A stretch of DNA of 64,000 nt from Terebella lapidaria (Eukaryota > Annelida > Polychaeta > Terebellida > Terebellidae): contig OX424568.1 of the NCBI GenBank assembly GCA_949152475.1, positions 23,597,667 to 23,661,666 of the forward strand, written 5' to 3'. Position 1 is the stretch's first letter. Each line of letters starts with the position of its first letter. A program made the position numbers and the translations under genes. Shown one piece after another: positions 1-64,000 of this stretch. The notes beneath the pieces were generated by a model. The model was not told the DNA's origin and did not search any database. It saw only the letters and a list, made by a program, of their open reading frames with translations.

Positions 1-3000
1 GGCTAATTTTACACCTGAATGTAAAGAAATCCGGTGCAATGTTAACATTTGCAACAGCTTGTTAATCATTCTTGAGGAATGCAATCCAAGAAATTGCGTT
101 GTCAATTCAGTACCGCCACCACCCAGAAGTTTCGAAGATGAGCAATCATTTTTCTCGAACCTTATGCAGCTCAACGGAGTTGGAATGTGCCAGGAAATGA
201 TTTCTGTCTTCCTCAACACGACACATTCATTGTAGTTACATAAATGTCATATCCGTCCCTGCATCTGTTCATATTGCTCTTTGCATTGATACCACTTCCG
301 AGGCCATTGATTGTATGCTATGTTACCAAAATGTCGTGTCATAGATGTGGAATCGTGTATGCTGGATTTCTCATGAATACCATGCTTTATCATTGACAGG
401 CGATTCAATTGTTTACACATCGCCATAGTCATGTAGTGTCCACCATGAAGATGACGATTTGATTTAATTTATTTCATAGTAAAACATGATACATACAATA
501 CAGTGAGTACAATAAAAAGATGATAAGTAATAATTCTGATTGATCGATCTATATACTGGTATAATGATATCCTGTTCTGGCAGTTATCTTTCTTTCAGTC
601 GCATTATGAAATATTCCCCATTTTATTACTGAGGATTGTCCAGATCTCTTTTCATCTCTTTTGTATTCAATATATGATCAGTCTCGACCACAGATCAGTA
701 TGAAACCTGCTCAAACACCAGAAAACCCACTTAGATGTGGGAATTATAACACTTGTTATTTTCTAAACTAACACGGTTCTTTTTAACCCTTGTTTCAAAT
801 GTTTACGGTACGATTACAGGAAGGAATTTTCTGGCACTCTGAATGCATTGTCCCATGATGAGAACAGTGCCAGGAAAAAACCCATCTGGCACTCTGGGGT
901 TGTCAAGCAAAATGTCATGTAAAAGACGAAAAACGTTATCATTGCAAACCATTGCTCGCCTAAAGGCTCGGCCTAGATCGCAGAGATTTGTGCCAAAATA
1001 TACCCATCTGGCACTCGAAACAATATCATATGCAAATAGTATTGCATGTTGGATTTTTCGTACGGGTGCAATTTGGGTGTGTTAGGGGCACACAGTGCAA
1101 CTAATAAAACAAGTGGATACACCATCCCGTTTAGAGTAGAATTGGTCTAAATATTGGATAATTGAGGTGATTTGCCTCAGACTAATTCTTTCATCATCAA
1201 TAAAAGTAGTTTAGATCTAGTTATATTTAATATGTAGCTTCATCTACATATGCTATGAATTTATCTTAAACTACGAACAGTAGGAACACACAGTGATTTC
1301 CATACAAGAGAGAACAGAATGCTTTCTGTTGTTCTTCCGCCATTCCAAACTCGATCTTTCCCACGTGCTGAAGAATCGTGTAAATGAATTATACAACATG
1401 CAATGCGTTGATAACTGGCATGTACCTGCAAAATGACCATGATTTCGTCGACAATGTCCAAGACCTCTCCAAATTGTATTCTGATACATTGAAATTGATG
1501 AAAATAACCCTGAAAAACGGTATTTAACACCGAAAGTCCATTCTGCTGCCCTGCCTGCTTTGCCACCCTAAATAATATGTATGGAATATTCTTATTACCC
1601 AAATGTATTGAATGTACTACAAAGTCATATTTGTAGTCATAAAAGTCATGAAGTGTGCATATATTCTGGGGTTATGTTCGAATGATCGGATAAACCCTGG
1701 CCATGCTATTCAGATATCACAATAGGCTTTTGGCTTTTGATTGGGTATTGATGTATTTGTCATACACCTATTATGTGGGTTTTCTTTCGATTCTCGAAAC
1801 TTAAATCCCAGAACTGACATCCACCACTCGTTGTTCCAAACTATCACTATATTTATTTGTCACCGGTATCCCTCCTCACACTGTGGAGAGAGTGAATGAC
1901 GCATGTTCAGCAAGATCTCTCACGTTTCGTCTGAATGGTGATAACATTGATTTTCAGACTTAAATCAATCAATGAATGATTCTCATGTGTCACACCCAAT
2001 AGAACTCCCAGAAGGTTCAATGCTCTCACCCCAGTGTGATCATTGGCATTGAGCTGCCATATCTTCTGATAGCTTGACTCCATCAATAAACGTTGATATA
2101 CATAATGCTATAGCCAATACACCAACATATATCTTTTGGATTCTATTATGATGGTCTTATTGAATATTTCAATGCACAAATAATCAGAACATCACCTCCA
2201 ATATGTTGAGAAAATATCAGAAAATGAGTTCTAGATACGATATCTAAATGATGAAGGAAACATAACCACAATATAAAACAACAGCTGATATTTAATACTC
2301 GAAGTTCACTCCGTATCTCAACCCAAGATAAGACCATCCCACCAGAGTACGAAACCCACTTAATGTGGGAATTATAACAATTGTTATTTACCAAGTAAGC
2401 AATGTTCCTACTAACTGCTTGTTTTGTTGGCGATGTGTGGGAAGTAATTATGTTACTGTGATGGTTTTTGCACGGGTGATATTTCAGTATGTCAGGAAAA
2501 CACAGTGCAATTATTATAAGTGGGTGTTCCATCCCATTCCAGAATTCGAAACATATTTGCTGTGTTCATTTCATAATCTTATTGATTTGATTGTGTTGAA
2601 GCACTCCTTTCATCATAATAAATTCTTCGTTAAAAAATGGAATAAGCACATATACTCTGCTGATAATGTACAGTTGTTAGTATATATACAAATGGCCTAC
2701 AAAAATATGAAACTATTTACAATATAAAGCCTGAGTATCTGATATTTAATATGCTTCTAATGAATTAATGATAAAGAAGAAGGCATTGGAATAACAGAAA
2801 ATTGTATGAAAATTGACATGTAGCTGTACACGAAAATGTTTGAGAAGTTATTTACAGGGTCAATAACCTCTTCTAATTTATTGTATCTTGATACATTACA
2901 AGTGACAAAACGAATGCTTTGAGCAAGGTGGAATATCCCATTTATCAGCTAGGTGAATAACATCGGAAGCCTATTTCGGGTCACATTCAATCTGCCTACC

Positions 3001-6000
3001 ACACCAAAAAATGTCTATTTTCTACAGACCGAGAAATATTCTTCGATCACGCGAATATATTACATGTACATTTGAATATATTGCAAGTCCTGTGTGTTCT
3101 TAAGATCATATTTATTCGAGCGATCGGATAAATGCATACAATCCATACATCACAACAACCTTTCGGCTTTGTTGGGGTACTATATACTTGTCATGTTTCT
3201 ATTGCATGGGGTATGCTTCGGATTTGTATATTGTTTTAGCAGGTTGGTGGGTTGACTCCCGTGTGAATGTGGCTGGAAACGTTTGGTCTGGCTTTATTTC
3301 ATTCCAGGATTGTTTACACTACTTTTTTATTGACATCCTCAAAATCTTGCGAGTATATTGAATTCTGTTCGTATGAATTCACTAGATAACTGTATGTTCT
3401 CTGAGTATAACCAAATACTAAGTGAAATCTAAGTTTAAAAGCTGACTTCAACCACAATAATATATTCACTCATATCCTGTATTCTTCCTGGCACTGCAGC
3501 GATGTAGAATAATGAAAATGAATATTCCATCTGCATGTGATCGTTCAATGTATAACGAGATCACGTTGAATGTCCAGTTGTTTTGTCTGCTCAGCTCTAT
3601 CATATGTCAAACATTTTATCATGTTCTGTCAGAATTGTTCCAGCAATGACCTCCCCCGTTTCAGTAGCTACAGTCACAGGAATCCAAGCCCAGAATGGCG
3701 TTCATTCTGTAATAAAACTGCCAGAAGGTCTCTCACTGTCCCCTATCAATATTGGCCTTGAGTGCTGTCCTCGCCATGTCCTCTGACGGCTTTATTTCAT
3801 GCGACTGGACAGATTACCATCAGCTAACGTCTCTTTATTGCAGTGCAGTGCTTAATAACTTAGTTGATACAAAAAAATGTATGGTAGCAAATGATCAAAT
3901 CAAACTGCTTTCAAATTTATTCTGGTAATACCATCAAATATTTCATTGCACAGAATATAAAACATATCAGAGAATGTATTCTAGATACCATACTTTCTTG
4001 ATAGATAAATCCTAGCCATAATCCTCTGACATCCAATGATTGGAGATCACCCACTATATCTCCCCAGGGAAATCCATAAGATAAGGGTACGAACTCACAT
4101 AATATGGAATATATAACACTTGTTGTATATAACAATCGGGCAAATAAGCACCGTTCCCATCAACCCCTTGCTTTGTTTACGATGTGCAGGAAGGAATTGT
4201 ATTAATGTGTGTGTTTTATCACACGAGTGGAGTTTCAGTGTGTCAGGAGCAAACAGTGCAAGTGTTATAATATGTGGCCGTATAGCATCCCATTCAAAGC
4301 ACAGTTGTTGTTTTCATCTCGTGGTTTAAATGATTTGCCTTTGTCGTAGCACTTCTTTCATCGTGAATAAAATATATATGAAACAATAATCACACACGCT
4401 ATGCTGATAATGTACATTTGTCAATATATTAAAAAATCTTCTATAAATGAAACTAGTTACAATATAAACATGAGTATCTAATATGTAATATGCTTCTTGA
4501 TAATGAAGATGGCGCTGAAGTATCATATGTTTCTTATCAAATGCACTAAATGACATATACCTCTACAAGAAAATGTTTGTGACGGCAGTTGAAAAGTCAA
4601 TATCCTCTTGATTATACTTTGATGGATTACAATTGAAGAATGACTTAACTGCTTATAGCACGTGAATTATCCCATTATCCACTGAGAGAGTAGCGTCGGA
4701 AGCTCATTTCCGGTGACATTTATTCCATCTGCCGCACAAAACAAATGTCTATTAACTACAGAGCAATAAATATTGTTCGACCACAAGAATATATTGTTTC
4801 AGTAAGTTGCCGGGCAAATGAAAAATAACGCCTCAGGTATACAGTACAAACAATTACATACACACTGTTTGCCCCTGATGACGCCAGTGTGTCTGTGGAT
4901 AGAAATGTTTTATTTCAGTTGTAAAAGCGTTCCATACTACATGTGGTTTTTATTGATAGTATCAAATCTGTGTTGTTGGGGGTAATATCTTAAAAAACAC
5001 ATTTGCTACGAACCGTTTTAGTTGATGTTTAGTGAATTATTTACTCTGAGTGTAACCAAGTATGTTGAATCTGAATTTCAAAGCTGTTTCTTGGTATTTT
5101 CTTCTTTATTTATGCTCATGGGCTTAAATTAGAAAGTAGCAATCATATGAAGGCTGCCACAGACTACCGGTATGACAATTTTATTTCTACTTGTGAATGT
5201 ATATAGGCATCTGAGTGTGAATGTATGATACTTTTTGGAGTTTTCGCTTCCAACTAGATTGATAATAAAAATTCATCAGAAAACTTCTGTTTGTTACCAT
5301 AGGCAGTTCTTCACAACTGTGTTGATATAATAGTAGCCAAAATCAGTTTTATTGACAATTATTGACACAGCATCTGTTTATTTTGACGATTATTTTCTCG
5401 AATATTTCAATGCACAGAAAATCATATATCACTCTAATATGGTAAAGCCTATCAGAAAGTGTATTATATATACGGAGTCCAACATAGGTTAGTCACAATT
5501 AAAAACAACAACTGATATGCCAACCTCGGAAATCACTCCGTATCTCAACCCAGAGCATAAAAGGAATTAAAACACTTGTTATTTGTCCAGTAAACACAAT
5601 TTTGTTTTGCTTAAAATATACATGACGGAACTGAAAAACTGGGTAGGGTAATAACTGGGTACCTCTTACTTAAAGTACATATTGTTTGTGTAATCGTTAT
5701 GTAATTCAAGTGGTTTATTTGTCTCAATCGTAGCACTTCATTCGACACCAATTATTGATGAATGCAAATGAATTAATGTAGTATCTATCATTATTGGCAA
5801 CACTTTGTGTGTGCATTATATACAATAACATTTGTGCTATGAAACTATTGACGAAAAGTATGCAGATAAATAACTATAGAATTTTAGAACAGAAGATGAA
5901 GCTGCGACATAAATTTATACCATACAAAGGAAATTGTGTGCAATATATTGTGGATGGCAAACGATTTGCGCACATAATGTAATTATCCTGTTATATCTTT

Positions 6001-8600
6001 GCACAACAATGTTTATTGAAGATTTATAACACTTCGTATGTAACCCCTCTTTTTCTTATTATGAAACACACTTATCATAAAATGTATTCCAGACAATACA
6101 TCACAAGTTGAAATTACCACTGACGTTCAATAATGACAATATTCCGTCACCCCAGATAAAACCATTCCACCACAGTACAATGTGTTACTTATAACACTTG
6201 TTATCGGATCAGTAAATACTGTTCCTATTAACCCCTTGTTATGATTGCTGTACGGGAAGGAAATGTGTTCCCGGGATGGATTTTAGCACAGGTGCAATTT
6301 CAGTGTTTTTGGAACACGTAGTACAGTAATTATAACTAGTGGTTGCAACCTCCCACATACAGTTTGTGTAATCAACGCACTTCTAGCTTATCAATTATGA
6401 ATGAAATCTGATCAATCAGTTTTGTAGTTGTTATAATATTTTTTCTTGGTGCTAACGGGTATCAGTCACTGTACATCATAAACACCAGTATCTTGTGACA
6501 TGGAACTATCGATGATGAACTGTTTGTACCAGATAAGATATAAAAAGTTATAAAAAAAACTTATATCATGCAAATGAAATAATAAGCAATGTATTGAATA
6601 AAACAGACAGTATAATGCCTTGTAATTTATATGGTAAGCAACCGTCAGTTTTCGAGTGCCTCCGTGTATTACTGGTAGGATGATTGTGTCCCTATGTGTC
6701 AAGCATCATAAACTATCACATCCACTACCTGAAATGATAAAATAAAACTATAAAAATTCCGATTACATTTAATCACACTGTCGTGCTATATCTAATGAAT
6801 ATAAATCAAATGATATTCACTCCTGGATCACATTTACAAATATACATTGCAAATGAATATACTTCACCTTATTGTACATTATATGATTTTATGTAGTGTG
6901 TATTTTCGAGTGATCAAACAATCTACTACCACTACTGACCGTTACTAGACAACATCTACAAAGAAATGGCTATTTTCACACCTCAGTGTAAAGAAAACAT
7001 TCCAATTCTACATTTTAATCATTCTTCAAGAATACAATCCAGGAAATTGCGTTGTCAGTTCAGTACCGCCACCATCCAATAGTTATGGAGATCTTTCACG
7101 AATTATCTCTAGCTCAACTCAGTTGGAATGTGCCAGGAAATGATTTCTGTCTTCCTCCGCACGAAACATTCAATATTGTACATTATTGTCATAGCCCGTC
7201 CCTGCGTCTGTTCTTGTATCTCTTTACATTCATGCCCCTTCCAAGGTCAGTGTCTGTATGCTATGCTATCAAAATGCAGTGTCACAGATGAGGAATCGTG
7301 TCTGCTGATGACCACTTATTTTGGAATTTACCATGGATTGCTTTTATTCTCAATAATGCAATGATTTATCATTAGCACGATTCATCATTTATAGGCGATT
7401 CGTCTGTTCATCCATCGCCACAGTCAAATATATACCAGTATACCATGTATATGTAGTATACATCTTGAAGATGTGCAGTAATATAACTAGAGAAAACAAA
7501 CACTAGAATCGTACACTTCTATCAACCGTTCCAGGAAGTCAAATAATCGAACACGACTTCGACATAATGTTTAGAAGGTTTATGATAGTGATGATATAAT
7601 GCTTAGAATGTTTATGATAGTGATGAATAATCTTAAATAAGAAATACGTCTGATTGATCGGTCCATGTACTAATATCATGAAATACCATTTTCGTGATTA
7701 GCTTTCTCTCAGCATATTACAAAATATTCCCCCATTTTATCACTGAGTATTGTCCAGCATTGCGATCTTGTTTACCTGAGATTCCCCCAGTTTTAGTACG
7801 TACAATAATTCGTGCCCCACACTTAGATCCAACCCCAGCAGAACTCCCAGGAGGTTCAATGCTCTCACCACCACGTCATCTTCGACCTTGAGTCGCCGTG
7901 GTCATCAGGTGGCGTTACATCATACGACTGGGCAGAGTTCAATCAAATAATGTCTTTTTGCAACTGCAAGCCGAGCATAAAATCTGTGTTGATGTAAACA
8001 ATGAATTGTAGTCAACGATCGAATAGATCTGCTTTCGAGTTCATTATTATAATAATAATATTGAATATTTCTATGTACATAAAAATCATGTTTGGCACTT
8101 CATCAGTAATCAATTAATCATGGAATGAGATAACTGGGTGCAAATTTTGTCATCATAATTCATTGGTGATGATTGGCGATTGTCAGTATGCAGCGTGTAC
8201 ACCAACATTTTGTTATAAGACAGTACTTATGGCAAAAACCTGAAAACAACTGTACATGAAAAGAAAAGAATAATGTGCCGTGGATTACAGATAGTTTGTG
8301 CAAGAAATAAAAATTCGATATCATCTCATCCTTGGCACTGAGCCGTCATGATCATCTATGGTCTCTATTTCTGTGCGACTGAACGTGTCAATATATCAGC
8401 AACATTGTCTATCGTTATTAATTACTGTGCTCAGGAAATGTGTCGACATGAATAACGAGTAGTAGCGAGTGATTGAATAAACGTTTTCAAGTTAATTCTT
8501 ACTATATATATATATATATACAAACTCAGGAAGAAAGGTTGGATACAAACTCAGGAAGAAAGTGCTTGATATCACTTTATGATTCATAATATGAGCACAG
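1..8600. repeat. Ancient diverged long-period tandem array (units about 1.5-1.8 kb), no gene recognised
   Basis: No coding region is recognisable here and all open frames are short. Several landmarks recur in the same order. A block with AATATTTC then TGCACA appears near 2160, 3930 and 5395, with a weaker copy near 8055. A block with AATTATAACACTTGTTAT or close variants, followed by a CAGTGCAA-type word, appears near 720, 2345, 4085, 5550 and 6180. A block AACTCCCAGAAGGTTCAATG or variants appears near 2000, 3715 and 7840. The stretch 1-450 also realigns with about 6960-7330 through shared words such as GGAATGTGCCAGGAAATGAT. Spacings are roughly 1.5-1.8 kb where units look complete. Divergence is high, so this is an old tandem duplication or an array of an unclassified non-coding element. 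The boundaries are approximate. Confidence 0.6.
8502..8522. repeat. (TA)n microsatellite
   Basis: A short uninterrupted TA dinucleotide run. It is followed by two close copies of CAAACTCAGGAAGAAAG. Confidence 0.8.
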
Positions 8601-8980
8601 AAAAATCTAAACGAATTGTCAATAGGCTACATCGTGACTTTTTATTTGTTTTATTTCTGTTTCAGAAATTTCTTGCATCAGGCAAAGTAAAATCAGCTCT
8701 GGCAACGTTTGGTTCACAAATATTGGCAAATGCTTGAGGATGTTATGTAGCAGGATTGGGTATGTGGCCATGATGTCTGACATCGACAAGTACACCACAA
8801 TGTATAATGTACTTGTTTGTAATTTATGTTTGCACTTAGCCCAATGTTTGCACGTCATATGAAGCACACCATAACGTCGAAACCATGAATGACTATAATA
8901 GGTTTCTCGTGACACCCATAAGGGATCAAATTGTATAATATATTATACTCAATACTGACACAAAGTGTATGCGTGATGTG
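8600..8980 (-). repeat. Inverted relic of the cGLR 3' flanking region
   Basis: Read on the minus strand, this stretch matches the DNA downstream of the three Mab-21/cGAS-like copies (about 17.31-17.66, 18.93-19.27 and 31.20-31.56 kb). The order of words is the same: CAGTATTGAGTA, then a TGGGTGTCAC-type word, then a GGTGTGCTTCATATGAC-type word, CAAACAT, then GTCGATGTCAGACATCATGG. No receptor coding sequence is seen next to it, so only the flank survives here. It shows that the locus once extended, or was copied, in inverted orientation. Confidence 0.65.
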
Positions 8981-10110
8981 CAACCCCTTAATACGGTGGC
9001 TCATTACCGCCAATTACATTCGTGCATTTCTCACCTCATCTATAATTATCACCTCACAATTTTCACCGCGTTTATAATTTCCACTCCGTTTATAATTATC
9101 ACCTCAGAATTATCCATGTCTACTTGTATATGTGACCCCTTACTTTCGAACTCTGATACTACTGCGGAAATTTGTCGACGGTATCAATAATTCAATATGT
9201 CACGAACATATAACTGTGGGTACTATAGCGATGGTGACAAAATGTTGCGGTTCACTTGTCAGCCTCTGTGTACGTAGGCGTTCTCTTCACTTAGTAGCCA
9301 CTGTTGATTAAATAGTTCTGTGGCTTAAGACCGAGTGCGGATCTCATAAGTTAGGCTAAAATGTCACTTTTCCTATGTATTTATCGTTTCCGAAATGATA
9401 CTTGTGCGTAAATTACGAGCTCTGCAACCAGCTCTAATGATTAGTCCTATCAGAGTCTTATCAACAAGTTCTCAAGAGCAGACGACTGAATATGGTGTTA
9501 CTCGCGTTAGTGCAGGTTGTAAATGTCCTTTTATCATTACAGGTGATATCAATTTAGGCCTGAGGTTAATACTTGATACTTTGATCAGGCCACAATGAAC
9601 TTCGCCCATTCAGTTTAGGTATTAATTGCCTTCAAAAATATAGTTATAATTTTAAAACTAACTTATGGTGCAACACATTTCTACAAGATGACAAAACATG
9701 TGCACAATGATTTTGGCGATTACAATCCTTCCGAATCGTATTCTAAATCATTTTTAGAATCTATTATGTTAATTCCTCATAAACAAACGTGTATCCATCA
9801 CATCCGTATGTAAACACATGCCCAACATCCACATCACGACCTTTTCCAGTTTTTGTCTGCATATATAAGGTAATTATAAGAAATTATCAGTAATTTACCT
9901 TTGTGTGTGTGGAATCGTCAGTCCATCTTATACCTCGTGATTTGTTTACATCTACATTTACATCTACTATTTCTGTGTTTACGTTCAAAATTCCTCATGA
10001 CACATCTGTAAAATGAGCAGAATTTCCTTGAGGACTTTTCATAGTCATAATGCTTGATTTGAGTGCATTCCATTTAGTTGACGGAAGTTGACGTGAAATA
10101 TAGTTTTCAA
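8980..10110. other. Intergenic stretch without recognisable genes
   Basis: Only short chance frames are present. Around 9005-9115 there are four imperfect copies of a word like ATAATTATCACCTCA. Nothing else is recognised. Confidence 0.5.
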
Positions 10111-10660
10111 AAATTGTACTCTGTTTTCGAAGGCAGTTGCTGCAACACAATGTTAGCCCGTCTACATTTTCCACTATTTTCGCATCTACGCGAATTGAGG
10201 TGGTATAAATATCTCACTTCATCAGTTCCATGGCAAGGATAACTACACGTTTTATACCCTACCAATGGAAAGAGAATGATATTACCTGGTAAAAGATGTC
10301 TTCAGATCGGATATCTGTTGGATACTTATCTGTCTATGACCAGTCAAAAAAAATGTTCATCGAAAACTGAACAAATTCTCAGAATCCCCCATGTATTTTA
10401 GATTGTCAGTCCATCCCTCAAATTCAGTGAACCCCCTCAAATTCATCATCCATTAGATTTGTTTTTCGATAAGGTCTACTGATGAGAGAAAAAGATGTTA
10501 CCGGTAAAATTAGCCCAACTGATAAGTAATTTCCCATCACTCCGTGACACAAATTTCACCTGTATCTGCAAGCATTCCGAGAGCACAACAGTCTACGTAA
10601 TACTTTTCTTTCATAATAGGTAAAATACAAATTTCTAATATTAAATAGAAAAATCATCCA
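10110..10660 (+). repeat. Left outer arm of an inverted-repeat element
   Basis: This segment is homologous in inverted orientation to about 14.96-15.37 kb. Shared words include GATGTCTTCAGATCGGAT with the minus strand of 15.21-15.23 kb, TTTCACCTGTATCTGCAA with the minus strand of 15.05-15.07 kb, and GAATCCCCCAT. Penelope-like copy 1 begins directly after it. Confidence 0.6.
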
Positions 10661-10689
10661 GTTTTTCACCTAAATTCACACTTCTAAGA

Positions 10690-12440
10690 ATATACGTAGA
10701 ATCCATACCCAGTATTAAGTATTCGGAACAAACAAAACAACATCCGTTATCCAATTTCATAGTCCGTGGACAAAAAGTCATATCAGGCATACGAAGTGAG
10801 AGAAAACAAAAATGACAGGGAAACTCATGAACCCCCCAAAAATGGTCATTAGGAGGTTAAATCAGGTGTTCCGGAAAGAGTGAGCATTTCCTGCCCCACT
10901 AGTGGCACCCGTCATGAAAACCTCAAAATTAACTTGAAAATAGATCAAGTTGCATGGCAGTCATGGATTTGGGGTATTTGTCAACCAGATCATTAAGATA
11001 TAGAGTAGAATTTCTTAAAAGCAGCTTGATAAAGCATAGCCTTGTCGCAGCAGTTTAGAGACTAGCTGGGCACTTCGATAAACAAAGTCTTCATATTTGC
11101 AATGGCTCTGGAATAGCGTATAAGTTTAGAAACAAACACACCATATGCTGGTGACACAGGAATGTTGCTGCTTAGAAAAAGGAAGTTGGCTATAGAAAAA
11201 TTAGAATCATCACGTTTGTCATATAATCTAGTTGACAGGTTAGAATCATTATCAATCTCCAACCTCAGGTCTAGATAGTTGGAAAAATTAGCGTAGTCTG
11301 TAGTATTCTTAACTTCATGTTCCTTGGGATATATGACATCCATATGACATCACCAAATTTGGGTTTATTTAGCGACAATACATCGTCTATGTATTGGAAA
11401 TTGAAATTAAAATTACACGTTAGTTTCCTAGAACCTCCTGATGTGATTCATATTAGTATATCAACAGGTCTGACAATAATGGTGCACAGTTTGTACCCAT
11501 GGGAATACCAATAGTTTGTTGAAATATTCGACCACCAAATTCCACAAGAATATTATCAATCAGAAAAATAATCATATTCACCACATCTATTTCAGTATGT
11601 TTGTATGGGGAATCAGAGTCGCTTTTAACAAAATAAGCGGTATGATAATACTTAACTACAATATAGTGGTACCGACGTTGACCGAAATGAATTATTGATG
11701 AGTTTTTTAAGCTGAGACTTCAGTTGAGAATGAGGTAAAGTTGTGTAAAAAGTGGAAAAATCAAATGTTTTGCTAGTCGTTACTTTTGAGCATGTGGATA
11801 TTCCAATAAAATTTGGAATTTTTTGATATTCACATTTGGTTTATACCACGTCTAGAATAGATGGTTTCACAATACTTTTGGAGACCCTGTTTGATTTTAG
11901 ACAATATAATAGTTAGTACTTTAGAAAGGGCTTTGGTAGAACATGATGCTGAACCTGAAGTATATCTTTGTTTGTATGGATTTTTGTGTAATTTTGGGAT
12001 CCAATATAAGTTTGGTGGATTAGAATCTGGACATGATGTAGTAATACCAAACGAATGCAATACAGACACATGCTTCGATAAGATATCCTGTTTGGGCACG
12101 GTAATGGCTTGGTATGTACTATTGGAATTAGTATTGTTGTCAATACCCAGTTCGTCAAACAGGCACTGTATATAGTATGCTTTACAAACAAAAACAACAT
12201 AATTGGAAGCTTTATCAGCAGGGACAATGAAAAATCTTTCTTGAAGTATCAACAAACTGTTAGCAACCAAGGGATCATTGAAGGCAGATCTATATTAAGT
12301 ACTAACTGACTCTGACGAAATTAGGTCAATGGGTTTATTTACCGATGACCTAATCTGTCTGACCCATTCTGACAGTTTCTGCCTTTTCTCGCTTTGTCCA
12401 TTTTCTGGCATGCTCCTCAACTGCATCCATGATTAACTTA
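10690..12440 (-). mobile_element. Penelope-like retroelement copy 1, broken
   Basis: Minus-strand reverse transcriptase fragments match the better preserved copy at 24.1-25.4 kb. One piece (about 11.83-12.27 kb) carries the N-terminal RT region including LYWIPKLHKNP. Another (about 11.06-11.34 kb) carries the C-terminal YLDLRLEID and AYGVFVSKLIR blocks. The 3' tail, with GACGGGTGCCACTAGTGGGG on the minus strand, is shared by all three copies. The 5' end reaches about 12.44 kb. This copy is degraded. The family call rests on the KIHKP-like block, the IPMG motif B and the YIDD motif C order seen in the sister copies. Confidence 0.75.
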
Positions 12441-12449
12441 AAATTGTAT

Positions 12450-12990
12450 CACCATGAAATCGACGTTTTCATGCAGTCTTCAAAAATATCAGTTTGTGCG
12501 GATTGTCCCAAAGTATCACCATATAAAGATCCCGTCGATTGGTCTCGTCGAAAACGACTTTCCTTACATTAGAAGTAATGTCATTTTTTCAAAGGTGTGG
12601 AAGTTCACCAAAAAGTATATAATAAAATTCAAAAGCTGACAATATCAGTCAGTGGAGAGTATGTCAGCATACAAAATTTCAGATTCTATCAAATGGTCTT
12701 GGAGGAGGATATTTTAGTCATTTGAATAAATAGCCTTTTTCAGGTCGAGAAATCACCAAAGAAAAAAATCAGAATTTTGGAAAGACCAGTTTGTGAGGAC
12801 TATGCCATATTATCAGATTATCACCATGGAAAGTTTCAGATTTCGCCAAGTAGTTTTAGAGGATAAGACATTTAAATTTTTTTAATTAGAAATATTTAAA
12901 AATCTTACGTTTGAGAAATAATCAGATTGTGGGGACTGTCAGACAATATCACCATATATCATTCCAAAGGAGTCCATCATATGTCAGCTC
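12450..12990 (+). repeat. Left inner arm of an inverted-repeat element
   Basis: It contains subrepeats built on ATCACCATA...AAATTTCAGA and GGGGACTGTC-type words. The same words occur inverted at 14.42-14.96 kb (for example GGGATAGTCCCCGCAAACTGG against the minus-strand pattern here). On the right side the inner and outer arms are contiguous. Here they are separated by Penelope-like copy 1. Confidence 0.5.
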
Positions 12991-12999
12991 CTGGCGTCA

Positions 13000-14420
13000 T
13001 GCTTCAAATGACGTTATTGTTTCATTCTTTTTCAAAGGCCACTGCTTCGGTGCTTTTGCGCTCATTTTTATGTTTCTAGTGGATTGTCAATAACATAGAT
13101 GTGCACGGATCGTTCAATTGCTGGGGTGCCGACCGGGCGATAATGGGGGTAATTCAGGTTAAGTTTGTTTTTGAAAGTTCTTGCGTGCGCTCAGTGTAGT
13201 CAATACCATACCTCGTTGCATGACCGGACTTCGACTCGTTGAAACCTGGTGAGGACGTGGTCATAGATTGTTTCCTAGCTGCCACCACGCCAGGAAGATG
13301 CAACAGGTCTTTTCAGAAACACGTTTATTGAACGGTGAAACGAGAACAGGCAGAATAACCGTTACGTATGGTACAACATAAACACCGATGACATAAAGCG
13401 GAGTGGCGCTAAGCAATACCCAGTTCACACTTGTTTTGTCTCTTTCAATGACATTAAGATTGAATAATCAAGGCCATTCATATTGAGATTGTAATTTAGG
13501 TAAATTTTCGGGGTCACTAATAAATGATATGTCACACATGACTCCTTAAATGCTCATATCTCAACACTAACCCCTGTCGATATGTGTTCTGCCTGCAGAT
13601 GTCATTTCACACATTTCAGGTCAAACTTGTTGAGATTTATCAGTCAAGGTCATTTGCACTATACTCGAGCTTTTTGTCTGCAACTGCCAGTTTGCCAATT
13701 CAAACTGGGATCTATTATGATGTTGACAATAAATACTCAAGTAGTCTGAGGTCAAGTTAAAGGTCGCCTACCAATTTACCAAATATGATTACATATATGC
13801 TCGTAAATGCAACACATATGACTAAATACAACACATATGACTTCCTATATGCTAATGATACAAACTGAACTAATGACACAAACAGGAGCTAATTTCAGCT
13901 TCTGTCTTCAGGCTTTTAGCATTGACCAACTTACACAATCTCATGTAATCATGACATTGAAATTGAGCACTCTGTGTCATCTGAAGTGAAGTATGAGGAT
14001 TTCGAAAGATGTACTTTACATGTGTATATGATTCCTTATATGCTCAGAAAACAAACCTAAGCTATATTTTGAAGCAATAAGTGTCCAACTCCCAAGTTAC
14101 ATATCTTGATCTAGACATGACATGGAGTTTGACCCACCATATTTATCACAGCAATTCACATGGCCTTGTGATGCATGAATCAAGGTCTTCTGTGGTCAAC
14201 TTCAAGGTCATCAAAAGATCCAACATATATGACTTTCTATACTCACAATACAAACCTAAGCACTGTCCATAACCTAAGCACTGTCCTTATACATTTCAAG
14301 TTAGATGTGTCCTCGAGACTTGAGGTCAAGTTCAAAATAGTACGTGGACCTATCATGGATAGTTGCGTTTCGCACATTTTGTGGTCAACATAGGGTGTTA
14401 GGTTGAAGACGATACAGTTT
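13000..14420. repeat. Spacer of dispersed mollusc-like repeats with AGGTCA words
   Basis: No gene is seen. There are several copies of a word family like TATGACTTTCTATATGCTCA...ACAAACCTAAGC (about 13.55, 13.80-13.86, 14.03-14.06 and 14.23-14.28 kb), each near AAGGTCA half-sites. The same family reappears near 32.08, 55.31 and 61.08 kb. A 48-bp piece at 13428-13475 recurs at 17981-18028, immediately before the truncated receptor copy. Confidence 0.5.
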
Positions 14421-15370
14421 ATAATGGGAGGAATCTGAAACGTTTTTTCTCCCCGAGACCACATGATGGATTTTTTAAAAACTAAATAGGTATGTTGATA
14501 CTATGGGATAGTCCCCGCAAACTGGTTTCTCTATAATTTAAAAATGTTCAACTTTTCCTTACTTTTGAAGAACCTCCATTTAGTCATGGCAATAGGAATT
14601 TATCGTCTTGTCTTACTTACATGGCAAAATCTTCTGAAATTTTGTATGGTGATGATACGTGACACCCTTCATAGTGTTTCATTTTTTTCAGAATTCTGAT
14701 TTTCTTTCTTGGTGAATTTTGTCAACGTTGAGAAAAATTGCTATTTATTCTTATTGGGAGAAATTTCAAATGTGTTCTCTTCGGAACCACTTAATTATTT
14801 GGAATTTTGCATAGTGATATAATGGGTAGTCTTCTGCAGAAATGATTTTTTTCAGAATCTGAATTGTTATTTACTTTTTGTGAGTTTTATCAAATTTGAT
14901 TCATTTTCACACTATTTCTCCAATGAGACGAATCGATGGGATATTGATATGATCATTGAAGATTTTTTAATTCAACTTTGAAAACTTGGAAATTTACTTA
15001 TATTTGAAGAATTGTATCTATACTGCTGTGCAGTCGGGATGGTTGCAGATACAGGTGAAATCTATATCATGGAGAGAAAGGAAATTAATTATTGGTCGAA
15101 CTAGTTTTTCCAGTGGGTGAGGGATATGCCGAGTTCAGAGGGGATACACTCATCCCAAAAAATAAATGGGGGATTCGTAAAATTTCATAGAGTTTTCTAT
15201 GAAAAATTACCACAGATCCGATCTGAAGACATGCTTCACGAGGTAATACCACTCGCTTTCTAACCGTGAAGGACAAATGTCACGAAACCAATAAAATAAA
15301 TCATTTTTAGGCCTTCCCTTTCAATTCAATTACATGCGAAAATAGTGTAAAACGTAGTTGGGGGTGACCT
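14420..15370 (-). repeat. Right arm (inner plus outer) of an inverted-repeat element
   Basis: It is the inverted counterpart of 12.45-12.99 kb and 10.11-10.66 kb together. The two parts are contiguous here, which marks this arm as the uninterrupted one. Confidence 0.5.
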
Positions 15371-15540
15371 TCCCAGTGTGTTAAAGGCGAACTTCAGCGT
15401 AGCATGATCAAAGCATCGAAATCTAGCACGAGCAGAACTAAATATAGATTGGCTGCATTGACAAGACATACATGTAAAACATGCATTAACGGGTAACAGC
15501 ACATTCGGTCGTCTGATCTTGAGAGTTTGTTGATAAGACT

Positions 15541-17052
15541 ATGACAAGATTAACGGTTACTCATACGATAAACTATAAAATCAACGGTGGCTACGAGGTT
15601 GAGAGTATGCAGACAAGTGAACAGAAGCAGAAAGTGAAGATTCTCTCACAAGTAGACATGGATAATTCCGGTATCATTGAAAGATTCCGTCCGATGCACG
15701 ATAAAGAGAAACATCTGCAACAGTTGTTTGACCAAGCCTACCAAAGCTGGAAGCGGTTCTTACTGAAACTGTACAACTACAAGGAAATCGGCACGAAGGT
15801 CTGGGACGAGACCACGCACCTGATGGGGAGTATGCATGACGGCGCATTCACGGCGAGGCTCTACAGTGAGCAGCATCTGACAATCGAGGCAGACTTCATG
15901 GTTGATGCGTTCGAGTTACAGAAGGAGGACATAAACGCGGTCCCTGAGCATCCCGGCTTCTATCGCATATGTAATGGCGTTGGCCTCTACAACCGCATTA
16001 TCGGTATGGCATCATTCTTTAAGGTGGACCCACGAACGGCCGAAAATTTCGTTCGCGTGTTTCTTGCCCCACTGACAGGTGGCATTGAGCAAGAGTTCCT
16101 GATGGGTGAAGCCATCAAGTTACTCGCAGAATCCGTGTTTGGTTTGCAGGAGCGAGACAAGGCCCATGTGGAGCCGATCATGTCAAGCATGTACAGGGAT
16201 CAAGGCATAGTGACCTGTAAACTGGATACCGACTTCAATGGGCCAGCAACAACAGTGAAGATAACCACGTTCGTGGACGGACAGAGACGATTTGACATGT
16301 TATATGACTTGGTGGTGTCAGGCCGGTTGTCGTTCTGGCCCGAGCAGGCCAAGGAATGGGAACATCGACCACGCGAGTGGCCCCCAAGGTCCACAGTGGA
16401 GTCTATCATAAAGGAACACAAGGTGAACCTCGTGGCCAAGCCCTTGAATGACGTACAGGCAGAGCAGAGCACAGAGTGGCGCCTAACATTCTTAGCCGAA
16501 AGACGCCTCACTAAGGATCAGACACCTGACATGAGATTCACATATTACCTGTTCAAAATTCTTTTCTATGAGTATTTTAAAACGGTGATTGGTGGGAAAT
16601 CTTTGGCATCTTACCTAGCGAAAACCACTATGTTTTGGATGTGTGAAGAAATCAAACCTGCTGCTTGGGCCATCGACAACATCCAGTCCAACCTCAAAGC
16701 CCTGCTGCTTAAGTTATTCCAGAGTATGGACAACGGATGGCTACCGCAGTACTTTATACCCGAAATCAACCTACTGGGACCTGACAAGTGCAAGCTAGTG
16801 GAAAACGCCCGGAGTATGGACATGCGGTCCAGGCTGCTGGATGACCCCGTGGGCTGCCTGCCTGTCTCCTCCATTGAGAACACGGCCCGGCGGGTGGAGG
16901 AGCTTGTGCAGTTCTATGAGATCTGGACCAACCACTACGAACGCTCACTAGAGAGGTTCTCCCAGACCAGATACGTGTACCCGACTGTTTCCAGACCTAC
17001 AAACCTATCCTATTCTAGCTGGTCACCACCGGTCGATGACGATTTAGATTGA
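15541..17052 (+). CDS. Mab-21 domain cGAS-like receptor (cGLR), intact single-exon gene
   Basis: This is a 503-residue protein of the Mab-21/cGAS nucleotidyltransferase fold. Seen in the sequence: the NTase GS motif (HLMGSMHDG, G96-S97), an E-x-D pair on the next strand (E116, D118 in TIEADFMVDAF), and a later strand with a third acidic residue (D256 in LYDLVVSG), followed by WPEQAKEW (266-273). The C-terminal Mab-21 helical half is complete, with EWRLTFLAE (312-320), LASYLAKTTMFWMCEE (355-370) and LPQYFIPEINLL (401-412). The start is supported by an in-frame TGA 21 nt upstream, and no intron is needed. By family knowledge, cGLRs with this acidic triad make cyclic dinucleotides that signal to STING after sensing nucleic acid or another ligand. 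That activity and the ligand are inferred here. It could instead be a non-catalytic Mab-21-like protein. It is the only intact member of a cluster of copies in this window. Confidence 0.93.
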   Translation: MTRLTVTHTINYKINGGYEVESMQTSEQKQKVKILSQVDMDNSGIIERFRPMHDKEKHLQQLFDQAYQSWKRFLLKLYNYKEIGTKVWDETTHLMGSMHDGAFTARLYSEQHLTIEADFMVDAFELQKEDINAVPEHPGFYRICNGVGLYNRIIGMASFFKVDPRTAENFVRVFLAPLTGGIEQEFLMGEAIKLLAESVFGLQERDKAHVEPIMSSMYRDQGIVTCKLDTDFNGPATTVKITTFVDGQRRFDMLYDLVVSGRLSFWPEQAKEWEHRPREWPPRSTVESIIKEHKVNLVAKPLNDVQAEQSTEWRLTFLAERRLTKDQTPDMRFTYYLFKILFYEYFKTVIGGKSLASYLAKTTMFWMCEEIKPAAWAIDNIQSNLKALLLKLFQSMDNGWLPQYFIPEINLLGPDKCKLVENARSMDMRSRLLDDPVGCLPVSSIENTARRVEELVQFYEIWTNHYERSLERFSQTRYVYPTVSRPTNLSYSSWSPPVDDDLD

Positions 17053-17980
17053 GCTGACCTTATTGCCTGGGTCACTACAACATTTGTCCAGTGACAGCTT
17101 ATCGTGGAGGTTTATTTCTGTGCTACTAATATATTGATTAAATTTGCCAAATATGATGCATGTAATTATCTGCTTTAACTCTGATGTTCTATATAAGAAT
17201 ATATTCACAACATAGCTAAAACATAAAGTCTTTAAATAATCATTAGACATACAACGCTATTAATTATTTATAAAAATAAATGGAAACCAATCAAAATCAA
17301 AGAGAGAATATTCCTCTGACTACAACATGCTTCAGTCGCCTATGTTTTATCAGAAGCACTTGAGAGACTCTTGTTCTTTTCTAGCACTTCGTTAATGAGT
17401 TGTACATCACGTATGCCTGTGTCAGTATTGAGTAATAAATATACGCCCTCTCACCTCATGTAGGTGTGACCAGAAAATTATAAGAGTTCCTTATGTTTTT
17501 TTTTATGTTATGGTGTGTTTCAGATGCACGCAAACATCGGACCATGTATAAAAATAAGTGACAAAAAGAATAATATACATGGTACAATGTGCTATATTGC
17601 CGATACTAGTCAGATATCATGGCAACACGTACGGACTTGCTACATACCAGGCTCAAGCATTTGCCATGTAAGCATTTCAAGCTCAAGCATTAGACAGTTG
17701 TCAGGGTTAACTTTCCTTTGGGTGATGCACGCAAATAATTACACTGTAAAATAAATAAAACGAAGCACCAAGCGTGCTGTAACTCAATGACAGCTCCTTT
17801 AGATTGTTCTGTCTCAAGCGTATGAAACATGAAGCTATCCAGGCCAAGTTCAGTCAAAAATAACATAGAGGCATCTATGTGATTTTCGGTTCAATGTTGC
17901 AAAAAGAACATAATGTGGGAAGCCCTATGCTTGGCGTATGTTCACATGGCTACATGATAAACCTAAGCTCTAACATGTCC
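17053..17980 (+). other. Downstream flank of cGLR gene, a conserved duplicated segment
   Basis: No gene is seen. Candidate polyadenylation signals lie near 17275 (AATAAA) and 17440 (AGTAATAAATA). From about 17.31 to 17.66 kb the sequence is duplicated downstream of the two other receptor copies and, inverted, at 8.6-8.98 kb. The duplicated unit therefore extends at least 600 bp past the stop codon. Confidence 0.6.
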
Positions 17981-18028
17981 ACTCTTGTTTTGTCTCTTTC
18001 AATGACATTACGATTGAATAATCAAGGT
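17981..18028 (+). repeat. 48-bp junction repeat, second copy of 13428-13475
   Basis: TTGTTTTGTCTCTTTCAATG, followed by an ATTGAATAATCAAGG-type end, occurs nearly identically at 13.43 kb. It abuts the 5' breakpoint of the truncated receptor copy, so it marks a recombination or insertion junction. Confidence 0.7.
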
Positions 18029-18678
18029 CATCCACAGTGGAGTCTATCATAGAAGAATACAAGGTACACCTGGTGGCCAAGCCCTCGAGCGACGTTCAAG
18101 CAGAGCAGAGCACGGAGTGGCGCCGAACGTTCTTAGCCGAGAGACGTCTCACCGACCTGACATGAAATTCACATATTACCTGTTCAAAATTCTTTTCTAC
18201 GAGTATTTTGAACAAGAGCTTGATGGGAAATGTTTGGCTTCTTACCTAGCAAAGACTACTATGTTTTGGATGTGTGAAGAAATCTGCTGCTTGGAGAGTT
18301 GACAACATCCACTCCAACCTAAAGACATTGCTTGCTAAGTGATTCCAGAGCCTGAACAGCGCACACCTACCACAGTACTTCATACCTGAAATCAACCTAC
18401 TGGGGCCTGACAAGCACGAGCTGGTGGAAAACGCCCGGAGTATGGATATGCGGTCCAGGCTGCTGGATGACCCAGTGAACTGCCTGCCTTTCTCCTCCAT
18501 TGAGAACACGGCCCGGAAGATGGACGAGTTCGTGCGGTTTCTTGAGATCTGGACCGACCACAAAAAACACGCCCTAAAGAGGTTCTCCCGGACCAGATAC
18601 GTGTTCCCTACTGATTCCAAACCCACAGACCTATCCTCTTCTAGCCGGTCACCACCGGACGACGATGACTTGGATTAA
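18029..18678 (+). pseudogene. 5'-truncated cGLR copy (C-terminal half only)
   Basis: This copy aligns with the intact receptor from about residue 284 (STVESII) to the DDDLD C-terminus. The nucleotidyltransferase half is absent: sequence 5' of 18029 is a foreign repeat. Two internal deletions break the frame. One lies just after the ERRLT block (about 18150) and the other in the segment after MCEE (about 18285). The last 84 codons (18424-18678) are open and end in the same acidic tail. It lacks the GS and E-x-D motifs, so it cannot be an active enzyme. It is most likely a decayed segmental duplicate, since the downstream flank was duplicated with it. Confidence 0.88.
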
Positions 18679-19450
18679 GCTACACTGCCACGGTCACTAT
18701 ATCAACATTGGTGGAGTGACATCGTATCGTGTCGGTTCCTTTCTGTGCTAGAAATATACTGATTTATTGTGCCAAATACAATGCACGTTGATATATGCTT
18801 TGAAGATGAGTATTAGTATATGTTAACAGCATAGCTAAACTATAAAGCTTTTAAACAGTTATAACATATGCGACACTATAAATTATCTATATTGACTATA
18901 TCAAACACGAATCAAATCAAAGAGACAAAAATATGCTTCTGACTACATCATGCTTTAGTTACCTGTGTTATATCAGATACACTTGAGAAACACTCTTATG
19001 TTTTTTTTTCTTCTAGCACCTATTTCAATGGTTGTAAATCACGCATGTCTGTGACAGTATTGAGTAATAAATATATGCCCTCTCACCCTGTATGGGTGTC
19101 ACAACAAGCCTATAAGAGTCTCTCACGGTTATGGTGTGCTTCAGATGACATGCAAACATCGGGCCATGTATAAAAATACGTTACAAGAAAGAAATAATGT
19201 GGTATACTTGTCAACATCAGATATGACAACATGCCCAGTCTCACCACGTACCGTGCACTTGCCAATATAAGCATGCTAATGGCAATGGCTTCTCGGCCCT
19301 CAGAATACAAATTATTAACTCTGCAAATTGTCTTCTGTAGAATGGTTTCACGGGCATATATGAATCATATATTTTTTATTGGTGACCTTGAAGTTAACAG
19401 GAGACTACCTTCAGTATATGCCAAATTCCCCATTTTCGGAAAATAATTAA
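18679..19450 (+). other. Downstream flank of truncated cGLR copy
   Basis: The DNA from about 18.71 to 19.27 kb is homologous to the flank after the intact receptor. It includes AGTATTGAGTAATAAATAT and GTGTGCTTCAGATGACATGC-type words. No gene is present. Confidence 0.6.
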
Positions 19451-19500
19451 GGTGTATCAGAAGCCGACAGCGAAAGGCAGTGAACAAGTAGACACAAGTC
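19451..19500 (+). pseudogene. Short relic of a cGLR 5' coding region
   Basis: GGTGTATCAGAAGCCGACAG and the following GGCAGTGAACAAGTAGACA closely match positions 29366-29410 of the full-length pseudogene, where this sequence precedes the DMDNSGIIERF block. Only about 50 bp survives. It implies another receptor copy, in direct orientation, whose body has been lost. Confidence 0.6.
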
Positions 19501-20630
19501 ACTAAAGACATGGTCTACGCTCCAAGGCTGCCTGATTAAATTTACAAGTTTTGATTTGCTTGCAGTGATGGCTAGTCTTTGGGTGGAATATCCAAGACGA
19601 GTTCATGGAAACTTCACATACAACGCTTCGGAGAATCCTTCCTCCTGCGTCAAAACAACCACAAGACATCCTCAATTATTGTTTATACTTCCCGGGGAAG
19701 GTATATGTAACCTTGCCCAGGCAGCCTCAGAGTGTAGAGCATGTCTTTAGGGCGTTAACACGCCACAGGCGATACAATAATACGTTATTAGAGCCCTAAT
19801 TAGATGACAATGCGTGTTTGTATTGCTCACGAATGAAGTTTTTGAAACATCCAGATCATATTATGTTGCTGTAAGTGATCCACAAGTATAGAACACAATT
19901 GTGATCAATGATTTGACACTACATATTTGTGGACAACATCTGTGAGCGAGGGCCTATTTCTGAAGAAATCATGTCCCTATGGATAATTGGACAGTATGGG
20001 CTTGTACATTGGTATCTCGGACACTGCATCAAATCCCCATTCTGAGGTAATATGGTTAGTATTTGACGAAAAAAATATTTTACTCAACATGTGTGGACAT
20101 CATCTGCCAAAAAGTTAGCCTTACAGCGTTGACAACAACATGACCTGACCCCCAAAGAAAAGAACTAGGTCGGTCAACGTTCTATATCATTTGGTAGGGT
20201 GTCATGCAAGCACAGTGTTGGACTGGGTGAAACTGCATTCGATTAAATATGTTCCTACTTGGCCAGGGGATTATTATGTTTGCATGGAAGACATCCCTCT
20301 GGTCATAGGCGCCCCTCGAGGATCGGCAAATCACCTGATTCTTTTGTATTTAATAATAGTGCCATTCAGGGATATCAACAGATTAATATCCATACTCATA
20401 GGTGCACAGTTTACATACAACTCTATTGCCACTTCCTTATAAAGCATCAAGACTGCCTTACCGGGAGTGGCCAAAACGTGAATGACTGTCATACTGAAGT
20501 GTGATGGTGGACGCTCCATGATCAACTTATTGCATTGGACAATTCTAATCCAAATGGGACCTAATTATCCTGGTTGGTGACAACAACACAAACCTAACTC
20601 TGGTAAGCGTATTCCCTTCTCCCAAAGCCA
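19500..20630. other. Intergenic stretch without recognisable genes
   Basis: Only frames of up to about 83 codons are present, with no recognisable domain, and no repeat structure was identified. Confidence 0.4.
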
Positions 20631-21631
20631 GGGGCCTAGTGCACCAAACCGTCGGTGAAGCGTCGGTGACAACGTCCGTCGTAAAAACACCAATGTCCGT
20701 CGTGAATTCTGCGTCGGTGTGAAAGTTGGTGTGCACCAAGCTGTCGGTCGTTGAAAACTAACGTCCACTGGACGTAAAATCTGCGACTCCTACCGAGCAG
20801 TCGTAGATGGGTCGTGCAGCTTTTGAAATCGTGTACTACACAATATAAGTGGAGTAAAATATTTTTTATCTGTACGATATGTTCACATAACACTCAGAGA
20901 GCGTTGGGAACGAGCTGTTATCAAAAATTTAATGATAACAGAGTATCAGTATAATTATGCTAACAACTGCGCTATTTTGGTGGTTGCTTGAACACGCGAA
21001 GAAAACTCAAATTATGAAACTGTACTATATCATTTGTTTCAAATTTTCTGTAATAGCTATATATTTTTATCCCAAATACTTCGATATATTCATACACTAA
21101 ACCAATGTACAGATTATATTGTGATAATGGACGATTACACTGGTTGATAATTAATGGTTGATTCTTTGCAATTATATACATCATGTGTTAATCAATGCTT
21201 AAGGACAATACATAGACATTGGAATTGCACAGGTAAAATATACATTCATAGTCAAGAGATTTATTTCACGCTTCAAGAGGTTTATGTTTGCAGCTGCATT
21301 GCATACCAGAGTCGTTACAGTAAATGTTCGTAAAATTTATTCTCCACACAATAGTTTCCCAGAATTATAATTTACGTGTATTTCCAACATCAGCCATCCA
21401 TATAATATGCATTTCACAGTTAAAACTGATAATCTTGACAATTAAAAGCTCAAACAAGTATGAACCGATCCGTCGGTAGGCACGCCGACGCGTCGTACCA
21501 AAGACCAATTTACGACTTCTTGGTGCACGCCACACGGGCGGTGAATTCACGACAGACGTTCCTACGACGGACGTCGGTTCCACGACACTCAACCGACGCT
21601 TGTTTTAAGACGGTTTGGTGCTTTAGGCCCC
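20631..21631. mobile_element. Non-autonomous DNA transposon, 1.0 kb, 23-bp TIRs
   Basis: The left end (20631-20653) begins GGGGCCTAGTGCACCAAACC. The right end (21609-21631) is its reverse complement with 21 of 23 positions matching. Both ends continue inwards into imperfectly inverted GTCGGT/ACCGAC and GTCCGTCG/CGACGGAC words (20650-20830 and 21455-21600), so the ends are foldback-like. No transposase frame is present. The superfamily is not assigned because no clear target-site duplication is visible. Confidence 0.75.
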
Positions 21632-22787
21632 AGGAATCTACGTTGAAAATATCGATCCAAAATACATGTTCAGTCATGGAGCAGGGTTGCGTCGAACCAA
21701 CGGTCCTGGTTCAGAATCTTAAACACTTGGTTATCCAATGGACAAACACCTATCACATGTTGGCCAGAATTAATACCGGCATCACATGCAATGCATTGGG
21801 TAAAATAGATGACACCTGGACCAGGGAATATACGACAAGGCGGTTCAGTCTGCCGTGACCACCCAACTGGGTGATAGGGGTCATTAAAACCTTCACTGGA
21901 TGTATCCAAATCGTATGACCCAGGCTACCTGGATATGGGGACAGGACAATGAGAATATATCAGTCTAGTTCCACGATGTTACCAGCGAGTGAACTTGCGC
22001 ACCCATGCCCAAAATTCATTACACATGTTTCCATTGGGATACTTGACTATCTTATTCCATGTATAGTGATCCATGGAAACTATGCAGAATATGAATGCCA
22101 ATTGCTAGCAAACATGGTGCAACTCCTGCTCTAGGAGTATAAATGCTATAGGAGTTGAACTCTGGAACTCACTTCTGTTGAACATCGGGAAACCTCAAGT
22201 GCTTGTCAGATTTATTTTTTTCACTCATATACCTAAACTGAACTACATATACCGTGCCTTGCCAATATTCACTTCGTAATGGCACATGCACCATTTGTGT
22301 TCTTTAGTCATATTTGGTGCTTATATTGTACACATTCATTTCTTTACAACACGTGATTATTCTGTACACGCATACTGCGCATATATTTATTATACATGTA
22401 TACATTTGAGCATTAGTAAATTATCATCGTTAGCAGTGATTATGGTTAAGACAAATTATATGACTCTTTTCATGGTCAATTTGAGTCAAAATTTAGTCCT
22501 ATCACGATTTTCATTAAATAAAATGTTTTCAATCTCCTTCAAAATGATTTTGAATGAAAGAGCACCTGATGATTAGTAGGATTTGACATTTTGTTTATAA
22601 CGAAGTTATGACTGTTTTAATATTTCGCGATCCGCCACGGTGGCCATTTTGGTTTTTCAGTGAAAATCAGTATTTGCCATGGGTGGATTCGAGTGGACTT
22701 TTTTGTGTGGTCAGAGATAACCCCAAAGAACCTATTTCAGGTGAAAATTCTTTGTTCACATTTCTGTCCAACCTCAGCACTCATAAT
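21632..22787. other. Intergenic stretch without recognisable genes
   Basis: Short frames only. No known domain was recognised on either strand. Confidence 0.4.
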
Positions 22788-24058
22788 CCGGGGATAGAAA
22801 GTCATATCAGGCATACGAAGTGAAGGAAAACAAAAATGACAGGGAAACTCATGAACCCCCCCCCCCCCCCCCTCCCCCCCCCCCGAAAAAAAAATGGCAT
22901 TAGGATGTGAAATCAGGTGTGACAGAATGAGTGAGCATTTTCTGTCCCACTAGAGGCACCCGTCATGAATTCCCCAAAATTAACGTGCAAATTGATATAG
23001 TTGCATGGCAGTCATGGATTCGGTGTATTCATCAACCAGATCATGTTGAAATCCATAGAATTTCTCAAAGCAGCTATAAATCTTGGTAAAACATATCCCT
23101 TTCGCAGCAGATTAGAGACTAGCTGGGCACTTCGATAAACAATGTCCTCATATTTGCAACTAGCTCTAGAAGAGCGTACAAGTTTAGAAACAAACACACC
23201 ATATGCTGGTGACACAGAAATGTTGCTGCTTAGAAAAGGGAAATTGACTATGGAAAAATTTAAATCATCACGTTTGTCATATAATCCAGTTGACAGGTTA
23301 GAATCATTATCAATCTCCAACCTCAGGTCCAGATAGTTGGAAAAATTAGCGGAGTCTGTAGTATCCCCAATTCCAAATTCCTTTGGATATATGACATCCA
23401 AATAATCACAGAATTTTGGATTATTTAGCGACAATACATCGTCTATGTATCGGAAAGTGAAATGAAAATTACATGTCAGTTTTTTGGAACCTCCTCGTTG
23501 TAAATGTTGGATGAAATTTGATTCATATGAGTATAAAAACAAGTCTGCCAATAATGTTGCACAGTTTGTACCCATGGGAATACCAATAGTTTGTTGAAAT
23601 ATTCGGCCACCAAATTCCACAAAAATATCATCAATCATAAAATTAACCATATTTATCACATCTATTTCAGTATATTTGTATGGGGCATCAGAGTCGCCTT
23701 TAACAAAATAAGCGGTATTATATTTAACTACAATATAATAGAACCGACGTTGTCCATTTTTAGAGAAAAATGAGATATTGATGAGTTTTTTAAGCTGAGA
23801 CTTCAGAGTTCAGAATGAGGTATAGTTGTGTAGAAAATGGAAAAATCAAAAGTTTTGATAGACGTTACTTTTGAAAGTGTATGAGCATTGTAGGGATTTT
23901 TCAATAAAGATTTGGGTTTTTTTAATATCCACATTCGGTTAACACCACTTCTAGAATAGATGGTTTCACAGTACTTTTGGAGACCTTGTTTAATTTTAGA
24001 CAATATAGCAGTTGATATTTTAGAGAGGGCTTTGGTAGAACATGATGCTGAACCTGAA
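22788..24058 (-). mobile_element. Penelope-like retroelement copy 2, broken, inverted relative to copy 3
   Basis: On the minus strand this carries RT motif B (GIPMGTNCA), the catalytic YIDD of motif C and the YLDLRLEID and AYGVFVSKL blocks, with the shared 3' tail ending near 22.79 kb. The longest uninterrupted part is 23012-23659. Its 5' end stops at about 24.06 kb, only about 60 bp from the 5' end of copy 3, so the two lie head to head. The copy is 5'-truncated and broken. Its tail contains a much expanded poly-C run (22857-22884). Confidence 0.85.
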
Positions 24059-24121
24059 ATAATATATCTATATATACAATATATTATACAACATTCTAAT
24101 AATAACAATACAACATTCTAA
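24059..24121. repeat. AT-rich spacer at the centre of the Penelope-like inverted pair
   Basis: It consists of TATA-type words and two copies of ACAACATTCTAATAATA. This is the centre of symmetry of a roughly 2.8-kb inverted repeat. Confidence 0.7.
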
Positions 24122-25690
24122 TAATGTTGTTTTTGTTTGTAAAGCATACTATATACAGTGTCTGTTTAACGAACTGGGTATTGCCAACAATACTAATTCC
24201 AATAGTACATACCAAGCCATTACCGTGCCCAAACAGGATATCTTATCAAATCATGTGTCCGTATTGCATTCGTTTGGTATTACTACCTCATGTAAAGATT
24301 CTAATCTACCAAACTTATATTGGATCCCAACGTTGCACAAAAATCCACACAAACAAAGATATATTTCAGGTTCAGCGTCATGTTCTACCAAAGCCCTTTC
24401 AAAAATATTAACTGTTATATTGTCTAAAATTAAACAGGGTCTCCAAAAGTACTCTGAAACCATCTATTCTAGAAGTGGTGTAAACCAAATGTGGATATTA
24501 AAAAATTCCGAATCTTTATTGGAATACCTACATGCTCACACACTTTCAAAAGTAACGTCTATCAAAACATTTGATTTCTCCACTTTGTACACAACTATAC
24601 CTCATTCTGAACTGAAGTCTCAGCTTAAAAAACTAATCAATAATTCATTTTTCTCTAAAAAAGGACAACGTCGGTACCACTATATTGTAGTTAAATATAA
24701 TACCGCTTATTTTGTTAAAGGCGACTCTGATGCCCCATACAAATATACTGAAATAGATGTGATAAATATGGTTAATTTTCTGATTGATAATATTTTTGTG
24801 GAATTTGGTGGTCGAATATTTCAACAAACTATTGGTATTCCCATGGGTACAAACTGTGCACCATTATTGGCAGACCTGTTTTTATACTCATATGAATCAG
24901 ATTTTATCCAACATTTACAACGAGGAGGTTCTAAGAAACTAACATGTAATTTTAATTTCACTTTCCGATACATAGATGATGTATTGTCGCTAAATAATCC
25001 CAAGTTTGGTGATTATTTGGATGTCATATATCCTAAGGAACTTGAAATTAAAGATACTACAGACTCCGCTAATTTTTCCAACTATCTAGACCTGAGGTTG
25101 GAGATTGATAATGATTCTAACCTGTCAACTAGATTATATGACAAACGTGATGATTTCAATTTTTCCATAGTCAATTTCCCTTTTCTAAGCAGCAACATTC
25201 CTATGTCACCGGCATATGGTGTGTTTGTTTCTCAACTTATACGCTATTCCAGAGCTAGTTGCAAATATGAGGACTTTGTCTATCGAAGTGCCCAGCTAGT
25301 CTCTAAACTGCTGCGACAAGGATATGTTTTACCAAGACTTATAGCTGCGTTTAAGAAATTCTATGGACGTCATCATGATCTGGTTGACAAATACAGCAAA
25401 TCCATGTCTGCCATGCAACTAGATCTATTTTCATGTTAATTTTGGGGAATTCATGACGGGTGCCACTAGTGGGGCAGGAAATGCTCACTCTTTCCGGAAC
25501 ACCTGATTTCACCTCCTAATGGCCATTTTGGGGGGTTCGTGAGTTTCCCTGTTATTTTTGTTTTCTCTCACTTCGTATGCCTGATATGACTTTCTGTCCC
25601 CGGACTATGAGATTGGATAACGGACCCTGTTTTGTTTGCTCGGAATACTTAATACTGGGTATTGATTCCACGTCTATATCTTTGTTTGTG
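24122..25690 (+). mobile_element. Penelope-like retroelement copy 3, long open reverse transcriptase, 5'-truncated
   Basis: An open frame of about 400 codons ends at 25439. Domains in order are: an N-terminal RT block LYWIPTLHKNP, motif A FDFSTLYTTIPH, motif B GIPMGTNCAPLLADLF, motif C FRYIDDVLS with the catalytic DD, then YLDLRLEID and a C-terminal AYGVFVSQLIRY block and KKFYGRHHDLV. This order and wording fit Penelope-like elements rather than LINE or LTR enzymes. No GIY-YIG endonuclease is seen after it. The 3' tail (25440-25690) is shared with the other two copies. The element lacks its 5' portion, so it is probably not autonomous. Family-level certainty is moderate. Confidence 0.85.
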
Positions 25691-25705
25691 TGTAAGATAT
25701 TTCCC

Positions 25706-26012
25706 ACTCTTTGGCTTCTTTGCCGTCAGATTCTTTAGCATTGCCTTGATTGTTGCATACATCCTCTCGACTAATTCATTTGTTATCGGGTGATATCATA
25801 TCGTTGTCAATCTGTGAATAGAGAGAAGACGATTAATTTCTTTCTTCAAATCGGGGGTGAACTGGGTTCCAAATCACTTCCAACATCTCGTCTGCAACAC
25901 CAAAGCGACTGAATATGGAAATCAGTGCTTCCGCTGTATGAGACCAACAGGATGTATGAGACCAACTAGGTCGATTGCAACTCCTCTGAATGGTGTATCT
26001 GCTAGTGGACTT
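25706..26012 (-). mobile_element. Ty3/Gypsy-type LTR retrotransposon integrase fossil, short and broken
   Basis: On the minus strand, integrase-core words are recognisable in order: FRGVAIDLVG at the start, a middle block ending in FGTQF, then NELVERM and a tail like AMLKNLTAKKPK. Only about 300 bp of the pol region survives. No LTRs, RT or gag are seen nearby. It is an old fragment broken in several places, lying against the tail of Penelope-like copy 3. Confidence 0.7.
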
Positions 26013-26391
26013 TTGGTAACCCTACACTTAGGGATTGTACAATGACATATATATTGCAGGATCTACGGAAAAGCGTGACATCAGAAATGCGTGACATCGT
26101 GAGATCTGATTCGGCGTTCTCGTTTGGACACATCATCATCGACATTTAATATTAATTCTGATACGGACATTCATGTCACATTGCATCTAAATCTACATGT
26201 CTAGCATATATCAGTTATCTCAGAAGAAAATACTATGTGACTCTAGTATTCTATCTCTTGTTGAATTAGAAGGTGTAAGTAACATCCAAATAATACCACA
26301 CTGTAAGCAGTTTGTTATAATACCTTGATCATACCACCCACTGACTTGTCAATATATCAAACGTCATACATACAAAAATCTTGTAATTAAC
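26013..26391. other. Intergenic stretch without recognisable genes
   Basis: Nothing is recognised apart from two close copies of GTGACATC (26080-26100). Confidence 0.4.
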
Positions 26392-27890
26392 CAGACGTAA
26401 AGGCCTAGAGGCCTTGGGGCATTTCGATACACAACACAATCACAGGTGAACTGTTAATTACTGACAACTCTGCAACCAAAATGATGATGTAGATACATCC
26501 ATTTCAATCCAAGACGACGGTTTCTGAGATATAAATGAAAATAAACGAGATATGGCCCGAAAATGAAAAATGCCGACTCAGCAGCAAAAAAAAATTGGCC
26601 CAGTCACAAATTCACCCGATACCCCCAAGACATGTTTGTCTGGTACCACGAGTCCAAAAACAACATCCATTTCATTCAACGATGTATCGTTCCTGAGATA
26701 TGGCCAAAAATGAAAAATGTCAAGCAAAAAAAATTTGGCCCGGGATCAAGTTGTCCCAACATACCCCTAAGACATAATTGCCTAGTGTCACGAGTCCGAA
26801 AATAACGTCTGTTTCGCTCTACGATGAACCGTTTCCGAGATATGGCCGAAAATGAAAAACGCCGACCCAGCAATGAAAAATTTGGCCCAGGACCAAGTTG
26901 ACTGTTTGCCTGGTGTCACGAGTCCGAAAATAATGTCCGTTTCGCTCTACGACACACCGTTTCCAAGATATGACCGAAAATGAAAAAAGCCGACTCAGCA
27001 AAAAATAAATTGGCCCAGGGCCAAGCTCACCCAACATACCCCTAAGACACATTTCCCCAGTGACGCACCGCGACGCACCGTTTCCGAGATATCGACGAAA
27101 ACGAAAAATGCCGCTTCGGCAGAAAAATTTCGGGTCAAGGTCAAAGTTCATCCATAATACCCCTAAGACATGTTTATCTAGGTCGACGAGTCCGAAAATA
27201 ACGTCCGTTTCGCTTTTACGACGAACCGTTTCTGAGATATCGACGAAAACAAAAAATGCCGACTCGGCAAAAAAATTTCGTGTCAAAGTTAAAGTTCGTC
27301 CATATAACCCTCAAGACATGTTTGTCTAGGTCGACGAGTCCAAAAATGACGTACGTTTCGCTCAACAATGCACCGTTTCCGAGATATCGACGAAAACGAA
27401 AAAATGTCGACTCGGCGAAAAAATTTCGGGTCAAGGTCTAAGTTCATCCATACTACCCCTTAGACATGTTTGTCTAGGGTGACGAGTCCGAAAATAACGT
27501 CCGTTTCACTCTTCGACGCACCGTTTCCGAGATATGCAATGAGCCTCAAGGATGACTAACCAGAATTGTCGTTTGATGGATTGACCCCATAATCGATAGG
27601 GCTCCTCTGCAACACTATATCAACATATATGTCAAGTTTCAGAATGGTAGCACAAGTACTTTTCGAGTTATCATCCGGAAACCATTTGACACAAAATTCA
27701 TCCTCACGGACTAACCGGACCTCGGAGCAGGCTCCAAAACAATAGGGCTCATCTATGTAATATATGTGATTACTGGTGAAATTTTCTCGAAGATTCGTCA
27801 AGGCGTTCTTGATGTATCGTCCGGAAACCGAAAAGTGGAAAAAAAAAATTCTGACAAAACCATAAGGACATTTCGTGCCGAAATGCCCTA
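26392..27890. mobile_element. Tandem-repeat-bearing non-autonomous element, older copy (Helentron-like/HINE-type)
   Basis: Architecture: a 5' end with GACGTAAAGGCCTAGAGGCC; a subterminal repeat GGGCATTTCG (26417-26426); a core of about seven diverged monomers whose start words fall at 26551, 26699, 26841, 26969, 27090, 27238, 27385 and 27533 (spacings 121-148 bp); a unique tail from 27533; and a 3' end with CGAAATGCCC (27879-27888) that is the exact inverse of the 5' subterminal repeat. There is no protein coding capacity. Subterminal inverted repeats, a tandem core and a 3' hairpin are the known signature of Helentron-associated interspersed elements. The class call is inference. Confidence 0.75.
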
Positions 27891-29100
27891 ATAAAAAAAA
27901 ATCTTACAGTCCTTGAGCTTTTCATGAACATTTTGTCTGTTATCTTTATACCATACATATATGTTGATTGACATGAGCATTATCTCAGCGTTGTCAGATC
28001 GATCATTAATACAGTTTGAACAATATGTGGGTTGTCTTGTACGAGTTACTGTGTCTGTGGAGTTGAGTGTTTGAACCCCTGACCTAATATGGAGAACTAG
28101 GCACGAAAAAGGCTCGATGAACAGGATGGACGCAAACGTGGAAGGTGACACTGGACAGTGCAAAAACAGCTTATATATACTCAAGTTTGAATAATTCAAC
28201 AGTTTTGTTTACATATTTGTGATCCCATATATTTGAACATATGTTGAGTATGAACATCTATACTGCTTTGCTTATCATAAGCGAGTTCCATGCATGATTG
28301 AACGAGAGTATTCATGCATTATTCATGCATTTGCTGTTCTGTTTTAAAATGACATGTTGAAATTACGTCCAGGTGATGTTTTGTTATGTTATGGATCTCT
28401 TATTTTCTGTTAATTATATTTGCGTTTGTGTTGTTCTATTTAATGTTGGATGAGTGATGAATACATCATGAATGATATAATCATACTATAATCTTCTAAT
28501 TATGTTTGTTGGTGACAATTGTCGGGTGGTGAATCTTAGCATATGCAATTTCACACCTTTTGATAGGCTTTGTGCTTTGAATCAGAATCCAGTGGCCAAT
28601 TTTTTTTATTTTATTGTGAAGTAAGATGCATTCGGCTTGACAATAGGTTGGCTGAAATCAATTTCAATGAAAACATGGGTACAGTCGTCAGAACGGAACC
28701 TTTGTTTTGAAAGAAAAGGGCTGTTCAGTTACGGGGATTTTACTATTTTCGGGCCTAGTTTGTTGTGGATATGTTGGATTTTGAAGGAACATAAAGGTGA
28801 TATATTTATGAACCATGATCAATGGACTCCTTCATGTCGACAACATGAATCTAGGCACCAGAATTAAGCTTCTATGTGGATCATTAGGCGATTTGTTGAC
28901 GTTTAAGTGCTTTGACATGAGTAATATGCTAATTAGTTCAAAATTTGCTAAATGCTACAGAACTCCAGTTAGCATCCAGAGGTTTCCGAGTCCTGACAAC
29001 TTATTCATTGCATTTCATCCACAAAACCTCATAGAACTCTTCATTTCCGGGTCCGCTAGGCACACTAGTAGACTAAGGGTCAGAAAATGAAAAGGAAACC
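27891..29100. other. Intergenic stretch without recognisable genes
   Basis: AT-rich, with only short frames and no recognisable repeat or RNA gene. Weak ATTCATGCAT repeats lie near 28290-28335. Confidence 0.4.
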
Positions 29101-29174
29101 CCAACAATTTGTCACCTACACTCGATAGTAGGCACGATTCGGCCGTCTGATCTCGAGAGTTTATTGATAAGACT

Positions 29175-30945
29175 GTGATAAGACTGAGGGTTTGTACACA
29201 ACAAATTATTGGATCAACGGTGGTTACTAAGTGAAGAAAAAACTTTATCGTACTATGAGAGCCTGGCTGACAAGTAAACCCCAACATTTTGTCACCTACC
29301 CGATAGTAGCCACGATTATATGATCGAACGTATTGGCCTATCAAGAACGTAAATATTTTCTTCAGGTGTATCAGAAGCCGAAAGCGGAGAGCATCAAACA
29401 AGTGGACATGGATAATTCCGGTATCATTGAAAGATTTCTTCCCATTCACGGTAGAGAGAAGGCACTGAGGCAGTCGTTTGACGAAGCCTTCCACAGTTGG
29501 AAGCAGTGCCTCATGAAATTGAAAAACGCCGAATACCTGGCGGAAGTCACAGACGAGACCACGCACCTGATGGGGAGCATGCATGACGGCGCCTTCACGG
29601 CGCGGATCTACAGTGAGCAGCACCTAACAATTGAGCAGACTTCATGGTTGAGGCGTTTGAGATAAATAAGGAGGATGTGGTCGCCATCGATGAACAGCCT
29701 GGCTTTTATCGTGTGAGCAAGGGCGTTGACATCAACAACCGCGTTATCGGAGTGGCCACGCATTTCAAGATGAACCAGCGGACATCCAAGGATTTCATTC
29801 GTGTGTTTCTTGCCGGGACGATAAGAGGCACGAACCAAGAATTCCTGCTGGGTCAAGCGATAAAGTTGCTCGCCGATTTTGTGTTTATTATGGGATAGCA
29901 CAGCAAAACTGACAGCACGGATGCCCGTTAGTACCACATGTGAAATTATATTTATCTGGCAGCTTCCATTTATTATTTGCCCGCCAAAAAATTTGCCTTA
30001 AGCCCATCGAGAAATTGAGTGATGGCCGCCATATAAGTTCATATTTTCACACCTGGCGCTATCGTGCTTCCCTATGATACAGAGGCGATCATGTCAAATA
30101 TGTAATGGGACCAAGGCGAAGTGACCTGTGAACTGGATACCGACTTCAATGGGCCAGCAACGACAGTGAAGATAACCACGTTCGTGGACGATCAGAGGCG
30201 ACTCGACATGTGTTTCGATGTGGTCGTGTCAGGTCGGTTGTCTTTCTGGCCCGAGGAGGCGAAGGAATGGGAACATCGACCGCGCAAGTGGCCCTCAAAC
30301 TCCACAGTAGAGGCTATTATGAAGGAACACAAGGTACACCTGGTGGCCAAGCCCTCGATCGAGTCGGACGTAAAGCCAGAGCACAGCACGGAGTGGCGCC
30401 TGACATTTCTAGCTGAGAGAAGCCTCACAGAGATGACATGAAATTCACATATTACTTGTTCAAAATTCTTTTCTACAAGTATTTTGAAACGGAGATTGGC
30501 GGAAAATCTTTGGCATCTTACCTGGCAAAGACCACCATGTTTTGGATGTGTGAAGAAATCGAACCGACTGCGTGGACAATTGACAACATCCAGTCAAACC
30601 TCAAGGCCCTGTTTGCTAAGTTATTTCAGAGCCTTGATAACGGACGACTATCACAGTACTTTATACCTGAAATCAACCTACTGGGACCTGACAAGCACGA
30701 GCTAGTGGGCAGCGCCCGGAGTATGGACATACGGTCCAGGCTGCTGGATGACCCCGTGGGCTGCCTGCCTGTCTCCTCCATTGAGAACACGGCCCGGCGA
30801 GTGGACGAGCTCATGCAGCTCACTGAGATCTTGGTCAACTATTACAGACTCGCTGAACAGATATATGCGTGAACCTGAATGTTCCAGACCCACAGACAAG
30901 TCCTCTACCAGCTGGTCACCACCGGACGACGACGACTTGGATTGA
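29175..30945 (+). pseudogene. Full-length cGLR pseudogene
   Basis: This is homologous to the intact receptor across its length, from the 5' leader (TGATCTCGAGAGTTTATTGATAAG resembles 15515-15538) to the DDDDLD end. Lesions seen by alignment: the start ATG is GTG (29175); the segment after ATCAACGGTGG is disrupted and about 150 bp of extra sequence follows before GTATCAGAAGCC; a one-base loss falls inside the E-x-D metal-binding motif (after ACAATTGAG, about 29635); roughly 180 bp of unrelated sequence replaces the region after FVF (29895-30080), and an in-frame stop then follows MSNM; and there are frame changes at the SLTE block (about 30430) and near the C-terminus (about 30865). The Mab-21 C-terminal half (30438-30860) remains largely open. 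It is most likely non-functional. Confidence 0.9.
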
Positions 30946-31640
30946 GTAACAGTCAATGGCACGATCACTATTATCAACATCATGAGTTCCATTGTATGGT
31001 GAAGAATATATCGCTGGAATGTGCCAAATAAAATGCACTTGAATCTATGCTTTAACAGTTATATTCTGTATAAGTATATGTTCACAACACACCTAAAACA
31101 TAAAGTTTTCAAACAATCATATCTCATACGATACTTTGTATAATTTATATTAATTATTTCAAAAACAAATCAAAGACATAATATGTGCGCCTGACTACAT
31201 TATGCTTTAGTTACCTGCGTTTTATCAGTAGCAGTTGAGAGACTCTTTTGGGTTTTTTTTGTTTCTAACACTTTATCATTGGATTGCACATCACGTATGT
31301 CAGTATGCGTATAATAAATGGCCTCTCAGCCGGAATGGATGTCACTAGAAAACTACAAAAGTCTCTTGTGTTTTTTCATGGTGTACTTCATATGACACCC
31401 AAACATCGGGTCATGTATAAAAATAAGTTACAAAAACGTGATACATGTATTGTGCACAATACAGTGTGGTATGTTTGTCGACATCAGACATCATCGTTAC
31501 ACACCCAGTTTCCCTACTTACTGGGCTCAGGCACTTATTTGTCAACACAAAGTTGTCATGGTTAACTTTCCCTCGGGTGAATCATGGTCATGCATATCAT
31601 AAAAATAGACATGAAAGAAGTGCCAAGGGCGCTTTAGCTT
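30946..31640 (+). other. Downstream flank of cGLR pseudogene
   Basis: From about 31.0 to 31.6 kb this is homologous to the flanks following the two other receptor copies (words such as CATCACGTATGTCAGTATG and AACATCGGGTCATGTATAAAAATAAGT). No gene is present. Confidence 0.6.
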
Positions 31641-32169
31641 AATGGCAATTCATTTAGCTTTTTCTGGCCTTTGCAGACAAAATGATGACAGGTAGATATA
31701 GGAATATATATGGATGTATAATAACGGAATACAGGGAATCATATATGGTAGATCTGTTAGAGATGTTGCTCTTGCATCAGACCACCTTCAGTATGCAGAT
31801 TTTTTCGGATAATAATTGGCCAGTGAATCGGCACAAGCGATTCAATCTGAAATGAATATACCCCTCTTGATTTATTTCTCAGTGTTTTTGTATAAAATAT
31901 TATAGAAATTTGATTTTTTTTTTCAAAAAATAAAATTGGCCCAATAGCTAAGATAGGCTACCGTAGAATTTCGGTTGTAAGCATTTCGGGTGAGAAATGG
32001 CCAGAGAGTGTAATAATAAAGACCTTGAGATTTACCAATCAAGACCATCTGTGTGAACTTCAATGTCACCATTAAGCGTGTTCATATGACTTTCTATAAG
32101 TTCATAATACAAACATTAGGTTTATATGCAAGTATTTTGTCTGTAGCATGTTTTAGAACAAAAAATCTC
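31641..32169. other. Intergenic repeats without genes
   Basis: A repeat end resembling CCCAATAGCTAAGATAGGCTACCG at 31939-31962 also occurs near 62.94 kb and, inverted, near 55.74 kb. The stretch 32030-32160 carries the TATGACTTTCTATAAGTTCATAATACAAAC-type dispersed repeat. Confidence 0.5.
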
Positions 32170-33300
32170 AAAACTGATCAGACAGTCAAGAATGCTGGGA
32201 CAGAACATTGGGTTGGCAGCCCCTGGATAATTTTAGCTACGGATCTATGTGCCAGTTCCATAGCACTGACAGTCTTATCATTTAAGTGTACCAATTCTAG
32301 ACCGAAGGTAATCTGTGGAATGGACATAGACCAGTATAACTTTGATAGGCAAAGTGGAGGCACTGGGCTGAAGCGACTACCGAGAGCCGAAGAGGCATGG
32401 AGACTCCGCCTTCCTTTGCTATTAAGTTCATCTAAGACACTGTCCATTCTCTGGGAGTCTGCAACGAGTGGGACGCCGAGATGTTTATCAAAATTAACCG
32501 TCTGGACGACTTGACCTGCAAGAGACATCTCTAACCCGGGGGAGGTGTCTTTTCCAAACACAAGGACATGTGACTTCTGAGGGTTAAAATTATAACGCCA
32601 TTTACGGCTGTGTTCATAAGCAATCCGAAGCATTATCTGGAGATAAGGTTTATGTAAGGCAATCAGGGCGACATCGTCAGCATAAGCAGGACATGCTACA
32701 TCACAACCGGACACACGAGCCCCATAACCACATCGAGTCAGCTGGTCTAAGAGATCGGAATTGAAGGCAACATATAATTTCATGGAGAAGGGACCACCTT
32801 GATGGACACCTTGTTTGGCGACAAACCAGGATGATTGTGCACCAGAAACTAGGACTGAGCATTGAAAACCTTCATAGAAATTCCACATATTGCAACATAT
32901 TGGTGTTGCAACCCAGCTTGGCCAACTTATAGAACAATCCAAAATGCCACACCGTATCAAATGCCTTTTTGCATCTAGTAGACACACATATGTACACAGA
33001 GTTCCCCCCATGACGTAATGATGCTACACTTTCTGCGAGTATAAAGGATGTGTTAAGACTAGATGACCCTTTGAGACGAGCACCCTGAAGGATGTTTATG
33101 TTAGGAGGGCACCTACTCTCGTACCACTGTAACAAGAGTTTTTTCATATACTTTGGAAATGACAGAAAGCAAACTTATGCCCCTATAGTTATCCTTGGAC
33201 AGCATATCCTTATCTTTTCCTTTTGGAATTGGTACAATCACTGCCTTCTTAAATTGTGCCGGGACAATGCCCGTTCTTGGTATGTCCACAATTGATTCCT
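32170..33300 (-). mobile_element. LINE (non-LTR retrotransposon) reverse transcriptase fragment
   Basis: The minus strand encodes RT blocks in order: an N-terminal FKKAVIVPIPKGKDKD block and NYRGISLLSVISKVYE (about 33.17-33.29 kb), KGSSSLNTSFILAESVASLR with KKAFDTVWH (33147-32872), QGVHQGGPFS and the catalytic AYADDVAL (33011-32178), then NFDKHLGVPLV. There is a frame change between the two longer frames (near 32.95-33.0 kb) and another near 33.17 kb. The endonuclease domain and the 3' end are missing. It is a dead, truncated LINE; the clade is not assigned. Confidence 0.88.
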
Positions 33301-33494
33301 AAGCTGTAAAGTCGATAATCAGTGAGATATTAGCCATTTTGTGATCTGATCTTGAAAATGAGGTCAAAGGTCAGGTTCAAAATCATGAGAATATTCAGCA
33401 TATATAATTTCCTCTATGTTCACAATTAATTCCTAAGCTGTAAAGTCGATAACAAGCGAGATATTTTGTTCTCTGACCTGAAAAATGAGGTAAA

Positions 33495-33546
<52 letters not shown>

Positions 33547-34020
33547 TTTTCTTATATAGCGCATAATAATCATTAAAAACAATCTCGTAGCGCTCAACAT
33601 GAGGTAAAGAAGATACAAATAATGATGAATAAGGTCAAAGGTCAAATTCAAGGTCACCATAACATTCAGCACATATCATTTCCTATATATTCACCATGAA
33701 TTCCTAAGCTGTAAAGTCGATAATAAGCGAGATATTAGCCATTTTGTGCTCTGACACTGAAACTATGTTCAAAGTCAAATTCAAGGTCATTAAAATATTC
33801 AATGTATATCTTTTTCTGTCGACAATTGGTTCCCAAGCTATAAAGTCAATAGAGGAGCAAGATATTAGCCTTTTTGTCCTTTGACCTTGAAAATGAGGTC
33901 AAAGGTCGAATCAAGCTCATGGCAATATTCAGCATATATCATTTTCTATATGTTCGCCATTGATTCCTGAGCTGAAAAATCGATAATAATTGAGATATTG
34001 GTCATTTTAGCAATAATATG
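33290..34020. repeat. 134-bp tandem repeat, block 1, with AGGTCAAAGGTCA words
   Basis: The word CCTAAGCTGTAAAGTCGATA or variants starts near 33298, 33431, 33703, 33834 and 33968, a period of about 131-136 bp. A microsatellite insertion accounts for the larger gap. Most units carry GAGGTCAAAGGTCA followed by a further AAGGTCA. Confidence 0.8.
33495..33544. repeat. (AAT)n microsatellite
   Basis: About 16 uninterrupted AAT/TAA units inserted within the 134-bp repeat block. Confidence 0.9.
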
Positions 34021-34039
34021 TCCCATTATAAAGCATAGG

Positions 34040-34465
34040 AGAATTTAACATGGGGAAGTGCCATTTGAGACCGTCGAAAAAATCGAAATGGCCGCCACAC
34101 GCAGACCGGCGATTCAAGGGCAACGAAACTTATACTCGTCATGAAGGTATATTAGAGGAATCTTTTGAAACAAAAATCTCAAATCTGATCAGACAGTTTT
34201 TGAGAGAACGACTGTCAAAGTCCAAAATTAGCCGTTATTCGTCAAAAATGGCCGCCATTTTGAAAATAATTCGAAAATAAAAAAACTAAAAAAATACCTC
34301 CTTTAGGAAATATTTTTAGGCATTTTGTGCAAAATTTCAGAAAGGTTCGTCTGCAAACATTAAAAATAAAAATGTAGACGGACGACGGACGACAGACGCA
34401 GCAGACGACGAACGCAATGCCATGGCAATAGGTTATCGGACTAAAGGTCTGGTAACCTAAAAATT
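34040..34465. mobile_element. Fragment of a TIR element (same family as 54.56-57.71 kb)
   Basis: The right end, GGTTATCGGACTAAAGGTCTGGTAACC, is a hairpin-forming terminus matching the inverted ends at 54.56 and 57.70 kb. The interior shares GGCCGCCACACGCAGACCGG and CAAGGGCAACGAAACTTAT with 56.98-57.03 kb. It interrupts the two blocks of the 134-bp repeat. Confidence 0.65.
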
Positions 34466-34559
34466 TTAATTTGACCATTTAGGACCTCTTGAGCCTACAT
34501 TTAAAGTAGTCCGCTCCAAACAGTGAGGTAACAAAGGGTCAAAATTTAATGTGCAAAAA

Positions 34560-34990
34560 AAAATTCCTAAGCTGAAAAGTCGATAATAAATTATTTATTA
34601 GCCATTGTGTGCTTTAACCTTGAAAAATGAGGTCAAAGGTCCAATTCAAGGTCATCGAAATATTCGGCATACATCATTTCCTATATTTGCACAATTTATT
34701 CCCAAACTGTGAAATCGATATGTTATATATTAGCCATTTCGTACCCTGACCTTGAAAATGATGTCAAAGGGCAAATTCAAGGTCATCAGAATATTTGCCG
34801 TATATCATTTCCTATATATCCACAATTGATTCCCAAGCTATAAAGTCGATAAGAAGCGAGATATTAGCTATTTGTCCTGTGACCTTGGAAATTATGTCAA
34901 AGGTCAAATTCAAGGTCACGAGAATACTCATCCTTTTCTATATGTCCACAATTGGTTCCTAATCTCAATATTAAGTGAAATATTAGTTAG
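34560..34990. repeat. 134-bp tandem repeat, block 2
   Basis: Units start near 34566, 34700, 34834 and 34958. The last unit is followed by GTGTCCCATTATAAAGCATG, which also ends block 1 near 34018. The two blocks are therefore copies of one larger unit. Confidence 0.75.
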
Positions 34991-36677
34991 AATGTGTCCC
35001 ATTATAAAGCATGGGAGAATTTAACATGGGAAAAATCCATTTGGGCCACCTTTGGGCAAAAATGGCCCACTTCTCTCATGGGTTTCTGGTTACGAGTGAT
35101 CAAATGTACCATTATCATTATGATGCATACTCATGAGTTTTTCACCTTGTTCAACCTTGTTCAAGAGAAAATTTTCAAGAGTCATAGACCACGGGCTACT
35201 TTCATAAATATTTAGAAACCAAACCACGCTTTTTTTTATTTCTCTCTCATTATGTCCCGAATATTGGATACATTACCTTGTACATTACCTATGTACATCT
35301 AGCCGTACGCAGCATGATTGCATTATGATTATTCTCTTTCTCGTTGGTCACGTTATGATTATCGTGAATATCCTCATAATGTAACCATTGCAGACGCTAC
35401 ATATCGTTTGAAAATCTGGATTTTTGTTTTGTTTTCTTCGAAGAATATTTATTATAATTCAGAGAATATATATATAGACCTAGCACCACATAAATATCAA
35501 GTGTGTAAATTATCTACATATTATAACAAATAATAAATATCAAAATTCCCTGTTGAAATTGAAACATGGATTCTGCCATTGAACGCATTGAATGCATTTA
35601 GTATAAATACAACTGAAAAATGCATTGATCATGCATGTATTTTACATGCCGATCATGCCAGAAAAAAATCAAATATAAAATACCAATGGCCTGAATGATA
35701 AAATCAAATGCAAACTTACTGTAGTGTTCGTATAATATTCTGATAATGAATTACTGCATATATTTTGATGCCAGTAATTATGATTCGATATAATAATGCC
35801 TCGATAGAAAGGTATACACGTACATTGGATAGACAGGTTGTGAGAAAAATCTGTTGAATTGATACAACAACATCAAACAATCATGCACAATAAAACACAA
35901 CAAACACGAACAAAATCAATATTTTGAATAGACTCGAAACAAACCAACAGCATCACAATGATCAATACACATGTATGTAAAATTATACAAAAACAAAGAT
36001 GTCAATATATATGCATGCAAATTTGCACTTTTATCAAGTAACGATTGCAATTACATACGAATCGAAGGTGCAAATATAGATTTTTATCCATAATATGTTC
36101 AAGTATTTGAGTATACAATACTGGTGCCTTTCCATATGTAAAATTTGCCAAGTGCAATACTCAAAAGAGGTACTTTTCGTCATGAAAACCAAGCGTGTAC
36201 AGTACATACTGATAGTATTTGGCACATCTGTTGTGGAAAAAAATGCAAATCAAAGACACATTCATAACAACTTCATGGCACTTCAATCAATACATTTCTG
36301 TTGCATCTCTAACTCTGAGCATTCATATTGTCATTACCTATTGATGCAATCCCTATTATGCCTACTAGATATATATTATCAAGATAACAGCATTGAAACA
36401 TAATATTATAGTATTCTGTGCAATAACAAAGGAAATCTGACATTTATGTGACCCATGGAAAATTAATCTATGAAGTGAGAGACAACAAATATTTGTGCGA
36501 TAATATACATCATGTACTAATAATGTTTGTTTTCTCTTCTAATTTTTTGTCAAAAATAAATCATGATCTTATACCTTTTATCATGTAAGTTTTCTACCAT
36601 CTCATATGACATAGACAGTTGCTATCTATCTATCACTACCCTCCCCAGCGACCCCCCCCCCCACCCAGTTGCGTTGA
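34991..36677. other. Region downstream of LHFPL6, no gene recognised
   Basis: AT-rich DNA with short frames only. It presumably includes the 3' UTR of the minus-strand gene. A minus-strand AATAAA lies near 35446, but the transcript end cannot be fixed from sequence. Confidence 0.4.
36655..36663. repeat. Short poly-C tract after the LHFPL6 stop codon
   Basis: A run of C (G on the transcribed minus strand) lies about 15 bp past the stop codon, in the presumed 3' UTR. Confidence 0.6.
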
Positions 36678-39600
36678 CTAGGTGTGCGGCGTTCGCTGGT
36701 AGCCCTTGTATCGCACTGCGTGACAGCTCAGCAACGCACAGAGGAATGTCCCCGCACTGCCAGCTATGATCGTGTAGTATGCCCATGACAGCTTACAGTC
36801 GCCTACACAAATAAAAATAATTATCAACAGTTATAAGTACTAGTATTACAATTATGGCTTGTGATATTCGAAGTTTGAAATTTAACTGAATGTTATTGCT
36901 ATTTGATGGTTTCCACGTAAATAAAAAAAGTTACATCTTGTTCGATTTTTCACAATAGGTGGTCTTTTTGAACGCCAAATTACATGAACAAAAATATCTC
37001 ATATTTCCAACATGGGCCATTACTACAATTTAGAAAATATTGTTGTTACAGCTGAATCAGGAAGCTACAATTCCACACACAAAATATGTCTGAGGTGTTC
37101 CCATAGTTACCGAGTTTGAAGATGTCTGCATGCTCACCGCATGCCATTTTGACCTCGAAGCTTGCCCATCCGAGGGGGTAAAGTATGCAGCCAGACGCTA
37201 TACAAACACCTGTATAGACAGAAGGCAACATGCACAATCAGTACAAAGTAAATAACACAGAAACAATAAAATTTCTGTGATTTTTTTTCCCGTTATTTTA
37301 TTTCTTTCATTTTTAACATTGTTTTTAAGTTGTTCCATGGGCTTAACAGTCTGGCTATGCGTTCAGTATCAATTCTCCGTTATATATAAAACTATGTGTA
37401 CCAGTGCACCTCAAACTCAATTTAATGACAAGTCATGAGGATAGATGAATGTGTTTGGCAACATCTATTGTAGCTTACATGATTTCAAAATGATTGCATC
37501 AAGTTTTGCTATATTTTTATTTGCCTAATGGAAATATTTTCTGGAGTCCTCTGCAACTGTCAATCTCATTATACACCACAAATATCCATATATTTAAAGT
37601 TGTGTAAAGTGACAAACAGAACAATCATTTCAATAGCAATTAATGTACAATTACAAATGATAAGCACATTCATAACTGACATGTATTCAGCTCTCAACAA
37701 TTCCTGAAAATGTATTTATCATCCATAATAGCTGTACACATGCTCATATAGTAGCCATTGAGTTTGATGTAATTTCGTTTGCTAGCCCCCGGGTTGCGAC
37801 AGTAATTCAGCATCGTTTAAAAAGTGTGTAGCTGTTTGCTCAATGTTACAAACGGCAGTTATGACATTCCCAACAATGATATATTGGGTATACATGTAAG
37901 TACTGTAAGTACAGCATCCCCCCATCCCCCGCCCCCCCCCCCCCCTGCAATATTTATATTTCTCTTTCCAATACTAAATGTGGCCTATATTCATGGCCAC
38001 AAATGTTTCCTGGGTAAAAAATACAACCCAAAAGAGAGTTGTAATTAATGGGGACCACTTCAGTTGACAACCGACAAACTGCACCTCAGCTAGATTGTAA
38101 ATATTCATGTTGTCTAGTAATTCAAAAGTAAGGCAATAAATGATATTATTACATGCAAATTTATGGGCCACAAAGAGTGGCGTCTTTATGTCAGACTGAT
38201 GTTGACCATAGTTGTTAAGTTGTCATAAAACATGTAAAATAACCTTGTTCAACCCCAGAAAAAAGCCCAGTACCAACAGTCTGCCTGTGTTTAGTAAAGA
38301 AAACACCAGACCAACTGATAACCACATGTAATGTCATATGCTTGGCTTGATTTTTTTTTCACAGATATTTTTGGCTACACTTTTTTTACAGGAGAAAAAG
38401 ACATCGAGTGCAGAGTGCACACAAAATTTTAACAGTTTTATAATAGTGGGCAGGAATGAATATTTTTCAGAGGGTTAAAAGGGGGTTGAACCTGAAAAGA
38501 TCGAGCCATGTGCATGCATGGACATTTCCTGTAACTTCCACGGCTCCATCTCGGATTAGAAGCAAAATAAAAGGGACTGCCAAAATCTACAAAGCTCCTG
38601 TACGTGAAGTTTACCTCAGCAGGCCAGTTTTCTCACAACAGAACAGGAGAGATCACATTCCCCGCATGTGGATAGATCCCTAGAGTCTGGATCTGCCACC
38701 ATGGAGTGTTCTGATCCAGACACCAGATTTCTGGATCTGTTCTATGGTCCAGCTGTCCATAGATGCTGGTTTATTCAGAAAACAAAGTACGTACTCCCCC
38801 TACCCCCCATCCCCTTACCACATTCCCAACCAAGATTAGATGCAGCCCACATGGGGTCATTACTCATAATGCGAGTAGCACTTTTAGCTGGAATTACCAA
38901 CCAAATGTCAGCGATATCTGGCTTGCAGGGGAAAAAAACCTGGCAAAACCACAGAGAAGATCATACAAGTACAAGTACTGACTTGCTAATACCATCATAA
39001 ATGCTTGGCATTTCCTGTTAGACCCAACAAAAACCTGAAGCAGATTATTTACAGTATATTTATCAAACCCACTCGTATGCAGTGTGGATGAATATTATGT
39101 GCTACGTAGATCTTCTCAATTTCATAATGTTGTACATAATCATAATAATTCATATCTTTAGTCACATTGTGTTACGGGTACAGTGCATATGAAGTATAAT
39201 ACAATTTATTTGTTATCTGATTATGGATCATCATTTTTTCAGTGAATACAATATGATCATTGATTATCTCTTTAAAAAATATGAACCATTTACTGTATAT
39301 GTACCCAGCTAACACAAAACATTTTCAAAACGTTATGAGAATGTTATACAAAGGTTATAGTTCTGGAAACGTTTTAATAACGTTTCAAAAACATTATTGG
39401 TAGTATTTTCGTTTTTCAACCAACATCACATTTAAACTTGTAACGCCGATAAGGAATCGGCTAATATATGGCATGAGATGAGGGGAATCTCAAAACACAA
39501 ATATTACCAACATATTATGAAAACGTTTTAAAAACATTTTTAAAATGTTACGAGAAATATATTTTCTGGATACATTATTATAACGTTTTTATAACATTTC

Positions 39601-42600
39601 TGCATAACTTTCGTATTTATTAGCTATATACACAATTTATGTTAGATTGCGCATTTGCTAAGAACACTGACCGTCCACTCCCCCTCTCGAGTATTGTTTT
39701 GCAGTATGAACAAGAATTTTCAGCGAATAATGAAAGATGTTCATGGTAATTATCCCACATGGTACAAGTAGCTTTCCCGCCTCAACAAGTCACGTGTTTC
39801 AATTCAGTGCCGCTCTTCAGATTTTTGAAAAGACGAGACATTCTCAACTGTTAAATCTCCTTGGATATACTGCTTTTACAACAATTTCCGTGAAATTGAC
39901 TGCTGGTTTGGATTAACTACGTACAAGGTGAGTCAATTGGGATTACAAAGGCACTTTCTGCAGATCCAGAAGACTACATAAACATGTTTTCTTTACCATC
40001 TCACCTCAGTCAAAACGATCCAGCTTGGGTCGTTCGCTTAATTGTTTTATGGCCGCCATTGCCCTAGCCCAGAAACTGCACCCTATTAAACCAGCGCTCT
40101 GATCCCAGACAACGACTCCCAAGCGATTAGATGCATATTACCACCTGATTATTGCTTGGTGTTGTGTGATGCTATCATGTTTGTAATTACACGCATTATG
40201 TTTATTGCAAGGTTTTGAATTTTAATAGTCTCTGGATCTACAAAAGGTGTGGTGATATTTGCACTGGGGTCGCCATTTTACACCCTTGCATGGCTGCCGC
40301 GTGACCTCATTTCAGCCCCCTCTGTATGTACAGATTAGTGGTGATAAGCTGCTTGCTGTGTGGGACTGTGGGTGGTTAGTCAGAATCGGTCGCGGTTGGG
40401 AGATGGGGGTGGGTGGTGGGGGGGGGGGGGGGGGGTGGATGCGTGTGGGAGGTTGGCACTGATGCAGAAGGCTGCAGCGGGGCCAGCCACTCAAATAAGT
40501 GTCTGCTCGCGTGCCAGGCGTAAGTTCTATACATGTACATGTAGATCTACATGTAGCAGACACAGCGGGAAGGGGTGGAATGGGGTGGGGGGGGGGGGGG
40601 AGGGGGAGGATTATTTGACGTTAATCTGGCTACAGGTAGTAAAATTATGAACTACTAATATTAAACTAGCATGATATTAGAAGCAAACTAAATTAAAAGT
40701 GTTGTCTATAGACATATCTGGAATGCCACTAATAAATATACTAGTACTGTGCGGGATTACATACATGTATTCTCAATTTAGTGGGCAATTCTGTTTCTCG
40801 AAGATAATTATTAATGATGATGAGTAGTTTATCAGTGTACAAAATGATAATCAAAGATAAAAAGAACAAATGATGTGTCAGACATTTTTCTATCATAACC
40901 AATTGTCACTCCATATCCTAACTATAGGAAATCAGCTGGGAATGAAATTGTCCACTAAATCGAAGAAAAGTACCAGCCAGTCTGGGAAAAAAACCGAACA
41001 CAGAGAAAAAAACGGATGTTTATCGATCACAATAACATTTTCATTCACAAAGTAACTCATGCCAAAAATGTAAAATGGATGGTAATTGACCATTTGCTAA
41101 GCTATTCAATACATTAGTAACTAGACGTCAAGGCCTAAAGATGCCTTGGAGGCATTTCGGTGTGATGATTAATTTATAATATATACTAGATATCGACGAA
41201 AAAGAAAAATGCCGACTCGGCAAAAAAATTTCGGGTCAAGGTCAAAGTTCATCCATAATACCAATTAGACATGTTTGTCTAGGGCGACGAGTCCAAAAAT
41301 AACGTCCGTTTCGCTCTACGAAGCACCGTTTCCGAGATATCGACGAAAACGAAAAATGCCGACTCGGCAAAAAAATTTCGGGTCAAGGTCAAAGTTCATC
41401 CATAATACCATCTAGACATGTTTGTCTAGGGCGACGAGTCCGAAAATAATGTCGGTTTCGCTCTACGACACACCGTTTCCAAGATATCGACGAAACCGAA
41501 AAATGCCGACTCGGCCAAAAAATTTCGGGTCAAGGTCAAAGTTCATCCATAATACCCTTAAGACATGTTTGTCTAGGGCGACGAGTCCGAAAATAACGTC
41601 CGTTTCGCTCTACGAAGCACCGTTTCCGAGATATCGACGAAAACGAAAAATGCCGACTCGGCAAAAAAATTTCGGGTCAAGGTCAAAGTTCATCCATAAT
41701 ACCATCTAGACATGTTTGTCTAGGGCGACGAGTCCGAAAATAACGTCCGTTTCGCTCTACGAAGACCGTTTCCGAGATATCGACGAAAACGAAAAATGCT
41801 GACTCGGCAAAAAAAATTCGGGTCAAGGTCAAAGTTCATCCATAACACCCTTTAGACATGTTTGTCTAGGGCGACGAGTCCTAAAATAACGTCCGTTTCG
41901 CTCTACGACACACCGTTTCCGAGATATCGCCGAAAACGAAAAATGCCGACTCGGCAAAAAATTTTCGGGTCAAGGTCAAAGTTCATCCATAATACCATCT
42001 AGACATGTTTGTCTAGGGCGACGAGTCCGAAAATAACGTCCGTTTCGCTCTACGAAGACCGTTTCCGAGATATCGACGAAAACGAAAAATGCTGACTCGG
42101 CAAAAAAAATTCGGGTCAAGGTCAAAGTTCATCCATAACACCCTTTAGACATGTTTGTCTAGGGCGACGAGTCCGAAAATAACGTCCGTTTCGCTCTACG
42201 ACACACCGTTTCCGAGATATCGACGAAAACGAAAAATGCCGACTCGGCAAAAAATTTTCGGGTCAAGGTCAAAGTTCATCCATAATACCCCTTAGACATG
42301 TTTGTGTAGGGCGACGAGTCCGAAAATAACGTCCGTTTCGCTCTACGACACACCGTTTCCGAGATATCGACGAAAACGAAAAATGCCGACTCGGCAAAAA
42401 AATTTCGGGTCAAGGTCAAAGTTCATCAATAATACCCCTTAGACATGTTAGTCTAGGGCGACGAGTCTGAAAATAACGTCCGTTTCGCTCTACGACGCAC
42501 CGTTTCCGAGATATCGACGAAAACGAAAAATGCCGACTCGGCAAAAAAAAATTGGGTCAAGGTCAATCTTCATACATAATACCCGTTAGACATGTTTGTC

Positions 42601-43934
42601 TATGGCGAGGATTCCGAAAATAACGTCCGTTTCGCTCTACGAAGCACTGTTTCCGAGATATCGATTAAAACGAAAAATGCCGACTCGGCAAAAAAATTTC
42701 GGGTCAAGGTCAAAGTTCATCCATAATACCATCTAGACATGTTTGTCTAGGGCGACGAGTCCGAAAATAACGTCCGTTTCGCTCTACGAAGCACCGTTTC
42801 CGAGATATCGACGAAAACGAAAAATGCCGACTCGGCAAAAAAAATTCAAGGTCAAGGTCAAAGTTCATCCATAATACCCTTTAGACATGTTTGTCTAGGG
42901 CGACGAGTCAGAAAATAACGTCCGTTTCGCTCTACGACACACCGTTTCCGAGATATCGACGAAAACGAAAAATGCCGACTCGGCAAAAAAATTTCGGGTC
43001 AAGGTCAAAGTTCATCCATAATACCCCTTAGACATGTTTGTCTAGGGCGACGAGTCCGAAAATAACGTCCGTTTCGCTCTACGACGCACCGTTTCCGAGA
43101 TATCGACGAAAACGAAAAATGCCGACTCGGCAAAAAAATTCAAGGTCAAGGTCAAAGTTCATCCATAATACCCCTTAGACATGTTTGTCTAGGGCGACGA
43201 GTCCGAAAATAACGTCCGTTTCGCTCTACGACGCACCGTTTCCGAGATATGCAGGATGCCTCATGGATGACTCAGCAAAAAATTATTTTGACCTCTAGGT
43301 CAAAGGTCGTTTGACGTATCGATCCCAAAATCAATAGGGTTCTTCCCTGTTGATATATAAACCTCCGTGCAAAATTCTGCAACTATTGCCTGAATATTTT
43401 TCGAGTTATTGTCCGGAAACCAAGTTTCAAGATCAGCCTCGATTTCATCCTCAAGGACCTCACGGACCTCGGAGCCGGATCAAAAAAAATAATACACCCT
43501 AGAGATGTTTGTCTAGGGCGACGAGTCCGAAAATAACGTCCGTTTCGCTCTACGACGCACGGTTTCTGAGATATGCAGGAAGCCTCAAGGATGAATCAGC
43601 AAAAAATTATTTCGACCTCTAGGTCAAAGGTCGTTTGACGGATCGATCCCAAAATCAATAGGGTTCTTCCCTGGTGGCATATGAACCTCCATGCAGAGTT
43701 CTGCAACTATTGCGTAAATATTTTTCCAGTTATCGTCCGGAAACCAAGTCTCAAAATTAGCCTTGATTTCATCCTCACGGACCTCACGGACCTCGGATCC
43801 GGCTCAAAAAGAATAGGGTTCTTCCACATATCATTTCTGACTTGTGGTGAAAATTTGACGAGGATCCGTCAAGGCAATCTAAAGTTATCGTCCGGAAACC
43901 AAAAGTGGCGGAAGAAGAAAAAAAAGAAAAAAAG

Positions 43935-43965
<31 letters not shown>

Positions 43966-46900
43966 CTGCTAAAACCATAAAGGCATTTCTGCCGAAATGC
44001 CTTAATTAATAAAAAAAAACAGGGGGGAAACAGCAAAATGGAAACAATCGATTTTCTTTCTCAATGTTTGGTGTTTTTGGGGACAAGATACATCGCTTTT
44101 TGGGGGGTGGGGGAGGGGGGTTAAATGACCATAACTTGTGTGTTGTTTTTCGAAATATTAGTTATATTCACCCACCTGCTGATGGGAAACAAAGAAAAAA
44201 ACATGGCCTCAATTTAATTGACCTATCGCCAAAGTGCCTAAAAGTTTTCCAGTTTCACATTATTATGTCGGGAAAATATGTCACAAATAATAACGGGTTG
44301 CAGAATGCATCGAAAATGACGTAAAAAGACTCGGACAAATTGGTTCGGTGATAGGTTAATTATCTTGCAAAAGAATGTTTCTTGTGCTCAGTGTGTAACG
44401 TTTTCACTGGCCGTTTTGGACTTCATTTGCACTATCCATTCTGTTCTTTTTACCAGGAAAGACCTCAACCGAACCAGCAGAGGGCGAGAAGACCTCAGGA
44501 TTCAGACTCCGAGTTTGGTATGTTTGGTACATAGCATAGCAATTTATATATTTAGTGGTATACACAATACAATAATATGTGGTGTCCGAAACAATTTGAT
44601 TTATCAAATTCACAGTCCCTTCCAATTTGCAATGTATTATTGTAACCATGTATCGTTGTTTTGCAGGTCTGTCTGAGTAAAGGAGACCAGCTGTGTCCAG
44701 GATGTAGATGTAGACATTGTAGAATACAATATATGTATGTATGGCGCCCCGTTCGTGCCACAAAAAAGTTTATTTATAGTATCTCATACGTAGTATCTCA
44801 TAATTTATTTATAGTATCTCATACGTATGAGTTACTAAGTCATACGTTTGAGATACTAAGTTATACGTATGAGATACTAAGTCATATGTATGAGATAATA
44901 AGTCATACGTATGAGATACTATCTCATACATTTGAGATACTAAGTCACGTATGAGATACTAAGTCATACGTATGAGATAATAAGTCATACATATGAGATA
45001 GTATCTCATACGTATGAGTATGAGTACGTCATAGTATCTCCTACATATGAGTTAGTATCTCCTACGTATGAGTTAGTATCTCCTACGTATGTCATAGTAT
45101 CTCCTACGTATGACTTGTTATCTCATACGTATGTGTTAGTATCTCCTACGTATGACTTTTTATTTCATAATTATGAGATAAATAAAAAAATAACTTCCCT
45201 TTTTGGTAGGCACGAACGGGGCGCCATAATGTATGTACATGTTTGACTGTAATTGTGAAATATGAACCATGATTATGAACCTTATTAATTATGAATTGGA
45301 CATTGTTGATGGCATGTATCTCATCTCACATTGTACAGTATACTTTCATGAATGTCAATAAACAAAATTACTACTACTAGCCTAGGCCTGTGTAGAAAAC
45401 AAATAAAAGTTTTTAGACACCCCAAGATGTTTTTTATTTATTTGATTCTTATGGTTTGAAATTTCTATGCCTGTCTAGTACATGCATGGGGAGGAAAGTA
45501 ATATGAAGTTGTTCGGATAACATTTTCATAACGTTTTTAGAATGATACTATAATGTTTCCGAAACATTTCGATAACGTTTTCTCAAAACGTTTTAATAAC
45601 ATTATCAGGTGTCTACAAAATAACGTTATCAAAATGTTTTTTCAAAATGTTATGGGAACATTTGTATAATGTTTTTAAAACGTTATCATAATGTTTTTTT
45701 GTTAGCTGGGTAATAATCATGATAATATTATCGTAGTGTGGTTTGGGGGGAAGGGTTGTAGGTGTGGAAGGATGACACTCGAGTTTTGATTCCAAATTTA
45801 TTGTGTAATCCAGCTGTTACAGTACTGTTGTCAGTGATCACAAATGACACGAACTTCGAATTCGCCCGGGTGACATCGATGATTCGATTTCTTTAGCATC
45901 TTACTGACTGTCCGCTATTAGTTTTAATATTCCATTGTTAGGGATAACTTGCCGGGGCCGACGTGATGTTAGGTGCGACACCTCTGCCGGGGCCGACGTG
46001 ATGTTAGGTGCGACACCTCCGACCACACAGAACCAAACTAAAGAATTTTGAATTTTGAAAAGGACGCCAAGCCTGGTCTGATCTTACGTGCTATATGGTC
46101 AAACCAATCACAAAGTAGAACAGATCCAAACTGGCGTTTGTGGGTGGGACTATGGTCCCAAATAAGGTGATCCAGAAAGTGTTGCTATGGCAACAAGGAC
46201 AGAGGATAAAGATTTAGGGGAAATGTCCAAAACTATGAATATTCGAAATACCAGACAAAGGAATTACTGGACAAGGGATCACCTCAAAATTTAGAAAAGT
46301 GGAAACAAGTTTAAAACAGTTGTAACTCACCGAGTTCACAATAATACAGATTGTGACATAGAATAAAGATATACTACTTAGTACAATGGTAGTAACACAA
46401 TATAATAATCATATAGATATTTTAGTTTAAACAATAATTGATCTTGATTGGCAATTGATACCTCATTGGACAGATATCGAATTTCAACATTATGATATTT
46501 AACCCAAATAAGGTGATCCAGAAAGTGTTGCTATGGCAACAAGGACAGAGGATAAAGATTTAGGGGAAATGTCCAAAACTATGAATATTCGAAATACCAG
46601 ACAAAGAAATTACTGGACAAGGGATCACCTCAAAATTTAGAAAAGTGGAAACAAGTTTAAAACAGTTGTAACTCACCGAGTTCACAATAATACAGATTGT
46701 GACATAGAATAAAGATATACTACTTAGTACAATGGTAGTAACACAATATAATAATCATATAGATATTTTAGTTTAAACAATAATTGATCTTGATTGGCAA
46801 TTGATACCTCATTGGACAGATATCGAATTTCAACATTATGATAATATGTACTGTAGAAATAAATTCAAATAATAAATATTGTATCTTTTAAGTTTGAATT

Positions 46901-47414
46901 TTGACCACATATAGTACAATATCCCAGTATAAAATTCCAAACTGAAGCTGATCGATAGCATAAACTGACCTGCAATGAACTGGAGAACTCCTGCGATTTT
47001 CGCTGAGCAATGAGACAAGACGCCACGGACACAGCAACTAAATAATCCCGTGACCATCACAAACAATAACAATATACATCCAGCGCTTATCGTTACTGTT
47101 CCAATTTGCCACCATTGGCTTGGAATATCGGAAAATGTTGAATATCGTCCACACTCCAAAACTACTTCGACTTCACCACTCTCCGCAACTCTTTGGTAAT
47201 GACATCGACGGAATATTCCAATATATGTTGGGGTGCCTGTATTTGGTATTGTACCTTTTAGCCAGTATGGAAGGTAAAATCCTACACAAGCCGCGGATAG
47301 ACTGAGGAATGTCAGTAAAGTCCAGAACACTCCAATACAACTGAGCCGGACATTAACATTGGAGTCACTTTCTTGCGCTCTCTCCACATTATTCACCTTT
47401 CTTCTTCGTGGCAT
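36678..47414 (-). CDS. LHFPL6: LHFPL tetraspan subfamily member 6-like protein, 3 coding exons
   Basis: Coding exons on the minus strand are 47414-46970 (445 nt), 37209-37111 (99 nt) and 36802-36678 (125 nt including TAG). All introns are GT-AG and in phase, giving 222 aa. Four membrane segments are visible at about 26-48, 104-126, 138-160 and 188-208. Between the first two is a claudin-like extracellular loop with YLPYWL (47-52), FRRC (68-71) and ECGRY (87-91). The second exon carries CILYPLGW and the third LSWAYYTIIAG, matching LHFPL6 rather than LHFPL2-5 in order and wording. The protein is about 22 residues longer than human LHFPL6, all at the N-terminus (MPRRRKVNN...), with a cluster of basic residues. 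LHFPL proteins are tetraspan membrane proteins; the molecular role of member 6 is not well defined. It lies head to head with COG6, as in human. Confidence 0.93.
37210..39302. other. Proximal part of LHFPL6 intron 1, no gene recognised
   Basis: Short frames only. A weak TCTGGATCTG...CAGATCC inverted word lies near 38685-38740. Nothing else is recognised. Confidence 0.4.
37925..37945. repeat. Poly-C tract in LHFPL6 intron 1
   Basis: A long C run, almost uninterrupted. The opposite strand is G-rich and could form a quadruplex. Confidence 0.7.
40413..40436. repeat. Poly-G tracts
   Basis: G-rich run (GGGTGGGTGGTGGGGG followed by about 18 G). A second one lies at about 40585-40605. Both are strong quadruplex candidates on the plus strand. 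Confidence 0.7.
41121..44003. mobile_element. Tandem-repeat-bearing non-autonomous element, younger copy (Helentron-like/HINE-type)
   Basis: It has the same architecture as 26.39-27.89 kb. The 5' end is CTAGACGTCAAGGCCT with subterminal AGGCATTTCGG (41150-41160). There are fourteen near-identical monomers (41191-43247), a unique tail, a second partial monomer plus second tail (43500-44003), and a perfect 10-bp hairpin AAGGCATTTC-TGCC-GAAATGCCTT at 43980-44003 that contains the inverse of the 5' subterminal repeat. The tail ends in a purine-rich A/G run (43913-43963). It has no coding capacity; long frames here arise because the monomer length is a multiple of three. It sits inside the 6.4-kb TIR element. 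Confidence 0.82.
41191..43247. repeat. Satellite-like array: 14 monomers of 147 bp
   Basis: The start word TATCGACGAA or a variant falls at 41191, 41338, 41485, 41632, 41778, 41925, 42071, 42218, 42365, 42512, 42659, 42806, 42954 and 43101, and the array ends at 43248. All spacings are 146-148 bp. Monomer identity is very high by eye. Two variant types (GAAGCACCG and GACACACCG/GAAGACCG) alternate in blocks, which suggests amplification of multi-monomer segments. Confidence 0.95.
44004..44739. other. Interior of the 6.4-kb TIR element, no gene recognised
   Basis: Short frames only. A GT/AG-rich TGGGGGGTGGGGGAGGGGGG run lies at 44100-44120. Confidence 0.4.
44740..45228. mobile_element. Foldback element with perfect 20-bp TIRs and internal palindromic array
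   Basis: The left terminus TATGGCGCCCCGTTCGTGCC (44740-44759) and the right terminus GGCACGAACGGGGCGCCATA (45209-45228) are perfect inverse matches. If the outer TA is the target duplication, the element proper runs 44742-45226. The interior (about 44790-45180) is almost entirely copies of a 21-bp unit centred on the palindrome TCATACGTATGA. No transposase is present. Confidence 0.88.
45951..46020. repeat. Exact 35-bp tandem duplication, GC-rich
   Basis: The unit GCCGGGGCCGACGTGATGTT plus 15 more bases occurs at 45951-45985 and 45986-46020 with one difference at the last base. Confidence 0.95.
46157..46843. repeat. Recent tandem duplication, 346-bp unit
   Basis: The two copies, 46157-46502 and 46503-46843, are nearly identical; one substitution was noticed (AAAGGAATT against AAAGAAATT). 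The unit lies in intron 1, ending 127 bp from LHFPL6 exon 1. Each copy contains GTTGCTATGGCAAC, one base away from the palindromic RFX X-box. Confidence 0.93.
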
Positions 47415-48388
47415 CTTCAAACTTTAATTGATATTTCTTTTAAATATAGTTTAAAAGAACATTTCTGAAGATGTCCATGACAACTCAAGACAATATGTCA
47501 TTTGTTCTTGTTAAGGCAATACACTATCAAACACCGAACATGATGATAAGACATGCACAGATATTCTCTTTCTTTCTTTGTGCATGTGATTGAGCTTATA
47601 AAGGGTTAATCCATGTGTTTCCATCAACTTTGTTCAGTTTTCACTGTCCCCGGTGCAGGATCAAACAATTGTTCAGTTTTCACTGTCCCCGGTGCAATTG
47701 CAACAATTGTTCAGTTGGCTGTCAAAGCAATTCAGTGGCTCGTTTCGTCGATCAAAAAACCTCTTTAACACTTCGATCCGTTATACATTTCCAGAACAAT
47801 AGATTTCCTATCAGACAGTGTTCAAATATCACACCAATTCATCACTTGTCAGTCTGCATGTCTATTTTGGCAGACAGCACGAAGTTTTGTGAGTCTGACA
47901 ACTCTCAGGCCTGCGGATAGGATGTGCTTGCTGGGCTGTCAAGTTTATTGGACGAGTTCATTTCGTGATGACGGAAGGGGTGTCGGGAACATCGTCTAAG
48001 ATGGCCAGTTTATTAAATCTCGAGTTATTTCATAATTTATATTAAATAAATCAAATGTGAAGCAAGGCAAATAATATTATATCGCGTATCCATGCCATAT
48101 TATGACCGCAAGGCGTAATTCATAATTAAACTCCCCTTTCGTGAATGGCATCGCCTGTAATCTTCAGCCAATGAAAATTCGGGCACCTGTTTATACTCTC
48201 ACAACACTAAAAATATCTTTTGGTCATACATTTCTATAATACATCATTGTCCACAATTTATAAGCCACCTGTGCAAGTACATAATAAATAGTTTTTGCAA
48301 ATAATGTCTCAATAATGCATGACAATCTCGGAACAATTATCTAATCGTTGTCGCTCGTTTTATACTCTCGTTTGTCAATGTGGACAAC
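47415..48388. promoter_or_regulatory. Bidirectional promoter region between LHFPL6 and COG6
   Basis: These 974 bp separate the divergent start codons and must hold both promoters unless upstream non-coding exons exist. Seen: direct repeats of TTGTTCAGTTTTCACTGTCC at 47630 and 47669 (39-bp offset) with a third partial copy near 47704; an ETS-like ACGGAAG at about 47971-47977; and a YY1-like AAGATGGC at 47998-48005. No TATA box was placed with confidence. Factor assignments are inference from consensus words. Confidence 0.6.
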
Positions 48389-51300
48389 ATGGCGACTGAC
48401 AAGGAGCTGTCGGCTGATCTGCTTTCTGGAGGCTCACAGGCCAATAATCCACTTTCCAGAAAGCTAAACAAGATTCTAGAATCCAGACTTGATAATGACA
48501 AGGTTTGTGACAACGAGTCTTGTTTATATCGAAAGCGTAACGAAATATCAACCTCTAAACATAACGTCAATCGTTTATTCATAGCTCATGGTAACATCTT
48601 GGGAATTCTTGCAAGGTGCCCAACGAAATGGGTGACTGACTGTATTTGTCCCAGGGTTGCGATGTAACTAGTGTTCTGTATTGTAGGATATGCTGGAAGC
48701 CCTGAAATCTTTGTCAACATTTTTCACGGACAACAACCTGAGAAGTCGGCGTAACCTGCGAAGTGACATTGAAAGGAGAAGTCTTTCAATCAATGAAGAA
48801 TTTGTCGATTGTTTCCAAGTAGTGAAAGAGGTATGCATGGGAAGTGTATTGAAAATTTGCTTATTTTGTTACTATCAAAATAACTCTTTCATGTAATAAA
48901 GTTATGTTGCAAGTTTAGATCTATATTCTTGTCACCATTCTCTTCGAAGTATATGCGGAAGATCATTTCAAGTACCTGTACATGTATGTACAAATCATAA
49001 CGAATGACATCCTGTGTTGTTACTGATAAAATATGTTTATTTCCCTTTGACAGCAATTGGATAGTGTCTATGCAGATGTCCAGGCAGTGAATGACTGTTG
49101 TGTGGACATGACATCCCGATTAAAGGTATGCAATGATTTGTTCAGGTGGAGAACCAGTGAAATATATTCGTGTCATCTGCATTAACAACATGTAGCTCTA
49201 TTGTGTGCATTGGTCACAGATACTACTTTGCCATCAAATTATTTATTTGTGTCACCAGGCAGCAAAAGATCAGACCCAGGACCTTATCAGCCAAACCACA
49301 CAGCTTCAAACAGAAAGGTTAGAGTTGCATTTAACATATTTAATTTTAGTGATGAGAACGTGTGTCGAATTTCTTTAAGTGATCAGTAAATGCTGAACTC
49401 ATTTAATTACCAATACACTTGCATCACTCATAGTTGTATTTCCCCACACTGGCTAACAGCCAGAAGCTACAGCTTCGAGCACAGGTCGCCGATGCTTTCC
49501 TCAGCAAGTTCCAGCTGAAACCGGAAGAGGTTCTCATCCTGCGAGGGACTCGAGATGGTGCGCTCCACCCGGTCAGTATCCTTGGTAACACTGCCACATA
49601 CAGAGTCCATGGTAACACTCTTTATACTTTCCTGCAGATGATCAGTCACCATGGTAGCACTAGAAAGCTTAATCGGTATGCTCGAGTGAAGTGACCTATT
49701 TCTTCTCAAACATGAAATTTGAAGATCTAAGCACGATATGTGACCTGTTGTCAATCTGTTCGCAGGAGTTCTTCAGTGCCTTGGCTAGAGTCAAACAGAT
49801 TCATACAGACTGCAAAATTCTTCTGAGAACCAACCACCAAACAGCTGGGTATGTTACGCAAAATGCAAATTATTTCTGCATTGAGTATGTCCCAAATTTT
49901 TCTGCGTGAAATAACAGAAAATTGTGAGCACATCAGAGTACAGAGTCCACAAATGCGAAAAGAAATCCAATAAACTCCTTCTATCACCTCCAGATTGGAG
50001 ATTATGGAGACCATGGCACTACACCAGGAGTCAGCCTATGAGAGGTTATACCGCTGGACACAGAGTGAGTACAGCTAGAAAACATACATTCTGTGTGCAA
50101 TGTGTATGTAAACTATTGTGATAAGGCAAATACTGCTTCAAGTATCAATAAATTATATGTTTTATTGTGCAATAAACAAAACTGACAAAACTGTTGAGAT
50201 ATACACCTGTTGAGTGATTTTCCAGATGAGTGTCGATTGTTGAGCAACGACTCACCAGACGTCAGTAACAAGCTGTGCCAGGCGGTACAGGCCCTTCAGG
50301 ATCGGCCGGTACTCTTTCGGTACTCACTGGATGAGTTTGGAACGGCGCGCCGCACAGCGATCGTCCGTAGCTTCATCGATGCTCTCACAAGGGGAGGTGA
50401 GTGGCATACTGATTCAGTTCATGATGGAAAGGGATTGCTTATATATGTGTCATTGATATGCAGGGACTTTTTTGCAATGTTATGACCTTGTCATGTTTAG
50501 TTGTGCATAAATGAATAGTTAATCAAGTTAAATTATTGTTAATTTTATACAGTTACCGTAAAGTGTAATGAATAGGAAATATGCGAGACAAGAGTGATGC
50601 ACAAAGACCCATTCAAATTGGGTATGATTTTCTCTCAGTTTGTGTCTTCACTGTCATGTTGCCATGGTTTCAGGCCCTGGGGGGACACCTAGACCCATCG
50701 AGCTGCACTCCCATGATCCTGTGCGGTATGTGGGTGACATGTTGGCATGGCTACACCAAGCTGTGGCTTCTGAGGAGGAACACATTCAGACCCTCCTGAA
50801 AAAATGTTCTCAGACAGGTACAAACACATATAGAGAGAGAATAAATAAAGTTTGAAATACAACTCCATGCTACAATACCTCAGTGCTATCGGTTGAGCCA
50901 ATTGTTCCTTTCTTTTCTTGTTGCAGCATGCCAAGACAACTGCCGAGATGTATTGAGTCACATTACCGAGGGAGTATGTCGGCCCCTCAAAGTGAGTTGC
51001 GGTTCTGTTTTACTAGAGAGTCTAAGACTAGATTCGTCCCTGCCATCTCCAAGTCTGATAGTTTTCCGAGATTGGATAAAATTCCCTGATACATGTATTA
51101 ACCCTCTCCTCCGCAGGTGCGTCTAGAGCAGGTGGTTGTGTCTGAGCCAGGCTCCGTCATTTTGTACAAGCTCGCCAATCTTCTCAAGTTCTACCAGGGA
51201 ACTATTGAGTATGTTCAACCATGACCAATGATAATGTCTGGGGCATGGAAATTCAGATGCCTGGAATCTTACACAGTCAATATTTGAATGTCTTAATTCC

Positions 51301-51905
51301 CATTGTTGAGCCACGTTTTGCTTGAAGTTTCTTTCGCTAGACTTGTCATTTTGACAGTGACAAGTTTAAAGTCATAAACATGATAAATTCATGTATATGT
51401 ATATATTACCATGAATATGTAGATGAACCAATTTCGTTACACACAACAATACAACAAGTGCCAGTTATATGTCACCAACTATGCTAATTACTGCGTGATT
51501 TGCCAGGAATATCCTGAAGGGACCCGCTGCTCTGACGACGACTATTGAAGAGATCCAGATCTTGTGTCTGCGGATGTTCTTCACTTCTCTGTCAAGCACA
51601 GCCAGCAAACTGCTGGACAAGGTACGCTCGGGTGAAGACACATAACAAACTGGAGATTGAGGGCCATGACATTTCAATTTCAGTCTCTAGACTCGGTTCA
51701 CTCACTTTGTACTGCAACAAAAATTTTATTGCTGTGGATTTCACATTGATACTGACTGAAATGGCAAATTTAAATATTATATAGTACCTGTATATAGAGC
51801 AAAAAACATGAAACTTTGAAATGCTTGTTCGCAACCATCAAAACATGGTACAAATCCACAAAAACAGGTTCTCACATAAAAATAATCCATTTTACAGTAA
51901 CCTGA

Positions 51906-51939
<34 letters not shown>

Positions 51940-53389
51940 TACACTGATACATACACTGTGCAGGTGGAGTTGCCGCCAGCTGACCTGGGTCCGACCTCGT
52001 CGCTCAATCAGTCACTACAGCTGCTCCAAGACGTTCTCTCCTCTCACGACTCCTCCATTGTGCCTCTCGACGCTCGCAAACAGGACTTCGCTCAGGTAAG
52101 TGACAATAAGTAACCATCAGCTCTCACTTTCTGTTGATTGATATCGGATGAATATAGGATTTGGCTGTTCTCATGTATTTTAATCTTTTACACATACTTC
52201 CCTTTACCCTCCAGATGTTGAAGTCCATTGTGGACTTAGCACCGCACAAAAATATTTTCCGAGATCTTTTTGTAGCAGCCATTTAAATATTCTCATCTTT
52301 TTAACCCTTTACTTCCCAGATCCTGATGTCGATCGTGGACCCGCTTCTGCAGATGTGTTCAGTGTCGGCCAGTCGACTCAGCACCGTTGACATGGCAACG
52401 TACATGGTCAACTCTATGTACCTTATACAGAACACTCTAGCACTGTATGAGTTCACAGAGGAACGACTTGAGATGCTGCAGGTCCGTAAAGAAAAAATTC
52501 TGCAGAATATTACAATTTTGGAACACTAATTCACTGGTGTTGTGCAGTATATTTTTACCTGTATATACCTAACTATCAAATAACTGGATTGGATTATTGT
52601 GTTGCACATCTTTTTGCCACAGGCCCAAGTCGATGCCCATGTTGATACAATGGTCAGTGAGCAGGCATCGTTTATCCTAAATCGGACAGGACTGGCGCAT
52701 ATTTACGGAATCGTGCAGCAACACCAGCCCACTCAGGGTCCCCTCTCCACGATTCACGGGATGGACCCGGCCAGCATCAAGGCAGCCATGGTGTGTGCCC
52801 TCACTTGAAACAAGCTTAGTGTTTAAAAGATAACCATTTGTTTACTTTGAACTATGCCCACAATGAATAACTTGGCATAAAAGTATTTGCTCATATGAAA
52901 CAATGGTTGTATATTTGTCATCAAAAGCAGACCATATCGCCATGTGACTGTCCAGCCCTATATATTTCATGTCTTCAAGTTTGTGTAACTGTTTTCTCGC
53001 TCCAGGGGCGGTTTGACAGTTATCTATCATCACCTGATTCGTTCGTCATGTCTCAGTGTTCACTACTGCTCAGCGCCAAAGTCAGGTATGTTGAACATTA
53101 TATAATATTCAATAACCTTTGTTAAGTGGGTCTCATGGTCATATTTTCATGGATTCACTGCATTTTCCAAAGCTAATTTAGTTTAACAAAGTAGGTGTGA
53201 CATGTGCGTGACAAATTTATCATGTTTTGCTCTCCATACAGGGAACAGGTCAAGTCGCGGTCCACCGAACTGATCAGCGATGCATACCGTCAGATGTACG
53301 ATGCGTTACTGGAGCCTGGTAATGCGTACAGCGATCCACACTCAATCGTACGGCGTACTCCGGACCAAGTCAGCAAACTCCTTGAATAG
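48389..53389 (+). CDS. COG6: Conserved oligomeric Golgi complex subunit 6, 17 coding exons
   Basis: Exons: 48389-48502, 48687-48830, 49054-49125, 49259-49317, 49460-49571, 49766-49848, 49994-50064, 50226-50396, 50674-50817, 50927-50991, 51117-51208, 51507-51621, 51964-52095, 52320-52481, 52623-52790, 53006-53085, 53242-53389. All introns are GT-AG with matching phases; the spliced frame is 643 codons plus TAG, close to human COG6 (657 aa). Diagnostic blocks include [19 protein letters not shown] (exon 1), [15 protein letters not shown] (exon 5), LDEFGTARR (exon 8), [20 protein letters not shown] (exon 9), [10 protein letters not shown] (exon 10), [12 protein letters not shown] (exon 13) and [14 protein letters not shown] (exon 14). 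COG6 belongs to lobe B of the COG tethering complex for intra-Golgi retrograde traffic. The start codon context (ACAACATGGCG) is good, and no in-frame defect was found. It is divergent from LHFPL6. Confidence 0.97.
51909..51940. repeat. (TA)n microsatellite in COG6 intron 12
   Basis: About 15 uninterrupted TA units, 24-55 bp upstream of the exon 13 acceptor, inside the zone where a branch point is expected. Confidence 0.9.
52215..52286 (+). other. Exon-14-like decoy segment in COG6 intron 13
   Basis: TTTACCCTCCAG followed by ATGTTGAAGTCCATTGTGGA resembles the true exon 14 acceptor and start (TTACTTCCCAG, ATCCTGATGTCGATCGTGGA). It encodes MLKSIVD against ILMSIVD. The reading frame reaches TAA at 52284-52286 and no similarity continues past about 26 bp. 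It is probably a small duplication of the exon 14 start, and use of this acceptor would truncate the protein. Confidence 0.6.
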
Positions 53390-54260
53390 ACTCTATTGGA
53401 CCATAGGATCATTATAACATGTACAATCCTTCAATATAGAATGCATTATGTTCATTATCTCCAGTACAGTTACTCTGTGAAACAAAAAATCTTGTTTGTA
53501 TACGATATATAAGGTGCATCATTTGAACATTATATGTATGTATATAAGGAATGTATGTACATTTACATATTTCGGTGGCTCATATTCCTCAGATTGAGAA
53601 ATACAGAAAAAAATATTACGGTTTAAATACCTGCTATTTCATGAGATCAAATATTCGTGGGGAAATCTCAAAATCACTGAGATATAGATGTGTCTATTAC
53701 AAATGATGACAATCGGAAGATATGGTGGGAGGATTAAAGCTTTAATTTAGAGCATAATCATGCTGTAAATTAGAACATTATAACACTGTAAATTTTTTTT
53801 GATTTCCTCAATCTGGCGAATATGAGCCACCGTAACATACACATGTACATGTATGTAGTTTGATATGCATCTCTTAATGTGTCAGCTGTTGGAAACAAAA
53901 GTACACCACACACGCACGAAAATTAGATTTTTCCTATATTTGGTAAAGATTTAGTCATCAAACAAATGAACAGCAACCCAAGATTAGCTACTAGTATATA
54001 TTATCAGCAAATTTTGGAAATTCGCAGTTGATTAATGTATGGATTACAAGAGTGTTCTTGTGAATATGTATGTAGTGTATGAGAATTTATTTGCAGAGAT
54101 GAAAGTGGCTTGATATATTGTGTGGGAATGTACATTAATTCATATTTAATTTTGGAGTATATTTTGAATGATGTGTTAGACTTGTTTTGTACATGTATCT
54201 GTGATGGTAGGTTTCGCTAAATGGTTTGGACTGGGGGAAATAAAGTATGGATATAAATAT
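53390..54260 (+). other. COG6 3' untranslated region (presumed) with polyadenylation signal
   Basis: No gene is seen. AATAAA at 54239-54244 is a good polyadenylation signal candidate about 850 bp after the stop codon; earlier signals cannot be excluded. The transcript end is inferred. Confidence 0.5.
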
Positions 54261-54555
54261 ACATGTTTCTCTTGCTATAATTTCATTATGGGAACGAAGA
54301 GTGTAACATCAATAAGGGGCTGCATCTCATAAAAATGTGTGACTGAGCAATTCCAAGTCGAGAAACTCAGGGTGACTTCAATGTCAGGGGACCGCTCCCT
54401 CACCAGCGAAGTTTCTATTGTTTGTGCTTGTTACGTAGGGCTATATAGAGAGTGGGGCCTCTTATTGATATTACAGATTTCATGGAAAGCAGGTGCGACA
54501 TATGAGAAGTGTCAAGAGAGAAGTAGTCTACATGTAGCTTGCAGGTCTCATGACA

Positions 54556-57500
54556 TTTTAGGTTGCCGGACATATGGTCCGATAACCTATTGTCGTGGCG
54601 TCGAGTCCGTCATGCGTCCACATTTTTATCTATAAAGTTTACAGGCAGATTCTCCCGAAATTTTGCACAAAAATGCCTAACAATATTTCAAGAGGGGGTT
54701 GTTTTCTGGATTTTCGCATTTTTTCCAAAAAGGTGGCCACCTTTGACGAAAAATGGCCAATTTTAGACTTTGGCGACCATTTTCTCAAAAACTGTCTGAT
54801 CAGTTTTGAGATTTCTGTTTCAAAAGATTCCCCTTATGTACCTTTATGATGTGTACAAATTTTGTTGTCCTTGAATTTTCACCTTTTGAAAAACATTTTG
54901 GATTTTCGGCACTTTTTCCCTTCAGAATGGGAGTGGCCGGAACTGTACCCCTAGAATGCCTGAAGATAGAGCTTATAAATTGGCACTTTCAAATGGGAAG
55001 TCATATATGGCAACTTGTGTGATGATCTTAAATTTGACCTTTGATGACCTTGAACAGTCAAAAGAGCCATTTTTGTGTTGAAAAATGCCCAAATTTGTAC
55101 CGTGTCTGTCTTTTCTTGGAAACTGTCCGATCACTTCAGATTTTTATCTCAAAACATGGTAATTGGGGTTTTTGACATTGTATATAAAGATGGAGTGCCT
55201 TGAATTGCTCGAAAGGCCTGATATGTGAGCTCGAATGGCCCAAAAGGATTTGATATGCACAAATTGCCATATACATGATAGAAGGCCCAACCGCTCGTAC
55301 ATAGGGCTTTGGGTTTGTATTATAAGCATATAGTTGGTCATATATGGTGCATCTCTTGATGACCTTGAGGTTGACCTCGGACGACCTTGAAGGCTAAATC
55401 TTGGATAGCAGAGACCTGAAATGTGTAAATTTGCCTCTACAGCCAAAAAATGCCTATAGGTATAGCTGGAATTGGAAGTCGTATATACCACATATTTTGG
55501 TGACCTTGAACTTGACCTCAGATGACATTGAGTGCTATATCTCAGTGTCACATCCAACAAGAAATGTGTAAATTTTGTCTATAGACGAAAGACTTGTGGA
55601 TAAACCTTGTATTTGTATTTTGAACATATTACATTGCAAGGTTAAATGCTGCTAATGGTGACATTGAAGTTCATGGAGATGACCTCGATTGGTTAATCTG
55701 AAAATCATATCTCACCTGTCATGCTTCAATCAAATTTTTCCGGTGACCTATCTTAGCCCTTGGTCTAATTTTTCACTTATCGCTTCTCACATGTCGCCCC
55801 GGCTTCCCACAAACATCACCAATTGTGATTCCCATTTAAACCGATGCTAAATTGAACAACTTTGAACCAGCACTTCACATTTCAAAAAAAATCTTAGTAT
55901 AATCATTGTCATTTGATAAATTCTATTTTGCTATGGACAATGGCAATGCCGTTTTATTTCCCCAAAACTGACTTCCCAACGCAGAAATAATCCAACATGT
56001 AAATCAATAACACTGCACATGACTTCCACAGGCAACCATATGTCTAGGAATCCTCAATGTGTGAGACATCCCCAAGTCTATTCCTGGCTCCAAACCCTAA
56101 TAACAGAATATATATAGGATGGACAAGAGACAGACAACAAATTAAATTAAATATAACGACAGATGTACGGGAGGATTCGAAGTACATGTAAGTGGAGGTC
56201 AAGGACAAGATCATCACACCTCGCAAGGTCAAGGCCTCGGAGAATCATACTGAGTCATAAATACCATAGTGGAAAGTCAGCTATATGTGTGAGTATGCTT
56301 TCCAGGTGTGAATTGCTAGATACGGGTTGATACATTCCATTCATTTACCGTCACAAATGCTAACATAGCACCAATGGTGCTGAAGCTTACCGTCAGATCA
56401 TGAGAATTGCACAGAGTATTGATTTTCCAAAATATAAATTGTTACACTGATCTTAAACGCTATTGTCAAAACATGTTCGTAAATGTTGCAGAAAACACAT
56501 TTTCTGTATGGACTATAATACGAAATCAAGCTACATCTTGAAATATTTTTTTCCATTAATGATCATATATTCACAGATCGTCAATTCGAAGGCAGCAAAA
56601 CTTACACACACATCACAAAGGCACATAAGGAGAATCTTGTGCAGGATTTTGAGGAAAACTGTTTCAATAGATTTTGAAAAAATGGCCACCAAAGACAAAA
56701 TAAATGCAAGGTCAAGGCCAATGATGGTCAAATTCAAGGTCACCACTCAAACGCAAAATATTACTTCACATTTGAATGTGCCAATACTTAGGCTCTATCT
56801 TGAAGTGTTCTACGAGTTTACTCCGCACAACTCCCATTAGGAACGAAAAATTGGGTGAAATTTTCCAAGTCCCAAAAATTTTTCGATGCGCAAAAAGAAA
56901 TGTTTTTGCTGGAAATGACTCAATAGTGTCTCGATTTGGGACAGAAAACATGTTTTACTCCGATGCTCCTAAAAATCAAAATGGCCGCCACACGCAGACC
57001 GGTGATTCAAGGGCAACGAAACTTATGCATGTAAGTATCAATCTATTATCTATCTTCAATATACATGTCACAAAGGTACATAGGGGGATTGTTATGCATG
57101 ATTTTGAGGAAAACTGTCTGAATAGATTTTGAGAAAATGGCTGCCAAAGACAGAAATCATCGTTTTTTCTACAAAAAAAAAATCCAAGGGCATTCAAGGT
57201 CAATTATAAGGTCTCCAATCAAACCGCAATATATGATTTCCCATTTGAATGTGCCAATACCTAGGCTCTGTCCTGAAGTGTTCTATGAGTTTACTTCACA
57301 CAACTCCTATTATGAAGGAATAATTGAATGAAATTTTCGAAGTCCCAAAAATGTTTTCAATGGCCAAAAAAATTTGTCACCGACCTGTCAAATATTCAAA
57401 ATGGCCGCAACACGCAGGCTGGTTATTCAAGGGCAACTAAACTTATACATGTCATAGAGGTACATGAGGAGAATGTTTTGAAACAAAAATCTCAAAACTG

Positions 57501-57706
57501 ATAAGGCAGTTTTTGAGAAAATAGCCATCAAAGTCCAAAATAGGCCATTTTTCGGCAAAAGCGATTGAATAAAAAAACGAAAATAATATCTCAGGGTATT
57601 AGCCGAAGGAATGTTTCGGTAAATTTTCAGAAAAAAATTCATCGAGGCAAACGGATGAAAAGCCACGACAATAGCTTATCGGCCCATATGGGACGGTAAG
57701 CTGAAA
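54556..57706. mobile_element. Non-autonomous TIR element, 3.1 kb, with hairpin-forming ends
   Basis: The left end (54556-54599) carries GGTTGCCGGACATATGGTCC...GATAACC, itself a hairpin, then TATTGTCGTGGC. The right end (57662-57706) is the inverse of this with about 80% identity, ending GCTTATCGGCCC...GGTAAGC. The interior has imperfect subrepeats of about 350-400 bp (blocks near 56.6, 57.0 and 57.4 kb share CAAGGGCAAC and GAGAATGTTTTG/GAGAATCTTGTG words) and AAGGTCA-rich DNA at 55.0-55.7 kb. No transposase is seen. Copies of the same terminus lie near 34.46 and 61.31 kb. Confidence 0.7.
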
Positions 57707-58390
57707 ACCATTATATGCATCTCGCTGGACTTTATTGATGGATCTCACAAATTGATTGAAACTGCCAGATTCAAAATTAGTATGAATACAATCAATAAAA
57801 GTACCTGTTTATACGATTAAAAAATATGCAATTCACAAACGTGTTGACTGAGGCCGCAAAATATGAGCATGATTCTTTCAATCAGTGTCTTACTTGAAAT
57901 AACTGCACATCAGCCTGTTGGGGTTCAACCGAGTCATGTTTGTTGCATGATATTGTCAGTGGACTGGTGCAATGATGACTTTAGAGGGGGCGGGGTGAAA
58001 GGCCCCCTCCCCCCACTCGGCCCGATTTCAGCGCCCCCACCCCCTCCAGAAATACACCCAGGTCATGTGAAATTCTACAAATTCTACTTTATTTTCCCCC
58101 AGAACAGAATGTCCATAAATTTCAAAGTATTCAAACTGCACAAATACAGTTGTACATGTAAACTACACCTCAAAAATCATGATCTGGGATACTATCAATT
58201 CCCTAAATTTTCTCGGGACCATCGCGAAACCCCAAAGCTCCTTTCGGTCCCCTGGCTCCTCCACTGAACCCCCCCCCCCCCCCCCCCCATGGCAAATTCC
58301 TTGAATCGCCCCCCCCCCCCCCCCGTATATGATGCGCCCTTTTATAGGTACCTCACCTCACTGGCTAACTGCCTGCCCATAGCCTCCTCT
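57707..58390. other. Intergenic stretch with poly-C tracts
   Basis: No gene is seen. Long C runs lie at about 58268-58289 and 58311-58324, with shorter C-rich clusters at about 57990-58055. Confidence 0.6.
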
Positions 58391-58394
58391 AGCT

Positions 58395-59490
58395 AGCTTG
58401 AGGAGACGGATTGTGTCTGACAATATTCCTGATTACCCTCGCCCCGATAGTGGCAGAGGGTATTGTAATTTGGTCTGTCCGTTTGTATGTCTGTCTGTTT
58501 GTCTGTCTGTCCGCGCGCATATCTCAAAGGAGAATGGTCCGATCAACATGAAACTTATAGAGATGAAGCGGTATCTCAGTGGCTCGGTCCTCCTCGAATC
58601 TGGTCAAAATCGGACAAAACCTGTTGCCATGGCAACGGAAAATGTAAAAATCAATAATTGACCATAACTTCGGTTCTAATCAAGATAATTTTTTCTAACT
58701 AATTTTGTATTTTTCTATGGCCAATTCCTGAGCATCTGATATATAGCCCGTGGTCGTAAGACCAAAACTCTCCATTATCGCCCGATGTCGAAAAATTGGG
58801 GGTCACGATTTCGGTTATTTTTGGCCAGCGACGTTTCAGTGCAAATGTCTGCGCTCATAACTCAAAGGCAAACGGTCTGATCGATTTGAAATTTATAGGG
58901 CTGGAGTGCCATGGTAGTGGCTCAGTCCCTTTCTTTTTTGCCAAAATCGGGTGAAAACGGTTGCCATGGCAACGGAAAAAAGAAAATCACATAATTGGCT
59001 CTAACTCCGGTTCTACTTGATATTATTTTTTCCATCTTTTTTTGTATTTTTCCTTGGCCAATTCCCGATCGTTTGGTGTACGATTGATGGTCGTACGACG
59101 AAAAGTCTCCATTATCGCCCGATGTCGAAAAATTGGGGGTCACGATTTCGGTTATTTTTGGCCAGCAGACGTTTCCGTGCGAATGTCTGCGCTCATAACT
59201 CAAAGGCAAACGGTCCGATCGATTTCTTATAGGACTGGAATGCTATGGTAGTGGCTCAGTCCATTTCAAATTTTGCCAAAATCGGGTGAAAACTGTTGCC
59301 ATGGCAACGGAAAAAAGAAAATCACATAATTGGCTATTACTCCGGTTCTAATCAATAATAAATTTTCAACTCATTTTTGTATTTTTCTTTGGCCAATTCC
59401 CAATCGTATGGCGTACAACCGATGGTCTTAAGACCAAAACTCTCAATTACCGCCTAATTTTAGTTACTAAATCTGAAGGGCGAGGGTCTG
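58395..59490. repeat. 336-bp tandem repeat, three units, with X-box palindromes
   Basis: Three diverged units share CAAAATCGG...GTTGCCATGGCAACGGAAAA, TTTTTGTATTTTTCTNTGGCCAATTCC-type words and (units 2-3) GCCCGATGTCGAAAAATTGG. GTTGCCATGGCAAC starts at 58623, 58960 and 59295, so the period is 335-337 bp. The first unit is preceded by a TCTGTC-rich run (58470-58512). Confidence 0.85.
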
Positions 59491-61320
59491 CAATCTCTGA
59501 TTGTCTCGTTTTCTATTGTTTTCAATATTACTTTTTTCCTGATGATCTCAGGGCTTCAGTTCGTGCACTGGGTTCATCTACGCCTCCAGGATATCGCTTG
59601 GTACCATTCACACGCTTGAATTAGCAGTCACTCTTGTGGCACTCCCCCTTGCACAACGAGATAGAGCATATTTTGGGGTGGATTAAGGAGCCACAGTTTC
59701 CTCGACGAGTGCACCCATTGGGTCATCACTCTGTACCACATTTCAGTTTGGACGTGACCTTGAGATTTTCGATCCAAGGTCATTAAGGACAAGTTCAGAG
59801 TCACCAAACGGTGTGCTATATGACTTCAAATTGTTCATACATGTAGAACATGCCATTTCAGTCTGTTGAACTATTTGAGTCTACATTTTGGGCCTTAAAT
59901 CGAGGCATGAGATAAACAATTCATAACATCATGCATTTGTGAGATTAGAGAAACAGTTGCTGGATTCTTTTGAGCAAACTGCCAAAAGGTGTAATTTTTG
60001 GTATTTTTGGCCTTTTGGGTTTACATTTTCGAGTGACTATAAGCATTCCATCTTTATCATTGCAGATGGCCAGGAACGTTATGCTTTAGTAAAACAAAAT
60101 AAGAGAGGATTTTAAGTTTAAATCAGCGAGTAGTGTTTCGTCAAAACACCAGACAAATCACCGACGCTAGAAAAACGCCACTCAAAACGTCGACGCCGCC
60201 AACTCGCGCCAGGGTAACGGCAAGTGAAGAACCCAATCAAAGGGGCCATAATGTAAAATCAATTTGATTGTTTTAAAACTTTTGGACAAACATCAATATA
60301 TAGGGCATTATGCATTTTGAATACACAAATATTGGATTAAATATTCTCCTCAATATGGAATTAAGGGTAATTTTGACCACAAAATACCTACAATGGGTAA
60401 TTTTTGGTCATTTTCACTGATCAGTTGTGAGATTATCGTTTCAAAAGATTCACCGGTGCGCGTTGACAAGTTGCACTGGAAAACAGACTGCTGTACTCCT
60501 AGAGAGCTTGAAGATAGGGCTTGGATATTGGGAAATCATGTGTTGCGATTTGTGTATTGACCTTGAGTTTGATCTTCATTGACCTTGAAAGGTCAAAACA
60601 GCCATTTTGAGGTTTGGAAATGCCCACTTTACACTTGGTCTTTTCTGGAAATTTGATGATTTTTAATATTTTTATTTCAGAACGTGTCAGTTAGGGCACT
60701 TCGCTTTTGCAATAATAGAATGATGGAGCGCCTAGAATTTCCCCATAAGGCCCGATACATAAGCCAGAAAGGCCCCAAATAGTATGATAATCGCAAAATT
60801 GGTCTTTGGGACCAAAACACCATTTTTACGGGAAAAGAATGCTACTCTGTTTTTTACTCGTAAACAATTCTTGACGCGAAAACAAATAATTCGGGAAGAG
60901 AATGCATGGCAGATCAGTAGAAGCCATCGCAGGTTTATATTACATATATAAGCATAATAGGCATGGGACCATCTTTCGGTGAACTTGACCAAAGATTATA
61001 TCGAGTGGTAATTGTCGATGTAAATTTGAAGTGAATAATGTAAATTGACCGATACAAAACTGCTTATAGATAAAGTTTATGCTTGTATTATGAGCATATA
61101 GAGAGTCACATCATTGGTTCTTTTGGTGACCTTGAATTTTGACCCAGAAAAATCCCTCTCCGGTAGCCCTTGCGACCTTGAGCTAATTTTTTAAAACGTA
61201 TTTTTATGCAAAATTCAAGAAGGAAGATTCGACTGTAAACTTTGGAGATGGAAATGTTGACGGGCGACGGACACCGTGCCATGTCAATAGGTTTAATCGG
61301 AGTTGGGACCAACTTAAAAC
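59491..61320. repeat. Diverged dispersed repeats with AAGGTCA words, no gene recognised
   Basis: A second terminus of the 54.56-57.71 kb family (ATGTCAATAGGTTTAATCGG) lies near 61.28-61.32 kb. The stretch 60.5-60.8 kb resembles 54.96-55.27 kb (GCTTGAAGATAGGGCTTGGATATTG-type words). These are old copies of the same repeat family; the left boundary was not found. Confidence 0.5.
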
Positions 61321-61600
61321 AGGTGGTTCAACCGAGATGTTAGTGTCGGGCGATTATGTTTGATCTGCAAAGTGTCAGCACAAATAAACGTGTAATCAGA
61401 AATCTATGAGATTCACTGATTGAAACTATATAAGTGTACGTACGTAAGCGGCAAACATTGATATTGACATTGATTCTCCATGTACAAATATCTGACATAC
61501 AAACGCATAAATGGAATACACTCGATAATTATAATCAATATTGTGGGAAACATATTGACTTTCCGAACATTTATGCAAAACTTAGTTTTTACTTTTCACC

Positions 61601-62689
61601 ATGATATCGAGAAAACTGTTTTTCATTGTTTTAGGTATGTTGTCGATTTGTCATTTTGTATATCATGGAGTCGTAGAACGGGCAGACACTGCCAACAGTG
61701 AAACTTCACTGCAGAGAGTGAGGATGATGTCTAATAGTGAACCTAGTGCTTCTTTGGAGACCATCAAGATTGGTACCAACACAACTGGGAATATTCCGAA
61801 AGCCCCATGCAATGTGTCCAAAGCAACCCTCACTAAAAGTCAATCCGAAACTTTTGTTGCTGAATCACTCCAGGGCGGCTCCCTAGACTATGTTGGAGTT
61901 AAACCGCGCTGCAACTTCAAACAGCGGCGCCTCAAGGTCCGAGCCATGTGCTTGAGGTCTCCTCCTCCTCGCCAGAACACGCTGTTTGCCAACAAGACAT
62001 CGCCTAAACCAGGACTGGCCCTGACGATAGGACTACTTCACCACCAACAGAAGGTGCTAGGGTGTCTCATCAGCAAGGTGGCTACGACTGCCTGGATGCT
62101 CTACGTAAGAAAACAGTTGCCTGGCAAAGGGAAGCGAGGGAGGACATACGGCATCCCACTGGAGGATGTCCACGGGGAATACTCTCACTATCGGAAGTAT
62201 ATCGTAGTTAAGCACCCTCTCCAGCGGCTGGTGTCTGCTTACTACGAGACAGTGGAGAAGCGCGGGTTGTACGGAGGCATCTCCTTCCTGGAGTTCCTGG
62301 AACGACTGGCAAGTGGAGAGTTCGTGGACAAAGACGAGCACTGGGCGCGATACAGCTCCTACTGTCACCCTTGTGATGTCACGTACGATTTCATACTCAA
62401 GATGGAAACTCTAGATGAGGATTTGCCAATATTTGCACGGTACATCAATCTCAATGCCAGTACTAGGTTGTTCGTAAAAAATAGGAATAAGTTTTACAGA
62501 CCAGGACAGGCAGTGGAGCAAAACAATTTGTACAAGTATGACATATTCCTCAGGACAATCAGTGAACAGCACCCGACATTGTTCCAAAAGGTTCTGGATC
62601 TGTACAAGGCAGACATGGACATGTTCGGGTACAGTTGGAGCAAGCAAGGAAACAGCTCGTGTCTATTCTCGGATATTGACTGTTGCTAG
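61601..62689 (+). CDS. Carbohydrate sulfotransferase, HNK-1ST/CHST8-14 family, intronless
   Basis: A 362-residue type II Golgi membrane protein is predicted. A short cytoplasmic MISRK is followed by a membrane anchor at about 6-22, a stem (about 25-135), and a Sulfotransfer_2-type catalytic domain. PAPS-binding sites are visible: a 5'-phosphosulfate loop CLISKVATTAW (155-165, with K159) and a 3'-phosphate site VVKHPLQRLVSAYY (202-215). Also present are HW (247-248), CHPCDVTYDFILKMETLDED (255-274) and a C-terminal YKADMDMFGY. Candidate N-glycosylation sites are N60, N71, N131, N285 and N351. The family transfers sulfate from PAPS to GalNAc, dermatan, chondroitin or glucuronyl acceptors in the Golgi lumen; the acceptor here is unknown. 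The start is fixed by an in-frame TAG at 61583-61585. The single exon is typical of lineage-expanded invertebrate members. Confidence 0.93.
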   Translation: MISRKLFFIVLGMLSICHFVYHGVVERADTANSETSLQRVRMMSNSEPSASLETIKIGTNTTGNIPKAPCNVSKATLTKSQSETFVAESLQGGSLDYVGVKPRCNFKQRRLKVRAMCLRSPPPRQNTLFANKTSPKPGLALTIGLLHHQQKVLGCLISKVATTAWMLYVRKQLPGKGKRGRTYGIPLEDVHGEYSHYRKYIVVKHPLQRLVSAYYETVEKRGLYGGISFLEFLERLASGEFVDKDEHWARYSSYCHPCDVTYDFILKMETLDEDLPIFARYINLNASTRLFVKNRNKFYRPGQAVEQNNLYKYDIFLRTISEQHPTLFQKVLDLYKADMDMFGYSWSKQGNSSCLFSDIDCC

Positions 62690-63180
62690 TTCAATAGCTG
62701 GTAATCGATGTGTTAAAAAATTAAATCGTCCAATAAAATAAATGTTATCGGCTTCACTGAGGCTTATATTTTGTGTAACTTGAGACTACACACAATTGAA
62801 CAGTGCACTACGTGATTGAATTTCATACAGCTCGTAGAGAGATGCGGATATCAGATCATCAGCATCGCTAGAATTGAGGAGCCGAACTCTTGTCAGATTG
62901 GCACTATTGATGAAGGGTCTGTCTTTGGGAAAAAAAATAGCCCAAGGGCTAAGATGGGTTACCAGAAAATACATCTATATGTTTTATATTTTAGATACTG
63001 TATTAGTCACTCTGTCGAGTGACCTTGGAAATAAGGTCATTAGTCAAATTCAAGGTCACGAGAATATTCAACATATTATGGATTTGGATAGGTATTGAGA
63101 CCCTCTATCAGTAGGACCCCAGGCAATTGAAATTCGCATGATTTTAGTGCCCGTCTCACTTTTTATTATATTTTTATTTT
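62690..63180. other. CHST 3' region and repeat end
   Basis: AATAAA words at about 62733 and 62737 are polyadenylation candidates shortly after the stop. At 62930-62965 the repeat end AAAATAGCCCAAGGGCTAAGATGGGTTACC occurs, also seen near 31.94 and 55.74 kb, followed by a GTCAAATTCAAGGTCACGAG word. Confidence 0.5.
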
Positions 63181-63835
63181 AAAGACGAAACAACTCTGTC
63201 CTAATATGAAATTGCACAATATGGCAACGCTCGTTTGGACACATGATTTCTCCCAGAATCCTGCCCCAGGATTCCCTCAGAATGCGCCAGACCATATAAA
63301 GGTATTTAGCTTCTCGGGCCCTTGAACGGGCCCCAGTCCCCACGCATATTTTTAGTTGTTTGAAGACAAAAACCACTTTGTTCCAGTTTAAAATTGCACA
63401 GCATACCAATGTTCGTTTTGACACAGGATCGCCCCCCAAAATGCGCTTAAAACCATACCATCTAATAGGTATTCAGCTTCTGGGGCCCGATCAAGGGTCC
63501 CCACGCATTTAGTTGGGAATATGAAAAAAAAAAGTTATGCCATGCTGTTTACCATATGCCATAAAAAAATTACGCCATGCTCTATATTATGATGAAGATA
63601 GGGTGAAAGAAAAATCACTCAGATACCAGCATCAGAAATTTCACATGATAATAGCGCATGTCTAAAACTTTTTATCATGTTTTCAGGTGATAGATAAACC
63701 AACTCCGTTCTAGTTAAAAATTGCACAAAATAGCAACACTTTTTGGGACACATGATTGCCCCAGAATGCGCCGAAGACCATCTAGAGGTATTCAGCTACT
63801 AGGGCCCAGAACCCACGCCGGTGTCTGTGTCCCAC
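63181..63835. repeat. Diverged tandem triplicate, units about 150-180 bp
   Basis: Units at about 63181-63350, 63361-63510 and 63690-63835 share the order TCTGTCC/TTCCAG/TTCTAG, ATTGCACA, ACACATGAT/ACACAGGAT, AGAATGCG/AAATGCGC, GGTATTCAGCT, GGGCCC, CCCACGC. Confidence 0.65.
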
Positions 63836-64000
63836 GCTGGTGTAGGTTGTAGGCCATTGCACTCATTCAAATACTTATGCGTTGCACTTTCTTGATCAGT
63901 ATTTGTTATAATGTCCAGTAAATAAATATATACGGGTCACAACCGTAGTTGCTTGATTGCGAGTCATAAGATTCAAATATCTAAGGAAATATCATTATAA

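Follow-up and report, generated by a model that had tools for sequence, protein, structure and literature searches.

The window, i.e. the whole stretch of 64,000 nucleotides of Terebella lapidaria that was analysed, lies on C15 and contains one unbroken gene for a cGAS-related protein (copy A) together with the remains of four further copies. These five segments lie within about 23 kb and comprise, besides A, two broken coding copies (B and C) and two non-coding relics, with retroelements in between. The features are as follows, with the basis of each assignment in brackets:

8575-8998, minus strand: inverted relic, 3' flank (blastn, profile)
9105-9331, minus strand: inverted relic, leader and first codons (profile)
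9440-10658, minus strand: inverted relic, 5' flank, in collinear pieces at 9441-9606, 10162-10198, 10268-10312, 10356-10399 and 10500-10658 (blastn, profile)
10690-12208, minus strand: retroelement copy between the inverted relic and A (ORF, comparison of copies)
14958-15657, plus strand: 5' flank and leader of A, without the acceptor-like tract of C and the inverted relic (sequence comparison)
15658-17052, plus strand: copy A, unbroken coding region of 464 codons from the shared Met (Pfam, ORF, alignment)
17053-17834, plus strand: 3' flank of A, common to B, C, the inverted relic and the copy on C6 (blastn, genome search)
18030-18678, plus strand: copy B, 5'-truncated pseudogene from about codon 245 to the stop (alignment)
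18679-19278, plus strand: 3' flank of B, kept to about 19278 (blastn, profile)
19447-19494, plus strand: relic R, 48-bp leader remnant ending at the start codon position (profile)
22780-24061, minus strand, and 24063-25677, plus strand: two retroelement copies in opposite orientation between R and C (Pfam, comparison)
29132-29407, plus strand: 5' leader of C, including an acceptor-like tract, identified by eye, with its end at 29365 (blastn)
29408-30945, plus strand: copy C, full-length pseudogene (alignment to A)
30946-31666, plus strand: 3' flank of C (blastn)

The segments were recovered by blastn, R by pairwise blastn only, and all five by a nucleotide profile. Because A, C and the C6 copy were the input of this profile, the matches of A and C are built in, unlike those of the other segments; it detected B with an E of 0, the inverted 3' flank with 1.2e-42, the inverted leader with 1.1e-34, the inverted 5' flank pieces with 8.6e-11 and 7.2e-4, and R with 6.9e-5. 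The reversed window, used as a control, gave a single match at E<=1, with an E of 0.77. A profile match at 56288-56400 (E 0.23) was discarded. The agreement of blastn and profile confirms the proposal of the first-pass annotation that one kind of duplicated locus lies behind all five segments, and its picture of a single unbroken copy among decaying siblings is borne out by lesion counts, homology and the Mab-21 domain. While the five segments exist as proposed, several of their limits (inverted relic, start of A, extent of C, R) had to be corrected.

The inverted relic, previously described as a 3' flank alone at 8600-8980, actually spans 8575-10658 and represents a locus with both flanks kept, in which the coding region is gone and about 100 bp of unrelated simple filler stand in its place. 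Its leader keeps the acceptor-like tract that A lacks. The outermost block at 10500-10658 is weak alone and doubtful, and shares sequence with a region for which short matches exist on other chromosomes. The leader relic given before as 50 bp at 19451-19500 is real, with limits of 19447-19494 and a length of 48 bp, over which it shows 81% to C at 29361-29408. With A as reference, B comprises two frameshifting deletions and one premature stop. Copy C, placed earlier at 29175-30945, is a full-length pseudogene as stated, but its homology to A or the C6 copy covers 29132-31666, with an extra short block from 28957, and the coding equivalent is 29408-30945. In the frame of A, it carries four frameshifting deletions (1, 10, 13 and 1 bp), a 165-bp insertion and two premature stops.

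The reading frame of A is open from 15541 (503 amino acids), which had been taken as its start. The match to the C1 copies sets in at about codon 37 and the relatives have Met40 (15658) in common, which points to 15658 as the probable start. Between matched points, the leader of A falls short of that of C by about 117 bp (160 vs 277 bp; 15499-15658 and 29132-29408). Since the leader sequence absent from A was kept by C, the C6 copy and the inverted relic, residues 1-39 of A are probably not ancestral coding sequence. In the 5' flank of A, 14959-15085 shows short matches on other chromosomes too. At 0.106 changes per site, simulation without selection left A stop-free in 0.35% of 2000 draws; the share was 5.6% at 0.05 and 0.1% at 0.15. 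The dN/dS on the branch of A itself was 0.30 (bootstrap 0.22-0.39). Copy A may be expressed, but its loss of the acceptor-like leader element makes this uncertain.

In Pfam, A matched Mab-21_C (E 3.4e-11) and Mab-21 (E 1.5e-8), both above the cut-off (35.3 bits compared to 24.1 for PF03281), the Mab-21 match covering profile positions 98-189 of 197 only. Both domains were found in all three unbroken members (A and the C1 pair). According to PMC10732462, the cGLR superfamily is defined by clade, with the Pfam domain Mab21 (PF03281), which the family possesses. For active-site cGLRs, PMC9980059 names a G[S/G] motif, the pattern [E/D]h[E/D]-X50-90-[E/D] and predicted structural homology to cGAS, and further a nucleotide product upon ligand that activates STING. 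The G[S/G] of the activation loop is present as G57-S58, which is invariant across A, C1a and C1b, as are E77-x-D79 and D217. From the motif, E77, D79 and D217 are read as a putative catalytic triad, the spacing from E77-x-D79 to D217 being 136-137 residues and thus outside the 50-90 of the published pattern.

A sequence profile reached cGAS chains with a best E of 2.3e-4, on the C-lobe side only. Alignment of the A/C1 profile by hhalign with nine groups of the genome's other Mab-21 proteins started at residue 148 at the earliest, mostly in the C-lobe, and therefore gave no confirmation of the N-lobe catalytic columns. The AlphaFold model of A with three window pieces of C had a mean pLDDT of 32.8 and was unusable. 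The C-terminal tail of A reads WSPPVDDDLD. For this tail (WSPPxDDDLD), 8-10 of 10 residues were identical in the 15 pairs of six copies, compared to 4/25 to 18/30 for the preceding linker, and C1a and C1b differ in it by five synonymous and no amino-acid changes. The near-invariant acidic tail may serve as a docking motif.

By analogy with cGLRs, there is about an even chance that A is a nucleotidyltransferase making a nucleotide signal on ligand sensing, and this signal might feed STING; the genome contains 12 STING-domain matches, the presence of which alone constitutes no functional link. A Mab-21 protein without nucleotide signalling, with a developmental or structural role, would be compatible with the history of the copies proposed below and falls somewhat short of an even bet. 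It would agree with the membership of MAB21L1 and MB21D2 in the superfamily, their immune functions being unclear according to PMC10732462, with the wide spacing, and with the C-lobe tree (28 rows, just three PDB reference rows, five long branches), which puts the query with a cluster on C3 and not with PDB 8gjy, MB21D2 or MAB21L1. The invariance of G-S, E-x-D and the further D in the three unbroken members, the STING-domain matches, and the large cGLR radiations reported for some bivalves (PMC9980059) argue instead for signalling.

Outside the window, three close members were found, namely an unbroken tandem pair on C1 (C1a and C1b) and a pseudogene on C6. The genome search gave 48 matches, 13 from the six close copies and the remaining 35 with identities of 24-38%; these counts are lower bounds, since the tool scores the best candidates only. 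Frameshifts and stops amounted to 2+1 in B, 4+2 in C, 3+1 in C6 and 0+0 in both C1a and C1b, with A as the open reference. The protein found no match in a single scan of viral contigs. Altogether, this is a small and old subfamily whose coding regions lie in a single exon; with A, B, C, the C1 pair and C6 it has a minimum of six members that code or once coded, and it is probably a new addition to the Mab-21/cGLR superfamily.

In the coding DNA tree, C joined the C6 copy (98/98), A joined B (82/88) and the C1 pair held together (100/100). The coding region rejected a clade restricted to C15 (AU p 0.009), as did the N half, comprising A and C only (AU p 0.025), while the C half alone did not reject it (p 0.090; A+B support 76/81). 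The C15 copies are thus not one local clade (C half p 0.090), and C groups with the C6 copy, contrary to the purely local cluster proposed before. The 3' flank of C showed 68.3% to C6, 73.8% to B and 72.1% to A, with 74.6% between B and C6. At one place, a 6-bp insertion links C with C6 and a 10-bp deletion links C with B, and in the C-lobe protein tree A stands with C1b and C1a apart (98/80), contrary to the DNA tree. These conflicts indicate that conversion or recurrence blurs the history.

For the 10 whole-coding pairs without B, dS was 0.31-0.73 and dN/dS 0.31-0.48; the five C-half pairs with B gave a dN/dS of 0.33-0.42, and branch by branch, the ratios of the broken copies are not separated from those of the unbroken ones (overlapping within 0.30-0.41). 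These values indicate constraint for most of the copies' history. Accordingly, these are old copies, some or all of which were long under selection before breaking. An assembly artefact from haplotype duplication was ruled out, as the whole-coding copies differ by 15.5-26%. In the gene conversion test on third positions (6 of 15 pairs examined), C1a and C1b differed at 14/200 positions in codons 217-416 compared to 84/249 outside, and none of 500 shuffles was equally strong; the C1 pair has a gene-conversion tract. The other pairs were weak or null (A-C 13/500, C-C1b 29/500, A-C1b 84/500, C-C6 147/500 and A-C6 314/500 shuffles).

Considering all of this, we assign a probability of about 0.85 to the explanation that A, B, C and the two non-coding relics in the window make up the C15 branch of a small, old Mab-21 subfamily. 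The loci would have been copied together with their flanks, in tandem, inverted and between chromosomes, and kept by purifying selection for the greater part of the time since they separated; only afterwards would B, C and C6 have broken, while A and the C1 pair remained open.

The first-pass annotation had instead proposed that copies of an immune receptor arose and died here rapidly and recently, surrounded by retroelement activity, as the five closely spaced segments with two broken copies, two non-coding relics and interspersed retroelements might suggest. The whole-coding identity of 74.0-84.5% (10 pairs without B), the dS values and the grouping of C with C6 make this improbable, and the history looks like that of an ordinary gene family, without a recent burst. 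The retroelements speak against it as well. The copy at 10690-12208, which appears Penelope-like from its motif, gave no Pfam match for the fragment scanned, and 24225-25436 matched RVT_1 (E 1.1e-7). Divergence is 10-13% raw (JC 0.10-0.15) among the three retroelement copies, compared to 24-33% raw among the 3' flanks common to the loci, so that the elements probably arrived after the duplications and not as part of the process.

That a mobile element which captured a Mab-21 gene carries the units is very unlikely: although C15 and C6 share a block of about 2.2 kb including flanks, C15 has several units, one of them inverted, and 14959-15085 has matches on other chromosomes, the copy number is low, no transposase was found among the eight window ORFs scanned against Pfam (unit ends or target duplications would be hidden by divergence), and all matches of the shared 3' flank in the genome (5/5) lie within family loci, which shows that it is no genome-wide repeat, as the first-pass annotation had considered for the flanks.

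The old, constrained subfamily represents a worked case of cGAS-like gene turnover in an invertebrate, in which whole loci were copied within a chromosome and from one chromosome to another, constraint lasted long and death came late, with gene conversion confined to one gene part in the surviving tandem pair. Judged by title, none of the papers found on cGLR pseudogenes or cGAS-like gene conversion deals with cGLR gene turnover. The case also cautions that a pseudogene cluster does not equal rapid turnover unless dS is measured. As a tentative and rather doubtful extension, the family might be a lineage-specific cGAS-like enzyme class with an enlarged stretch between the catalytic halves and an acidic tail (WSPPDDDDLD) behind a fast-changing linker, signalling through a tail-bound partner; gene conversion would keep the C-lobes of tandem copies alike, and their N-lobes would drift apart. 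Concrete experimental handles are offered by the conserved tail and by the different evolution of the two gene halves.

Compared to known systems, the family is homologous to MAB21L1 (PDB 5eog, E 2e-5), which is joined at 100/99 by a separate MAB21L-type gene of the genome on C2 (L001). The C-lobe is also homologous to that of MB21D2 (PDB 7lt1, E 2.4e-7), with a similar 'MLYD' strand, but MB21D2 sits on its own long branch of the C-lobe tree, unjoined to the family. With the cGLRs, the family shares a homologous C-lobe (PDB 8gjy, 'cGAS-like receptor 1', profile E 1.7e-12) and, based on PMC9980059, the G-S and E-x-D...D motif, along with STING-domain matches in the genome, whereas its spacing is 137 compared to 50-90 residues, the C-lobe tree places it apart from 8gjy, and it has its own C-terminal tail. 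The Mab-21 cluster at C3:49.20-49.25 Mb of the same genome (L020-L023, L025) has 34-37% identity to A and open frames of 628-653 amino acids; unlike the family, it lacks the WSPPxDDDLD tail in the frames read, but it joins the family in the C-lobe tree (96/93) and is clustered as well.

The five related segments that the first-pass annotation had described in the window were borne out by blastn and by a nucleotide profile, and could be extended further. Together with the close members found by genome search, the loci are as follows.

15658-17052 (+): A, unbroken Mab-21-domain gene, reading frame open from 15541, tail at 17020-17052
18030-18678: B, pseudogene, tail at 18646-18678
29408-30945: C, pseudogene, tail at 30913-30945
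19447-19494: R, leader relic
8575-10658 (-): inverted relic, flanks without coding region
C1:31858378-31859739: C1a, unbroken, chromosome C1
C1:31869504-31870880: C1b, unbroken, chromosome C1
C6:38340738-38342137: C6 copy, broken, chromosome C6

Searched with 14000-18000 by blastn, the window yielded B, C and, in inverted orientation, the 3' flank and more pieces. When A, C and the C6 copy were combined into a nucleotide profile, this matched R at E 6.9e-5 and also recovered B and the inverted pieces, and the reversed window as a control gave one match at E 0.77. In the inverted relic the two flanks and four initial codons survive, with simple filler where the coding region was, so it is a locus from which the gene has gone, facing A head to head. 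The relic is weakest in its outermost block, which coincides in part with sequence that gives short hits to other chromosomes. In the genome (761.6 Mb, 438 contigs; window at C15:23597667-23661666), the six copies accounted for at least 13 of the 48 rows among the best candidates scored, and the remaining rows, at least 35, were 24-38% identical. Mitochondrial cox1 showed 514 codons open under the invertebrate code (codes 5 and 9 tried), its AGA and ATA codons falling at what we take to be serine and methionine positions. The window also holds an LHFPL-type tetraspan protein frame (46839-47414 (-), L_HMGIC_fpl E 2.6e-22) and a sulfotransferase open frame (61604-62686 (+), Sulfotransfer_2 E 2.1e-22).

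That the flanks belong to a genome-wide transposon is made less likely by the 3' flank, which matched at five places in the genome (itself, B, C, the inverted relic and C6). Of the 13 matches to the 5' flank, one is the flank itself, three lie in the inverted relic, and the other nine are short and lie elsewhere; eight of these nine fall in query bases 10-136. The repeat at 58432-59511 has a further occurrence immediately downstream of the C6 locus (L042:7205-8471, the stretch around that locus).

The protein of A matched Pfam Mab-21 and Mab-21_C above cut-off. Since homology with the C1 copies sets in around codon 37 of the long reading frame and MDNSG or MENFG is common to the unbroken members, the start codon of A is probably at 15658. 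C and the inverted relic have in common a leader that contains an acceptor-like tract ahead of the ATG, and the C6 tract is similar, if altered. The leader of A is about 117 bp shorter than that of C and lacks this tract, so that A has an altered 5' end in front of an unbroken coding region.

The first-pass annotation had described a cluster derived from one duplicated locus; a purely local origin was not supported by the phylogeny. The coding tree (1398 columns) grouped C1a with C1b (100/100), A with B (82/88) and C with C6 (98/98), and forcing A, B and C together was 17.2 log units worse (AU p 0.009). For the N half, with A and C only, the C15-only grouping gave p 0.025, but for the C half it gave 0.090. 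The 3' flank of C counts against C with C6, being 73.8% identical to B, 72.1% to A and 68.3% to C6. With C half and flank combined and C1 omitted, A and B were still separate from C and C6 (89/93). The indels disagree, as C shares a 6-bp insertion with C6 and, at the same place, a 10-bp deletion with B, and the C-lobe protein tree placed A with C1b, leaving C1a outside (98/80). A reticulate history through conversion, or else recurrence, is likely for the family.

A clear conversion tract was observed in the C1 tandem pair (L039-L041, C1:31854000-31880000). It covers codons 217-416 and spans the C-lobe, while the N-lobe stays diverged; third positions differ at 14/200 inside compared to 84/249 outside, and none of 500 shuffles was as strong. 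The last ten residues, WSPPxDDDLD, are near-invariant in the six copies (8-10/10 identical over 15 pairs), C1a and C1b differing there by five synonymous changes and nothing else, while the linker in front of them varies (4/25 to 18/30 identical). This tail was not found in 22 other Mab-21 frames, taken as the longest frame per locus and unverified individually.

The divergence values speak against the proposed rapid birth and death. In the 10 pairs that exclude B, compared over the entire coding region, dS was 0.31-0.73 and dN/dS 0.31-0.48, read here as divergence and not as years; the C half gave dS 0.37-0.55 and dN/dS 0.33-0.42 for five pairs with B. Between 3' flanks, 24-33% of the 454-496 sites compared are different, by our own arithmetic JC 0.29-0.43, which is close to or somewhat under dS, as expected if the flank is largely neutral. 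Terminal-branch dN/dS was 0.30 for A, 0.34 for C1b and 0.37 for C1a; the broken copies ranged over 0.35-0.41, and the intervals were wide and overlapped. In the frame of A, B carries two frameshifts and one stop, C6 three and one, C four frameshifts, two stops and a 165-bp insertion, and C1a and C1b none. In a selection-free simulation (2000 draws), A stayed stop-free in 0.35% at its branch length and in 5.6% at about half of it. Our inference is that constraint acted on the broken copies along the greater part of each branch and that their lesions came late. Of the earlier interpretation, one Mab-21 family with decaying copies stands, and rapid turnover and a purely local clade are not supported: the subfamily is old, partly dispersed and slowly dying, a further member of the known Mab-21 kind.

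Three reverse-transcriptase copies, presumably Penelope-like by motif, lie nearby.

10690-12208: copy 1, fragment scanned gave no Pfam match
22780-24061: copy 2, fragment scanned gave no Pfam match
24063-25677: copy 3, RVT_1 match

Copies 2 and 3 (22780-25677) are in opposite orientation, with inverted arms of 740 nt that are 94% complementary. The three differ mutually by 10-13% raw (JC 0.10-0.15). This is less than between the gene-copy flanks, and as it also includes pre-insertion changes, the elements probably arrived after the gene duplications. Another reverse-transcriptase fragment (32181-33023 (-), RVT_1 E 9.8e-8) and a diverged tandem array (26557-27510, units of about 121-148 bp) were also observed.

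All three unbroken members carry G57-S58, E77-x-D79 and D217 unchanged, a pattern consistent with a nucleotidyltransferase of the cGAS-like receptor (cGLR) type. The Pfam Mab-21 match in A covers profile positions 98-189 of 197, and the PDB matches fall on the C-lobe side; the AlphaFold model of A was unusable as structural support. The chances that the protein would signal enzymatically are about even. Twelve STING-domain matches on C1, C2 and C3 provide context and no functional link. A further Mab-21 cluster at C3:49199888-49252783, with several open frames and stop-bearing pieces, joins the A family in the C-lobe tree. From the acidic pair to the third acid, the spacing is 136-137 residues in this family, whereas the cGLR definition published in PMC9980059 requires 50-90. 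In a rough alignment of the 22 other Mab-21 frames, it was 71-132 in 16 and outside this range in 6, with just 4 of the 22 at 50-90. According to PMC9980059, certain bivalves have more than 200 cGLRs, and certain cGLR-rich species have 3-10 STING genes; given such expansions, an expanded family here is unsurprising.
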